DNA of 40,791 nt from a virus, in IMG/VR virus record IMGVR_UViG_3300008110_005446, positions 1 to 40,791 of that record. One strand, given 5' to 3'. Under the pieces are notes generated by a model, which saw only the letters and a list, made by a program, of their open reading frames with translations, made no database searches and was not told the origin of the DNA. Below are positions 1 through 40,791 of this stretch, in pieces; position 1 is the stretch's first letter, and each line of letters opens with the position of its first letter. The translations under genes and the position numbers were made by a program.

Positions 1-3
1 CGA

Positions 4-45
4 ATAGCGTAATTTCTTACGCTATGTTAGGGTCGATACCCTAAC
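4..45. other. Two adjacent perfect hairpins
   Basis: Positions 4-12 pair with 17-25 (9 bp, 4-nt loop TTTC). Immediately after, 26-33 pair with 38-45 (8 bp, loop CGAT). Then 46-52 (CAGTAGT) can pair with 104-110 (ACTACTG), enclosing a smaller 5-bp hairpin at 73-85. Three consecutive helices suggest a folded RNA, possibly only its 3' part. It does not fit a tRNA: there is no 7-nt T loop starting with TTC and no proper acceptor stem. Confidence 0.5.
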
Positions 46-154
46 CAGTAGTCTTACTTTTCACGTTGTCGCCATGAATTTCATGTATACTGTCCGCCCG
101 TTTACTACTGTTTAAAGTGTGTAGTGAGACCTCGTTTCTCTTACCACTAATTGG

Positions 155-188
155 AAACCCCTGAGACTTTTTAGTTTCCCAGGGGTTT
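155..188. terminator. Strong hairpin, possible bidirectional terminator
   Basis: AAACCCCTG (155-163) pairs with CAGGGGTTT (180-188). Inside this, AGACT (164-168) pairs with AGTTT (173-177, one G-T wobble) around a TTTT loop, with CC (178-179) bulged. No long T run follows on either strand, so termination is inferred from stability only. It lies just downstream of the stop of the small minus-strand ORF at 215-352. Confidence 0.4.
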
Positions 189-214
189 AAAATAATTTGT
201 TATGATGTAACTTG

Positions 215-352
215 TTATTCCGTTCCCCGGGCCACTTGCTCATTGTCATTTGTGCCGCGAATACTTGAAGGATATGCTGGTGCAAATGAGGCTAAGGCTA
301 CTCTAGACCATAGTCCCATATGTTTCAGCGATATACAAGTGTTATTCATCAT
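215..352 (-). CDS. Small hypothetical protein (45 aa)
   Basis: A 45-codon frame with two consecutive ATGs (352 and 349) ends with TAA at 215. An ACTAAATA box (367-360, minus strand) lies 7 nt upstream, like the late-promoter boxes before the larger operons of this window. The codons read sensibly (GC richer than neighbours) and the product is rich in Ala, Ser and Gly, with no membrane segment and a single Cys. I recognise no family. It would be divergent from the glycosyltransferase-like gene at 602. It may be spurious because it is short and the evidence is only the promoter-like box and the open frame. Confidence 0.28.
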   Translation of the reverse strand: MMNNTCISLKHMGLWSRVALASFAPAYPSSIRGTNDNEQVARGTE

Positions 353-410
353 AGTCTCTTATTTAGTCCTGGTTATCAAATTTCTTTTTTTAAGTCGCTT
401 TTTTGCGCCT

Positions 411-524
411 TTTCTCAATTCATGTATGAAGTATAGCAGCCTTCTGCTTATACGTCAACCTTCTTGTTACCCATTTACAACACATTGTTCCCAATGTGTT
501 TTCTCAATTCATGTGTGAAGTATA
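411..524 (+). repeat. 25-bp direct repeat with hairpins
   Basis: TTTCTCAATTCATGT followed by R-TGAAGTATA occurs at 411-435 and again at 500-524, with one difference in 25 bases. Each copy directly follows a hairpin: a weak one at about 391-408 and a perfect 9-bp one at 479-500 (loop TTCC) that runs into a short T tract. A further hairpin lies between the copies at 431-455 (GTATA-GCAG / CTGC-T-TATAC). The hairpin-plus-repeat unit therefore appears twice just upstream of the first gene. Confidence 0.6.
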
Positions 525-588
525 CACGGCATTCGAATTATTGTCAACACCTTTTACCGTTTATTTATCACTTAACACTTTTGTTTGC

Positions 589-596
589 AATAAATA
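589..596 (+). promoter_or_regulatory. Late-promoter-like box AATAAATA
   Basis: AATAAATA resembles the T4 late promoter TATAAATA and ends 5 nt before the ATG at 602. T4 late transcripts start roughly 6 nt after this box, so the mRNA would begin at or near the start codon. There is no Shine-Dalgarno sequence in the gap. Confidence 0.55.
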
Positions 597-601
597 TTAG
601 T

Positions 602-2191
602 ATGAACTTCAACACCAAAAATTACCCCGTAGTCTTGTTAAGCTACGATGAGCCTAATTATACACGAAATTTTATTAAATTGCAAGCCCTATACCCAAAC
701 GCTCTACATGTACATGGGATTTTTGGTAGCGACACTGCACACAAGGAAGTTGCTAGGTTGGTCCTAGAAGAAGATCCTACTGCTACACATGTTATCATTG
801 TAGATGGAGACAATGAGATACGTGATGATTTCATCAATGCTTCCTATAATTTTGTAGATGATGTAGACATAAACAATAATGTAGTTAGTTTCAGTGCTAG
901 GAACAATGTCAACGGGAATCAATACGGTAACGGTGGCATCAAAGTATGGCCTATTCATATGTTACAATCCATGCGTACACATGAGAACAGCGATAATCCA
1001 AATAGCATAGACTTTAACATAACCAACTACTTAGAACTAAATCGTGTAGGAAGTGATACTGTCATTAATGAAAGCCCGTTACAAGCATGGAGAAGTGGCT
1101 TTCGTGAGGGCTATAAACTAACATTATGGTCTAACAACTACAATGACTTTAAATGGAATTGGCGTAACTACGACAGGTTATGGAGATGGATGCACATAGG
1201 CAGTGATGTTAACAACGGACTATGGGCTATATATGGTGCTAGAATGGGATGTTTTTTAGCACTTAACGGGTATGACACCAGTAAATTGCGTGACAACAAC
1301 CATACGACTGAAATGTTTAACGGGTTCTATGATACTTATAAAGACAACCTAGAGGCTGAGTGTAATAGGATCGGTAATCTTATAAGAGTTAAAACAAATG
1401 ACCAAAGACTAACAAATGTATTGTCAAACTCAGAGAGCCAAGAGTTTAGAACTACTATCAAACCTATACTGCGTAGTCCAGAAAAATTCATAAAATACAA
1501 ATACTATCCACCATATGATGTAGTGTTTATTAGTTTCAATGAACCAAATGCAGATAAAAATTACAACTTACTTAAAGAAAAATGTCCAAAAGCAAAAAGG
1601 GTTGATGGGGTTGTAGGGATACACAATGCTCACATTGAAGCAGCCAAACTATGTGATACAGACTATTTTTGGGTAGTAGATGCAGACAGCATTATCATGG
1701 ACGATTTCATATTTGAATATGATATTGATTTCTACAGTATGGACACCGTCCGAGTTTGGCGTAGTAAGAACCTAGTCAATGGTTTGATATACGGCAACGG
1801 TGGAGTGAAACTATTACCTAGAATGTCTACTATAAGAATGTTAAAGAACAAGCCAGACATGACTACTAGTATTAGCACACATTACGAGCCTATATTTAAA
1901 ATTAGTAACATTACTGAATTCAATGTAGATTCCTTTAGTGCATGGCGTAGTGCATTTCGTGAATGTGTAAAATTAAGTAGCAAGATAATTGATAGACAAA
2001 ATGACAACGAGACACAAGTTAGATTAGATACTTGGTGTACATTAAATGAAGATGCTAGATACGGCTATTACTGCTACTCGGGTGCATTAGCTGGCAAAGA
2101 ATACGGATTAAAAAATAAAGGTGACATAGAAGCACTTAGCAAAATAAATGATTATGTATGGCTAAGAGAGCAATATGACAAATTTCACTGA
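602..2191 (+). CDS. Tandem-domain glycosyltransferase-like protein
   Basis: A 529-residue protein made of two copies of one domain, about residues 8-260 and 301-529. Each copy begins with a hydrophobic strand followed by Y/N-EPN (LLSYDEPN, FISFNEPN). Each then has an acidic D-x-D signature (VDGD near residue 68, VDAD at about 359-362), the phrase NG-x-x-YGNGG-x-K, and AWRS-x-FRE near its end. The DxD and fold order suggest a GT-A-type glycosyltransferase using a nucleotide sugar and a divalent metal; this is inferred from motifs. The frame is open back to 464, but ATG 602 is preferred because a late-promoter-like box ends 5 nt before it and the similarity starts there. It heads an operon; the next gene overlaps by 17 bp. 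Confidence 0.6.
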   Translation: MNFNTKNYPVVLLSYDEPNYTRNFIKLQALYPNALHVHGIFGSDTAHKEVARLVLEEDPTATHVIIVDGDNEIRDDFINASYNFVDDVDINNNVVSFSARNNVNGNQYGNGGIKVWPIHMLQSMRTHENSDNPNSIDFNITNYLELNRVGSDTVINESPLQAWRSGFREGYKLTLWSNNYNDFKWNWRNYDRLWRWMHIGSDVNNGLWAIYGARMGCFLALNGYDTSKLRDNNHTTEMFNGFYDTYKDNLEAECNRIGNLIRVKTNDQRLTNVLSNSESQEFRTTIKPILRSPEKFIKYKYYPPYDVVFISFNEPNADKNYNLLKEKCPKAKRVDGVVGIHNAHIEAAKLCDTDYFWVVDADSIIMDDFIFEYDIDFYSMDTVRVWRSKNLVNGLIYGNGGVKLLPRMSTIRMLKNKPDMTTSISTHYEPIFKISNITEFNVDSFSAWRSAFRECVKLSSKIIDRQNDNETQVRLDTWCTLNEDARYGYYCYSGALAGKEYGLKNKGDIEALSKINDYVWLREQYDKFH

Positions 2192-3137
2192 GATCCCGTT
2201 TGATAATATAGTTAAGTTTGGTCAACAAACAATGATGGACGAGGGTATATTCAGCATAAGCTGGATACTCGGAAGATTTTGTAATTACAAATGTAGCTAT
2301 TGTTGGCCCTATGCTAACACACAAATACCTGATCACCAAGAACTAGAAGTCTATATTAAAACTATGGACAACATTAGAATGCAAGCTAATCAAAATGGCT
2401 ACGCAAAGTTTCATTGGAGTTTCAGCGGTGGTGAACCAACTGCATATAAACACTTTCTAACACTAGCTGAGAAAGTATTACATGATAGCATTCACATGAC
2501 TACTAACTTAAGCCCAGGCATTCAATGGTGGGAACGTTGGTTGAAGGCTACCGCATCTAGTAGACGCCGTAGTATTACTGCTAGCTTTCACCATGAGTTT
2601 GCAAATGAAAAAGAGTTTGGTGATAAGATATTGTTCTTAAACGAAAACAATGTATTTGTCACAGTGAATCAAGTTATGGTACCTGAACAGTTTCAACAAC
2701 TCTATGATAGATGTAAACGCTTTGCTGATAGAGGAATCAACGTAACATTAAAGCCACAAAGTGACCCAACTGCTAGTAAAATAGTTGACGGGTATAGTGA
2801 AGATATGATACAATTGATGCGTACTGGATTCCCACAACATATACAAGAAAAAGAACTACTACAAATAAAATTGATAGATAATAGTAACACTGTATGGTAC
2901 TTAGACCAAGCAGAACGTTTCAATAGTTTTGGGTTTAACAAATTTAAAGGCTGGATGTGTAACAGTGGGTATCAGGGCATTGTCATACGTGAGAATGAAG
3001 TTAAGCGTAGTTATAGTTGCCATGATCCAATACTAGGAACATTAACCAATGGGTTTAAACTATTTGATAAACCCACAATTTGTATTACCCCAAGTTGCGT
3101 TAGTAGCGCAGATAGTAAGATACCCAAAGAAAAATGA
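2175..3137 (+). CDS. Radical SAM protein with FKGWxC C-terminus
   Basis: A 320-residue radical SAM enzyme. The 4Fe-4S motif CNYKCSYC is complete (Cys36, 40, 43), and SGGEP at 84-88 is the SAM-contacting GGEP motif. Near residue 255-260 comes FKGWMC, followed by further cysteines that look like a SPASM-like auxiliary cluster site. The same FKGWxCxxG phrase occurs in the radical SAM genes at 3898 and 11471 (minus), so the three form a subfamily. Radical SAM enzymes cleave SAM to a 5'-deoxyadenosyl radical that abstracts a hydrogen; the substrate here is unknown. It overlaps the upstream gene by 17 bp and the next by 4 bp (ATGA), so it is translationally coupled. Confidence 0.85.
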   Translation: MTNFTEIPFDNIVKFGQQTMMDEGIFSISWILGRFCNYKCSYCWPYANTQIPDHQELEVYIKTMDNIRMQANQNGYAKFHWSFSGGEPTAYKHFLTLAEKVLHDSIHMTTNLSPGIQWWERWLKATASSRRRSITASFHHEFANEKEFGDKILFLNENNVFVTVNQVMVPEQFQQLYDRCKRFADRGINVTLKPQSDPTASKIVDGYSEDMIQLMRTGFPQHIQEKELLQIKLIDNSNTVWYLDQAERFNSFGFNKFKGWMCNSGYQGIVIRENEVKRSYSCHDPILGTLTNGFKLFDKPTICITPSCVSSADSKIPKEK

Positions 3138-3901
3138 CGTTAAGACTTAACATATTTGACACAGTACAAAGAAGGATTCGTAAGAATAAATTTTTACCAG
3201 TGGATACTAATTTAGGTAAACATTGGTCAGGTACAGATGACAAAGAACTTTACCAAAAAAATTTATTAATTCAACCTAATGACTGGTATTATAGAAATCA
3301 CACGGTTACTTATACTCTTAATTCAGATGGATACAGAACACATGAATTCAAGGATATTGATTGGGCCAATTCAGTAGTAATATTTGGGTGTTCACACATA
3401 TTTGGTATTGGATTAGATGACAAAGATACTATTTCAAGTAGATTAGAAGAAATACTAAACATGCCAGTAATTAATATGGGAGCGACCGGCGCGTCAATGT
3501 TATTTAATTTACACAATTCAATGATCCTACGTGATGGATATCCTATACCTAAAGCTGTTGTGGTGTTTTGGCCCAATTATAATAGAATAGTAGAGTATCA
3601 TAAATATACAACTCAATTTCACGGAGTTTGGAATATGGAGCCGAATAGTTTACCTAACGCATGGTTCAAAAATGATAGTCATGCTATTGCAAATGCAATG
3701 TTTATGAGTAAGGCGGTTAAACTATTATGGCAAGAAAAATGTCCATACTACGAAACTACATGGGATGATAACACCCAATCTGTATTAAAGTGTGATTTAT
3801 TGAAATCCATACCCAATGATTATGCACGTGATATGTTACATTCAGGCATTGCGTCTGCTATATCTAATGCACAGACAATAGCAACCAAACTTAAATTATG
3901 A
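3134..3901 (+). CDS. SGNH/GDSL-like hydrolase
   Basis: A 255-residue protein. The GDS block appears as FGCSH at 84-88, with the Ser at the nucleophile position. NMGATGAS at about 114-121 matches the oxyanion-hole Gly block, and RDMLH gives the catalytic D-x-x-H at 233/236. SGNH enzymes hydrolyse or transfer acyl esters, often O-acetyl groups on glycans. About 75 extra N-terminal residues precede the domain and I do not recognise them. It is the first of three SGNH-type proteins in this block (also 5482 and 13622) and sits between two radical SAM genes with 4-bp overlaps on both sides. Confidence 0.65.
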   Translation: MTLRLNIFDTVQRRIRKNKFLPVDTNLGKHWSGTDDKELYQKNLLIQPNDWYYRNHTVTYTLNSDGYRTHEFKDIDWANSVVIFGCSHIFGIGLDDKDTISSRLEEILNMPVINMGATGASMLFNLHNSMILRDGYPIPKAVVVFWPNYNRIVEYHKYTTQFHGVWNMEPNSLPNAWFKNDSHAIANAMFMSKAVKLLWQEKCPYYETTWDDNTQSVLKCDLLKSIPNDYARDMLHSGIASAISNAQTIATKLKL

Positions 3902-4887
3902 AAATAGTAGAAATCAAACAAGATTGGCCAAAAGATAGATTGCTAGTCAACTATGCCATTCATAATATCTGTAATTACAAATGTTGGTATTGCTTTCCTG
4001 AAAGTAACTCAGGAGAATATACATGGCCTGATATTGATATTACTACTAACAATTTAATTCACTTATTGAAATACTACGAAACCAATTTAGGTAAAAAACA
4101 GTTTGAGTTGCATCTATTAGGAGGTGAACCCACATTGTGGCCAAAGTTAGGTATATTTGCACAACGATTGAAAACTGAATTTGGAAATAATATAAAAATA
4201 GAAATCACTACCAATGGATCCCGTACTTTACGTTGGTGGGAAGAAAATGGAAAGTATTTTGATAAAATTTTAATTAGTTGTCATCCAAATGAAGCAGACG
4301 AACACCATATCAAAGATGTTGCAGATTTACTATATAGGTTACCAGTGTATGTTGATGTTACTGTATTAATGGACCCGACTAATTGGAATAAAGCAATTGA
4401 AATGATAGATGTACTTAAACAAAGCAAACATCGATGGAGTATACAAACCTCAGAAGTAATACACGATAGTATTACTTATAGCAAAGATCAACAAGAATAT
4501 CTTAAAAAATATTTAAAACGAATACCTAATTTGCTGTGGAGCTGGAAAAATGCGACACACTATAATTATAAAACCAAAGTACATTACGAGAATGGTAAAG
4601 TTATTAATATCAAAAAAAATTATCTATTAATAAACAAGTTAAACTATTTTAAAGGATGGGAATGCGATATAGGTGTAGATAACATTACTATTAATTTTAC
4701 AGGTAATATTTCATCATCTTGTAAGCAAACTCTGTACGGATTAGATTTTGACTATAATTTATACCAATCTAATTTCATAAATGAGTTTACCCCCTCATTG
4801 ATTCCGATTACTTGTAGTAAACAAGGGTGTTATTGCGAACATGAATTTAATACTAGTAAACGTATTATCCCTATTAAGGTCATATAA
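3898..4887 (+). CDS. Radical SAM protein with FKGWxC C-terminus
   Basis: A 329-residue paralog of the protein at 2175. CNYKCWYC (Cys25, 29, 32) binds the radical SAM cluster and LGGEP is at 74-78. The C-terminal part has FKGWEC, then SSSC, and a final Cys group (TCSKQGCYC), which fits a SPASM-like auxiliary Fe-S site. It starts with ATGA overlapping the SGNH stop and ends with TAA directly followed by the ATG of the methyltransferase gene. The substrate is unknown. Confidence 0.85.
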   Translation: MKIVEIKQDWPKDRLLVNYAIHNICNYKCWYCFPESNSGEYTWPDIDITTNNLIHLLKYYETNLGKKQFELHLLGGEPTLWPKLGIFAQRLKTEFGNNIKIEITTNGSRTLRWWEENGKYFDKILISCHPNEADEHHIKDVADLLYRLPVYVDVTVLMDPTNWNKAIEMIDVLKQSKHRWSIQTSEVIHDSITYSKDQQEYLKKYLKRIPNLLWSWKNATHYNYKTKVHYENGKVINIKKNYLLINKLNYFKGWECDIGVDNITINFTGNISSSCKQTLYGLDFDYNLYQSNFINEFTPSLIPITCSKQGCYCEHEFNTSKRIIPIKVI

Positions 4888-5478
4888 ATGCTGATTGATA
4901 CTGAACATTTGCACTATTGGATGTGTGCTATTAGAGAGAGTAATAACCCGATGCGTACATTAGACGCATTCTGGAGTGGGCAACTTAAGAGTAAAGAATG
5001 GCTTATAAACTGCTTAGATGAACACGTACATTTTGGGTCATCAATTGATATACACGGTGGTTGGGTAGGTGTATTAGCTAGTATGATATTTCAAAGTAAT
5101 ATACCTGTGAAATATATTCGTAGCGTAGACATTGATCCATTATGCGAACATGTTGCTACCATGATGAATAAGATAGAAGAACAAGACGGTAGATTCAAGG
5201 CAGTTACAGGTGATATGTGTAACGTTCCTATACTAGGTGATATTGTTATCAATACCAGTTGTGAACATATTACACAAGAGCAATATGAATCATGGTTAAA
5301 TAATGTTCCAAAAGATAGTTTAGTTGTATTGCAAAGCAATGATTACAAAATACCCGAACATATTAGAACTAGCAATACATTACAAGAGTTTGAAGAACAA
5401 TCACATATAAACAAATTATATAGTGGTAGCTTAAAACTCCCACTATATACCCGACATATGATTATAGGACGACAGTAA
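4888..5478 (+). CDS. Class I SAM-dependent methyltransferase-like protein
   Basis: A 196-residue protein with the Rossmann methyltransferase layout. A first strand and glycine loop (SIDIHGGWVGVLAS, near residues 52-65) is followed by VDID (the acidic residue after strand 2, near 76-79). GDMCNVP is the motif after strand 3, and INTSCEH is at the end of strand 4, where the catalytic region lies. The C-terminal part is short. The transferred methyl group and acceptor are unknown. It is directly adjacent to the radical SAM gene before it (no gap) and 3 bp from the SGNH gene after it. Confidence 0.6.
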   Translation: MLIDTEHLHYWMCAIRESNNPMRTLDAFWSGQLKSKEWLINCLDEHVHFGSSIDIHGGWVGVLASMIFQSNIPVKYIRSVDIDPLCEHVATMMNKIEEQDGRFKAVTGDMCNVPILGDIVINTSCEHITQEQYESWLNNVPKDSLVVLQSNDYKIPEHIRTSNTLQEFEEQSHINKLYSGSLKLPLYTRHMIIGRQ

Positions 5479-5481
5479 GTT

Positions 5482-6252
5482 ATGATTACAGAAAAAATTA
5501 CTACAATTGGATTTTTTGGAGATAGTTTTTGCAATAAAGAGTCTAACCAACACTCGGACGAAAACAACTACGAAACATACATTCGTCAGTTATTACGTGC
5601 TAAAGGATACGAGCTAGTTAACTTAGGGATGGGCGGATCATCAGTTTGGGACCTTTATTTAAATCAACTAAAACCATGTATAGATTCTAATTCAATTCCT
5701 GATATATCTGTATTTGCATGGACTAATTCTGGTAGATTGTTTCATAGAATTGCTAGGAGTTTAAATCATACTTCTGCTCTTGCTGGACACAATAAAAAGA
5801 AAGAAGCAGACTTTAAAAAATTATTTCCTAATCAAGCTAACTTTTTTGATAAAGATGTGTGGGATGCGGCTAAACAATTTTATCTATACCTATATGATTC
5901 TGAAAAAGAAGATATAGAGTATGTTGCATTCTTGCAATATCTTGATAACAACGTTTTTAACAAGTGGCCGGAAAATAAGAAAATAATTCACTTATGGTCA
6001 TTTGGGGAATGGGATTTTATTAAACAATATAATGTAAATGATATTACATACGTACACCGATGGGTAAATGGTGTAGAAATAAGGCCACCGTTGATGTCGT
6101 TATCAGCAAAGCTGCCAACATATCCTATTCTCGATGACAGACCAAATCACATTAGCGGGCAGGAAAACAACAAACTAATTTCAGATGCTATTATATCAGG
6201 CATAGATAACTATCAATCTGGTAATTTAATTTATATAAGCTATTCATTATGA
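5482..6252 (+). CDS. SGNH/GDSL-like hydrolase
   Basis: A 256-residue protein with an orthodox FFGDSF block (Ser15), NLGMGGSSV for the second block, and DDRPNHIS near 218-225 for the catalytic Asp/His pair (spacing D-x3-H rather than D-x2-H). A tryptophan-rich middle part may form the substrate pocket. Such enzymes remove or transfer O-acyl groups. It overlaps the cobalamin-type radical SAM gene by 4 bp. It is distantly related to the proteins at 3134 and 13622, with different spacing, so these are not recent copies. Confidence 0.65.
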   Translation: MITEKITTIGFFGDSFCNKESNQHSDENNYETYIRQLLRAKGYELVNLGMGGSSVWDLYLNQLKPCIDSNSIPDISVFAWTNSGRLFHRIARSLNHTSALAGHNKKKEADFKKLFPNQANFFDKDVWDAAKQFYLYLYDSEKEDIEYVAFLQYLDNNVFNKWPENKKIIHLWSFGEWDFIKQYNVNDITYVHRWVNGVEIRPPLMSLSAKLPTYPILDDRPNHISGQENNKLISDAIISGIDNYQSGNLIYISYSL

Positions 6253-7805
6253 GCCACGTATTATTTTTTTCTCTCACGGGTAAACGTTGGGAAAGAGCAT
6301 TATGGCCGCACCGTGTGGCAACATTTTTACGCATGAATGATTGGGATGCTGAGGTTATTGATTTTACATCATTTTGGCAACTAGACGAGCTGCAAGAATT
6401 AGTGCGTAGTAGGTCTTCAGATAAAACTGTGATGTTTTGTTTTGGTACAGCATTCTTAAACCCATGGAGTCCTTACTTAAACGAATTCATAGTATGGCTA
6501 AAGAAAGAATACCCTAAGATACCAGTTGTAGTTGGTGGACAAAATGCATTAGTAACTCCCGCAGAAAATGTTGACTATTGGGTTGATAGTTACGGGGAGA
6601 ATGCAATTCTTGCATTATGCAAACATTTACTAGGAACGCTAGGTGCTCCTCTTGTTACTGACCCTGCATTCTTTGGAAGTAAAAAAGTTATTAGGGGGTT
6701 ACATACTTATCCTAGTACCCCGTTAGCCAGTTACTTAGTAGACTACGAGACTAGAGATTTTATATTGCCATATGAGTGCCCGCAAATTGAAACAGCACGT
6801 GGTTGTATGTTTGAATGTAGTTATTGCAACTTCCCTATCATAGGTCAATCTAAGGATGTAAGTGTAAGTAAAGAAGAATTTAAAATGCAAATGCAAACAG
6901 GGTTTGACAAGTGGGGAATTATTAACTGGCGTGTAATGGATGAGACCTTCAATGATCGTCCTGAAAAATTACAAAAGTATGCCGATGCAGTTGATGAATT
7001 AGGATACAACCCCTGGATTTGCGGCTTTGCTAGAGGTGATTTAGTGGTTAAACATAAAACACATTGGGATACTTATATAAGATTAGGATTTCTTGGTCAT
7101 AGTATGGGTCTTGAAACTTTCAACAGAGAAGCAGGTAAACTTGTACGAAAGGGTATGGATCCAGAAAAAATACAAGAAGGATTACTAGAATTTCAAGCAT
7201 ATACGGACATTCATGCACCAAAGCGTTATAGAGCCAACATTCAATTAATATGCGGGATACCAGGTGAGACACATGAATCTTGGCACAATAGTTTAGATTG
7301 GTTGAATACTAAATGGCATAGACAAAGTGCCAGCGCACATATTTTAGAAATTGGTGATTATGATGAAACTCTAACCAATCAAAGTCGATTTACTAAAGAA
7401 CTTGTGGCTAATGGATTATTGAAACTAGAGGCTAGACAAAATCCGGGATACGAAGTCACTAAAGATAACAACGGCAATGTTATCTTTAAATCTACCACAC
7501 CTCGAGGTGGTGGGGTAGGTAGCACCAGAAATGATATCGTAATATGGAAACATCATACTATGGACTGGTATCAAGCTGAATCGTTAGTCAAAGAATTTTA
7601 TTCAGATTATGGCTTTACAGGTCTTAGAGGTTGTAATCCTTTCTTAACAGACCGTCTATTTGTATACCATGAAACTAACAGGTATGAGGATGTATATGAT
7701 TACAAATTGTCTGACCTTGACACCGATGATAATAAGTTTAAAACCTTCGTACAAAATTATATTAACAACAAATTAAATTGGAAAACTAATGTACAAATAC
7801 AATGA
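6249..7805 (+). CDS. Cobalamin-binding-type (class B-like) radical SAM protein
   Basis: A 518-residue protein. Residues 1-130 look like the B12-binding Rossmann domain usual in class B radical SAM enzymes: strand VVVGGQNA at 93-100, then VDYWVDSYGENA at 108-119, equivalent to the vdyvvrGEGE segment. The His-containing lower-ligand motif (DxHxxG) is not visible. The radical SAM motif CMFECSYC is at 186-193, followed by VMDETFND near 235. Members of this class methylate unreactive carbon or phosphorus centres or rearrange substrates, often in natural product and glycan pathways. A C-terminal extension of about 150 residues is unrecognised. It overlaps the next gene by 17 bp. Confidence 0.8.
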   Translation: MSHVLFFSLTGKRWERALWPHRVATFLRMNDWDAEVIDFTSFWQLDELQELVRSRSSDKTVMFCFGTAFLNPWSPYLNEFIVWLKKEYPKIPVVVGGQNALVTPAENVDYWVDSYGENAILALCKHLLGTLGAPLVTDPAFFGSKKVIRGLHTYPSTPLASYLVDYETRDFILPYECPQIETARGCMFECSYCNFPIIGQSKDVSVSKEEFKMQMQTGFDKWGIINWRVMDETFNDRPEKLQKYADAVDELGYNPWICGFARGDLVVKHKTHWDTYIRLGFLGHSMGLETFNREAGKLVRKGMDPEKIQEGLLEFQAYTDIHAPKRYRANIQLICGIPGETHESWHNSLDWLNTKWHRQSASAHILEIGDYDETLTNQSRFTKELVANGLLKLEARQNPGYEVTKDNNGNVIFKSTTPRGGGVGSTRNDIVIWKHHTMDWYQAESLVKEFYSDYGFTGLRGCNPFLTDRLFVYHETNRYEDVYDYKLSDLDTDDNKFKTFVQNYINNKLNWKTNVQIQ

Positions 7806-8880
7806 GATAACTCGGCTTCATTTAGAACTATCAACTAATTGTCAAGCAAGCTGCCCTATGTGCGCTAGAAATGTTCATGGGGGCTTACCAAACCCCAATT
7901 TACCCATCACTGATATTACTATAGATTTGTTTAAAGAGGCAGCAACAGTAGATTTTCTTAAACAATTAACTATCATATCTGTCTGTGGTAATTTTGGAGA
8001 TGCACTATTAAACAAAGATTTGTTGGAAATAGTTAGATATATTTCTTTGGCCAACCCCGATGTATATATTGACATTCATACTAACGGCAGTCTACGTTCT
8101 AAATCATGGTGGACTGATTTTGCACATGCACTGCCAAAAAATCATGTAATACACTTTGGTATAGATGGGCTTGAGGATACTCACGAACTATATAGAATAG
8201 GAACCAATTTCAACAAAATTATTGAGAATGCAAAAACATTTATAGCAGCCGGGGGAAAAGCACGTTGGAATTTTATAACGTTTAGACACAACGAACATCA
8301 ACTTGAAACTGCTAGACAAATGAGTAAAGAATTAGGATTTGAAAGTTTCCAAGAAAAACAAACCAGTCGTTTTATTGGTAATCCATGGTTTGATGTTTTT
8401 GATAAAAACGGAGATGTAATCTATAAATTAGAAAATCCGACAACACAAAAAATAATATTCATAGAAAAAAAGACAGTAGAAAATTATAAAGAAATAATAA
8501 AACAGTCAAGGATTGCATGTGAAGTAGAAGAAACTAAAAGTGTATACATAGATGGTCAAGGATACTTATGGCCGTGCTGTTTTGTCGCCGGAGTTAGAAA
8601 TCATTATTCTACCCCAAATATGATAGTGCATGATTTTGTTAAAGATAATATTAAAAGTTTTAATAACATGGTTGATAAATTTGGTGGCATTGAGAATTTA
8701 AATTTAAGAAATCGGTCAATTAAAGAAATAGTAGATAGCATTGAATGGCAGACATTATGGAACGATTCTTTTATAAACGATAAACTACCTGTATGCGGTA
8801 GAACATGTGGGAAATTTGATGAGCCTATTGTGAGTCAGTGTAGAGATCAGTTTTTAGAATTGGATACATTCAATGAGTAA
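7789..8880 (+). CDS. Radical SAM/SPASM-type protein
   Basis: A 363-residue enzyme with CQASCPMC (Cys18, 22, 25). The GGEP position reads SVCGNFGDALLN, a form seen in SPASM enzymes that lack a strict GGEP. The C-terminal third has LWPCC, then CGRTCG and a last Cys (SQCRDQ), together matching the cysteine pattern of a SPASM auxiliary cluster domain. SPASM enzymes modify peptides, proteins or sugars. It overlaps its neighbours by 17 bp (upstream) and 8 bp (downstream). Confidence 0.85.
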   Translation: MYKYNEITRLHLELSTNCQASCPMCARNVHGGLPNPNLPITDITIDLFKEAATVDFLKQLTIISVCGNFGDALLNKDLLEIVRYISLANPDVYIDIHTNGSLRSKSWWTDFAHALPKNHVIHFGIDGLEDTHELYRIGTNFNKIIENAKTFIAAGGKARWNFITFRHNEHQLETARQMSKELGFESFQEKQTSRFIGNPWFDVFDKNGDVIYKLENPTTQKIIFIEKKTVENYKEIIKQSRIACEVEETKSVYIDGQGYLWPCCFVAGVRNHYSTPNMIVHDFVKDNIKSFNNMVDKFGGIENLNLRNRSIKEIVDSIEWQTLWNDSFINDKLPVCGRTCGKFDEPIVSQCRDQFLELDTFNE

Positions 8881-10285
8881 GTATTTCTGGTTTCAGCCCG
8901 AAGAAACACGTATGGGTGCAGGACAAAGACAAATTGAACAATTAACAGGTAGCCCTACATTCTGTGCATTGCCCTGGCTACATGTTGCTACACGCCCTAA
9001 CGGTGACGCACGATTGTGTTGTGTAACTAACGCAAGTGGCGCACATACCGGAGATCACTCTGTTGGGTTAGTTAAAAAAGAAGATGGTGTGCCCGCTAAC
9101 TTCGGCAAAGAAACTGTACTCAGCGCATTCAACAACGAATACATGCGAAGTGTCCGCACAACTATGTTAGAGGGAAAGATACCCGCAAGTTGTACTAAAT
9201 GCTTTGAAGAAGAAACTAATGGTGTAGTCAGTAAACGACTATGGGAAATGTATGAGTGGAACAAAGATGGGTTAGACTTTGACCAACTTATTAAAGATAC
9301 AACAGAGGATGGACATGTACCCGAAGTGATTCGTTACTTTGATTTGCGACTAGGACATACATGCAATCTCAAGTGTGTTATGTGTAGCCCACATGATAGT
9401 AGTGGATGGGTAGGAGACTATAAAAAGATAATCAAAGTTACCAAGAGCAATGTTGTATTCAGCCAGATAGAATGGGACAGCAAAGACTTTAATAACTATT
9501 GGTATGAGCGCCCAGAGTTTTGGGAAGAAGTATTTGAACAGATTCCTAACATCACACAACTATACTTTGCTGGTGGTGAACCACTAATGATTAAAGAACA
9601 TCGTAGATTCTTAGATGAAATTGTTAAGCGTGGGTATGCACACAAGATTAGTTTACGTTACAACAGCAATGGTATATTTGTTAATGAAGATATAATCAAT
9701 GTATGGAGTCAGTTTAAACGTGTACGTTTTGCTTTTAGTATTGATGCACATGATACACGTAATGGTTATATTCGTTATCCAACTGATTGGACTGACATTG
9801 AGAAAGCATTAGATTTACTAGACAATGCACCCGATAATATACATTGCAATATTGCATGTGCAGTACAGATATTCAATATCAAACATATTATAGACTTTGC
9901 TAAATGGAAACTAAGCAAGGGGTATAAGCGTATTAACAAGTTTACTATTGATGATTATCAAGCAGGTGGTGGTATTATTAACTTACACTTACTATACATC
10001 CCTACATTCTTAAGCGCAAGACTATTGCCCAAAGAGGATAAACTACAGTTAGTAAAAGACTTTGAAAACTTTAAGGAATGGTTATGGAACAATTACACAC
10101 AAGACGAAAATTTCTGGCATGTAAACCCTTATGGATGGAAGCGTTGGCAGGGTATCTTAAATTTCGTAACAGCAGAAGACCACAGTAATTTATTACCAGA
10201 TTTTGTAGAGTATGTGACTAACTTAGATAATATCAGAAAGACAAATGCTAAATCTGTATTTCCTGAATTAGGCCATATACTATGA
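8873..10285 (+). CDS. Twitch-type radical SAM protein with N-terminal Cys domain
   Basis: A 470-residue protein. Residues 30-80 hold an N-terminal cysteine region (FCALPW, then DARLCC, then CTKCFEEE) that looks like a SPASM/twitch unit placed before the radical SAM domain. The radical SAM motif CNLKCVMC starts at Cys164 and FAGGEP follows. It is one of three similar proteins in the block (also 10282 and 12372), all beginning with FC/LC-x-x-PF/PW and a CC pair. The substrate is unknown. It is followed by a paralog with a 4-bp ATGA overlap, so the two may work together. Confidence 0.85.
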   Translation: MSKYFWFQPEETRMGAGQRQIEQLTGSPTFCALPWLHVATRPNGDARLCCVTNASGAHTGDHSVGLVKKEDGVPANFGKETVLSAFNNEYMRSVRTTMLEGKIPASCTKCFEEETNGVVSKRLWEMYEWNKDGLDFDQLIKDTTEDGHVPEVIRYFDLRLGHTCNLKCVMCSPHDSSGWVGDYKKIIKVTKSNVVFSQIEWDSKDFNNYWYERPEFWEEVFEQIPNITQLYFAGGEPLMIKEHRRFLDEIVKRGYAHKISLRYNSNGIFVNEDIINVWSQFKRVRFAFSIDAHDTRNGYIRYPTDWTDIEKALDLLDNAPDNIHCNIACAVQIFNIKHIIDFAKWKLSKGYKRINKFTIDDYQAGGGIINLHLLYIPTFLSARLLPKEDKLQLVKDFENFKEWLWNNYTQDENFWHVNPYGWKRWQGILNFVTAEDHSNLLPDFVEYVTNLDNIRKTNAKSVFPELGHIL

Positions 10286-11508
10286 AAAACTTATGTATAT
10301 TACCATTTATGCATACACTGATTTTACCTGACGGGGATATCAATCTATGTTGCAATGGTAAAATTGATGAGAATATGCCATCCGTAAGTGATAATTTAAA
10401 TAACATACTCAACAATCCAAGACATATGGCAGTACGAAAAGAAATGCTTGAGGGAGGCAAACCCAAAGCATGTAGTCAATGTTGGGATAACGAGAGTTTA
10501 GGGATGCAAAGTTATAGACAAATGCAAAATATGACTTATGTAAAATATTTTCCTAGAGTATTGCTTACAAACAAAACAACAGGAAATATTAACTTAGGAG
10601 TAAAGTATTTTGATGTTAGATTCAACAATACCTGTAATTACAAATGCGTGATGTGTACTAGTAGTTTTAGTTCATTATGGATAGATGATGAAAAAAAATT
10701 AATACCAATTGTAAGCAATAATAATCTTAAAAATGAATTAACTGATAGACAGAATAACTATGACAGGGAATCATTCAAATGGAGTCAAGATGGGGAGATT
10801 GTCAAATCAATCATCAATACTGCACATACATTAGAGCGTATCCACTTTGCCGGCGGAGAGCCATTGTTATCAAAACATCATACCTTTTTGATTAAAGAAT
10901 TGATTAGATTAAAATTAGCACATAAATTATTTTTAAGTTATAATACAAATGGTGAGTTAATAAATGATGAACTACTAAGTCTTTGGAGTCATTTTAAACG
11001 TGTTAAAATATTTTATAGTTTAGATAGTATTAGAGAAAAAAATGATTACATTAGATTCCCTAGCGTGTGGGAGGAACATGAGACTAGATTAGACCATATA
11101 GATTCCGAAACACCAAAAAATATAGATTGGAAATTACTATCTACGGTAAGTCTATTAAACGTTGCTTATATACCTGAAATGACAGAGTGGAAATTATCAA
11201 AGAATTATAAAAATATTCATAATAACTTTCTTGACGGTAACTTGTTTCACACATCATATGTGAGATATCCTAACTATCTTAGTAGCAATGTGTTACCCTT
11301 AGAGATTAAAAGTCAAATAAAAGAAAAAATTATAAAATCTCATAAATCTAGGCATTATAAAAAGATTGCATCGGATGCCATAAACGTCATGTGTAGTGAT
11401 GACAAAAGTGACCTATTAACTCAAACCAAAGAATACTTGAATGGACTAGATTCAATCAGAAAAACAGACTTCAAGAAGACGTTTCCGATACTGAAAGATT
11501 TATTTTAG
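10282..11508 (+). CDS. Twitch-type radical SAM protein with N-terminal Cys domain
   Basis: A 408-residue paralog of the preceding protein. The N-terminal unit reads LCILPFMH near residue 4, LCCNG near 27 and CSQCWDNE near 66. The radical SAM motif CNYKCVMC starts at Cys118 and FAGGEP follows. Its C-terminal motif LDSIRKTDFKKTFP resembles the LDNIRKTNAKSVFP end of its neighbour, so the pair arose by duplication. It is the last gene of the plus-strand operon and its 3' end overlaps the convergent radical SAM gene by 38 bp. Confidence 0.85.
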   Translation: MKNLCILPFMHTLILPDGDINLCCNGKIDENMPSVSDNLNNILNNPRHMAVRKEMLEGGKPKACSQCWDNESLGMQSYRQMQNMTYVKYFPRVLLTNKTTGNINLGVKYFDVRFNNTCNYKCVMCTSSFSSLWIDDEKKLIPIVSNNNLKNELTDRQNNYDRESFKWSQDGEIVKSIINTAHTLERIHFAGGEPLLSKHHTFLIKELIRLKLAHKLFLSYNTNGELINDELLSLWSHFKRVKIFYSLDSIREKNDYIRFPSVWEEHETRLDHIDSETPKNIDWKLLSTVSLLNVAYIPEMTEWKLSKNYKNIHNNFLDGNLFHTSYVRYPNYLSSNVLPLEIKSQIKEKIIKSHKSRHYKKIASDAINVMCSDDKSDLLTQTKEYLNGLDSIRKTDFKKTFPILKDLF

Positions 11509-12379
11509 TTAACGGAATATCTGCCGCACACGTGCAGAAATTTCTATCACAGATGATGGGTTCAGTTGGTACTGTAAAAGTACCTGTGTAAATATTACCT
11601 AAACTACCCCCAACACGACAAGTTGCTCTATGTACTTCTCCGTCCCAATTAATCATTAAACTTTCAATACCAGCATTGCAACTCCAACCCTTAAACTGAT
11701 TCAGATGCAATTTGATTACATCGTTTGAATGGTACATATCTTCATCAATTAATGTGTTTGGTTGTACTGTAGCTTGATGTTCTAAGATCCAATCTAAATC
11801 TAATTGGTCATATCTTAAGTCATCAAATATATCATGGTCACCGTCTGTCCAACGCACTCTACGGATAACATAAGGGATAGCATAATATTTCAATGAGTTA
11901 ACTGCATCCTTTACTTCCTTCATGTACTTGTGATGAGCCATAATGTTTACCATCATTCTATCACGTTTCCAACCTAATTCAAATACTCTTAGTATTGTGT
12001 CTACTACACGTTTATAGTCATATTCAAAATGCAGACTGAACACATAACTGCTAATAGGTTGTTTTGAGTACCATTCCGGAGTTCTAGTTCCATTAGTAGT
12101 AACACTAACCCATGATACAGATGGGGTACAATGATGTAACAACTCATCAAATTTGGGATGTACAGAGGGTTCGCCACCAGTGAAACTTATACGCAATGGC
12201 TTCTTTAATGTGATTAACTTATCAACCGCTGCTTTCAATATACTTATATCAGTATGTGGGCTACTATTGTCATGTATTTCTTTAGGACAATAGGTGCAGT
12301 CATAGTTACATCGTTTGCCAAGATTCCATTCAATTTTAACTGAATCTTGATGCGGCCATCGACTAGTTACTTTATACAT
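11471..12379 (-). CDS. Radical SAM protein with FKGWxC C-terminus
   Basis: A 302-residue radical SAM protein with CNYDCTYC (Cys24, 28, 31), FTGGEP, and a C-terminal FKGWSCNAG, ATC and CTC cysteine set. It is closest to the proteins at 2175 and 3898 although it is on the other strand. Its CxxxCxxC spacing is ordinary and it does not look like QueE, despite a QueC-like gene in the same operon. It is the last gene of the minus-strand operon that starts at 15987 and overlaps its upstream neighbour by 8 bp. Confidence 0.85.
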   Translation of the reverse strand: MYKVTSRWPHQDSVKIEWNLGKRCNYDCTYCPKEIHDNSSPHTDISILKAAVDKLITLKKPLRISFTGGEPSVHPKFDELLHHCTPSVSWVSVTTNGTRTPEWYSKQPISSYVFSLHFEYDYKRVVDTILRVFELGWKRDRMMVNIMAHHKYMKEVKDAVNSLKYYAIPYVIRRVRWTDGDHDIFDDLRYDQLDLDWILEHQATVQPNTLIDEDMYHSNDVIKLHLNQFKGWSCNAGIESLMINWDGEVHRATCRVGGSLGNIYTGTFTVPTEPIICDRNFCTCAADIPLTKINLSVSETSS

Positions 12380-13625
12380 ATTTTTTAAATTCAGGTGTTA
12401 CTTCTAAAAAACTTTGATTGCGGGTAGTATCCAAGTTAGTATTGAACTGCACAGTATCAGTCCATTTGTCAGATTGGTCTACCGCATTAATATAATTTAT
12501 TATACCATCTATCTGATTTTGAGTTAATTTCAGTAGAATTGAATTCTCTTTTACATATTTAAACTCAGGGAGTCTTATTTTGATATTCTCTAGTCTAGCT
12601 ATCGCTAGGTTTTTTAAATCTTTAGGCAAACATTGTACACTCAACACATTGGGATACTTAACAATATTAGTATAGAATACAATACCCAAATCATCTAAGA
12701 AGTATTCAATCATCTTATCTAAAATTAATACATTACTAACCTGTACTGCAACAGCACCTACAATACGACTGATATTAGGTATCTGTTGAACCTCTTTGAT
12801 ATTCTTAATTAATACTTCCCAGTCAGCATTCCCGCGAATATACTCATAGCTAGGGCCAATACCATCTATGCTTACATTCAATGCTACTGATTTAAAGTGC
12901 GGCCAATAATCATATATGTTACGACTACCTTTACCCAACATTGATAAGTTGGTAGCGTATTTGATTTCAATACGATGTCCGTATTGTTTTAGCATGTCAA
13001 GTATCTTGTAATGTTGCGGGTCCATTAAGGGTTCACCACCTGCAAATTCTACTCGACGGAAGTAGGGTAATAGTTTCTCAAAACTATCCCACCAGTTGGG
13101 GTTGTCTTCAAACTTATCTAAATGCGGTCTACGTTTGAGATTATGTTTATCAATCAATTCTATAAGAATATTATTCTCTTTCTTATAGAAGGGTTCTACT
13201 ACTTCCCAATCATTCCAACTAGTACTATCTAGTGGATGACACATTCGACATTTTAAATTACATAAATTGTTTAGTTTGATTTCCATTGTCGGGAACTCAA
13301 AAGGCATTGTATAGTCATCCGTAATTCCATTGAATGCATTTGGATATAGATTGATTCTAGCTTCAGGAATTACACCCTTTACATGTCGTTGTCGTAAAGA
13401 TTCTACTCCCTGATCCTCTAATCCAAAACAAGGTTCGCATTCAGGAGGTCGTTCTCCGTTAGTTACTTGTTTTCGTATCCTACGCATATTGTCATTGTTC
13501 CATATTTCTTCTAGTGTATTCTTAGTGATATCACCAATGGGATGACTGCGGCAGCATACTTGAATGGCTCCGTCTTCTCTAGTGGCCAACCCGGTAAACG
13601 GGTGCATACAAAAGGTATTACTCAT
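12372..13625 (-). CDS. Twitch-type radical SAM protein with N-terminal Cys domain
   Basis: A 417-residue protein. The N-terminal cysteine unit has Cys6 (FCMHPF), Cys24-Cys25 and C-x-x-C at 63-66. The radical SAM motif CNLKCRMC is at 122-129 and FAGGEP follows. The end (LDTTRNQSFLEVTPEF) resembles the ends of the proteins at 8873 and 10282. This third member of the set lies in the oppositely oriented operon, so the family is spread over two transcription units. It overlaps the upstream SGNH gene by 4 bp. Confidence 0.85.
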   Translation of the reverse strand: MSNTFCMHPFTGLATREDGAIQVCCRSHPIGDITKNTLEEIWNNDNMRRIRKQVTNGERPPECEPCFGLEDQGVESLRQRHVKGVIPEARINLYPNAFNGITDDYTMPFEFPTMEIKLNNLCNLKCRMCHPLDSTSWNDWEVVEPFYKKENNILIELIDKHNLKRRPHLDKFEDNPNWWDSFEKLLPYFRRVEFAGGEPLMDPQHYKILDMLKQYGHRIEIKYATNLSMLGKGSRNIYDYWPHFKSVALNVSIDGIGPSYEYIRGNADWEVLIKNIKEVQQIPNISRIVGAVAVQVSNVLILDKMIEYFLDDLGIVFYTNIVKYPNVLSVQCLPKDLKNLAIARLENIKIRLPEFKYVKENSILLKLTQNQIDGIINYINAVDQSDKWTDTVQFNTNLDTTRNQSFLEVTPEFKKYV

Positions 13626-14425
13626 AGTCTAGATATAGGAGGACGGTATGGTTTATTTGAATAATCCCAAGACAATGCATATTTTCTAGCCTTATCACTT
13701 AATGTATTATTTGGCCATAGCCAATCTAAAAACTGTAATGCTTCCATTGGCGTAGGATGTAGATCATTATCAGGAGCTATTCTATGATTTATGCACTCAA
13801 CTTCAAACCATTTGTACATAGCATCCACGTTAGTAAATACATCTTGGTATAATTTAATTACATCTCGGTCATCAAAAAAATCAGCAATAGAACCACCTAG
13901 ATAGATTTCTTTACTTTTTTCTCTCCAAAGTCTAAGTAAAGATTCTTTGTCATTAGATGTTTGTCTCAAGTGAGAACTGTTAAACAATTCATGCCATGTA
14001 AAATTCACCCAATCACAATCTTTGTTTTTCATTATATCTTGAATCGCTTTCATATATGCCATGTCACGTACTAAGAATCCGCGGAAATCTACTCCAAATC
14101 TCATGACCCATTCTTTGCCATATGTTTTTTCTTGGGTAGTGTTAGTGTCATTCAACCATACATTATTATGATATCTATCTTCTCTTTCTTTGGTACTCCA
14201 AAAAATGATTACTAAATCATCTTTATTGTAGTGATATCTAGCGTCTGCTTCTATAACGCTATTGAATATGAAATGATTGCCGGCGCCGGGCATTGCCCAG
14301 TTTTGATAAAATTCAATATCTTGTCCAATTATATCAGCCCAAGTAGGCCATTTATAATTAGTAAAGCTACATCCAAAGGCAAAAAATCTCTTATACTTTT
14401 TTGTATCAAGATTATGCATTCTCAT
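13622..14425 (-). CDS. SGNH/GDSL-like hydrolase
   Basis: A 267-residue protein with FAFGCSF (Ser20) as the GDS block, WAMPGAGN as the second block, and DNDLHPTP near 219-226, where Asp and His fit the catalytic pair. The codon after the first is Arg and a second ATG lies at 14419; either start is possible and both overlap the PP-loop gene. It probably acts as an acyl-ester hydrolase or acyltransferase. It lies in an operon with a PLP enzyme, a PP-loop ATPase and two radical SAM proteins. Confidence 0.65.
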   Translation of the reverse strand: MRMHNLDTKKYKRFFAFGCSFTNYKWPTWADIIGQDIEFYQNWAMPGAGNHFIFNSVIEADARYHYNKDDLVIIFWSTKEREDRYHNNVWLNDTNTTQEKTYGKEWVMRFGVDFRGFLVRDMAYMKAIQDIMKNKDCDWVNFTWHELFNSSHLRQTSNDKESLLRLWREKSKEIYLGGSIADFFDDRDVIKLYQDVFTNVDAMYKWFEVECINHRIAPDNDLHPTPMEALQFLDWLWPNNTLSDKARKYALSWDYSNKPYRPPISRL

Positions 14426-15149
14426 TGATTGCCCATTCTCTTTCTTTACACCAAAAACATTCTCCGCAGACAGGGACCTGTTGTCCTAATTCATATGTAG
14501 TATAATCTATTTCAGGGAACTCTCCCTCACAACTACGAGTGAGATTCAATAAACTATCTAACTGTAGTCTCTTATATTGTCTGATTACCCAATCTTTTTC
14601 AATAAATCTAAAGGGGTGACTGACTACTTTGCCCATGTGCATAGTCAGTCTAAGATGTTGATTTGTTTCATCTGGTTCAACATCTCTTTTTGTCATACCC
14701 CCTAAGTCTACACTACGAGGATTATGAGTAACAGCATTAAAGTAAGCGTCAGCATTTTCATGGGTACAAATATATTCTGCAAAACTCTGTATCTCTATTA
14801 TGTCTCCGGATACACTCTTTCCGTATTCATCAGTTAAGGTAGGGCCGGTATTTCCCCATTCTAATGCAGGGGGAATAAAGTTTTCATATCGTGTGAAATG
14901 TATGTTTTTAAAGTTATGAGACAAATACCTATACACATCTAAACTATTGTATTTTTGCCATGGTCTAGTCTTCCACATTCTAATATGACTCAGTATCAAT
15001 ATGTCTGTATTTAAGTTGTGTTCTGTTATGTAATTACATAACAAATACGTCAACAATGCACTATCTGCGCCGCCACTGACACTAACAGCAATGATGTTCC
15101 AATCATGTTCAAATGGTATTTCTACCCCATCTACTATAAAATTATTCAT
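14412..15149 (-). CDS. PP-loop ATPase, QueC-like
   Basis: A 245-residue protein with the PP-loop SGGADS at 25-30 (SVSGGADSALL). A zinc-type cysteine set follows at 207, 228, 231 and 234 (SC...CGECFWCKER), which matches the C-x(n)-CGxCxxCxxR signature of QueC/ExsB. QueC converts 7-carboxy-7-deazaguanine to preQ0 using ATP and ammonia. The fit supports amide or nitrile-forming chemistry on a carboxylate. However, no QueD, QueE or FolE partner is visible, so its substrate may differ. The neighbouring aminotransferase-like gene overlaps by 8 bp and could supply the amino-bearing substrate. Confidence 0.65.
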   Translation of the reverse strand: MNNFIVDGVEIPFEHDWNIIAVSVSGGADSALLTYLLCNYITEHNLNTDILILSHIRMWKTRPWQKYNSLDVYRYLSHNFKNIHFTRYENFIPPALEWGNTGPTLTDEYGKSVSGDIIEIQSFAEYICTHENADAYFNAVTHNPRSVDLGGMTKRDVEPDETNQHLRLTMHMGKVVSHPFRFIEKDWVIRQYKRLQLDSLLNLTRSCEGEFPEIDYTTYELGQQVPVCGECFWCKEREWAINENA

Positions 15150-15987
15150 TCTCTAAATACCTCAATAATGGGCTAACTCCAACAGGCTGATTATCTTTTA
15201 ATGCTAGATAGATACTGTTGGTTTCAGTTAAATTAAAATCTCTGCATACTCTACTATAGTTAATATTATGCTTCCACCATAGATAATCGGGTCTAACATT
15301 ATCTATAAAGTATTTGGCAATGGTTATTAATGCACGATTATTCATATTAAAATCGTTCATTATTGTAACACTATCTTGGGTAGTTTGTCTACTATATCTT
15401 AACCCAACACGATTCCAGCCTAGACCAAGACCCTTGCTAAGGCTAATGCCAACAGACTTGATGCATGGATGGCTAAAATCAAAAACAATATTACGACAAC
15501 AAGTAATCCAGGCCCCGTCGATGTGAACCGGGATATCTTTTTTAGAACATTCATATAAAATTTCCTCCATGTGTATGTGTATATTCCCCGTACTAGGGAA
15601 GGGCATTGCTATTATTAATGGGACATTAGGTATTAAACTACCAACATCTTTAACACTACTTAACCCTAGACGATTATGATATCTATAATCACCGGTAATA
15701 GTCTGTACTAGGCTCTGCATATAGAGATTATCTATATACTGCGTACAGCCTATGATAATATCTTTACGGTTAAACTTATCTAATCCAGTTAGTGTATTTA
15801 TTTGGGTGCTTTCAATATATTTACTACATTCAACTATAAAGTCACTATATTCAATATACTCGGATTTAAACTGCCCACTCAGTACATTATTGGTTAATAA
15901 TTCTAAGTAACTGTCAGTTAAGGGTTGTGGTCTTTCAGTTTCTAAGTATTCACTAGTGTATTCTTTAGCCACCTTAATTCTATTCAT
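15142..15987 (-). CDS. Short PLP-dependent aminotransferase-like protein
   Basis: A 281-residue fold-type I PLP protein. VHIDGAW puts the pyridine-contacting Asp at 158, and SLSKGLG puts the Schiff-base Lys at 185, followed by WNRVGLRY. Typical family members run to about 380-420 residues, so this is short, mainly at the C-terminal small domain. The frame extends upstream to 16044, but ATG 15987 is chosen because a TTAAATA box ends 5 nt before it and no good ribosome site serves the earlier ATG. It is the first gene of a five-gene minus-strand operon divergent from 16028. It may aminate a sugar or keto intermediate, or be a lyase. Confidence 0.6.
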   Translation of the reverse strand: MNRIKVAKEYTSEYLETERPQPLTDSYLELLTNNVLSGQFKSEYIEYSDFIVECSKYIESTQINTLTGLDKFNRKDIIIGCTQYIDNLYMQSLVQTITGDYRYHNRLGLSSVKDVGSLIPNVPLIIAMPFPSTGNIHIHMEEILYECSKKDIPVHIDGAWITCCRNIVFDFSHPCIKSVGISLSKGLGLGWNRVGLRYSRQTTQDSVTIMNDFNMNNRALITIAKYFIDNVRPDYLWWKHNINYSRVCRDFNLTETNSIYLALKDNQPVGVSPLLRYLENE

Positions 15988-15992
15988 ATTAA

Positions 15993-16022
15993 TATTTAAG
16001 ACATAAACCCTATAACTAAATA
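15993..16022. promoter_or_regulatory. Divergent late-promoter-like boxes
   Basis: The minus-strand box TTAAATA (15999-15993) ends 5 nt before the ATG at 15987. The plus-strand box CTAAATA (16016-16022) ends 5 nt before the ATG at 16028. There is no Shine-Dalgarno sequence between box and start on either side. Both operons would give nearly leaderless mRNAs. Confidence 0.5.
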
Positions 16023-16027
16023 TTTTA

Positions 16028-16699
16028 ATGCTATTGCCTACCACTTATAGTATCACCAAATCTCAGTTAGAACTTGCAAAAAATACAGATTTTGGGGACA
16101 CATTCAAATCAACTATAAACAAACCCACTGGGAATTTCTTCTATGACCCGTGGATTATCGGTGATGAATATAAGGACACAGTTTGGAACGATATATTAAA
16201 CACACTACCCGTTAGTAAAGGTGAGGCTAGGGTTATATTACTTAGGCCTGGGCAATGCTATCAAAGTCATAGTGATATTGACGATAGATATCATCTGAAC
16301 ATTAATGGAGATTTCAATTACTTAATAGACTTAGATAGTGAAATCATGTACCGTAACAATAATGACTGTAAATGGTATGATTTAGATACTAGTAGTAGAC
16401 ATACTGCAATGAACGTGGGTGAGACTGTTAGAGTGCAATTAGTTGTGCGTAAACTGTTACTGAATAATGTATTGAATGAATTTGTCAAAGTTAAACTATC
16501 ATCTATAACATTAAGTCCGGACGATGCACGATACAAGTTTGATGATGTTATTAGTGGGTGGTTAAATCGTGCAAACAAAACAGGTATTATCAACGAGTTT
16601 AATCCCTCATTAACACATGTGACATTTAACATAGAAAAAAGTTGTTTAATTGAATTAGAAAAGATTATGCCTACAGAGTTTAGTTTGGAACTAATATGA
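16028..16699 (+). CDS. Asp/Asn beta-hydroxylase-like 2OG/Fe(II) protein
   Basis: A 223-residue protein with a double-stranded beta-helix core. H81-S-D83 gives the HxD iron pair, H125 (SSRHTAMN) the distal His, and R135 the residue that contacts 2-oxoglutarate, in the order seen in aspartyl/asparaginyl hydroxylases. An extra C-terminal segment of about 70 residues is unrecognised. The enzyme would hydroxylate an unactivated carbon; the substrate is unknown. It leads a four-gene plus operon and overlaps the next gene by ATGA. Confidence 0.65.
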   Translation: MLLPTTYSITKSQLELAKNTDFGDTFKSTINKPTGNFFYDPWIIGDEYKDTVWNDILNTLPVSKGEARVILLRPGQCYQSHSDIDDRYHLNINGDFNYLIDLDSEIMYRNNNDCKWYDLDTSSRHTAMNVGETVRVQLVVRKLLLNNVLNEFVKVKLSSITLSPDDARYKFDDVISGWLNRANKTGIINEFNPSLTHVTFNIEKSCLIELEKIMPTEFSLELI

Positions 16700-17385
16700 T
16701 AGATATCTCTAAATGGCGACATTTATATAAGTTTAACTATGAAAGCGGATTAATTGGTGCCACTAACATGTTGTATACCCCGTATGTTAGCCATGATGGG
16801 AAAACACTATGCATGTGGTATGACGAAAAAAATCCCTATCAAGCAGAGAATAGAGAACTTAGTAAAGAGTTAGTAGATTTCTTTTATCAACGTGAATTAA
16901 AGTATTTGTCATTATTGCAATCGTATTCTTGGGCCCCAAAAATAATAGATATAGAAGAAGAACATAATAAAATATACATAGAGTTTAACAATGAAACTTT
17001 AAATCATATAACTATGGATTCAAATAGAGATATTAATAAAGAGTTGCCCAATTGGAAAAAACAGATATTCTCTATCTTATCTGATATTGACCATGCAGGG
17101 TACTACAAGTTAGCACTATACCCACATTGCTTTTTTGTCGGTGATGATAATGAATTAAAGACTATGGATTACTACAGTGTAGTGGAAAAAGATAACTGTT
17201 GTATAGAACGTAGTAAAATTGAAGGTATTATTGGTTCTGAAAGTACCGGACGATTTGACGATTCTACTGTAGGAGAAATGATTGATTTTGAAATATTTTT
17301 TAAAACAACCATGATGGAACATTTAGGACAGCGTTGGGCTGACAACCCCTTCCCAGAATTTTATAATAGATTATATGCAAAATAA
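16696..17385 (+). CDS. Kinase-like-fold protein, paralog of 26208
   Basis: A 229-residue protein clearly related to the one at 26208. Shared phrases are a W-Y hydrophobic strand (CMWYDEKN / VQWYHND), ERELKYL or its equivalent, PKI-DI, LP-W-Q, and a late Y-x-x-x-x-HP-x-x-F/Y-F followed by L-x-x-M/I-x-Y. The order resembles the beta-strand, alpha-C and hinge of small-molecule or protein kinases. The HxD...N catalytic loop is not recognisable: the HP-x-x-F segment stands where it would be. The kinase link is a weak inference. Confidence 0.4.
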   Translation: MIDISKWRHLYKFNYESGLIGATNMLYTPYVSHDGKTLCMWYDEKNPYQAENRELSKELVDFFYQRELKYLSLLQSYSWAPKIIDIEEEHNKIYIEFNNETLNHITMDSNRDINKELPNWKKQIFSILSDIDHAGYYKLALYPHCFFVGDDNELKTMDYYSVVEKDNCCIERSKIEGIIGSESTGRFDDSTVGEMIDFEIFFKTTMMEHLGQRWADNPFPEFYNRLYAK

Positions 17386-17965
17386 CTCAGCACACTTTGA
17401 CAAAAGACTATTAGCATTAGAAAGTTCTATTTTTCTAAGTACCTATAGAAGAATTAACTGGAATGAAGTAATTGTATCTTTGCTAGAAAAAGAAGGGAGT
17501 GCCGTTACAACTGATCCATCTAGATGGAACACGGACACCACAGGCTATAACGAAATATATGCAATGTGGAAGAATGCAAACTTCAACAGTGATAGTATTA
17601 AATGGATTAATTATTATCCCAGAGTGCATTTTGATCAGAGCCTAGTAGATGATATAGCAGATTATTTAAATGTAAATGTACACAGAGCATGGATTAGCAG
17701 AATTGATCCAGGCTATTTTGCACCAAAACATTGGGACGTAGATGATAACGAGAACGAATACTTACTAAAGGGTGATATATCTAGATATAGCATTCTAATG
17801 GGGGACCCAACACATGGGCACATCTTTATACTAGGGGATGACTATCTATTCAATTGTCCAAAAGGCTCTATTTTTAAGTGGAATAATCATCGTGATTGGC
17901 ATAGTGGCATTAATGCAGGAATGGTGCCTAAATTCATGTTTCACTTAATAGCATACAATAAATAA
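17375..17965 (+). CDS. 2OG/Fe(II) oxygenase-like protein
   Basis: A 196-residue cupin-type protein. H119-W-D121 (PKHWDVDD) is the iron pair and H176 (DWHSG) the distal ligand. The basic residue that usually binds 2-oxoglutarate is Lys186 instead of Arg. The phrase GHIFIL-x-x-DYLFNCPKGSIFKW is shared in form with the proteins at 18510 and 19624 (GHIF...Y-x-x-GD). It probably hydroxylates, desaturates or epimerises a pathway intermediate. It overlaps its upstream neighbour by 11 bp. Confidence 0.65.
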   Translation: MQNNSAHFDKRLLALESSIFLSTYRRINWNEVIVSLLEKEGSAVTTDPSRWNTDTTGYNEIYAMWKNANFNSDSIKWINYYPRVHFDQSLVDDIADYLNVNVHRAWISRIDPGYFAPKHWDVDDNENEYLLKGDISRYSILMGDPTHGHIFILGDDYLFNCPKGSIFKWNNHRDWHSGINAGMVPKFMFHLIAYNK

Positions 17966-17968
17966 ATT

Positions 17969-18523
17969 ATGTTTTACAAATTAGATATTCAAATAGATAC
18001 AGATAGAGCAAAAAAATATTATGCTGATTTGGAAGAAAAGTATCAGCATTTAAAATGGGAAGCTACTTTAGGCAAGAGAACTATATATGGATGGTCTATC
18101 CATATTTTAAATGGTTTTTTGCCCCCGTTTGGATTTTATGACAAAAATACTGAGCCTTTAGGTGTAGAGAATTACTATAAATCAGAAATTCATTTTGATT
18201 GGGCGCAAGACATACTAAACATTATTCCCTATGGTTACAGGGCCGGCGTTGGGGTAAGTCCGGCCGGTACTATAGTACCCAAACACATTGATGAAAATTG
18301 GCGTGATATGATGAGATTACATATTCCTATTATTACTAATAAAGATTATGTATGGCATACTCATCTAGGTGAACTACATATGGCAGAAGGCAGTGTATAT
18401 TTAGTTGATACTTCTTTTGAGCATTCTACTATAAACAACGGAGCTGAACCTAGGGTTCATTTTGGAATGAACGTACCTAGATCAATGTGTCATTTATTGT
18501 GTCCTGAACTTAGTCATGCATAG
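17969..18523 (+). CDS. Asp/Asn beta-hydroxylase-like 2OG/Fe(II) protein
   Basis: A 184-residue protein with H106-I-D108 (PKHIDE), distal H152 (FEHSTINNG) and R162 (PRVHFGM), a complete set for iron and 2-oxoglutarate. The N-terminal half (YY-x2-L-x(n)-KW...IYGW) and the core IPIIT/IPIIS segment align with the protein at 19028-19627, which has lost these ligands. The 3' end overlaps the convergent gene at 18510 by 14 bp. Confidence 0.7.
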   Translation: MFYKLDIQIDTDRAKKYYADLEEKYQHLKWEATLGKRTIYGWSIHILNGFLPPFGFYDKNTEPLGVENYYKSEIHFDWAQDILNIIPYGYRAGVGVSPAGTIVPKHIDENWRDMMRLHIPIITNKDYVWHTHLGELHMAEGSVYLVDTSFEHSTINNGAEPRVHFGMNVPRSMCHLLCPELSHA

Positions 18524-19031
18524 TAATTTGTAAAGTGTATCTAGTATTATAACCAATATTAACACATCCATGAACAATCATAGGGTCACTCCATTCATAT
18601 AAATCACCGGCTTTATAATTAGATATCATTTGGTCATCCCAAACAAATATATGGCCAGGCTCAAAATCTTGTAAGTACATAGTATAGCGTACTGGATTTT
18701 TAACTTCTACTAGATGAGGATCAATATGCATCGCTTGCATTTGTCCTGGATTTAGTTTAACAAACCACCAGAATACATATTTTCTACTATCAGGCAATTC
18801 AGGCAATTCAACATCAAAATTAAACATATCTTTACTATTCTTATTAAACTGTTGAAAGTCGTGATTTTTATTACTATAACCGGGTCGTGCTTTTTCTTTG
18901 TATTCTTCTAATAAAGGATGTCCAGACCATCGTTCGGGTTGCCATACATAAGCTGTATCTCCCTCATGTGCCTTAAGATGATTCATTAAATCATCTGTGA
19001 TCCAATACGAATAATTATCTATATATCTCAT
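18510..19031 (-). CDS. 2OG/Fe(II) oxygenase-like protein
   Basis: A 173-residue protein with H102-I-D104 (MHIDPH), distal H154 (IVHGCVNIG) and R164 (TRYTLQI). It is a close relative of the protein at 19624: both have the same NPG-x-x-H-x-DPH, QD-EPGHIF and NIG-NTR order. The two flank the ligand-less paralog at 19028. It overlaps that gene by 4 bp and lies at the 3' end of the minus-strand operon that starts at 23756. Confidence 0.7.
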   Translation of the reverse strand: MRYIDNYSYWITDDLMNHLKAHEGDTAYVWQPERWSGHPLLEEYKEKARPGYSNKNHDFQQFNKNSKDMFNFDVELPELPDSRKYVFWWFVKLNPGQMQAMHIDPHLVEVKNPVRYTMYLQDFEPGHIFVWDDQMISNYKAGDLYEWSDPMIVHGCVNIGYNTRYTLQITMHD

Positions 19032-19627
19032 ACAGTTGCAACCAAATTACTCATATAATCTAAGTATTGGTAAGGACTACTTATTTCTATGTGTACTAAG
19101 TCAGTTGTTCCGTCATTTCGCAACTCAGACAATGAATCCATAGTGTTTAATAAAATAGTTCCCGGGACCAATGGTACTCTCACCCCCGGGTTATAGTGAG
19201 TTATTAAATATGCGTCCGGATTACTAATGATAGGAATGTAAATTCTAAAATGTTTAGGGGGTGTAGGGAACCATGGTCCAAGATAATTTCCACTTGGATA
19301 TACAAATAAAAAAGTTCTAAACGGATCTTTTACTAAGTTCATTATTCTTTTTACAAATCCAAAAGCTAGCACAGTATCATTAAAATACACAGGGCCCTCG
19401 TTATGTGGATCTAAATCACAATGATATTTGAAGTCTATGTCTTTGTAAATGGTTTGTATCCCCCAACCATACATCTTATCTAATTTGTTTTTAGGGTCTA
19501 TAACTGAAGGTTCATTGTGGTCTTTAGTATACATCCATTTCTTAGATTGGTGTTCATTAGTTAGTGTTGTGTAGTATTCTACCGCTTCAATTGGGTCATA
19601 TTTTAAATTAATAAGTGGAACTATCAT
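19028..19627 (-). CDS. Inactive-looking 2OG oxygenase paralog (pseudoenzyme)
   Basis: A 199-residue protein aligned with the intact enzyme at 17969 through a YY-x2-L N-terminal helix, K-x-YGWGIQ, VYPSGNYLGP (for VSPAGTIVPK), IPIIS and a late NDG (for NNG). Where the partner has H-I-D, this protein has WFP (119-121). Where the partner has the distal His, it has Ser or Glu (about 167-168), and the 2OG-binding Arg is replaced by Leu177. All three iron ligands and the anchor Arg are therefore absent while the frame is intact. It is likely a binding or scaffold subunit rather than an oxygenase. It overlaps its neighbours by 4 bp on each side. Confidence 0.6.
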   Translation of the reverse strand: MIVPLINLKYDPIEAVEYYTTLTNEHQSKKWMYTKDHNEPSVIDPKNKLDKMYGWGIQTIYKDIDFKYHCDLDPHNEGPVYFNDTVLAFGFVKRIMNLVKDPFRTFLFVYPSGNYLGPWFPTPPKHFRIYIPIISNPDAYLITHYNPGVRVPLVPGTILLNTMDSLSELRNDGTTDLVHIEISSPYQYLDYMSNLVATV

Positions 19628-20136
19628 AATCTTTGTACATAGGTTGAAAAATGAAATGTGAGTCTAGTATTATTACCTATATTACAAGCACAATGGATTG
19701 CTTGACTGTCAGGGTAACAATAAATATCACCTTTTTTGTAATCGACTAACGCTTGATTTTCATACATGAAAATATGACCCGGTTCCCAATCTTGCAAAGC
19801 CATCCAATATCTTTTGCAATCATATATATTAGGATCTTGTGTATGAGGATCTCTGTGTATAGGCATAAAGTTTCCAGGATTCATTTTAATACCCCACCAT
19901 AATGAATCGATTCCATTGTTAATTTCAAACGGTAAACTTACGTTAAACGGGAAAGTATCCGGTTCATAAATGTACCAATATGTTTGACTAAGGTCGTAAC
20001 CGTGTTCCTTTGCTTTTCTAAATTCTTCTGAGTCCGGATTCCGACCGCCTCCTGGCCTAGGTGTGCCGTCGTTGGCTAGCAGGTAATCTGTGTATTCTTG
20101 TTTTATCCAAGTTTTGTAATTCCCAATGTAAATCAT
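19624..20136 (-). CDS. 2OG/Fe(II) oxygenase-like protein
   Basis: A 170-residue protein with H94-R-D96 (PIHRDPH), distal H148 (AIHCACNIG) and R158 (TRLTFHF). Its closest relative in the window is the protein at 18510. N-terminal residues 1-70 carry aromatic stretches (YWYIYEPD) that may form the substrate site. It overlaps the genes on both sides by 4 bp. Confidence 0.7.
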   Translation of the reverse strand: MIYIGNYKTWIKQEYTDYLLANDGTPRPGGGRNPDSEEFRKAKEHGYDLSQTYWYIYEPDTFPFNVSLPFEINNGIDSLWWGIKMNPGNFMPIHRDPHTQDPNIYDCKRYWMALQDWEPGHIFMYENQALVDYKKGDIYCYPDSQAIHCACNIGNNTRLTFHFSTYVQRL

Positions 20137-20759
20137 ATTAAATCCTGATAGTTGAAAACATGGGCCGGTGTTTCGTATATACCATCTTCTCTAAAACGAA
20201 TAATAAAAACTAATCTAGTTTTGTCACTTTTATTTTCAACGTTGTGATAAATGTCTGATTTGATTAGAGTAATATCAGTCAGGGTGGTTGATCCGATAGG
20301 ATCAACCTTAACATTGTCTTTCACAAATGAGATATAAAAATTATACGGTGGTTCTGGTCTTACCCTGTTCACTATTCGTTCATCTTCATCACTAACATCA
20401 TCATTTTGATACCAATAATTGACTGTATTTTCTGTGTTAGCGATAGGTATAACCATAACCCATTGATTTGCCCTTAGTCGATTACTGGGTACATTCTCAT
20501 TGTTTGTTTTAAGCCCATCTATATGAAGTTTTAGATTAGTGCAGCCGGGTAAAAAACAAGTACTGGTTTCTACTATCTCTGTAAGCACACGCGGCATTAT
20601 AAAACTTTTAAGTAACGGAAACTTATCAAAATCCATTTGTACGAAATATTCATGTACAGCCTCCGGCTGTAATAATTCAGGATGATTATCAAAAAATGTT
20701 AATACTTCATTTTGAATTTGTGGTAAGATAGGAACATTGATTTTTTGATACAAGTACAT
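20133..20759 (-). CDS. 2OG/Fe(II) oxygenase-like protein
   Basis: A 208-residue protein with H79-I-D81 (KLHIDG), distal H172 (IYHNVEN) and R182 (TRLVFIIRF). The core strand AMN/ANQWVMVIPI is typical of the double-stranded beta-helix. It is not closely similar to its neighbours, so this operon carries several distinct oxygenase lineages. Its start overlaps the stop of the upstream gene by one base. Confidence 0.65.
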   Translation of the reverse strand: MYLYQKINVPILPQIQNEVLTFFDNHPELLQPEAVHEYFVQMDFDKFPLLKSFIMPRVLTEIVETSTCFLPGCTNLKLHIDGLKTNNENVPSNRLRANQWVMVIPIANTENTVNYWYQNDDVSDEDERIVNRVRPEPPYNFYISFVKDNVKVDPIGSTTLTDITLIKSDIYHNVENKSDKTRLVFIIRFREDGIYETPAHVFNYQDLI

Positions 20760-21565
20760 TAATAAGTCTCCAAATGGCTAATACACAGTTTCTTTCTAAA
20801 ATCTTCAGTAAACTTGCCATCAATACGCAAGCTATAACTCTGTTCCATTATCTTTTCTCCACCGTGCCAGTCGTTGTCATTCCACCATGCTGCTCTGGTG
20901 TTTAGATATATCTTGTTTTTATGTTCGGGATCCCATATATAAAAGGCTTTTTTAGTGTTAGGACGTATATGTATAAATTCGTTACGATGTGGCCCATGAT
21001 TATTAATGCCGTTCTTAGCATCTAAATCTCTATGCTCAAAGGGTATTCCGTCTGCTTCACAATGAAAGAATATAACACGGCCTATATGTTCAAAGATATT
21101 GTTTGTAATCATATCTTCAACCCATTTAACTGTGCCTGGAAAATACTGTGCTTCTTCTGTTAGTTTACGTGGTGCAGTACGATCATCCCATGACCCTTCT
21201 TCCCATAAGAAATAATATATATAAGGGTCATAAGCGCCCATAGCCATTTTAAGATAGCGAGTAAACTTATTACGTTGTTTATAGTTAGTAAAGTCTTTGA
21301 ACAAATCTATCCCACCCTGATATATAGGGTCATCTTTGTGTAGTTCCATAAACTCTTCCATAGCTTGATAGATGGGCTTCCAGTTATGTTTATAACTCAT
21401 TTGCTCAAATGTAAAGCCTGGCTTCATCCAAGTACCTTCTTTAGCAAACTCACGTGCTTCTGCAAACCCACGGATAATTTCAGGTTGCAGTCTGTCAAAC
21501 TCTGACATATCTACATATGATTCCATATCAAAGTATGGATTGTTATTAATTCCTAATATGGCCAT
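20759..21565 (-). CDS. 2OG/Fe(II) oxygenase-like protein
   Basis: A 268-residue protein. H178-R-D180 (PFEHRDLD), distal H234 (DNDWHGG) and R247 (SLRIDG) form the complete ligand set. About 150 N-terminal residues with several aromatic and acidic stretches precede the core; I do not recognise them. The catalytic DWHGG phrase resembles DWHSG of the protein at 17375. It overlaps the upstream radical SAM gene by 20 bp. Confidence 0.65.
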   Translation of the reverse strand: MAILGINNNPYFDMESYVDMSEFDRLQPEIIRGFAEAREFAKEGTWMKPGFTFEQMSYKHNWKPIYQAMEEFMELHKDDPIYQGGIDLFKDFTNYKQRNKFTRYLKMAMGAYDPYIYYFLWEEGSWDDRTAPRKLTEEAQYFPGTVKWVEDMITNNIFEHIGRVIFFHCEADGIPFEHRDLDAKNGINNHGPHRNEFIHIRPNTKKAFYIWDPEHKNKIYLNTRAAWWNDNDWHGGEKIMEQSYSLRIDGKFTEDFRKKLCISHLETY

Positions 21566-22604
21566 AATTCTCTATATATTCTTTAGGGATAGTATCGTAT
21601 AACATCATCTTTTTATTAATCATAGCATCACGTAATATAACTTGATGCACTAGTGGACTAGGTGGTTTTCCTGGCAATATGTCAGCAATAGCTTCTGTTT
21701 GCACCTCACCCAAATCAATAGTTTTTACATCTGGCCATTGAATAATTTTAACTGGTAGACCATTAATAATGGCTGCATAATGACTACGATTCCCATCGCC
21801 GGAATCGTGAGTAAATTCCCATCCTCTAGCATGAGATATAGCCTTTACTTCATTAACTAATTGACTCATATATATCTTAGGACCACCTGGATAGCGTCCT
21901 ATATCAGCGCCGCAACGTATTCTGTATTGCTTACATATACTATTTCCAAACTCTTGTATTTCTTCTAAACAATACTCTAGTTGATCTAATGTCTCTAGGG
22001 TATAACTAACATTTTTAATGGGTAGTTTTAAATCAATGCAATTTTTAATACCTTCCATTTGTTTTTTACGAACAGTATGCCCTTGATAATCAGGATGATT
22101 CAATCCTACGGTCCAATGAACATGATTAAACTCTGTAAACTTTTCTGCATACTCGTAATTACTTAAGTACACTCCGTTAGTTAATACCATTATATTTCTA
22201 TGTTTACGATTCATGTTGTTTATTGCACGAATTAGTTCAGGTAAATCTTTACGTGTTGTCGGTTCTGCACCCACTAATGCAACCGGAAACCCATCATCTG
22301 GCCAGCTATTAATTAATGATAATAGATAGTCAATCGAAGGGTCCGATGATTTATTATCTGGTTCTTGATAGCAATGAGGACATGTTAAATTACAACGATT
22401 AGTAATCTCTAAGAAATAGCTACCAAGCGTATGTCTTTCATACACATAGTCTATGTAAAAATTAGCATCAGGTTCAACTAAATGTTCAACATATCCATGT
22501 ACTGGGCATGTTTTCCCTAAATATATACTATCGTTGTGTACAAGTCTTGTTGCAGGCACATGCCTGTAACAATGCTCACATAATGATAAGGTTTCTTCTA
22601 GCAT
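21546..22604 (-). CDS. Radical SAM protein with N-terminal Cys-rich (Tes/MJ0619-like) motif
   Basis: A 352-residue protein. Residues 9-37 carry C-x2-CYRH-P-A (Cys9, 12), then KTCPVHG (Cys33, His36), resembling the N-terminal C-x2-CY...CPxHG segment of the MJ0619/tetraether-synthase group. The radical SAM motif CNLTCPHC is at 71-78 and the GGEP motif reads VGAEPTTRKD. WPDVKTID and a C-terminal HQVILRD phrase follow. It is shorter than full tetraether synthase-type proteins, so lipid chemistry is only a possibility. It is a close paralog of the protein at 25127. Confidence 0.8.
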   Translation of the reverse strand: MLEETLSLCEHCYRHVPATRLVHNDSIYLGKTCPVHGYVEHLVEPDANFYIDYVYERHTLGSYFLEITNRCNLTCPHCYQEPDNKSSDPSIDYLLSLINSWPDDGFPVALVGAEPTTRKDLPELIRAINNMNRKHRNIMVLTNGVYLSNYEYAEKFTEFNHVHWTVGLNHPDYQGHTVRKKQMEGIKNCIDLKLPIKNVSYTLETLDQLEYCLEEIQEFGNSICKQYRIRCGADIGRYPGGPKIYMSQLVNEVKAISHARGWEFTHDSGDGNRSHYAAIINGLPVKIIQWPDVKTIDLGEVQTEAIADILPGKPPSPLVHQVILRDAMINKKMMLYDTIPKEYIENYGHIRN

Positions 22605-22628
22605 AATTATGTACTCAATATCTTAAAA

Positions 22629-23756
22629 TTATAATAGGCGTTTTGGTCGGCGCATTGGATCCGTGATAGCGTACTCAAGCTGTTTAATATCAACAGGCCC
22701 AGTCCAATTAGTTTTCCAATACATATCTGCTGTCTTTTCTGATAGTCTATAATATTCAGGAACTATATCTAATTTTTTTAATTTATTATTAGTAAACGCA
22801 TCTCTTAAAATAACTTGATGAATATAATTTGTAATAGGGCCTTCATTGAATGTAGCCCATGGACCATTATTCAATTCTTCCATATCTATACTTCTAACAT
22901 CAGGCCATTGTATAAGCCTTAATTTCATGCCCTTCCAGTTATACATGTTATGATAGAGATTATCTTCTAACGGGGTATGCACCAAATCATTACCTAGTAA
23001 CTTTTTTAATTCTTTGATAGTATTACTCAGATAGTTCCTGCCGCCAGTGCTACGTCCAATACTTGCACCCATTCGAATTCTTACTAAGTCAACATTGTCT
23101 CTACCAATCTTATCTAGTTCTTCTAATATGTTGGGTAGATGATTAATATCTTCAATTGTATATCCAATACCATCTAAGCTGCCATACTCTTTGATATTAG
23201 CAATGCCGCGCAGTTGTTTATCGTGTACTTTTTTACCCTGATAAGTATAATGATTTAACCCTACGGCAGGTAGTATATTTTTACCGGATAATAACTTACT
23301 TGAAAAATCTTTATCTGCAAATCTAAGACCATTAGTTAGCATTCTAACTTTTTTAAACTTATGTTCCAGTGTATGACTTAACGAAATTATATCATTATAC
23401 AAAGAGGCTTCTGCACCCGCTAATATAGGGATAAAATTATCGGGAAAAGTATTTGTTATTCCTAACACTGACTCTATAGATCCATCAACATATGAATTAT
23501 CTGGAAGTTGATAACAATGTGGGCATTTAAGTTGACATTTGTTTGTTACTTCTAACATTATAGAAATAAAATTACTAGGGTTAGTTTTAGTAAGACTGTA
23601 ATAAAATTCAGTATCAACTTCAACAACTTCTTCCATTATGCCATGATTCATGCATTTTTTGGTTAACCAAATTTTATCATCTCGTTCAAAGATAACTCCG
23701 GGAATATGTCTATAACAATGATTGCATAAGCTAACTGTATCGTGAATAAATTTCAT
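22629..23756 (-). CDS. Radical SAM protein with N-terminal Cys-rich (Tes/MJ0619-like) motif
   Basis: A 375-residue member of the same trio. Cys11, Cys14 (CNHCYRHIP) and Cys35 with MNHG form the N-terminal motif, and CQLKCPHC is at 74-81. The GGEP position reads AGAEASLYND, with Pro replaced by Ala, so this copy is the most diverged. It keeps WPDVRSID and HQVILRD. It is the first gene of the minus-strand operon: TATAAATA (23768-23761) ends only 4 nt before its ATG, and no Shine-Dalgarno sequence is present. Confidence 0.8.
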   Translation of the reverse strand: MKFIHDTVSLCNHCYRHIPGVIFERDDKIWLTKKCMNHGIMEEVVEVDTEFYYSLTKTNPSNFISIMLEVTNKCQLKCPHCYQLPDNSYVDGSIESVLGITNTFPDNFIPILAGAEASLYNDIISLSHTLEHKFKKVRMLTNGLRFADKDFSSKLLSGKNILPAVGLNHYTYQGKKVHDKQLRGIANIKEYGSLDGIGYTIEDINHLPNILEELDKIGRDNVDLVRIRMGASIGRSTGGRNYLSNTIKELKKLLGNDLVHTPLEDNLYHNMYNWKGMKLRLIQWPDVRSIDMEELNNGPWATFNEGPITNYIHQVILRDAFTNNKLKKLDIVPEYYRLSEKTADMYWKTNWTGPVDIKQLEYAITDPMRRPKRLL

Positions 23757-23760
23757 TTAG

Positions 23761-23777
23761 TATTTATATTATAAATA
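23761..23777. promoter_or_regulatory. Back-to-back TATAAATA late promoters
   Basis: TATAAATA on the minus strand (23768-23761) and TATAAATA on the plus strand (23770-23777) are separated by one base pair. Each ends 4 nt before a start codon (23756 minus, 23782 plus). Both match the T4 late consensus exactly. Because polymerase covers more than 17 bp, the two promoters cannot be filled at the same time. Confidence 0.7.
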
Positions 23778-23781
23778 CCAT

Positions 23782-24528
23782 ATGATAAAAATGGTTGATA
23801 ATTTTTTTTCAATTGACGAGTGTAATCAAATTACAACAGTTGTAAAAGATAATGAAAATTTATGGGAGTTATGCCCATGGACTAATATGTACATCTTAGG
23901 CAATAGTTTGTTTCGTAAAATTACACTAGACGGTATTAGTATTGATTATGGTAATTACTTTGATACCGCATATTTTGACACAGATGCTATTTACCTGTTG
24001 AAATCAAAACTTAGTCAGTTTTTTGAAAAAGTAGAATTCATTCCTACTTTTAGCAAACCCGGGTTTCAAATCATTAAACTAAATCAGAATAAAAATCCTG
24101 GAGTTTGGCACTATGATAATATGATAACATGCTACCCGTTCAAAAGAGTTTTTAAAGACTATACAGAAAATTTCAACGAATACTTTGATCGTAAGCTAAT
24201 ATTTACCACAGTGATTAGTGACGGGGAATATAGTTTTGACTATTATCCAGAAACAGTTTCTCGTTTTGAAAAAGATTTTTATGAGTCAAGTAAAATAGCT
24301 CCACTATGTAACGAGCATCGTAATTTAGTAGGGGATATATGCTCAAATGTTACATGTCCATTAAAAGAGTTTACTAGTCTATACTACAAAAAAGGAACTC
24401 TGCTCATACAAGAAGACCGAGTATTGCATAGGGTTGGAATGAAAGATTTGAATGGCAGTGATAATTTAAGGATTACCTTGCAAGGTTATGGTTTAGTGCG
24501 AAAAGGTATTCTTTACTTAGTATGGTAA
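23782..24528 (+). CDS. 2OG/Fe(II) oxygenase-like protein
   Basis: A 248-residue protein with H110-Y-D112 (VWHYDN), distal H216 (RVLHRVGM) and R230 (LRITLQGYG), in the usual order. A large insert of about 100 residues separates the HxD from the distal His and contains C-x(n)-C positions (about 176, 187, 192) that might bind a metal. It is a single-gene plus-strand unit between two minus-strand operons and overlaps the convergent methyltransferase gene by 16 bp. An internal ATG at codon 4 is an alternative start. Confidence 0.65.
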   Translation: MIKMVDNFFSIDECNQITTVVKDNENLWELCPWTNMYILGNSLFRKITLDGISIDYGNYFDTAYFDTDAIYLLKSKLSQFFEKVEFIPTFSKPGFQIIKLNQNKNPGVWHYDNMITCYPFKRVFKDYTENFNEYFDRKLIFTTVISDGEYSFDYYPETVSRFEKDFYESSKIAPLCNEHRNLVGDICSNVTCPLKEFTSLYYKKGTLLIQEDRVLHRVGMKDLNGSDNLRITLQGYGLVRKGILYLVW

Positions 24529-25130
24529 ACGATTAATTTAGAATAGGGTTCAACAGTCATAATATTATAATTGTATTTTTTTATTTGATTTTTTACTTCA
24601 TAACTTGTATATGCGGCTCTTAATGAGTTTACTACATCTTGTTTGTATATTGGATCATCACAACATATACTATTAATTCTTTCATCTGATGGTCTATCAA
24701 TATCAATAACCATAATGGAATCCCCTAAACTATTAATTGTTTCCCAAAATTGTTCGGTATCTTCTATATGATGTAGTACACGATTAGATAGTACTACATC
24801 GTATTTGCCACAGACCGTTAATAAGTCATCTTGGATTATTGTTATTCTATTTTCTAAATTGTTTTTTGTTATATTTTCTATGGCTATTTCAATCATTGCA
24901 GAAGAAGATTCATAACATACAAAATTTAATTTAGAAAATGCTTGAGCCAATGCTATGACAAAATTACAAGATCCTGAACCTAAATCCACTACACTACCAG
25001 TGGATATACCGATTAATTCTGTATATAGGTTAACATATTCATTTAACGATTCTGGATTAGAAGCATGTGTATTATAGCTCCTGCATTGTTCAATGTCATC
25101 CATTGTAGATTTAGGTTCAGGGATTCTCAT
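24513..25130 (-). CDS. Class I SAM-dependent methyltransferase
   Basis: A 205-residue protein with a clear methyltransferase core: VVDLGSGSCNF (motif I, near 43-53), YESSSAMIE (acidic residue after strand 2), DDLLTV (after strand 3), and VLSNRVLHHIED (motif IV region). It resembles small-molecule methyltransferases of the Methyltransf_25/11 group. It overlaps the upstream radical SAM gene by 4 bp, so the two proteins are probably made together. Confidence 0.75.
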   Translation of the reverse strand: MRIPEPKSTMDDIEQCRSYNTHASNPESLNEYVNLYTELIGISTGSVVDLGSGSCNFVIALAQAFSKLNFVCYESSSAMIEIAIENITKNNLENRITIIQDDLLTVCGKYDVVLSNRVLHHIEDTEQFWETINSLGDSIMVIDIDRPSDERINSICCDDPIYKQDVVNSLRAAYTSYEVKNQIKKYNYNIMTVEPYSKLIVYHTK

Positions 25131-26164
25131 CTATACTGGTCCGGTAACGTGTCAAATAAAGGCTGCTTTTGATTAACAAATCTATCTCTTAGTATTACTT
25201 GATGCAATAATGTACTCATGGGTTTTCCGGGTACAAGTTCGGCTAATGATTCACTGAATACTTCACCAAAGTCAATCGTTTTAACGTCTACCCATTTAAT
25301 TAATCTATGCAATACTCCATTAATGTAAACAGCATAGTGAGTACGATTGCCTTCTGTGCTAGGCTCCCATGACCAATTCTTATTAAGTGTTTCTTGTTTA
25401 GTAGCTTTTACTAAATCACTTAGATACAATTCGGCTTCATGTTCTTCCGGAGTTCTTCCTATATCAACTCCTACTTGTATGCGTGTGTTATCACATATAC
25501 CTTTACGATTCCATTCTTGGACTTCTTCTAGTACATATGGTAGTTGATTTAAATCTCCTAATGTATATGTAAAATTTTTAATGGTCAATCCTAAGTTGAC
25601 ACAGTTCTTAATGCCTTCTTCTTGTTTCTTACGTATAACTCCGCCATTATACTCAGGATGATTAAGTCCAATAGTCCATTTAAGATTCTTTATACCAACA
25701 AACTTTCTAGCATAATCTTCTTTTCCCAAGTTGATACCGTTGGTTACAATCATAATCATTCTAGGTTTGCCCGGCAATGCTTGAATTGCACGAATCAAAT
25801 CAGGTAAATCTTTTCGTGTTGTGGGTTCAGCCCCGACTAAACTTATCGGAAAGCCATTGTCAGGATAATTACTAATTTGAAATAATATATAGTCTAGACT
25901 AGGATCAGTACTGGTATTCTCCGGCATCTGATAACAATGTGGGCAGTCTAAGTTGCATCTATTCGTTATGTCTACCCAATAGCTGTTTGGCTTGCGTTTT
26001 TCGTATTCCTGACTTAAGTAAAACTCGCTGTCAACTTCTACTAAACATTCGTGATAACCATGTTTTGGGCATGTTTTACCTAGATATATAGACCCATCTC
26101 GGATGAATCTCTTTGCTGGTATATGTCTATAGCAGTGTTCGCATAATGAATAGGTATCTATCAT
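25127..26164 (-). CDS. Radical SAM protein with N-terminal Cys-rich (Tes/MJ0619-like) motif
   Basis: A 345-residue protein. Cys8, Cys11 (CEHCYRHIPA) and Cys32 (TCPKHG) form the N-terminal motif and CNLDCPHC is at 70-77. The GGEP motif is VGAEPTTRKD, identical over this stretch to the protein at 21546. It keeps VDVKTID and HQVILRD. Its near-identity in these phrases shows a fairly recent duplication, although the two genes lie about 2.5 kb apart in different operons. AATAAATA (26190-26183) lies 18 nt upstream of the ATG. Confidence 0.8.
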   Translation of the reverse strand: MIDTYSLCEHCYRHIPAKRFIRDGSIYLGKTCPKHGYHECLVEVDSEFYLSQEYEKRKPNSYWVDITNRCNLDCPHCYQMPENTSTDPSLDYILFQISNYPDNGFPISLVGAEPTTRKDLPDLIRAIQALPGKPRMIMIVTNGINLGKEDYARKFVGIKNLKWTIGLNHPEYNGGVIRKKQEEGIKNCVNLGLTIKNFTYTLGDLNQLPYVLEEVQEWNRKGICDNTRIQVGVDIGRTPEEHEAELYLSDLVKATKQETLNKNWSWEPSTEGNRTHYAVYINGVLHRLIKWVDVKTIDFGEVFSESLAELVPGKPMSTLLHQVILRDRFVNQKQPLFDTLPDQYR

Positions 26165-26182
26165 AAAATTATTTTCTATTGA

Positions 26183-26197
26183 TATTTATTGATAAAT
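26183..26197. promoter_or_regulatory. Divergent late-promoter-like boxes
   Basis: AATAAATA on the minus strand (26190-26183) lies 18 nt before the ATG at 26164. TGATAAAT on the plus strand (26190-26197) lies 10 nt before the ATG at 26208. Both are weaker matches to TATAAATA and further from the start codons than at the other divergent gaps, so these mRNAs would have short leaders. Confidence 0.35.
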
Positions 26198-26207
26198 CTT
26201 TATACGT

Positions 26208-26897
26208 ATGAATTTTAACTATTACTATAACCATGTACCCGGAGAAAGTCCCTCACGTAATAACCTTATCTATACCAGTCTGATATCTGATGATAAGAAG
26301 GTATTTGTACAATGGTATCATAACGATACTGAGTATCATAAAGGGCAGAATCAAGTAGTAGATCCATTATTAATGGAAATTAAATGGGAACGTGAGTTAA
26401 AGTATTTAAAATTGATGCATGGATCATTCCCCGATCATGTACCCAAGATATTAGATATTGATTATAAGTTACGTAAAATCTATTTACAGATAGACGGACC
26501 AGACTTTTGGCAGCGTAGTTTAGATGGTACGGGAAACTTTGATGATGTATTACCCGATTGGCGTGAGCAAATGTTAGAAATAATAGATAGTCATCATCTG
26601 TTAAATCTATACAAATACAGTATGCATCCTAGCAGTTATTTTATAGTTGACGGTAAATTGCGTAGTATTAACTACTTTTTTACATATCATTTAGACGAGG
26701 GACCGATCTCAATTAGTGACCATTTAAGTCATATATACAGTACACGACAAGAACAGTTAAAGTTATATACAGATATGTTGGGCATTGACTGGAATACTCC
26801 GCAACCATTAAATGTATTAGAACACTTATGTTGGGATAGTTTTCGCACTAATTATCCAGAAGATTTCATAGATAAAGTAAAACAATGTATAAGATGA
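26208..26897 (+). CDS. Kinase-like-fold protein, paralog of 16696
   Basis: A 229-residue protein, the same length as its paralog at 16696 and alignable along it (WERELKYLKLMH, PKILDIDY, IYLQIDG, LPDWREQ, MHPSSYFIVDGKLRSINYF). The overall order suggests a kinase or phosphotransferase fold, but the usual catalytic HxD...N and DFG-like residues are not evident. It may be a pseudokinase or a different fold entirely. It leads a three-gene plus operon and overlaps the next gene by 13 bp. Confidence 0.4.
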   Translation: MNFNYYYNHVPGESPSRNNLIYTSLISDDKKVFVQWYHNDTEYHKGQNQVVDPLLMEIKWERELKYLKLMHGSFPDHVPKILDIDYKLRKIYLQIDGPDFWQRSLDGTGNFDDVLPDWREQMLEIIDSHHLLNLYKYSMHPSSYFIVDGKLRSINYFFTYHLDEGPISISDHLSHIYSTRQEQLKLYTDMLGIDWNTPQPLNVLEHLCWDSFRTNYPEDFIDKVKQCIR

Positions 26898-27427
26898 TTT
26901 TATGGCATCGTGACTTAGATTTATCTGACTTTTATATTAAAGCAGAAGAACGTGGGTTTTATAATAATGCAAATGAAAAAAATTTGATTCAATCTATAGC
27001 AAATGAACGTGAATGGCAAGTATGGATTTTATACTATAATGATTCTGCTGTAGGGTGTGTAGCCGCACATAGTATAGAAGAAGGTTATAGAATATGTACT
27101 AGAACTTGTATTCTTACTGATTTAATACCCACTAACTCATTGCGTACTCGTAATCAAATCATTACTCATCAACATATCACAGCACAATTCTTTATACCCA
27201 AATGTATTGAATGGGTTAATGGAAAGGGTGACATGTATATTACCACACATCCTAGCAATGTAGGAACACAACGATTAGTACATAATATATGGGCGCCGTC
27301 ATTAGTAAAGACTAATGTATTGTTTAAAGCATTTGATAAAGAATATAGAGGTCATACACAGACTTTTTGGAAGCTCAATTCTGACGAATTCCTAAGTCAA
27401 CTTAGTAAAGTTAAATCATGGCAGTAA
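26885..27427 (+). CDS. Possible GNAT-fold protein
   Basis: A 180-residue protein. The strand pair WQVWILYYNDSAVGCVAAHS near residues 45-63 looks like strands 2-4 of a GNAT acetyltransferase. The Q/R-x-x-G-x-G/A acetyl-CoA motif is not clear; the nearest candidate is the HPSNVGTQRLVHN segment near 120. I would call it hypothetical with a possible GNAT fold. A second Met at codon 4 is an alternative start. It overlaps the preceding kinase-like gene and, by 10 bp, the following gene. Confidence 0.4.
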   Translation: MYKMILWHRDLDLSDFYIKAEERGFYNNANEKNLIQSIANEREWQVWILYYNDSAVGCVAAHSIEEGYRICTRTCILTDLIPTNSLRTRNQIITHQHITAQFFIPKCIEWVNGKGDMYITTHPSNVGTQRLVHNIWAPSLVKTNVLFKAFDKEYRGHTQTFWKLNSDEFLSQLSKVKSWQ

Positions 27428-28719
27428 CTCCATTTATAAAACGCGGTAGTAAAAACGTATGGTGTATAGTAGATAATCATGCGAAATTTTCTAATGGTTG
27501 GGCAAGAGAAATATCAATTAACTTATCTGACCATATGATTTTCAAAATTGATCTTTTTGGATATGACATATATATCGGCGATGATGAAGATGAATTGTTA
27601 AGAACAGTATCAATAGATTATGAGTATGCTATTGTTGTTGCTTCTGGAACTTCGTTTACATTATCTGATAAACTTTTTCCGTTAATAGAAGATTTATTGA
27701 ATAAGGATTTTTTCATTGCAGGGCATATACTAGATCGCGGGGCAGAATATCCTGAATTACACCATCAATTTTATGTAATTAATCTAGTAGAATATAGAAA
27801 ATGTCATTGCCCTATAATAGGTCCGGGTAAGGAATTTAATAGTTTAGATATGCCCTGGCATGGACATCATATAATGCGTATAGCAGAATATAAGACAATA
27901 GATATAGGTACAGCGATTCGTAATGCAAAAAGATATCTATACTATGAACATGAGCATGTATTTTTAAAAGAGTTATCTAACATATACCATGATCAATTTT
28001 TTGCTAACAACTTTTTTGCATCATGGAATTCAGATAAGTTGTATACTGATATTGCATTCGCCGGGCCCGTCGATCAATACGTAACAGTAGGTATAGGTTT
28101 GAATTGGATTAAAAATTTAGAAATTATTGGATTCACTAAAGATTCTAATGTTGTATTCACAGACATAAATCACAATTGTCTGGTATATATGAAGAAATTA
28201 ATTGAAACATGGGACGGAATGAATTATACTCAGTTCTACAAAGATAACAGTCCAATGGGTATTAACGGGGAGTCCCCTATACCACAATCTTATTATGATA
28301 AAACTCAATCTGAGTGGGAACAGTTTATATCTACCTTTGATGATTGGGCATCAATATGGAATCAAGTACGACAGCTAAAATTTAAGTATATACTTACCAA
28401 CTATATGTCAAATTACAACTTTGATTGGATCGACTCCGAAAAACGGACAGTTATCAATTTAAGTGACTTATTTACGCATACACCCTATATATTTGTTCAT
28501 AGTTTGAAATATAGGATTGCTAGTGAAAACAAATTATTCAAAATGCTAGTAGAAAAAGATCCTGAAATAACATTGATGTTGACCTCACGGGCAGTTAATG
28601 GATTTGCAGAAAATAATCAATTAATAGGTAACCGACTGATAGTTGGTAAAGTAAAAGATTTTGCATTAACAGACATTAAAGATTTAAGGTGTCCGCCCTG
28701 GCATAAAAATGATTGGTAA
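27418..28719 (+). CDS. Unrecognised protein, possible methyltransferase-like second half
   Basis: A 433-residue protein of no family I recognise. The first half (1-215) has alternating hydrophobic strands and acidic loops. Around residues 220-255 the order GPVDQY...VGIGLNWIKNLEIIG...VVFTDIN resembles motif I and the acidic strand-2 end of a Rossmann methyltransferase, so the second half may bind SAM or a nucleotide sugar. It has no signal peptide or membrane segment. It ends in a 12-bp palindrome shared with the convergent TauD-like gene. Confidence 0.45.
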   Translation: MAVTPFIKRGSKNVWCIVDNHAKFSNGWAREISINLSDHMIFKIDLFGYDIYIGDDEDELLRTVSIDYEYAIVVASGTSFTLSDKLFPLIEDLLNKDFFIAGHILDRGAEYPELHHQFYVINLVEYRKCHCPIIGPGKEFNSLDMPWHGHHIMRIAEYKTIDIGTAIRNAKRYLYYEHEHVFLKELSNIYHDQFFANNFFASWNSDKLYTDIAFAGPVDQYVTVGIGLNWIKNLEIIGFTKDSNVVFTDINHNCLVYMKKLIETWDGMNYTQFYKDNSPMGINGESPIPQSYYDKTQSEWEQFISTFDDWASIWNQVRQLKFKYILTNYMSNYNFDWIDSEKRTVINLSDLFTHTPYIFVHSLKYRIASENKLFKMLVEKDPEITLMLTSRAVNGFAENNQLIGNRLIVGKVKDFALTDIKDLRCPPWHKNDW

Positions 28720-28729
28720 CTTATAAGTT
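28718..28729. other. Palindrome at convergent stop codons
   Basis: AACTTATAAGTT is a perfect 12-bp palindrome. The plus-strand TAA (28717-28719) and the minus-strand TAA (28723-28721) both fall in or at its edge, so the two convergent genes end one base apart. It is too short, and lacks a loop, to be a terminator. Confidence 0.5.
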
Positions 28730-29581
28730 AATTGGGTAGTCAAACATTGCTCTATGCAATAATCGTTTGTCCATATTATTAAATGCCCATCGTTTGTGCA
28801 AACCCATGCGATTGTCAGATATAACTATGTCACCTAATTCCCAATTATGATGATAGCAATATTTTTCCTGTGTCATATGTTCTGCTAGTTTAGAAAATAT
28901 TTTTTTACTTTCATCTCTTGTTAAGGCATTTATATGATGAGTATTATAAAAAGAGAACATTAGGTGCTTTTTACCCATTAGGCTAGTACATACAATCGGT
29001 TGTGTATAACCTTCAAATTCTTCACCAGGAGCCCACATTGTACCGTCATCATCTTTGCTGAAGCGGCTTACATTAAAATCTACATATCGTGTCATGGTAA
29101 CAGTTGATTTTTCTAAAAAATTTTTAGTTTCTTCATCTAAATCTTCGTATGCCATGATACTATTAAGCCAAGAAGTTTTAGATCCTTCTACACCCTCAAC
29201 GGCATGTAGCCAAATTAACGCTACTTTATTCTTTTGCATTGACCAATGAAAATCCAAATGCCATGCCATTTCTTCTTTGTGGCTAGATATTCCTCCTACT
29301 TGATATTCATTTTTTTTACCACCTACTCTGAGTAATTTTCCATTAGTACCGGCGACTTCTAATAATTTCATTTGTTCGTCACTAACGCTCAAAAAAGAAC
29401 CAATATCTCTGAACATACTAACTACTCGTAACTCATCAGATAATGATAATTTTTGTTTTTTTATTACTACTAAGGTATGTGTAGCTATCAATTTAGAAAT
29501 GACATTTATGTCAGCTTGAGTAGCCAATGCTAAATCAAACTCAGTTATAATGGGTGCCCAATTGACATAATCAATTTTCAT
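28721..29581 (-). CDS. TauD/TfdA-type 2OG/Fe(II) dioxygenase
   Basis: A 286-residue protein of the TauD/TfdA family (normal length about 280). H108-L-D110 (AWHLDFHW) gives the iron pair, H262 (GLHKRW) the distal ligand, and Arg277 (LLHRAMF) the 2-oxoglutarate anchor. The middle GSKTSWLNSIMAY matches the conserved G-x-T-x-F/W-x-N/D region. Family members hydroxylate small organic acids, amino acids or sulfonates. It overlaps its HxN paralog by 11 bp, and the two may work as a pair. Confidence 0.8.
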   Translation of the reverse strand: MKIDYVNWAPIITEFDLALATQADINVISKLIATHTLVVIKKQKLSLSDELRVVSMFRDIGSFLSVSDEQMKLLEVAGTNGKLLRVGGKKNEYQVGGISSHKEEMAWHLDFHWSMQKNKVALIWLHAVEGVEGSKTSWLNSIMAYEDLDEETKNFLEKSTVTMTRYVDFNVSRFSKDDDGTMWAPGEEFEGYTQPIVCTSLMGKKHLMFSFYNTHHINALTRDESKKIFSKLAEHMTQEKYCYHHNWELGDIVISDNRMGLHKRWAFNNMDKRLLHRAMFDYPINL

Positions 29582-30446
29582 TTAGATAGTCCTGATCAGG
29601 GAAATCAAATACCATACGATGCAATACTCTTGTGTAGATTTGCTCAAATCTCCAGCGTTTATGAATGCCTAGCCATTGTTCACTTAACACTATATCTCCG
29701 TCTTCCCAATCATGATGATAGCAATATTTTTCTTGAATAGTGTGTTCAAATAAAGGTTTGGCTATCTCCAATGATTCTTCCCTAGACATTCCTTCAAATT
29801 TTTCTAGTTGTAATAGAGAAAAATATAAGCCTGTTTTTCCTGCATTATTTGTATGTATAATATTTGGCGTAAAATTTTCTATTACAAATTTACTTTTACC
29901 AAACGTATCACTATCTTTATATTCAGTAGTATGTTGCATTCCACCATAATATATGCATTTTAAATCATGCAGTTTATGTTTAGTGTCACTATCTAAATCA
30001 TTGTATGATAGTATATTATTGTTCCAACTAGTTCTAGAACCTTTTGTACCTTTGACTCCATACAGCCAAACTATAGGAGATCGATCTTCTTTATACGGGT
30101 GATTGCAATGCCATTGCATTTCATCTACATGGCCTGCAATACCCGGCTTACCGTGTTCGTTTAATTCGCCTGACACCCTGCAAACAATTCCAGTAGGGTC
30201 TTGAGTAATGTCTGCTACACAGTCCATAAAAAATTCATCTTCAGGTTTAAACAGAGGATTAGGGTTTTTAAACATTTTAGCAATTCTAACTTGGTCAGCT
30301 ACTGTAAGATGTTGACCTCTTACAACAACACATGTATGTTTAGCAATCAGTCTTGCAATTTCTAATATGTTTTCTTGTGTAGCCGTATTGAAGTCAAAAT
30401 CTTCTAATAATGCAGTCCATCCGTTTTCATGTATTTTGTATTTCAT
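29571..30446 (-). CDS. TauD/TfdA paralog with HxN instead of HxD
   Basis: A 291-residue paralog of the protein at 28721, with similar EKYCYHH-W-GDIV and GIHKRWRF segments, distal H262 and Arg277. The first iron motif reads W-H113-C-N115-H (EMQWHCNHPY), so the carboxylate ligand is replaced by Asn. All other family landmarks (GSRTSWNNNILSY) are kept and the frame is intact. It might be inactive, use another ligand (His116 or Cys114), or have altered chemistry, as in 2OG halogenases where this Asp is Gly or Ala. It overlaps the acyltransferase gene by 4 bp. Confidence 0.75.
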   Translation of the reverse strand: MKYKIHENGWTALLEDFDFNTATQENILEIARLIAKHTCVVVRGQHLTVADQVRIAKMFKNPNPLFKPEDEFFMDCVADITQDPTGIVCRVSGELNEHGKPGIAGHVDEMQWHCNHPYKEDRSPIVWLYGVKGTKGSRTSWNNNILSYNDLDSDTKHKLHDLKCIYYGGMQHTTEYKDSDTFGKSKFVIENFTPNIIHTNNAGKTGLYFSLLQLEKFEGMSREESLEIAKPLFEHTIQEKYCYHHDWEDGDIVLSEQWLGIHKRWRFEQIYTRVLHRMVFDFPDQDYLNEN

Positions 30447-31201
30447 AAATTAAATCCCAATGTAAGAATATCATCTTGTATTAAACTACTATCTAATTCA
30501 TTAACCGCTTCTATAAATCTAAACACATTATCAACTGGTAATGTTTTTAATATGTCTAGTTTAATGTTCCACCATTTAGTTTCTAAGAGTTGTTCTTTGA
30601 TTTTGTCTGGAAATCTATCTCTTAATGGCTTAGCTGGTATACCACCAGCTATAGTATATGGTTCTATATCAGTAGACACAACCGCATTTGCCGCAATCAC
30701 GGATCCTGTACCGATAGTTACACCTGGCATGACTACAATACCATCACCCAAAAACACATCGTTTTCTATAATTACTGGTTCTTGAATGATATCTAATTTT
30801 ACATTATCCGGAAAATTTAATAATATCTTTTCTTCTTCTGAGTAATTAGATTGATGAGCCATTATAGTATCTGAATTTATGCTCACTCCAGAGATGTTAT
30901 GCATTCCGGCAGCAATAGTACATCTACGTCCTATTCCACTATGTCTGCCCATAAAAATGTTATCACGCATATAGCCACCGTCTCTGATGCTAGAGTATGC
31001 ACCTATAAATATTCTGTTGTGATTGCTTTTAAAATTTTGAGACCAATTCATTGATCCTTTTTCAAATAAAGTGCCGTTAATATACTCTAAATTAGTATGT
31101 CGTATATTATATAATGGCAAGTCATCTGTTTTTAACTCTATGTCCTGTGACAATTTATTTTCAAGGAACATGGACAATTTATGTTCTATACTATGATTCA
31201 T
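30443..31201 (-). CDS. Hexapeptide-repeat acyltransferase (CatB/XAT type)
   Basis: A 252-residue protein with a left-handed beta-helix. Repeats run from IGAYSSIRDG near 72 through GRHSGIGRRCTIAAG to ENDVFLGDGIVVMPGVTIGTG and IAANAVVSTDI, then the typical exit IAGGIPAKPLRDRF. GMHNIS near 101 holds the His usual for catalysis. These enzymes move acetyl or other acyl groups from a CoA or ACP donor to sugars or antibiotics. ATG 31201 is chosen over 31237 because TATAAATA-N5-ATG sits there. It is the first gene of a minus operon with the two TauD-like proteins. Confidence 0.8.
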   Translation of the reverse strand: MNHSIEHKLSMFLENKLSQDIELKTDDLPLYNIRHTNLEYINGTLFEKGSMNWSQNFKSNHNRIFIGAYSSIRDGGYMRDNIFMGRHSGIGRRCTIAAGMHNISGVSINSDTIMAHQSNYSEEEKILLNFPDNVKLDIIQEPVIIENDVFLGDGIVVMPGVTIGTGSVIAANAVVSTDIEPYTIAGGIPAKPLRDRFPDKIKEQLLETKWWNIKLDILKTLPVDNVFRFIEAVNELDSSLIQDDILTLGFNL

Positions 31202-31206
31202 AGCTA

Positions 31207-31242
31207 TATTTATATCTCTACTTTTGGGTACGTACATAAATA
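31207..31242. promoter_or_regulatory. Symmetric divergent late promoters
   Basis: ATAAATATAGCTATG occurs on both strands as an inverted pair. The minus-strand box TATAAATA (31214-31207) is followed by TAGCT and the ATG at 31201. The plus-strand box CATAAATA (31235-31242) is followed by the same TAGCT and the ATG at 31248. Spacer and start codon are identical in both directions, so the box, spacer and ATG act as one unit. Confidence 0.7.
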
Positions 31243-31247
31243 TAGCT

Positions 31248-31817
31248 ATGGATTACTCAAAGGTTATAGCAATAGAAGTTGACATTGACATAGACTATGA
31301 TATGATGCGTGAAGAATTTCTAAGTATTTTAGACAGTCAATGGAATAATCATTCATCGTATCTACCCGGATACAATCATGTAACTTACAAATCTTTATTT
31401 TTAACAAAGAATAATCATGGGGTTTTTGATGATTTTAAAGTAGCAAAAACTATACCACATTCAGAATGGTATTGGGATGATAGTATTAATATGCCTTATA
31501 CCAAAACAGTTATAGATTCGTTACCGTCAAAATCTATTGGTATAGTTAGAATAATGGTAACCAACGGCGTATTACCATTACATACTGATTGCAACTCAAA
31601 TACTTCGGTTGATCATACATATAGGTTAGGATTAACTATTTCTCCCATGTGTAGTGATAAGTTGCAATTAGGTAATACATTCATTCCATATAAAGCACTA
31701 TTTTTTAATGATTGTGTTCCTCACGGATTTTTATCAAGTGCTGACACACAAATGAGTGTTAGAATTTTTGGTGATTTTGAATATGAGAAATTTAATATAA
31801 AAAGGATCTATGCATGA
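31248..31817 (+). CDS. 2OG/Fe(II) oxygenase-like protein
   Basis: A 189-residue protein with H112-T-D114 (PLHTDCN), distal H159 (CVPHGFLS) and R172 (SVRIFGDF), a full ligand set. The frame is open to ATG 31224, but ATG 31248 is preferred because the promoter box ends 5 nt before it. In the gene order the protein sits with another oxygenase (31814) in a two-gene plus operon, overlapping by ATGA. Confidence 0.65.
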   Translation: MDYSKVIAIEVDIDIDYDMMREEFLSILDSQWNNHSSYLPGYNHVTYKSLFLTKNNHGVFDDFKVAKTIPHSEWYWDDSINMPYTKTVIDSLPSKSIGIVRIMVTNGVLPLHTDCNSNTSVDHTYRLGLTISPMCSDKLQLGNTFIPYKALFFNDCVPHGFLSSADTQMSVRIFGDFEYEKFNIKRIYA

Positions 31818-32272
31818 AAAATGTTGAGTATCTGGATTTAGATAGAATTCCAGATTATCTAATTGTTGATATATACCAGACTATTAGAAATACCCCTCCC
31901 AAAGAAAGACACTCAGTTCCTGAAGGAACTGACGCTGAAAAATATAATGCTTGGAATAGTATTAAAGTAAGTGATAAGTTAAAAGAATTTGTAAAAACTT
32001 TATTTGACTTTGAGCATGATGTGCATATTTTTGTACTGTCAGGTGATTTGCCTGTACATAAAGACAATACTAGAAATGTTGCCTATAACTATGTTTTAGA
32101 AACGGGCGGGGCAACAACTAACTTCCATGATGAAGATAAAGTACTAATAGAAGAAAATCATATTCAACCGTTTATATGGCATAAACTAAACGTAGCTGAG
32201 TTTCATAGTGTGTTGATACCAAATCCACCAAGAATTGTAGTAAGTGTGTCAGTGCATTGGAAAACAGATTAA
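31814..32272 (+). CDS. Small 2OG/Fe(II) oxygenase-like protein
   Basis: A 152-residue protein, the shortest of the set. H82-K-D84 (PVHKDN), distal H131 (AEFHSV) and R140 (PPRIVVSVSV) fit a minimal double-stranded beta-helix with all ligands. It is translationally coupled to the gene before it. Its TAA shares bases with the stop of the convergent adenylation-domain gene (4-bp overlap). Confidence 0.65.
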   Translation: MKNVEYLDLDRIPDYLIVDIYQTIRNTPPKERHSVPEGTDAEKYNAWNSIKVSDKLKEFVKTLFDFEHDVHIFVLSGDLPVHKDNTRNVAYNYVLETGGATTNFHDEDKVLIEENHIQPFIWHKLNVAEFHSVLIPNPPRIVVSVSVHWKTD

Positions 32273-32916
32273 ACGTTTTTCCAAGTATTCCCATTAATAC
32301 CATCTAACTTTCTTTTTAAGAATTTTTTAGTAGATACATCAAAGATATCCCCGGTGTGCCAATTATTGATTACACATTCGCCTTCATCAGTAAAGTCTAC
32401 AACATAATCTGATTTAGGTGTAAAGTCGAATGCTTCACTGTTATAGCCTATGAAAACAGGGGGAGGCATTTCTGTCATTCCATACCAGTTAGCAACTAGT
32501 TTAACACCTTTATTTAGAAAATCATTTATCATTTGCTGATTTACTTGTCCACTTCCAGTTACCATGTAACGGACACAACTCATGTCCATATTGTTCCATT
32601 CTACTGTTTCTTTTAATAATTCCCAATGACGAGGTATAAGTGCGATGTATGTAGGTCTAAATTTATTGAATTTTTGTAAGTAATCAGATGCTTCAAATTT
32701 AGCTGACACTAGTTTTGCTCCTGCTCTATATGCAGGCATCGTAGTAACTGTATAGTGTGCTATTGTATTACCAGGAAATACATCTAAGACTATATCTTCA
32801 CTACTTAATCTAATTTCTTTAATAGACCTTTGTATAGATGATTCAATATAATCCCATGTATGGATAACTGTTTTTGGTGCTTTAGTTGTACCAGACGTTA
32901 GTAATGTTAAACTCAT
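32269..32916 (-). CDS. Minimal ANL-type adenylation domain
   Basis: A 215-residue protein covering only the middle of the acyl-CoA synthetase/adenylation fold. The phosphate loop TSGTTKAPK (A3) is at 7-15, YGMTE (A5) at 145-149 and TGDIF (A7) at 188-192. It ends at a hinge-like KRKLDGINGN (A8). Usual members have about 150 residues before A3 and about 110 after A8, including the A10 lysine; both are absent. The ATP-binding signature is intact, so adenylate formation is possible, but the catalytic Lys must come from elsewhere or be dispensed with. ATG 32916 starts 1 nt after the FkbM stop; an upstream ATG at 32928 would add four residues. Confidence 0.7.
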   Translation of the reverse strand: MSLTLLTSGTTKAPKTVIHTWDYIESSIQRSIKEIRLSSEDIVLDVFPGNTIAHYTVTTMPAYRAGAKLVSAKFEASDYLQKFNKFRPTYIALIPRHWELLKETVEWNNMDMSCVRYMVTGSGQVNQQMINDFLNKGVKLVANWYGMTEMPPPVFIGYNSEAFDFTPKSDYVVDFTDEGECVINNWHTGDIFDVSTKKFLKRKLDGINGNTWKNV

Positions 32917-32917
32917 T

Positions 32918-33763
32918 TTAAAACACAAATACGTATTTCATTATTCTAGCAATAGTATCGTTTGCCTCTTCAGTAGGGTTGACCGGGCACAGATAATCAG
33001 GTTGTTCTTTCTCAATAGGTACAGCTAGTATATTACTTACTCCGCTTAGTCCAAAAGGATTAATATCGTTTTCTTTAAATGTTTTATTAATCGGTTTATG
33101 TCTGCATACTACCCAATATTGTTTGTAGTCTCTAGAATCTAACCATTTATAACATTTTTCCCAAACTTCCTTATTAAGTGCTTCATAGAAAATAACAGGA
33201 CGTTGATTCTTAATAGTCTTTGCCGCGCCTTTAAGCACATCTAATTCTGCACCCTCTACATCAATCTTCATTAACGTAACTTCTGTTAAATCTTCTAAGT
33301 TGTCTAGTTTGATTACTTGTACCTCAATACCTTCGTTATTAACTCCTACTTCACCATAGTTGCCTGATATGTTTTCATCAAAGTTGCTTATAGTCATAGT
33401 GCCATTCTTACTACCTATTGCAGCATTGTATATCCTAATAGGTTTGTCTTTACAGTTATATGCGGCTACTGAAAAGTGATTAGGGTGTGGTTCAAAAGCT
33501 AGCACAGGGCACCCTACTTGTTGATATATTGCTAAGGCATGATATCCAATATTAGTACCTATGTCTAAGTAAGTAGATTCGTGCGTAAGATATCTAGACA
33601 TAACTTGTACCTCTGCATCACAGTACTCGCCAAAGAATAGTATCGATTGACTTACTACAGAATCATTTTTGTAGACTGCCATTTTACCTACTTTACTATC
33701 AGTAACTACTAAGTTTGGGGACAACTGTTCAAGAGTCTCGGTGATGTTTAAATGTTTTGTCAT
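32918..33763 (-). CDS. FkbM-family methyltransferase
   Basis: A 281-residue SAM methyltransferase of the FkbM type. YLDIGTNIGY at 65-74 is motif I, AFEPHPNHF at 89-97 the strand-2 region, NAAIGSKNG the strand-3 region, and MKIDVEGAELDVLKG at 165-179 the family signature. FkbM proteins O-methylate sugars and small molecules and are common in surface-glycan loci. It is followed by the adenylation-domain gene and preceded by a diverged paralog 8 nt away. Confidence 0.85.
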   Translation of the reverse strand: MTKHLNITETLEQLSPNLVVTDSKVGKMAVYKNDSVVSQSILFFGEYCDAEVQVMSRYLTHESTYLDIGTNIGYHALAIYQQVGCPVLAFEPHPNHFSVAAYNCKDKPIRIYNAAIGSKNGTMTISNFDENISGNYGEVGVNNEGIEVQVIKLDNLEDLTEVTLMKIDVEGAELDVLKGAAKTIKNQRPVIFYEALNKEVWEKCYKWLDSRDYKQYWVVCRHKPINKTFKENDINPFGLSGVSNILAVPIEKEQPDYLCPVNPTEEANDTIARIMKYVFVF

Positions 33764-33771
33764 TATATTGT

Positions 33772-34569
33772 TTAGAATAGTATTTTATAATTTGCAAGAC
33801 GTTGTACCATATTAGAATAATCTTCTCCTGCTAATACTTCAACTAAATCGTTTGGCTGCATATTTTCTTCAGGCACAGCTAAAATACTGCTAACGCCTGC
33901 CTTTCCAAACAAATCTTCTTCTGACTTTTTAAAGTTCTCACCAATTGGTTTAGTTAAACAGGTGACCCAGTATTGTTTATATTGTTTACTATTTAAAAAA
34001 GTATAACAATCAGACCAAACTGTCAAGTCTATTGCTTGATACATTATAACTGGTCTATATTTCTTAATGATTTTAGATGAACCTTTTAATATCTCAAATT
34101 CATGACCATTAGTAGTAATCTTCATAACATTTATCTTTTCAGATAGTTCTGATATGTCATCTAGTTTTTTACAAGGAACTTCAATATCATTCAACAATGT
34201 AACTGTGCCTTTTGCGCTACTAAGTGCAGTATGGAATAATTTAATTGGTTTGTTTTGACAGTTAAACGCAGACAATGCAAAGTGATCAGGATTAGGTTCA
34301 AAACCATATACTTTGCATTTAGTCAATTGATTAATAGCAACACATCTATATCCTATATTTGATCCAATATCTACAAAAATAGATTCTTCCTTCAAGTATG
34401 AAGATAGCATATACAATTCAGCACTGTATAATTCTCCGTATCCGATTAGGGCAGTACTAGTAACGCTATCAGTATTAGCCCTATACACACACAGTTCCCC
34501 AAATTTAGTGTCAGTGGTACCTAAATTAGACTTAAGTTTGTCAAAATGTTCTTGTAATTCGTAACTCAT
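33772..34569 (-). CDS. Diverged FkbM-family methyltransferase paralog
   Basis: A 265-residue paralog of the protein at 32918, with FVDIGSNIGY at 65-74 and GFEPNPDHF at 89-97, and similar ends (G-x-SxILAVP). The family signature, MKIDVEGAE in the neighbour, reads MKITTNGHE here (149-157). Asp and Glu at the active-site strand are thus replaced by Thr and Asn, and a short stretch before it is deleted. SAM binding should be kept but catalysis may be lost. It is the first accessory gene of the minus operon; a weak box TATATATA (34581-34574) ends 4 nt before its ATG. Confidence 0.75.
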   Translation of the reverse strand: MSYELQEHFDKLKSNLGTTDTKFGELCVYRANTDSVTSTALIGYGELYSAELYMLSSYLKEESIFVDIGSNIGYRCVAINQLTKCKVYGFEPNPDHFALSAFNCQNKPIKLFHTALSSAKGTVTLLNDIEVPCKKLDDISELSEKINVMKITTNGHEFEILKGSSKIIKKYRPVIMYQAIDLTVWSDCYTFLNSKQYKQYWVTCLTKPIGENFKKSEEDLFGKAGVSSILAVPEENMQPNDLVEVLAGEDYSNMVQRLANYKILF

Positions 34570-34573
34570 CTAT

Positions 34574-34581
34574 TATATATA
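34574..34581 (-). promoter_or_regulatory. Weak late-promoter-like box TATATATA
   Basis: TATATATA on the minus strand ends 4 nt before the ATG at 34569, the same spacing as the strong boxes, but differs from TATAAATA by one base in the core. The 40-nt gap to the hydrolase gene also contains no other signal I can name. Confidence 0.3.
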
Positions 34582-34609
34582 CAGGATGAGTTACTACTAA
34601 AAATATTAT

Positions 34610-35143
34610 TTACTTCTTGCTATAAAAGATATGATTCCCAATTTGTTTTACCTGTTTATAAGGCCATAACGGGTCAACATGTAAGTTATGAAAAAATAAT
34701 GTAGTTTTGGGTATAACTTCTTTATACTTATCTAATGCTAGTACTTCATATGCAATCTGGAATGCACGTTGATATTTTGGATCATTTTCATTCAATTTTC
34801 CTTTGTTCTCGCAAACCCAACTAAATTGACATACTTTAACCTTTTCATCTAATCCCCTATCTACATAGATAACTTGATGAATAACTTTGCATGGGGTACT
34901 AGCAAATCCGTGATCAACACGATTAACTACTACACGTGCGACTGCGGCTTGACCCAATAATGGTTCTTTCCTAGCCTCATAGAAGATGTTGGCTGCTAGG
35001 CATTTGACTTGAGCCAAATCTACTTTCTTATAGATTTTTTCAAATAAAGTTGAATTAGTATTGTTTGTAGATACAAACAAACTTAATAATATTAGAGGTA
35101 CAAATAGGTATACTCTAAAAAAGCTGAAAAATGTGTGCTTCAT
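34610..35143 (-). CDS. SleB-type cell wall hydrolase
   Basis: A 177-residue protein. Residues 11-27 are a hydrophobic N-terminal segment (signal peptide or membrane anchor). The Hydrolase_2/SleB core starts near 42: YEARKEPLLGQ with Glu57 as the expected catalytic acid, then AAVARVVVNRV, and later FSW and TLFFHN. SleB-type enzymes are lytic transglycosylases cutting peptidoglycan, so this is probably an endolysin or virion lysin. A Shine-Dalgarno AAAGGA lies 5-6 nt before the ATG, unlike the accessory operons. A 7-bp hairpin sits just upstream of it. Confidence 0.8.
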   Translation of the reverse strand: MKHTFFSFFRVYLFVPLILLSLFVSTNNTNSTLFEKIYKKVDLAQVKCLAANIFYEARKEPLLGQAAVARVVVNRVDHGFASTPCKVIHQVIYVDRGLDEKVKVCQFSWVCENKGKLNENDPKYQRAFQIAYEVLALDKYKEVIPKTTLFFHNLHVDPLWPYKQVKQIGNHIFYSKK

Positions 35144-35155
35144 AATTTCCTTTCT

Positions 35156-35172
35156 ACTGGATGTTATCCAGT
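35156..35172 (-). other. Hairpin before the hydrolase ribosome site
   Basis: ACTGGAT and ATCCAGT form a 7-bp stem with a 3-nt loop, a few bases upstream of the Shine-Dalgarno of the SleB gene. There is no T run after it. It could protect the 5' end, mark a processed transcript, or weakly terminate the preceding gene. Confidence 0.4.
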
Positions 35173-35199
35173 GACAGCACTATGATAGTTGTTAACTAA

Positions 35200-37233
35200 T
35201 CATAAGTTTTCCCAACAGTCACAATTGCACAATACTACATCAGCAATGGCATCTGTTGGTGTTAATACTGTAGCACAACCTGGTTCGATAAGAATGCTCA
35301 GGTTATTTGGTATTAACGTTGTTTGAGAAGATCCTGCTAGACTTCCCGGGACTGTAGCTGCACCTGTTATAATAGGTATGTTGCTTAGATTGCTACAGTT
35401 TACAAAACCGTCGATTGGGCTGTTACCCAGTGTTTCTCCGGTTACTCTAGGTAATACTAAGTCAGATGCAATGTTTACGTCATTGTCTTGTTCTGCCCCT
35501 GTATACCCTAATCTCTTTGCATTCCGTGCTTCACGCATGGCTGCTATTATACTGTTTCCTCCTACAGTGGTCGTGTCACATATATTTTCTATAACTAATG
35601 CAGATTCTTTAATTTCTGTCTCTGTGGCGTATTGAGATAAACTATCTATAAAGTTTATTGTATCACTAGTGGTACTTGTTAATTCGTCTATTGTAGACAA
35701 AGCTAACAATCTAGCGTTTTCTTCTTTTGCTATATACTCACCAAACTTATTATACAATGAGTTTAGAGTAGAAGCTAATGTTGGATTAGCAATCATTATA
35801 CTATATATTTCATCATTTGCAGAATCAATCAATGTTTGTAATGAACCATATGGTCCAAACCCACCTAATAAGCTATTGATATTATTGTAAATAGCAAATA
35901 AATTAGTAGACTGTAATGCTCTAATCTGTGTTTGTAATTCAGCCCAATCATAGTGTATATCTGTCATGCTTCCAAAGAAGTCACACATCGTATACAATCC
36001 ATTAGTGCCGGATCCTTTTGCTACTGCATCTATTGCAACATTGGCTAACTCTGTATTAGTTGGGATGTTTGTCCCGTTAACACCTAACCCATTAACATTT
36101 TCTAAATTAGATACTACTTGACTAAATTTTTCAATATCCATGTTTTGAATATTTCGTACTTGCATCATGGATCTACTGAGTGCATCACACGAATATGCTA
36201 GTTCAGGTGGTATGATATTGTTTAACCTATCACCAATACTTAGACCTGGCACAGCATCTATAGTACCATTCTTATAAATTAAATAATATGTTTTGCTATT
36301 TGTAGGTAAGGGTGCGCTGTTAAATACAGGTGTTGTCAATGATTGATAGCTATTAGGGAATAATTTCTTAGGGTCTAACAAGTCTGCTAACATTACTAAC
36401 CCTTTAGTCTGACAGTTCAAAGGAGTTAGTACATCTGTTAAATCATCTCCGATAATTAAACAGAATGTAGCGTAAATGTATTTTTGTTGCTCTGATGTTG
36501 CAGGTGTACCATTAAATATGTTAGTGATATCATTGGACGTCATTCCTGCACTTAACAAACCTAAGTTAATTGACTGTGTGACTGCACCATTCTTATATAG
36601 TGTTCGTAGTAAATCATCAGGATTACCGAATGTTGAGATATACTTTAAATCTATTGCTTTACCCACAGCAATCAAATCTTGTCCCCAATAGAAGGTACTT
36701 AGATTTATACCAGCTATATCAGCAGTAATAAGGTCATTCATATTACTATAGATACCATCTAAGAAAGTCAACGAATTATTCAATGCTTTTATTGTATTAT
36801 TCATTTGTGTTTTCTTACCATACATTGCATTGAATGTTGCTAGGAAATCACTGTAACTACCGTTGTTGATGTAAAAATCTTTATGTGCCTGCCATGCAAT
36901 TAATCTTAAGAATCCATGACGAGTATTCTGCCCTGTATATGCATTAATGTATGTACTGGGTTTAGCATTACCCAATGCAGGTATTGTTGACGAACCTATA
37001 CTTATTAAGTTATTATATTCACCCTGAGTTATTCCTGCACCTATCAATGGGTATGCTACATTCATAGCGTTAGTGATAGCAGATAGAATGGTTGTATCTA
37101 TTATTGTACCCGGTGTATAGTTAATAACCGATGTACTAGTACCCATATATGATTGTGCATTTGGGTTGATGTATAGACCTACATCTTGCAACAGAGAACC
37201 CATTGCATTGATTTTTAACGGAGTGTAACTCAT
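35200..37233 (-). CDS. Large probable virion (baseplate/tail) protein
   Basis: A 677-residue protein rich in Asn, Thr, Ser, Ile and Leu, with long helical stretches (around 135-165 and 440-560) and a C-terminal tail containing CNCDCW. I recognise no domain. Its size and composition, and its direct 4-bp overlap with the PAAR tail-tip gene upstream, suggest a structural part of the tail or baseplate. It carries no signal peptide. A cysteine-rich last segment is unusual for a phage structural protein and may bind a metal. Confidence 0.5.
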   Translation of the reverse strand: MSYTPLKINAMGSLLQDVGLYINPNAQSYMGTSTSVINYTPGTIIDTTILSAITNAMNVAYPLIGAGITQGEYNNLISIGSSTIPALGNAKPSTYINAYTGQNTRHGFLRLIAWQAHKDFYINNGSYSDFLATFNAMYGKKTQMNNTIKALNNSLTFLDGIYSNMNDLITADIAGINLSTFYWGQDLIAVGKAIDLKYISTFGNPDDLLRTLYKNGAVTQSINLGLLSAGMTSNDITNIFNGTPATSEQQKYIYATFCLIIGDDLTDVLTPLNCQTKGLVMLADLLDPKKLFPNSYQSLTTPVFNSAPLPTNSKTYYLIYKNGTIDAVPGLSIGDRLNNIIPPELAYSCDALSRSMMQVRNIQNMDIEKFSQVVSNLENVNGLGVNGTNIPTNTELANVAIDAVAKGSGTNGLYTMCDFFGSMTDIHYDWAELQTQIRALQSTNLFAIYNNINSLLGGFGPYGSLQTLIDSANDEIYSIMIANPTLASTLNSLYNKFGEYIAKEENARLLALSTIDELTSTTSDTINFIDSLSQYATETEIKESALVIENICDTTTVGGNSIIAAMREARNAKRLGYTGAEQDNDVNIASDLVLPRVTGETLGNSPIDGFVNCSNLSNIPIITGAATVPGSLAGSSQTTLIPNNLSILIEPGCATVLTPTDAIADVVLCNCDCWENL

Positions 37234-37511
37234 GGAACTACTACGTCAGGGCTGCCTTCAACTATACTATGACCACAACTATTTCCTGATCCTATTCTTA
37301 ATACTGGGTCACCCTCAGCAAATACTGTAGGGCTACCGTCAGTTGTAGTTGCTGCCGCATGTGGGGGATGCGGTGGACCAAATGGCGCATGAGGTGTCAT
37401 AACACTTACATGCAATCCTACATTAATGCCGTTGGCAATAACAGTACCGGCGCCGCGTACTATCGCACCACCTGTTTGATTTTTATCACCCTTACGACTT
37501 AATTGTGGCAT
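37230..37511 (-). CDS. PAAR-domain tail-tip protein
   Basis: A 93-residue PAAR protein. It opens with the typical RKGDKNQTGGAIVRGAG, has a middle His-Pro-rich loop (TPHAPFGPPHPPHAA), and ends with GDPV...GSGNSCGHSIVEGSPDV, giving the His and Cys residues that bind the metal at the cone tip. PAAR proteins sharpen the spike of T4-like tails (gp5.4) and type VI secretion systems. AGGA lies 6 nt before the ATG. Confidence 0.85.
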   Translation of the reverse strand: MPQLSRKGDKNQTGGAIVRGAGTVIANGINVGLHVSVMTPHAPFGPPHPPHAAATTTDGSPTVFAEGDPVLRIGSGNSCGHSIVEGSPDVVVP

Positions 37512-37512
37512 A

Positions 37513-37812
37513 TTATCCTAGTATAATTTTTTTCTCTGGAACTTGAATTCCAGTAGTAGCCTCGATGTATTTCATCTTAATGCTATCTTCTGTGATAGCA
37601 AAAACGGCAACGCTATTAGTATTTAGTGTAACATCTCCGCCTGGTTCTGCGGTAAACATGCTAGGAATCATTTGCATACCTTTTTGTCCGGGTGCAATGC
37701 TAACTGGTTCCGTGATTGTCAAATAACCGTCACCTTTGTTTAGTTCTGTTACTTTAGCGATTAGTTCTTCACCGCTATTCAATTTAAATGTATATACTTG
37801 TCCAACTTCCAT
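37513..37812 (-). CDS. Sm-like (Hfq/LSm-fold) small protein
   Basis: A 99-residue protein with the small barrel order YTFKLNSGEELIAKVTE (Sm1-like: strand, loop, strand), then YLTITEPVSI, and a later VAVFAITEDSIKMKYIEAT that fits the Sm2 strands. Similar short proteins are common in T4-like marine phages. RNA binding is suggested by the fold but no key residues are certain. Its start overlaps the stop of the glutaredoxin gene by one base. Confidence 0.55.
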   Translation of the reverse strand: MEVGQVYTFKLNSGEELIAKVTELNKGDGYLTITEPVSIAPGQKGMQMIPSMFTAEPGGDVTLNTNSVAVFAITEDSIKMKYIEATTGIQVPEKKIILG

Positions 37813-38042
37813 TATACGCTTTCTGTTAATTTTGTTCTGAGTTCATTAAACCCACCCACATATTCATTATCTAAGAAAATCTGTGGTACTGATCTGGCAG
37901 TTGGAACTGCTTCTAATAATTCTTCTTTGGTGTATCCGTCACCAATCTTTCTTTCTTCGTAGGGTATACCCTTACTTTCTAATAATGCCTTTGCTTGGTC
38001 GCAATAAGGGCAGTGGTACTTACTCCATACAATTGCTTTCAT
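37812..38042 (-). CDS. Glutaredoxin
   Basis: A 76-residue glutaredoxin with redox centre CPYC (Cys11, 14), SVPQIF with the cis-proline near 52-57, and VGGFNEL for glutathione contacts. In T4-like phages (NrdC) it donates electrons to class I ribonucleotide reductase; the nrdB gene ends 9 nt upstream, which supports this. A good ribosome site, AAGGA, precedes the ATG. Confidence 0.9.
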   Translation of the reverse strand: MKAIVWSKYHCPYCDQAKALLESKGIPYEERKIGDGYTKEELLEAVPTARSVPQIFLDNEYVGGFNELRTKLTESV

Positions 38043-38051
38043 GTTGTTTCC

Positions 38052-39155
38052 TTATAATACTGGTAATTCTTCATAGTCAACTACGTCTGACATAACGCCG
38101 ATAACATAGTTAGTTGATTCTGTTTCTTGTAATGCTGATTGTTTTTTATTGATGTTTACATGTTTATTGAACCACGGAATAGGACTATTCTTTGGATGAT
38201 TCTCGTTATATTTAATACCGATATCCTTCAGTCTATTAAAAGCAGTGTAGTCTACAAAATCTGATAGTATTTCAGCATTCAAGCCAATCACAACACCTTT
38301 GCTGAATAGATAGTCTGCCCATTCTTTTTCTTCACGGATAACATCTAAGTACATTTCATATACTTCACGTTCGCATTGTTGTTTAGCAATAACAAATCTT
38401 GGGTCATCTTTAACTACATTATTGATTAACCAAGCTGTCCATTCTGTGTGCAACAATTCGTCTTGCAGGATCAAGGAGATAATGTTTCCGTTACCAATGT
38501 AAATCTTGTTCTCTACCATAGCAAGACTAGTTGCAAAACTTACCATGAAGCGTAATGCTTCTAATGCATAACTTGCATTCAATGCTAACCAAATACTGTT
38601 GATGTGTTCTTGATGTCCTACTTTGCTAGGATCTAGTTCTTTCAAACAATTTAGTTGATGTAGTTCGTCATAATATTTGCCTACACTGCTAGACATTTCT
38701 ACGATTTCTTTTGTATCGTGAATTTTATTAAATTCTTCTTTGGGAACACCATATACGTTCCTAATAATATGGCTGTAAGATTTTGAGTGTATATTAGTTT
38801 CAAAGAAACTCCAATTACTAACTAATGCTTCTAGTTCAGGTATGCTAATGACTGGACTGAACACTTGACTTGGTGCACGACCTTGAATACTATCAAGTGC
38901 AGTTTGTCTTAATAAGTTACTAGTAAAGATATGCTTAATTGCATCACTACTGTCCTTGTGGTCTATCTTATCTTTTGTTAAACTGATTTCTTCTGGTACC
39001 CAAAAGAAACCACGTGCTGTTTCCTCATACTTAGCAAGTCTTGGATACTTAACTTCTTCAAATCGTTGTACGGTTACTGGACCTTCTGGGTCTAAAAACA
39101 TTGTACGTTTTAGATAATTAGTCTGTTTACTTAAATTATATTGTTCTTTACTCAT
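38052..39155 (-). CDS. nrdB: Ribonucleotide reductase, class I beta subunit
   Basis: A 367-residue class I small subunit holding the diiron-tyrosyl cofactor. Visible ligands are Asp88 (LDSIQGRAP), Glu119 and His123 (ETNIHSKSY), radical Tyr127, Glu199 (ALEALRF) and Glu233/His236 (DELLH). The first E/H pair has one extra residue between ligands (E-x3-H) compared with the E-x2-H of E. coli NrdB. It makes deoxynucleotides for phage replication together with NrdA. It overlaps the small gene before it by 8 bp. Confidence 0.92.
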   Translation of the reverse strand: MSKEQYNLSKQTNYLKRTMFLDPEGPVTVQRFEEVKYPRLAKYEETARGFFWVPEEISLTKDKIDHKDSSDAIKHIFTSNLLRQTALDSIQGRAPSQVFSPVISIPELEALVSNWSFFETNIHSKSYSHIIRNVYGVPKEEFNKIHDTKEIVEMSSSVGKYYDELHQLNCLKELDPSKVGHQEHINSIWLALNASYALEALRFMVSFATSLAMVENKIYIGNGNIISLILQDELLHTEWTAWLINNVVKDDPRFVIAKQQCEREVYEMYLDVIREEKEWADYLFSKGVVIGLNAEILSDFVDYTAFNRLKDIGIKYNENHPKNSPIPWFNKHVNINKKQSALQETESTNYVIGVMSDVVDYEELPVL

Positions 39156-39342
39156 CTTCTACTTCCAATAGTATTTTACCATCTATGTTTAACACATCAC
39201 TAACTGTGTATATTTTTCCATTAACTTTCACAAGTACTGGAACATCATTGTATATTTTCTTTATAGTGTCGGCACCACTAGCTAATGCTAGTCTGCGCCA
39301 CTCTGATAATATTTTTTGTTGAATTTCATATGCGTCCATCAT
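39148..39342 (-). CDS. Small protein between nrdA and nrdB
   Basis: A 64-residue protein with a helical N-terminal half (MMDAYEIQQKILSEW) and a beta-rich C-terminal half (VLVKVNGKIYTVSDV). ATG 39342 is chosen because it forms an ATGATGG overlap with the TGA stop of nrdA; the frame opens earlier at 39351. I recognise no family. Position suggests a role with ribonucleotide reductase, but that is only context. Confidence 0.6.
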   Translation of the reverse strand: MMDAYEIQQKILSEWRRLALASGADTIKKIYNDVPVLVKVNGKIYTVSDVLNIDGKILLEVEDE

Positions 39343-40791
39343 AATACACAACTTTCACAATAATCTTCATCTCCTAATACTTCTTGTTTAACAAATGGGA
39401 TAACATTATCTTCTTGCAATGCTACTTTACTACCCACTTTGTTAATCAAACTATAATAGATAGTTTTGATTCCCCACTTGTACGCAAGCATTAGATTCTT
39501 AGCAATCAATGTACCGGGCACCTTACCTTCAGGAAAATATGCAGGATTGTAGAATGTATTAGTACTTAGGCTTTGATCAATATATACTGCTAATACAGCC
39601 GCTGTCTTTAAGTAGTCAACACAATCTTTCTGATCCCACATCAATTGATAACGATTCTTTAATCGCTTGTATTCCGGGACTACTTGTACAAATGATCCAG
39701 CTTTGCTTTCTTTAACACTTATCATCTCCATTGGCATTTCAATACCATTTGTTGAGTTAAGTACAACGCTAGAACTTTCAACAGGTGCTACAGCCATCAG
39801 TGTAGCATTTCTAATGCCATACTTCAATAGTTTTTCACGTAGACTTTCCCAATCCATACTAGGGCTAAAGTCTGTTAATTCATTAACACCCTCACTTCTG
39901 CGTTCCCAGGGGAAGATGCCTTGTCCGTAGAAGGTATGTTGGCTACGACCGCATGCACCACGTTCTTGTGCTAATTCTACACTTGTTTCTGTTAGATAGT
40001 ATGCTTGATGTTCCATCCAACGTTTTACTTCTGCCAATGCTTCTGGCGTGCCATATTTATAACTACGCTTTGCATGCCAGTAAGCTAAATTGGTAATCCC
40101 TACACCAAGAGGTTCGAAATCTAAGTTAGCTAACTTACTCTGAACACTCAGGAAGTCTTGATAGCTAAGGAGATTACTTAGACTGCGGACTAATACTCTA
40201 CATGCCTTACGCATTTCTTGGGGCGTCTTAAACGCACCCCAGTTCACACTGCCTAATGTACATAGTGCAATGCGCCCAGCCTCGTCTTCAATACGTTGAA
40301 AAGGCTTTGTAGGTAATAGTATTTCTTGGCAAAGGTTACTCTGGTAAATCGGATCAAGTTTAGTATCAAACGGACCCTGATTAATTACGTTATCAATGAA
40401 TACTAGATAGATACGACCTGTATCTGTACGTTCTTTTAGTATTCCATTCTTAAATATTTCTACAGCTGGCAACACTTTCTTTTTGATGCCACGTTTGTGT
40501 TCGTACATAGTGTACAACTTTTCAAATTCTTCACTATCACGATAGTATGCTTCATATAAGTCTGGTACATCATGCGGATCAAACAATGTAATGTTTTCAT
40601 TTTTAGCAAAACGATTGAAGAACATCTTGTTAACTACAACACTGTAATCCATTTGACGTACACGTGTTTCTTCTGTACCTTGATTGTTCTTTAATACAAT
40701 CAAATCTTCAAACTGATAGTGCCATACTGGGAATGTAACTGTACAACTAGCATTACGTACACCGCCTTGACTGCAACTACGTAGATCACCA
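39339..40791 (-). CDS. nrdA: Ribonucleotide reductase, class I alpha subunit (partial, 5' end outside window)
   Basis: The C-terminal 483 codons of NrdA are present; the reading frame runs off the window at 40791, where SCSQGGVRNASCTVTFP continues upstream of the internal Met at 40703. SNLCQE has the active-site Asn, Cys and Glu, TIYYS holds the paired radical-transfer tyrosines, and the C-terminal CESCVL carries the redox-active C-x2-C that glutaredoxin reduces. The family is about 750 residues long. The N-terminal ATP cone and first active-site Cys are outside the window. Confidence 0.93.
   Translation of the reverse strand, partial: GDLRSCSQGGVRNASCTVTFPVWHYQFEDLIVLKNNQGTEETRVRQMDYSVVVNKMFFNRFAKNENITLFDPHDVPDLYEAYYRDSEEFEKLYTMYEHKRGIKKKVLPAVEIFKNGILKERTDTGRIYLVFIDNVINQGPFDTKLDPIYQSNLCQEILLPTKPFQRIEDEAGRIALCTLGSVNWGAFKTPQEMRKACRVLVRSLSNLLSYQDFLSVQSKLANLDFEPLGVGITNLAYWHAKRSYKYGTPEALAEVKRWMEHQAYYLTETSVELAQERGACGRSQHTFYGQGIFPWERRSEGVNELTDFSPSMDWESLREKLLKYGIRNATLMAVAPVESSSVVLNSTNGIEMPMEMISVKESKAGSFVQVVPEYKRLKNRYQLMWDQKDCVDYLKTAAVLAVYIDQSLSTNTFYNPAYFPEGKVPGTLIAKNLMLAYKWGIKTIYYSLINKVGSKVALQEDNVIPFVKQEVLGDEDYCESCVL

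Follow-up and report, generated by a model that had tools for sequence, protein, structure and literature searches.

A conserved gene module of large T4-like phages, dense in radical SAM and 2OG oxygenase-like proteins, with a possible role in glycan tailoring

Radical SAM-rich loci in large phages

T4-like genomes with many radical SAM (rSAM) genes have been noted earlier (PMC5332604, PMC7029224), and a marine one with 12 such genes was published in 2017 (PMC5332604). The latter, TARA_ERS488813_N000010, resembles the phage studied here in being T4-like, in its many rSAM genes, and in having an A-type Fe-S carrier and a glutaredoxin; the passages describing it, on which our comparison is based, present these genes as an Fe-S observation and mention no conserved clustering or ordering of genes, no partners of the 2OG type and no function. 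The host recognition cluster of pelagimyophages (PMC7029224) is likewise a large island of T4-like phages, in which rSAM cassettes accompany tail fibres and glycosyltransferases; however, it is hypervariable and lies between vrlC and gp14, whereas here the core is conserved and is flanked by PAAR-nrdBA, both in the stretch analysed and in a relative, G002. VP_139, a phage of Lake Baikal methylotrophs (PMC7678222) compared by description only, is also T4-like (35% GC) with rSAM and methyltransferase genes, but these were interpreted as serving PQQ, and PqqE is unsupported here. Large phages with several rSAM genes also include KVP40 (five) and Vibrio phages K566 and D479 (six each). In K566, N-terminal twitch (N-twitch) rSAM genes are intermixed with GT8 and GT4-like genes, and nrdA, PagP and LpxC lie nearby. 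However, identity between its proteins and g12 is no more than 21-24%, and in the K566 stretch examined the matches to proteins of the window are limited to N-twitch rSAM and NrdA.

As for viral glycans, virion proteins of mycobacteriophages are decorated by virus-encoded glycosyltransferases (Freeman 2023, as cited in PMC12619734). The PBCV-1 capsid glycosyltransferase is also virus-encoded, decorates virion proteins, and is the best PDB fold match of g01, the first gene of our cluster. To our knowledge, no suites of rSAM or 2OG enzymes take part in virion glycosylation in either case.

The window, i.e., the whole stretch of 40,791 nucleotides analysed here (IMGVR_UViG_3300008110_005446, positions 1 to 40,791), has a GC content of 32-37% and a coding fraction of 99.7%, and encodes 11 rSAM proteins with one CxxxCxxC motif each. 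The sequence-only reading called this density far beyond the usual, which holds against T4 (one rSAM gene), P-SSM2 and S-PM2 (none), CBB (one) and the cultured HTVC008M (one, with no N-twitch match), but the trait is not unique, given KVP40, K566, D479 and the T4-like genome with 12 rSAM genes (PMC5332604). Judging by its genes, the window is part of a large T4-like phage genome: its phage origin, proposed beforehand, is borne out by the RNR, glutaredoxin and PAAR genes of its flank and by a 220-kb relative that shares the gene order and encodes T4-like head proteins.

34610..40703 (-), phage flank: SleB-type hydrolase, unknown 677-aa protein, PAAR, phrog_527, glutaredoxin, NrdB, NrdA

The NrdA reading frame of the window extends toward the contig end and the NrdA of G002 is full at 777 aa, which rules out a split nrdA. 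A second contig matches 15130-36164 at 99.97%, so this part is no assembly artefact. No phage relatives of positions 1-25000 were found by megablast against 50,697 phage records, nor any of g29 and g42 by tblastn against 50,697 phage records.

Gene content of the cluster

All 11 rSAM proteins were matched by the PF04055 profile (E 6.7e-15 to 7.2e-7), 10 of them above the Pfam cut-off, in agreement with the eleven intact motifs counted beforehand; in g26, which falls below it, the CxxxCxxC motif is intact and accompanied by an HMPTM zinc ribbon (E 3.2e-14). Nine rSAM genes belong to the core. g09, g10 and g12 match NF033640 over its full length, with scores exceeding its curated cut-off of 170 bits. 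The B12-binding g07 also matches TIGR04479 (E 4e-14, below cut-off). g25, g26 and g29 combine PF23545 with an rSAM domain (PF04055 above cut-off in g25 and g29) and are assigned by family to the HMPTM type, for which methylation from methylene-tetrahydrofolate is predicted.

2175..3137 (+), g02, rSAM, core (PF04055 E 3.6e-10)
3898..4887 (+), g04, rSAM, core (PF04055 E 4e-13)
6249..7805 (+), g07, B12-binding rSAM, PhpK/HpnR-like, core (PF04055 E 4e-12, PF02310 E 5e-4)
7789..8880 (+), g08, rSAM/SPASM-like, core (PF04055 E 1.4e-10)
8873..10285 (+), g09, N-terminal twitch rSAM, core (NF033640, 384 bits)
10282..11508 (+), g10, N-terminal twitch rSAM (NF033640, 333 bits)
11471..12379 (-), g11, rSAM, core (PF04055 E 1e-12)
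12372..13625 (-), g12, N-terminal twitch rSAM, core (NF033640, 344 bits)
21546..22604 (-), g25, HMPTM-type rSAM with zinc ribbon, core (PF23545 E 9e-14, PF04055 E 7e-13)
22629..23756 (-), g26, HMPTM-type rSAM (PF23545 E 3e-14; PF04055 below cut-off)
25127..26164 (-), g29, HMPTM-type rSAM, core (PF23545 E 2e-14)

Thirteen double-stranded beta-helix candidates accompany them. The claim that eleven carry a complete HxD...H...R/K set stands, and in alignments of 4-26 homologues the set of these eleven is invariant or nearly so; g21 has no HxD in register and in g34 HCN replaces it. A tie to known 2OG families was found by profile for only eight of the thirteen (g33, g34, g19, g16, g21, g22, g20 and g18), with profile-profile links connecting g19, g21, g22, g20, g18 and g16. 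The other five (g23, g24, g27, g36 and g37) are candidates by motif, the conserved triad being their sole basis, and for g24 there was neither a Pfam nor a PDB profile match. PDB profile searches with g20, and with the ATPase-like g14 listed further below, gave nothing useful.

16028..16699 (+), g16, 2OG oxygenase-like, core (PF05118 E 0.005, weak; triad invariant in 26)
17375..17965 (+), g18, 2OG oxygenase-like, core (profile link to g22, 98%; triad)
17969..18523 (+), g19, Asp/Arg hydroxylase-type 2OG oxygenase (PF05118 E 5e-10)
18510..19031 (-), g20, 2OG oxygenase-like, core (profile link to g22; triad invariant)
19028..19627 (-), g21, 2OG-fold homologue, triad incomplete (profile link to g19)
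19624..20136 (-), g22, 2OG oxygenase-like (profile links; triad)
20133..20759 (-), g23, candidate 2OG oxygenase, motif only
20759..21565 (-), g24, candidate 2OG oxygenase (H178xD180, H234, R247), widespread core marker
23782..24528 (+), g27, candidate 2OG oxygenase, motif only
28721..29581 (-), g33, TauD-type 2OG oxygenase (PF02668 E 1e-30)
29571..30446 (-), g34, TauD-type, HCN for HxD (PF02668 E 4e-24)
31224..31817 (+), g36, candidate 2OG oxygenase, motif only
31814..32272 (+), g37, candidate 2OG oxygenase, motif only

Among the remaining genes, profiles agree with the PP-loop (g14, weak), PLP (g15, weak), ANL (g38), acyltransferase (g35) and methyltransferase (g28, g39 and g40) proteins as first described, while the three SGNH calls (g03, g06 and g13) come from motifs read by eye, g03 having no Pfam match. 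The SGGADS and CxxCxxC motifs of g14 are conserved in 16 homologues, and g15 matched no sugar-aminotransferase family. The likeliest start of g01 is the ATG at 602 chosen in the sequence-only reading, although in the mechanical ORF list the gene begins farther upstream, at a TTG at 464. The best PDB match of its AF2 model, the PBCV-1 enzyme, has an E value of 6.6e-4, and its BFVD matches include viral glycosyltransferases.

602..2191 (+), g01, tandem GT-A-type glycosyltransferase-like, DGD and DxD motifs (AF2 pLDDT 76; weak GT2 Pfam)
3134..3901 (+), g03, SGNH-like (motif by eye)
4888..5478 (+), g05, class I methyltransferase-like, core (motif by eye; adjoins g08 in 44/83 loci)
5482..6252 (+), g06, SGNH-like (motif by eye)
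13622..14425 (-), g13, SGNH-like (motif by eye)
14412..15149 (-), g14, PP-loop ATPase, QueC-like, with C-terminal Cys cluster, core (weak PF06508/PF01171)
15142..16044 (-), g15, PLP-enzyme-like, core (weak NF006967)
16696..17385 (+), g17, kinase-fold-like, core (resembles g30 by eye; synteny)
24513..25130 (-), g28, class I methyltransferase (PF08242 E 5e-13)
26208..26897 (+), g30, kinase-fold without the usual catalytic Asp, core (PDB profile match to TTK kinase, E 5e-4)
26885..27427 (+), g31, GNAT-like, core (motif by eye; synteny)
27418..28719 (+), g32, N-half GT-A-like, C-half methyltransferase-like, core (AF2 pLDDT 71; weak Foldseek E 3e-3)
30443..31237 (-), g35, hexapeptide acyltransferase (PF00132)
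32269..32928 (-), g38, AMP-binding (ANL) fragment (PF00501 E 1e-18)
32918..33763 (-), g39, FkbM methyltransferase (PF05050 E 1e-19)
33772..34569 (-), g40, FkbM methyltransferase (PF05050 E 1e-11)

Conservation of the module among viral relatives

About 20 core genes, joined by variable accessory genes, form a conserved module with shared synteny, and it is this conservation across relatives that is new here. Across 83 non-redundant IMG/VR loci, the median locus contains 14 of the window families, and strand switches are conserved. Adjacency of core gene pairs reaches 44 loci, compared with a maximum of 19 after shuffling, and the rSAM motif is intact in 650 of 650 homologues; the notion that such genes never co-occur, which would have told against the sequence-only reading, is thus contradicted. 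Since the conservation of motifs and gene order extends to dozens of independent contigs, chance is excluded. The core comprises nine rSAM proteins, several 2OG oxygenase-like proteins, a QueC-like PP-loop ATPase, a PLP-like enzyme, methyltransferase-like, kinase-like and GNAT-like proteins, and the GT/methyltransferase-like g32; present in few relatives are g10, g21, g26-g28, g33 and g36-g40, at the variable edges. The marker g24 occurs in at least 323 viral contigs, and the 32 large contigs tested each carry 6-17 rSAM genes. No relatives of g12 or g14 turned up when 84,980 prokaryote genomes were scanned with limited patterns.

In two relatives, the 331-kb G032 and the 145-kb G006, the core continues into g01, g01-like and two GT8-like genes, the latter with a profile match to glycogenin (E 2e-4), so that glycosyltransferase-like genes are linked to the core both by the fold of g01 and by adjoining genes. 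These are followed by a carbamoyltransferase in G032 or a nucleotide-sugar-dehydrogenase-like gene in G006, and then by virion-like proteins, named by eye and by weak similarity; tail-fibre-like genes, also named by eye, come after the core in G032. In G002, RfaE/HldE-like heptose genes adjoin nrdA, and a second locus holds four N-twitch rSAM genes, a TPR-GT9 and a carbamoyltransferase; GT8 was unsupported by Pfam for two G002 genes but supported by profile match to glycogenin, and GT8 Pfam matches occur in only 3 of 19 records. Accessory genes among relatives include a sulfotransferase and an APS kinase, and Fe-S assembly genes (IscU, IscA) are found close to the module.

What the module may make

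The interpretation we prefer, to which we give close to an even chance of being right, is that of a biosynthetic module of a large T4-like phage lineage, tailoring an unusual glycan that is put on a virion protein or the LPS core in the cytoplasm. Sugars would be rebuilt by the rSAM enzymes, of which g07 (B12-type) and the HMPTM types would add C-methyl groups while the twitch/SPASM types would carry out dehydrogenation or epimerisation; 2OG enzymes would hydroxylate them, and methyl, acyl, amide, carbamoyl or sulfate groups might be added. Transfer of the glycan by GT-A proteins (g01, GT8-like) could follow, also in the cytoplasm, the acceptor being either a virion protein, which we slightly favour, or the LPS core, and adsorption, superinfection or host recognition might be altered as a result. 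A Wzx-type flippase (PF01943) and a Wzy polymerase (PF04932), by which an O-antigen or capsule locus would be recognized, are absent in 19 records while the controls were positive, which fits cytoplasmic attachment, although the IMG/VR records may all be fragments, so that missing genes may lie elsewhere. Speaking against it, no curated family scoring above cut-off ties any core enzyme to a sugar substrate, and the evidence for sugars comes from folds, accessory genes and neighbours; the lack of a sugar-aminotransferase match for g15, the weak fold match of g32 and the scarcity of GT8 Pfam matches point the same way. The earlier suggestion of glycan or natural-product tailoring is therefore favoured, but indirectly, through the tandem GT-A g01, the glycosyltransferases interleaved with N-twitch rSAM genes in K566 and those beside the core elsewhere.

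A loose heap of unrelated auxiliary genes, collected by recombination in a hypervariable island, would agree with the variable edges and with the existence of such islands in pelagimyophages (PMC7029224), but the adjacencies, fixed strand switches and intact motifs described above disfavour it for the core, and we consider it highly improbable. It is also quite improbable that the module makes a small molecule or cofactor that enhances the metabolism of the host, for instance PQQ in methylotrophs. This reading was suggested for VP_139 (PMC7678222), itself a T4-like rSAM phage of 35% GC, to be compared with the 32-37% of the window. The PqqE model scored 16-22 bits against a cut-off of 381 in the ten proteins scanned, and PQQ biosynthesis was rejected on these scores; moreover, there is no recurrent PqqA-like small ORF, and the nine conserved rSAM genes are more than PQQ would need.

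An unlikely, sugar-free alternative is that a virion or host protein is hydroxylated, methylated and cross-linked in trans, as in polytheonamide and other extensively modified peptides, which would suit the N-twitch and SPASM-like rSAM proteins, the 2OG enzymes of the Asp/Arg hydroxylase family, the B12-rSAM and the virion-like genes near the core in G032 and G006. Twitch and SPASM domains are typically found in rSAM enzymes that modify peptides as well. However, the small-ORF search in the gaps of the window and its relatives found no precursor peptide, as had been noted for the window and as a RiPP cluster would have nearby, nor a widely recurrent small ORF, and this alternative leaves the glycosyltransferase, carbamoyl, heptose and sulfate genes of relatives unexplained. 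Hypermodification of the genome, with a complex modified base in phage DNA as the product, might be suspected from the adjoining RNR genes and from the PP-loop, PLP, GNAT, kinase-like, ANL and rSAM types, which recur in DNA hypermodification pathways. We nevertheless find it rather unlikely, since a thymidylate-synthase homologue was found in 1 of 13 IMG/VR records, T4-like phages such as KVP40 also having one, and the base-modification pathways known to us need far fewer redox enzymes.

More tentatively than for glycan tailoring as such, the module could be a phage-only radical-chemistry pathway of about 20 enzymes, conserved throughout a jumbo T4-like lineage, giving the virion or infected cell a chemically unprecedented decoration without a cellular counterpart. 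If a dedicated product is made, a widespread phage lineage would have very dense rSAM and 2OG chemistry as a conserved trait rather than as a stray auxiliary gene, and the module would be a source of new enzymes and a route to ask how phages remodel surfaces by combining oxygen-sensitive radical enzymes with oxygen-using ones; with a smaller version in cultured Vibrio phages, part of the question is testable now. With regard to Fe-S proteins, IscA is found in 7 of 13 IMG/VR records and IscU lies at the cluster edge in G002.

Enzymes encoded by the cluster

In this 40,791-base IMG/VR viral contig, in which 48 genes were called, the sequence-only reading had counted eleven radical SAM proteins, a number borne out by PF04055, which matches 11 window proteins (10 above the Pfam cut-off), each with a single CxxxCxxC motif. 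Three of these (g09, g10 and g12) are members of NF033640, the N-terminal twitch family, scoring about twice its cut-off, and three others (g25, g26 and g29) present the HMPTM zinc ribbon; g07 matches a B12-binding domain weakly and resembles P- and C-methyltransferases below the cut-off. The complete metal- and 2-oxoglutarate-binding set was recovered in 11/13 candidate double-stranded beta-helix proteins, the count proposed earlier, g21 and g34 lacking it; eight of the 13 are backed by curated profiles or profile-profile links and the other five by the conserved triad. The interval 602-34569 is 99.7% coding and encodes no precursor peptide, and in the gaps of relatives, which were also examined, the most widespread small ORF occurs at four loci only and is membrane-protein-like; the claimed lack of a precursor peptide held.

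Two genes of the core, the roughly 20 syntenic genes kept across relatives, may encode atypical kinases or pseudokinases: g30 (26208-26897) matches the protein-kinase fold of TTK (E 5e-4) without the usual catalytic Asp, and g17 (16696-17385) is similar to it by eye. No convincing gene is present in the ~600 bases (1-601) that precede g01 at the left contig end.

Conservation and phage background

Removal of near-duplicates from the loci collected around g29 and g12 left 83; the median number of different window families per locus is 14. Recurrent pairs include g05-g08, g17-g18 and g11-g12, in 44, 42 and 40 loci, respectively, and the divergent g15-g16, in 40/83 and never on the same strand; label shuffles gave at most 19. 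The radical SAM motif is intact in 650/650 uncut homologues scored. In a second survey with g24 as an independent anchor, encoded by at least 323 contigs, a window radical SAM family lay within 3 kb of it in 71 of the best 80 loci. Radical SAM genes number 6-15 in all 14 large records from this anchor and 7-17 in each of 18 from the first anchors, compared with one in the control phages T4, CBB and HTVC008M, none in P-SSM2 and S-PM2, five in KVP40 and six in K566 and D479. Neither of two profile scans of 84,980 genomes, one for g12 and one for g14, returned a relative, although distant cellular relatives may still exist, because each scan used only two peptide patterns.

The right flank encodes a SleB-type hydrolase, a 677-aa protein, PAAR, a phrog_527 protein, glutaredoxin and ribonucleotide reductase. 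This arrangement, nrdA-nrdB-Grx-g44-PAAR-g42-g41-cluster-g01, is shared by a 220-kb relative, G002, whose NrdA and NrdB are 84% identical to those of the window and whose capsid protein has 64-68% identity to its counterparts in large T4-like phages, e.g., Vibrio 2.275.O and PA5oct. A second contig matches 15130-36164 at 99.97%. The 677-aa g42 (35200-37233), which adjoins PAAR and is 60% identical in G002, has no relative among 50,697 phage records and is possibly a tail protein.

Several relatives have genes for Fe-S assembly alongside the cluster; IscU and IscA lie at or near it at L130:7364-8242 (G002, 147.4-148.2 kb) and L231:2581-3670 (G032, 282.6-283.7 kb).

Sugar-related neighbours and the proposed product

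The neighbourhood of the cluster points to sugars. Two GT-A domains are predicted in g01, which among PDB entries best matches the capsid glycosyltransferase of PBCV-1 (E 6.6e-4) and whose BFVD matches include viral glycosyltransferases, and g32 may, from a weak prediction, combine GT-A and methyltransferase domains. The core continues directly into g01, g01-like and GT8-like genes in both G032 (331 kb) and G006, accompanied by a carbamoyltransferase or nucleotide-sugar-dehydrogenase-like gene and then by virion-like proteins. RfaE/HldE-like genes adjoin nrdA in G002, where a further N-twitch locus contains TPR-GT9 and a carbamoyltransferase. The N-twitch radical SAM genes of the cultured Vibrio phage K566 are interspersed with GT8 and GT4-like genes in the vicinity of PagP and LpxC.

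The reading we favour, at close to even odds, is that the cluster tailors a glycan attached in the cytoplasm, and we infer the substrate of each enzyme from family chemistry. None of 19 records contains a flippase or polymerase family, with positive controls, which fits a glycan that would be attached to a virion protein or LPS core before export; the virion protein is slightly favoured, since in G032 and G006 the core borders on glycosyltransferases and on virion-like genes. Direct protein modification and DNA hypermodification are possible explanations of the same enzymes, as is a cofactor product; radical SAM genes of a Baikal methylotroph phage were interpreted as PQQ genes (PMC7678222). 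A T4-like marine genome with 12 radical SAM genes was noted in 2017 (PMC5332604) and radical SAM cassettes were reported in the pelagimyophage host recognition cluster in 2020 (PMC7029224); no account of the module as a conserved, syntenic unit turned up in the open-access journal literature searched.

Sulfation genes are accessory in relatives, with sulfotransferase and APS-kinase-like genes at L041:5856-6488 and 17291-18085, and other accessory genes, judged by eye, possibly add desaturation and acylation. Just before nrdA in G002 (L129:17732-18827; 137.7-138.8 kb), an RfaE/HldE-like nucleotidyltransferase and a PfkB-type kinase, as separate ORFs, stand with a cupin, and the pair may be a phage-borne ADP-heptose module. 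Two large phages encode, within or close to the cluster, proteins similar to the tryptophan-halogenase-annotated protein of HTVC008M (G004, L232:14638-16248, 30%; G032, L231:3679-4929, 22%). Close to the radical SAM region of K566 (L121), genes for nicotinamide phosphoribosyltransferase, a PnuC-like protein and NMN adenylyltransferase suggest NAD salvage.
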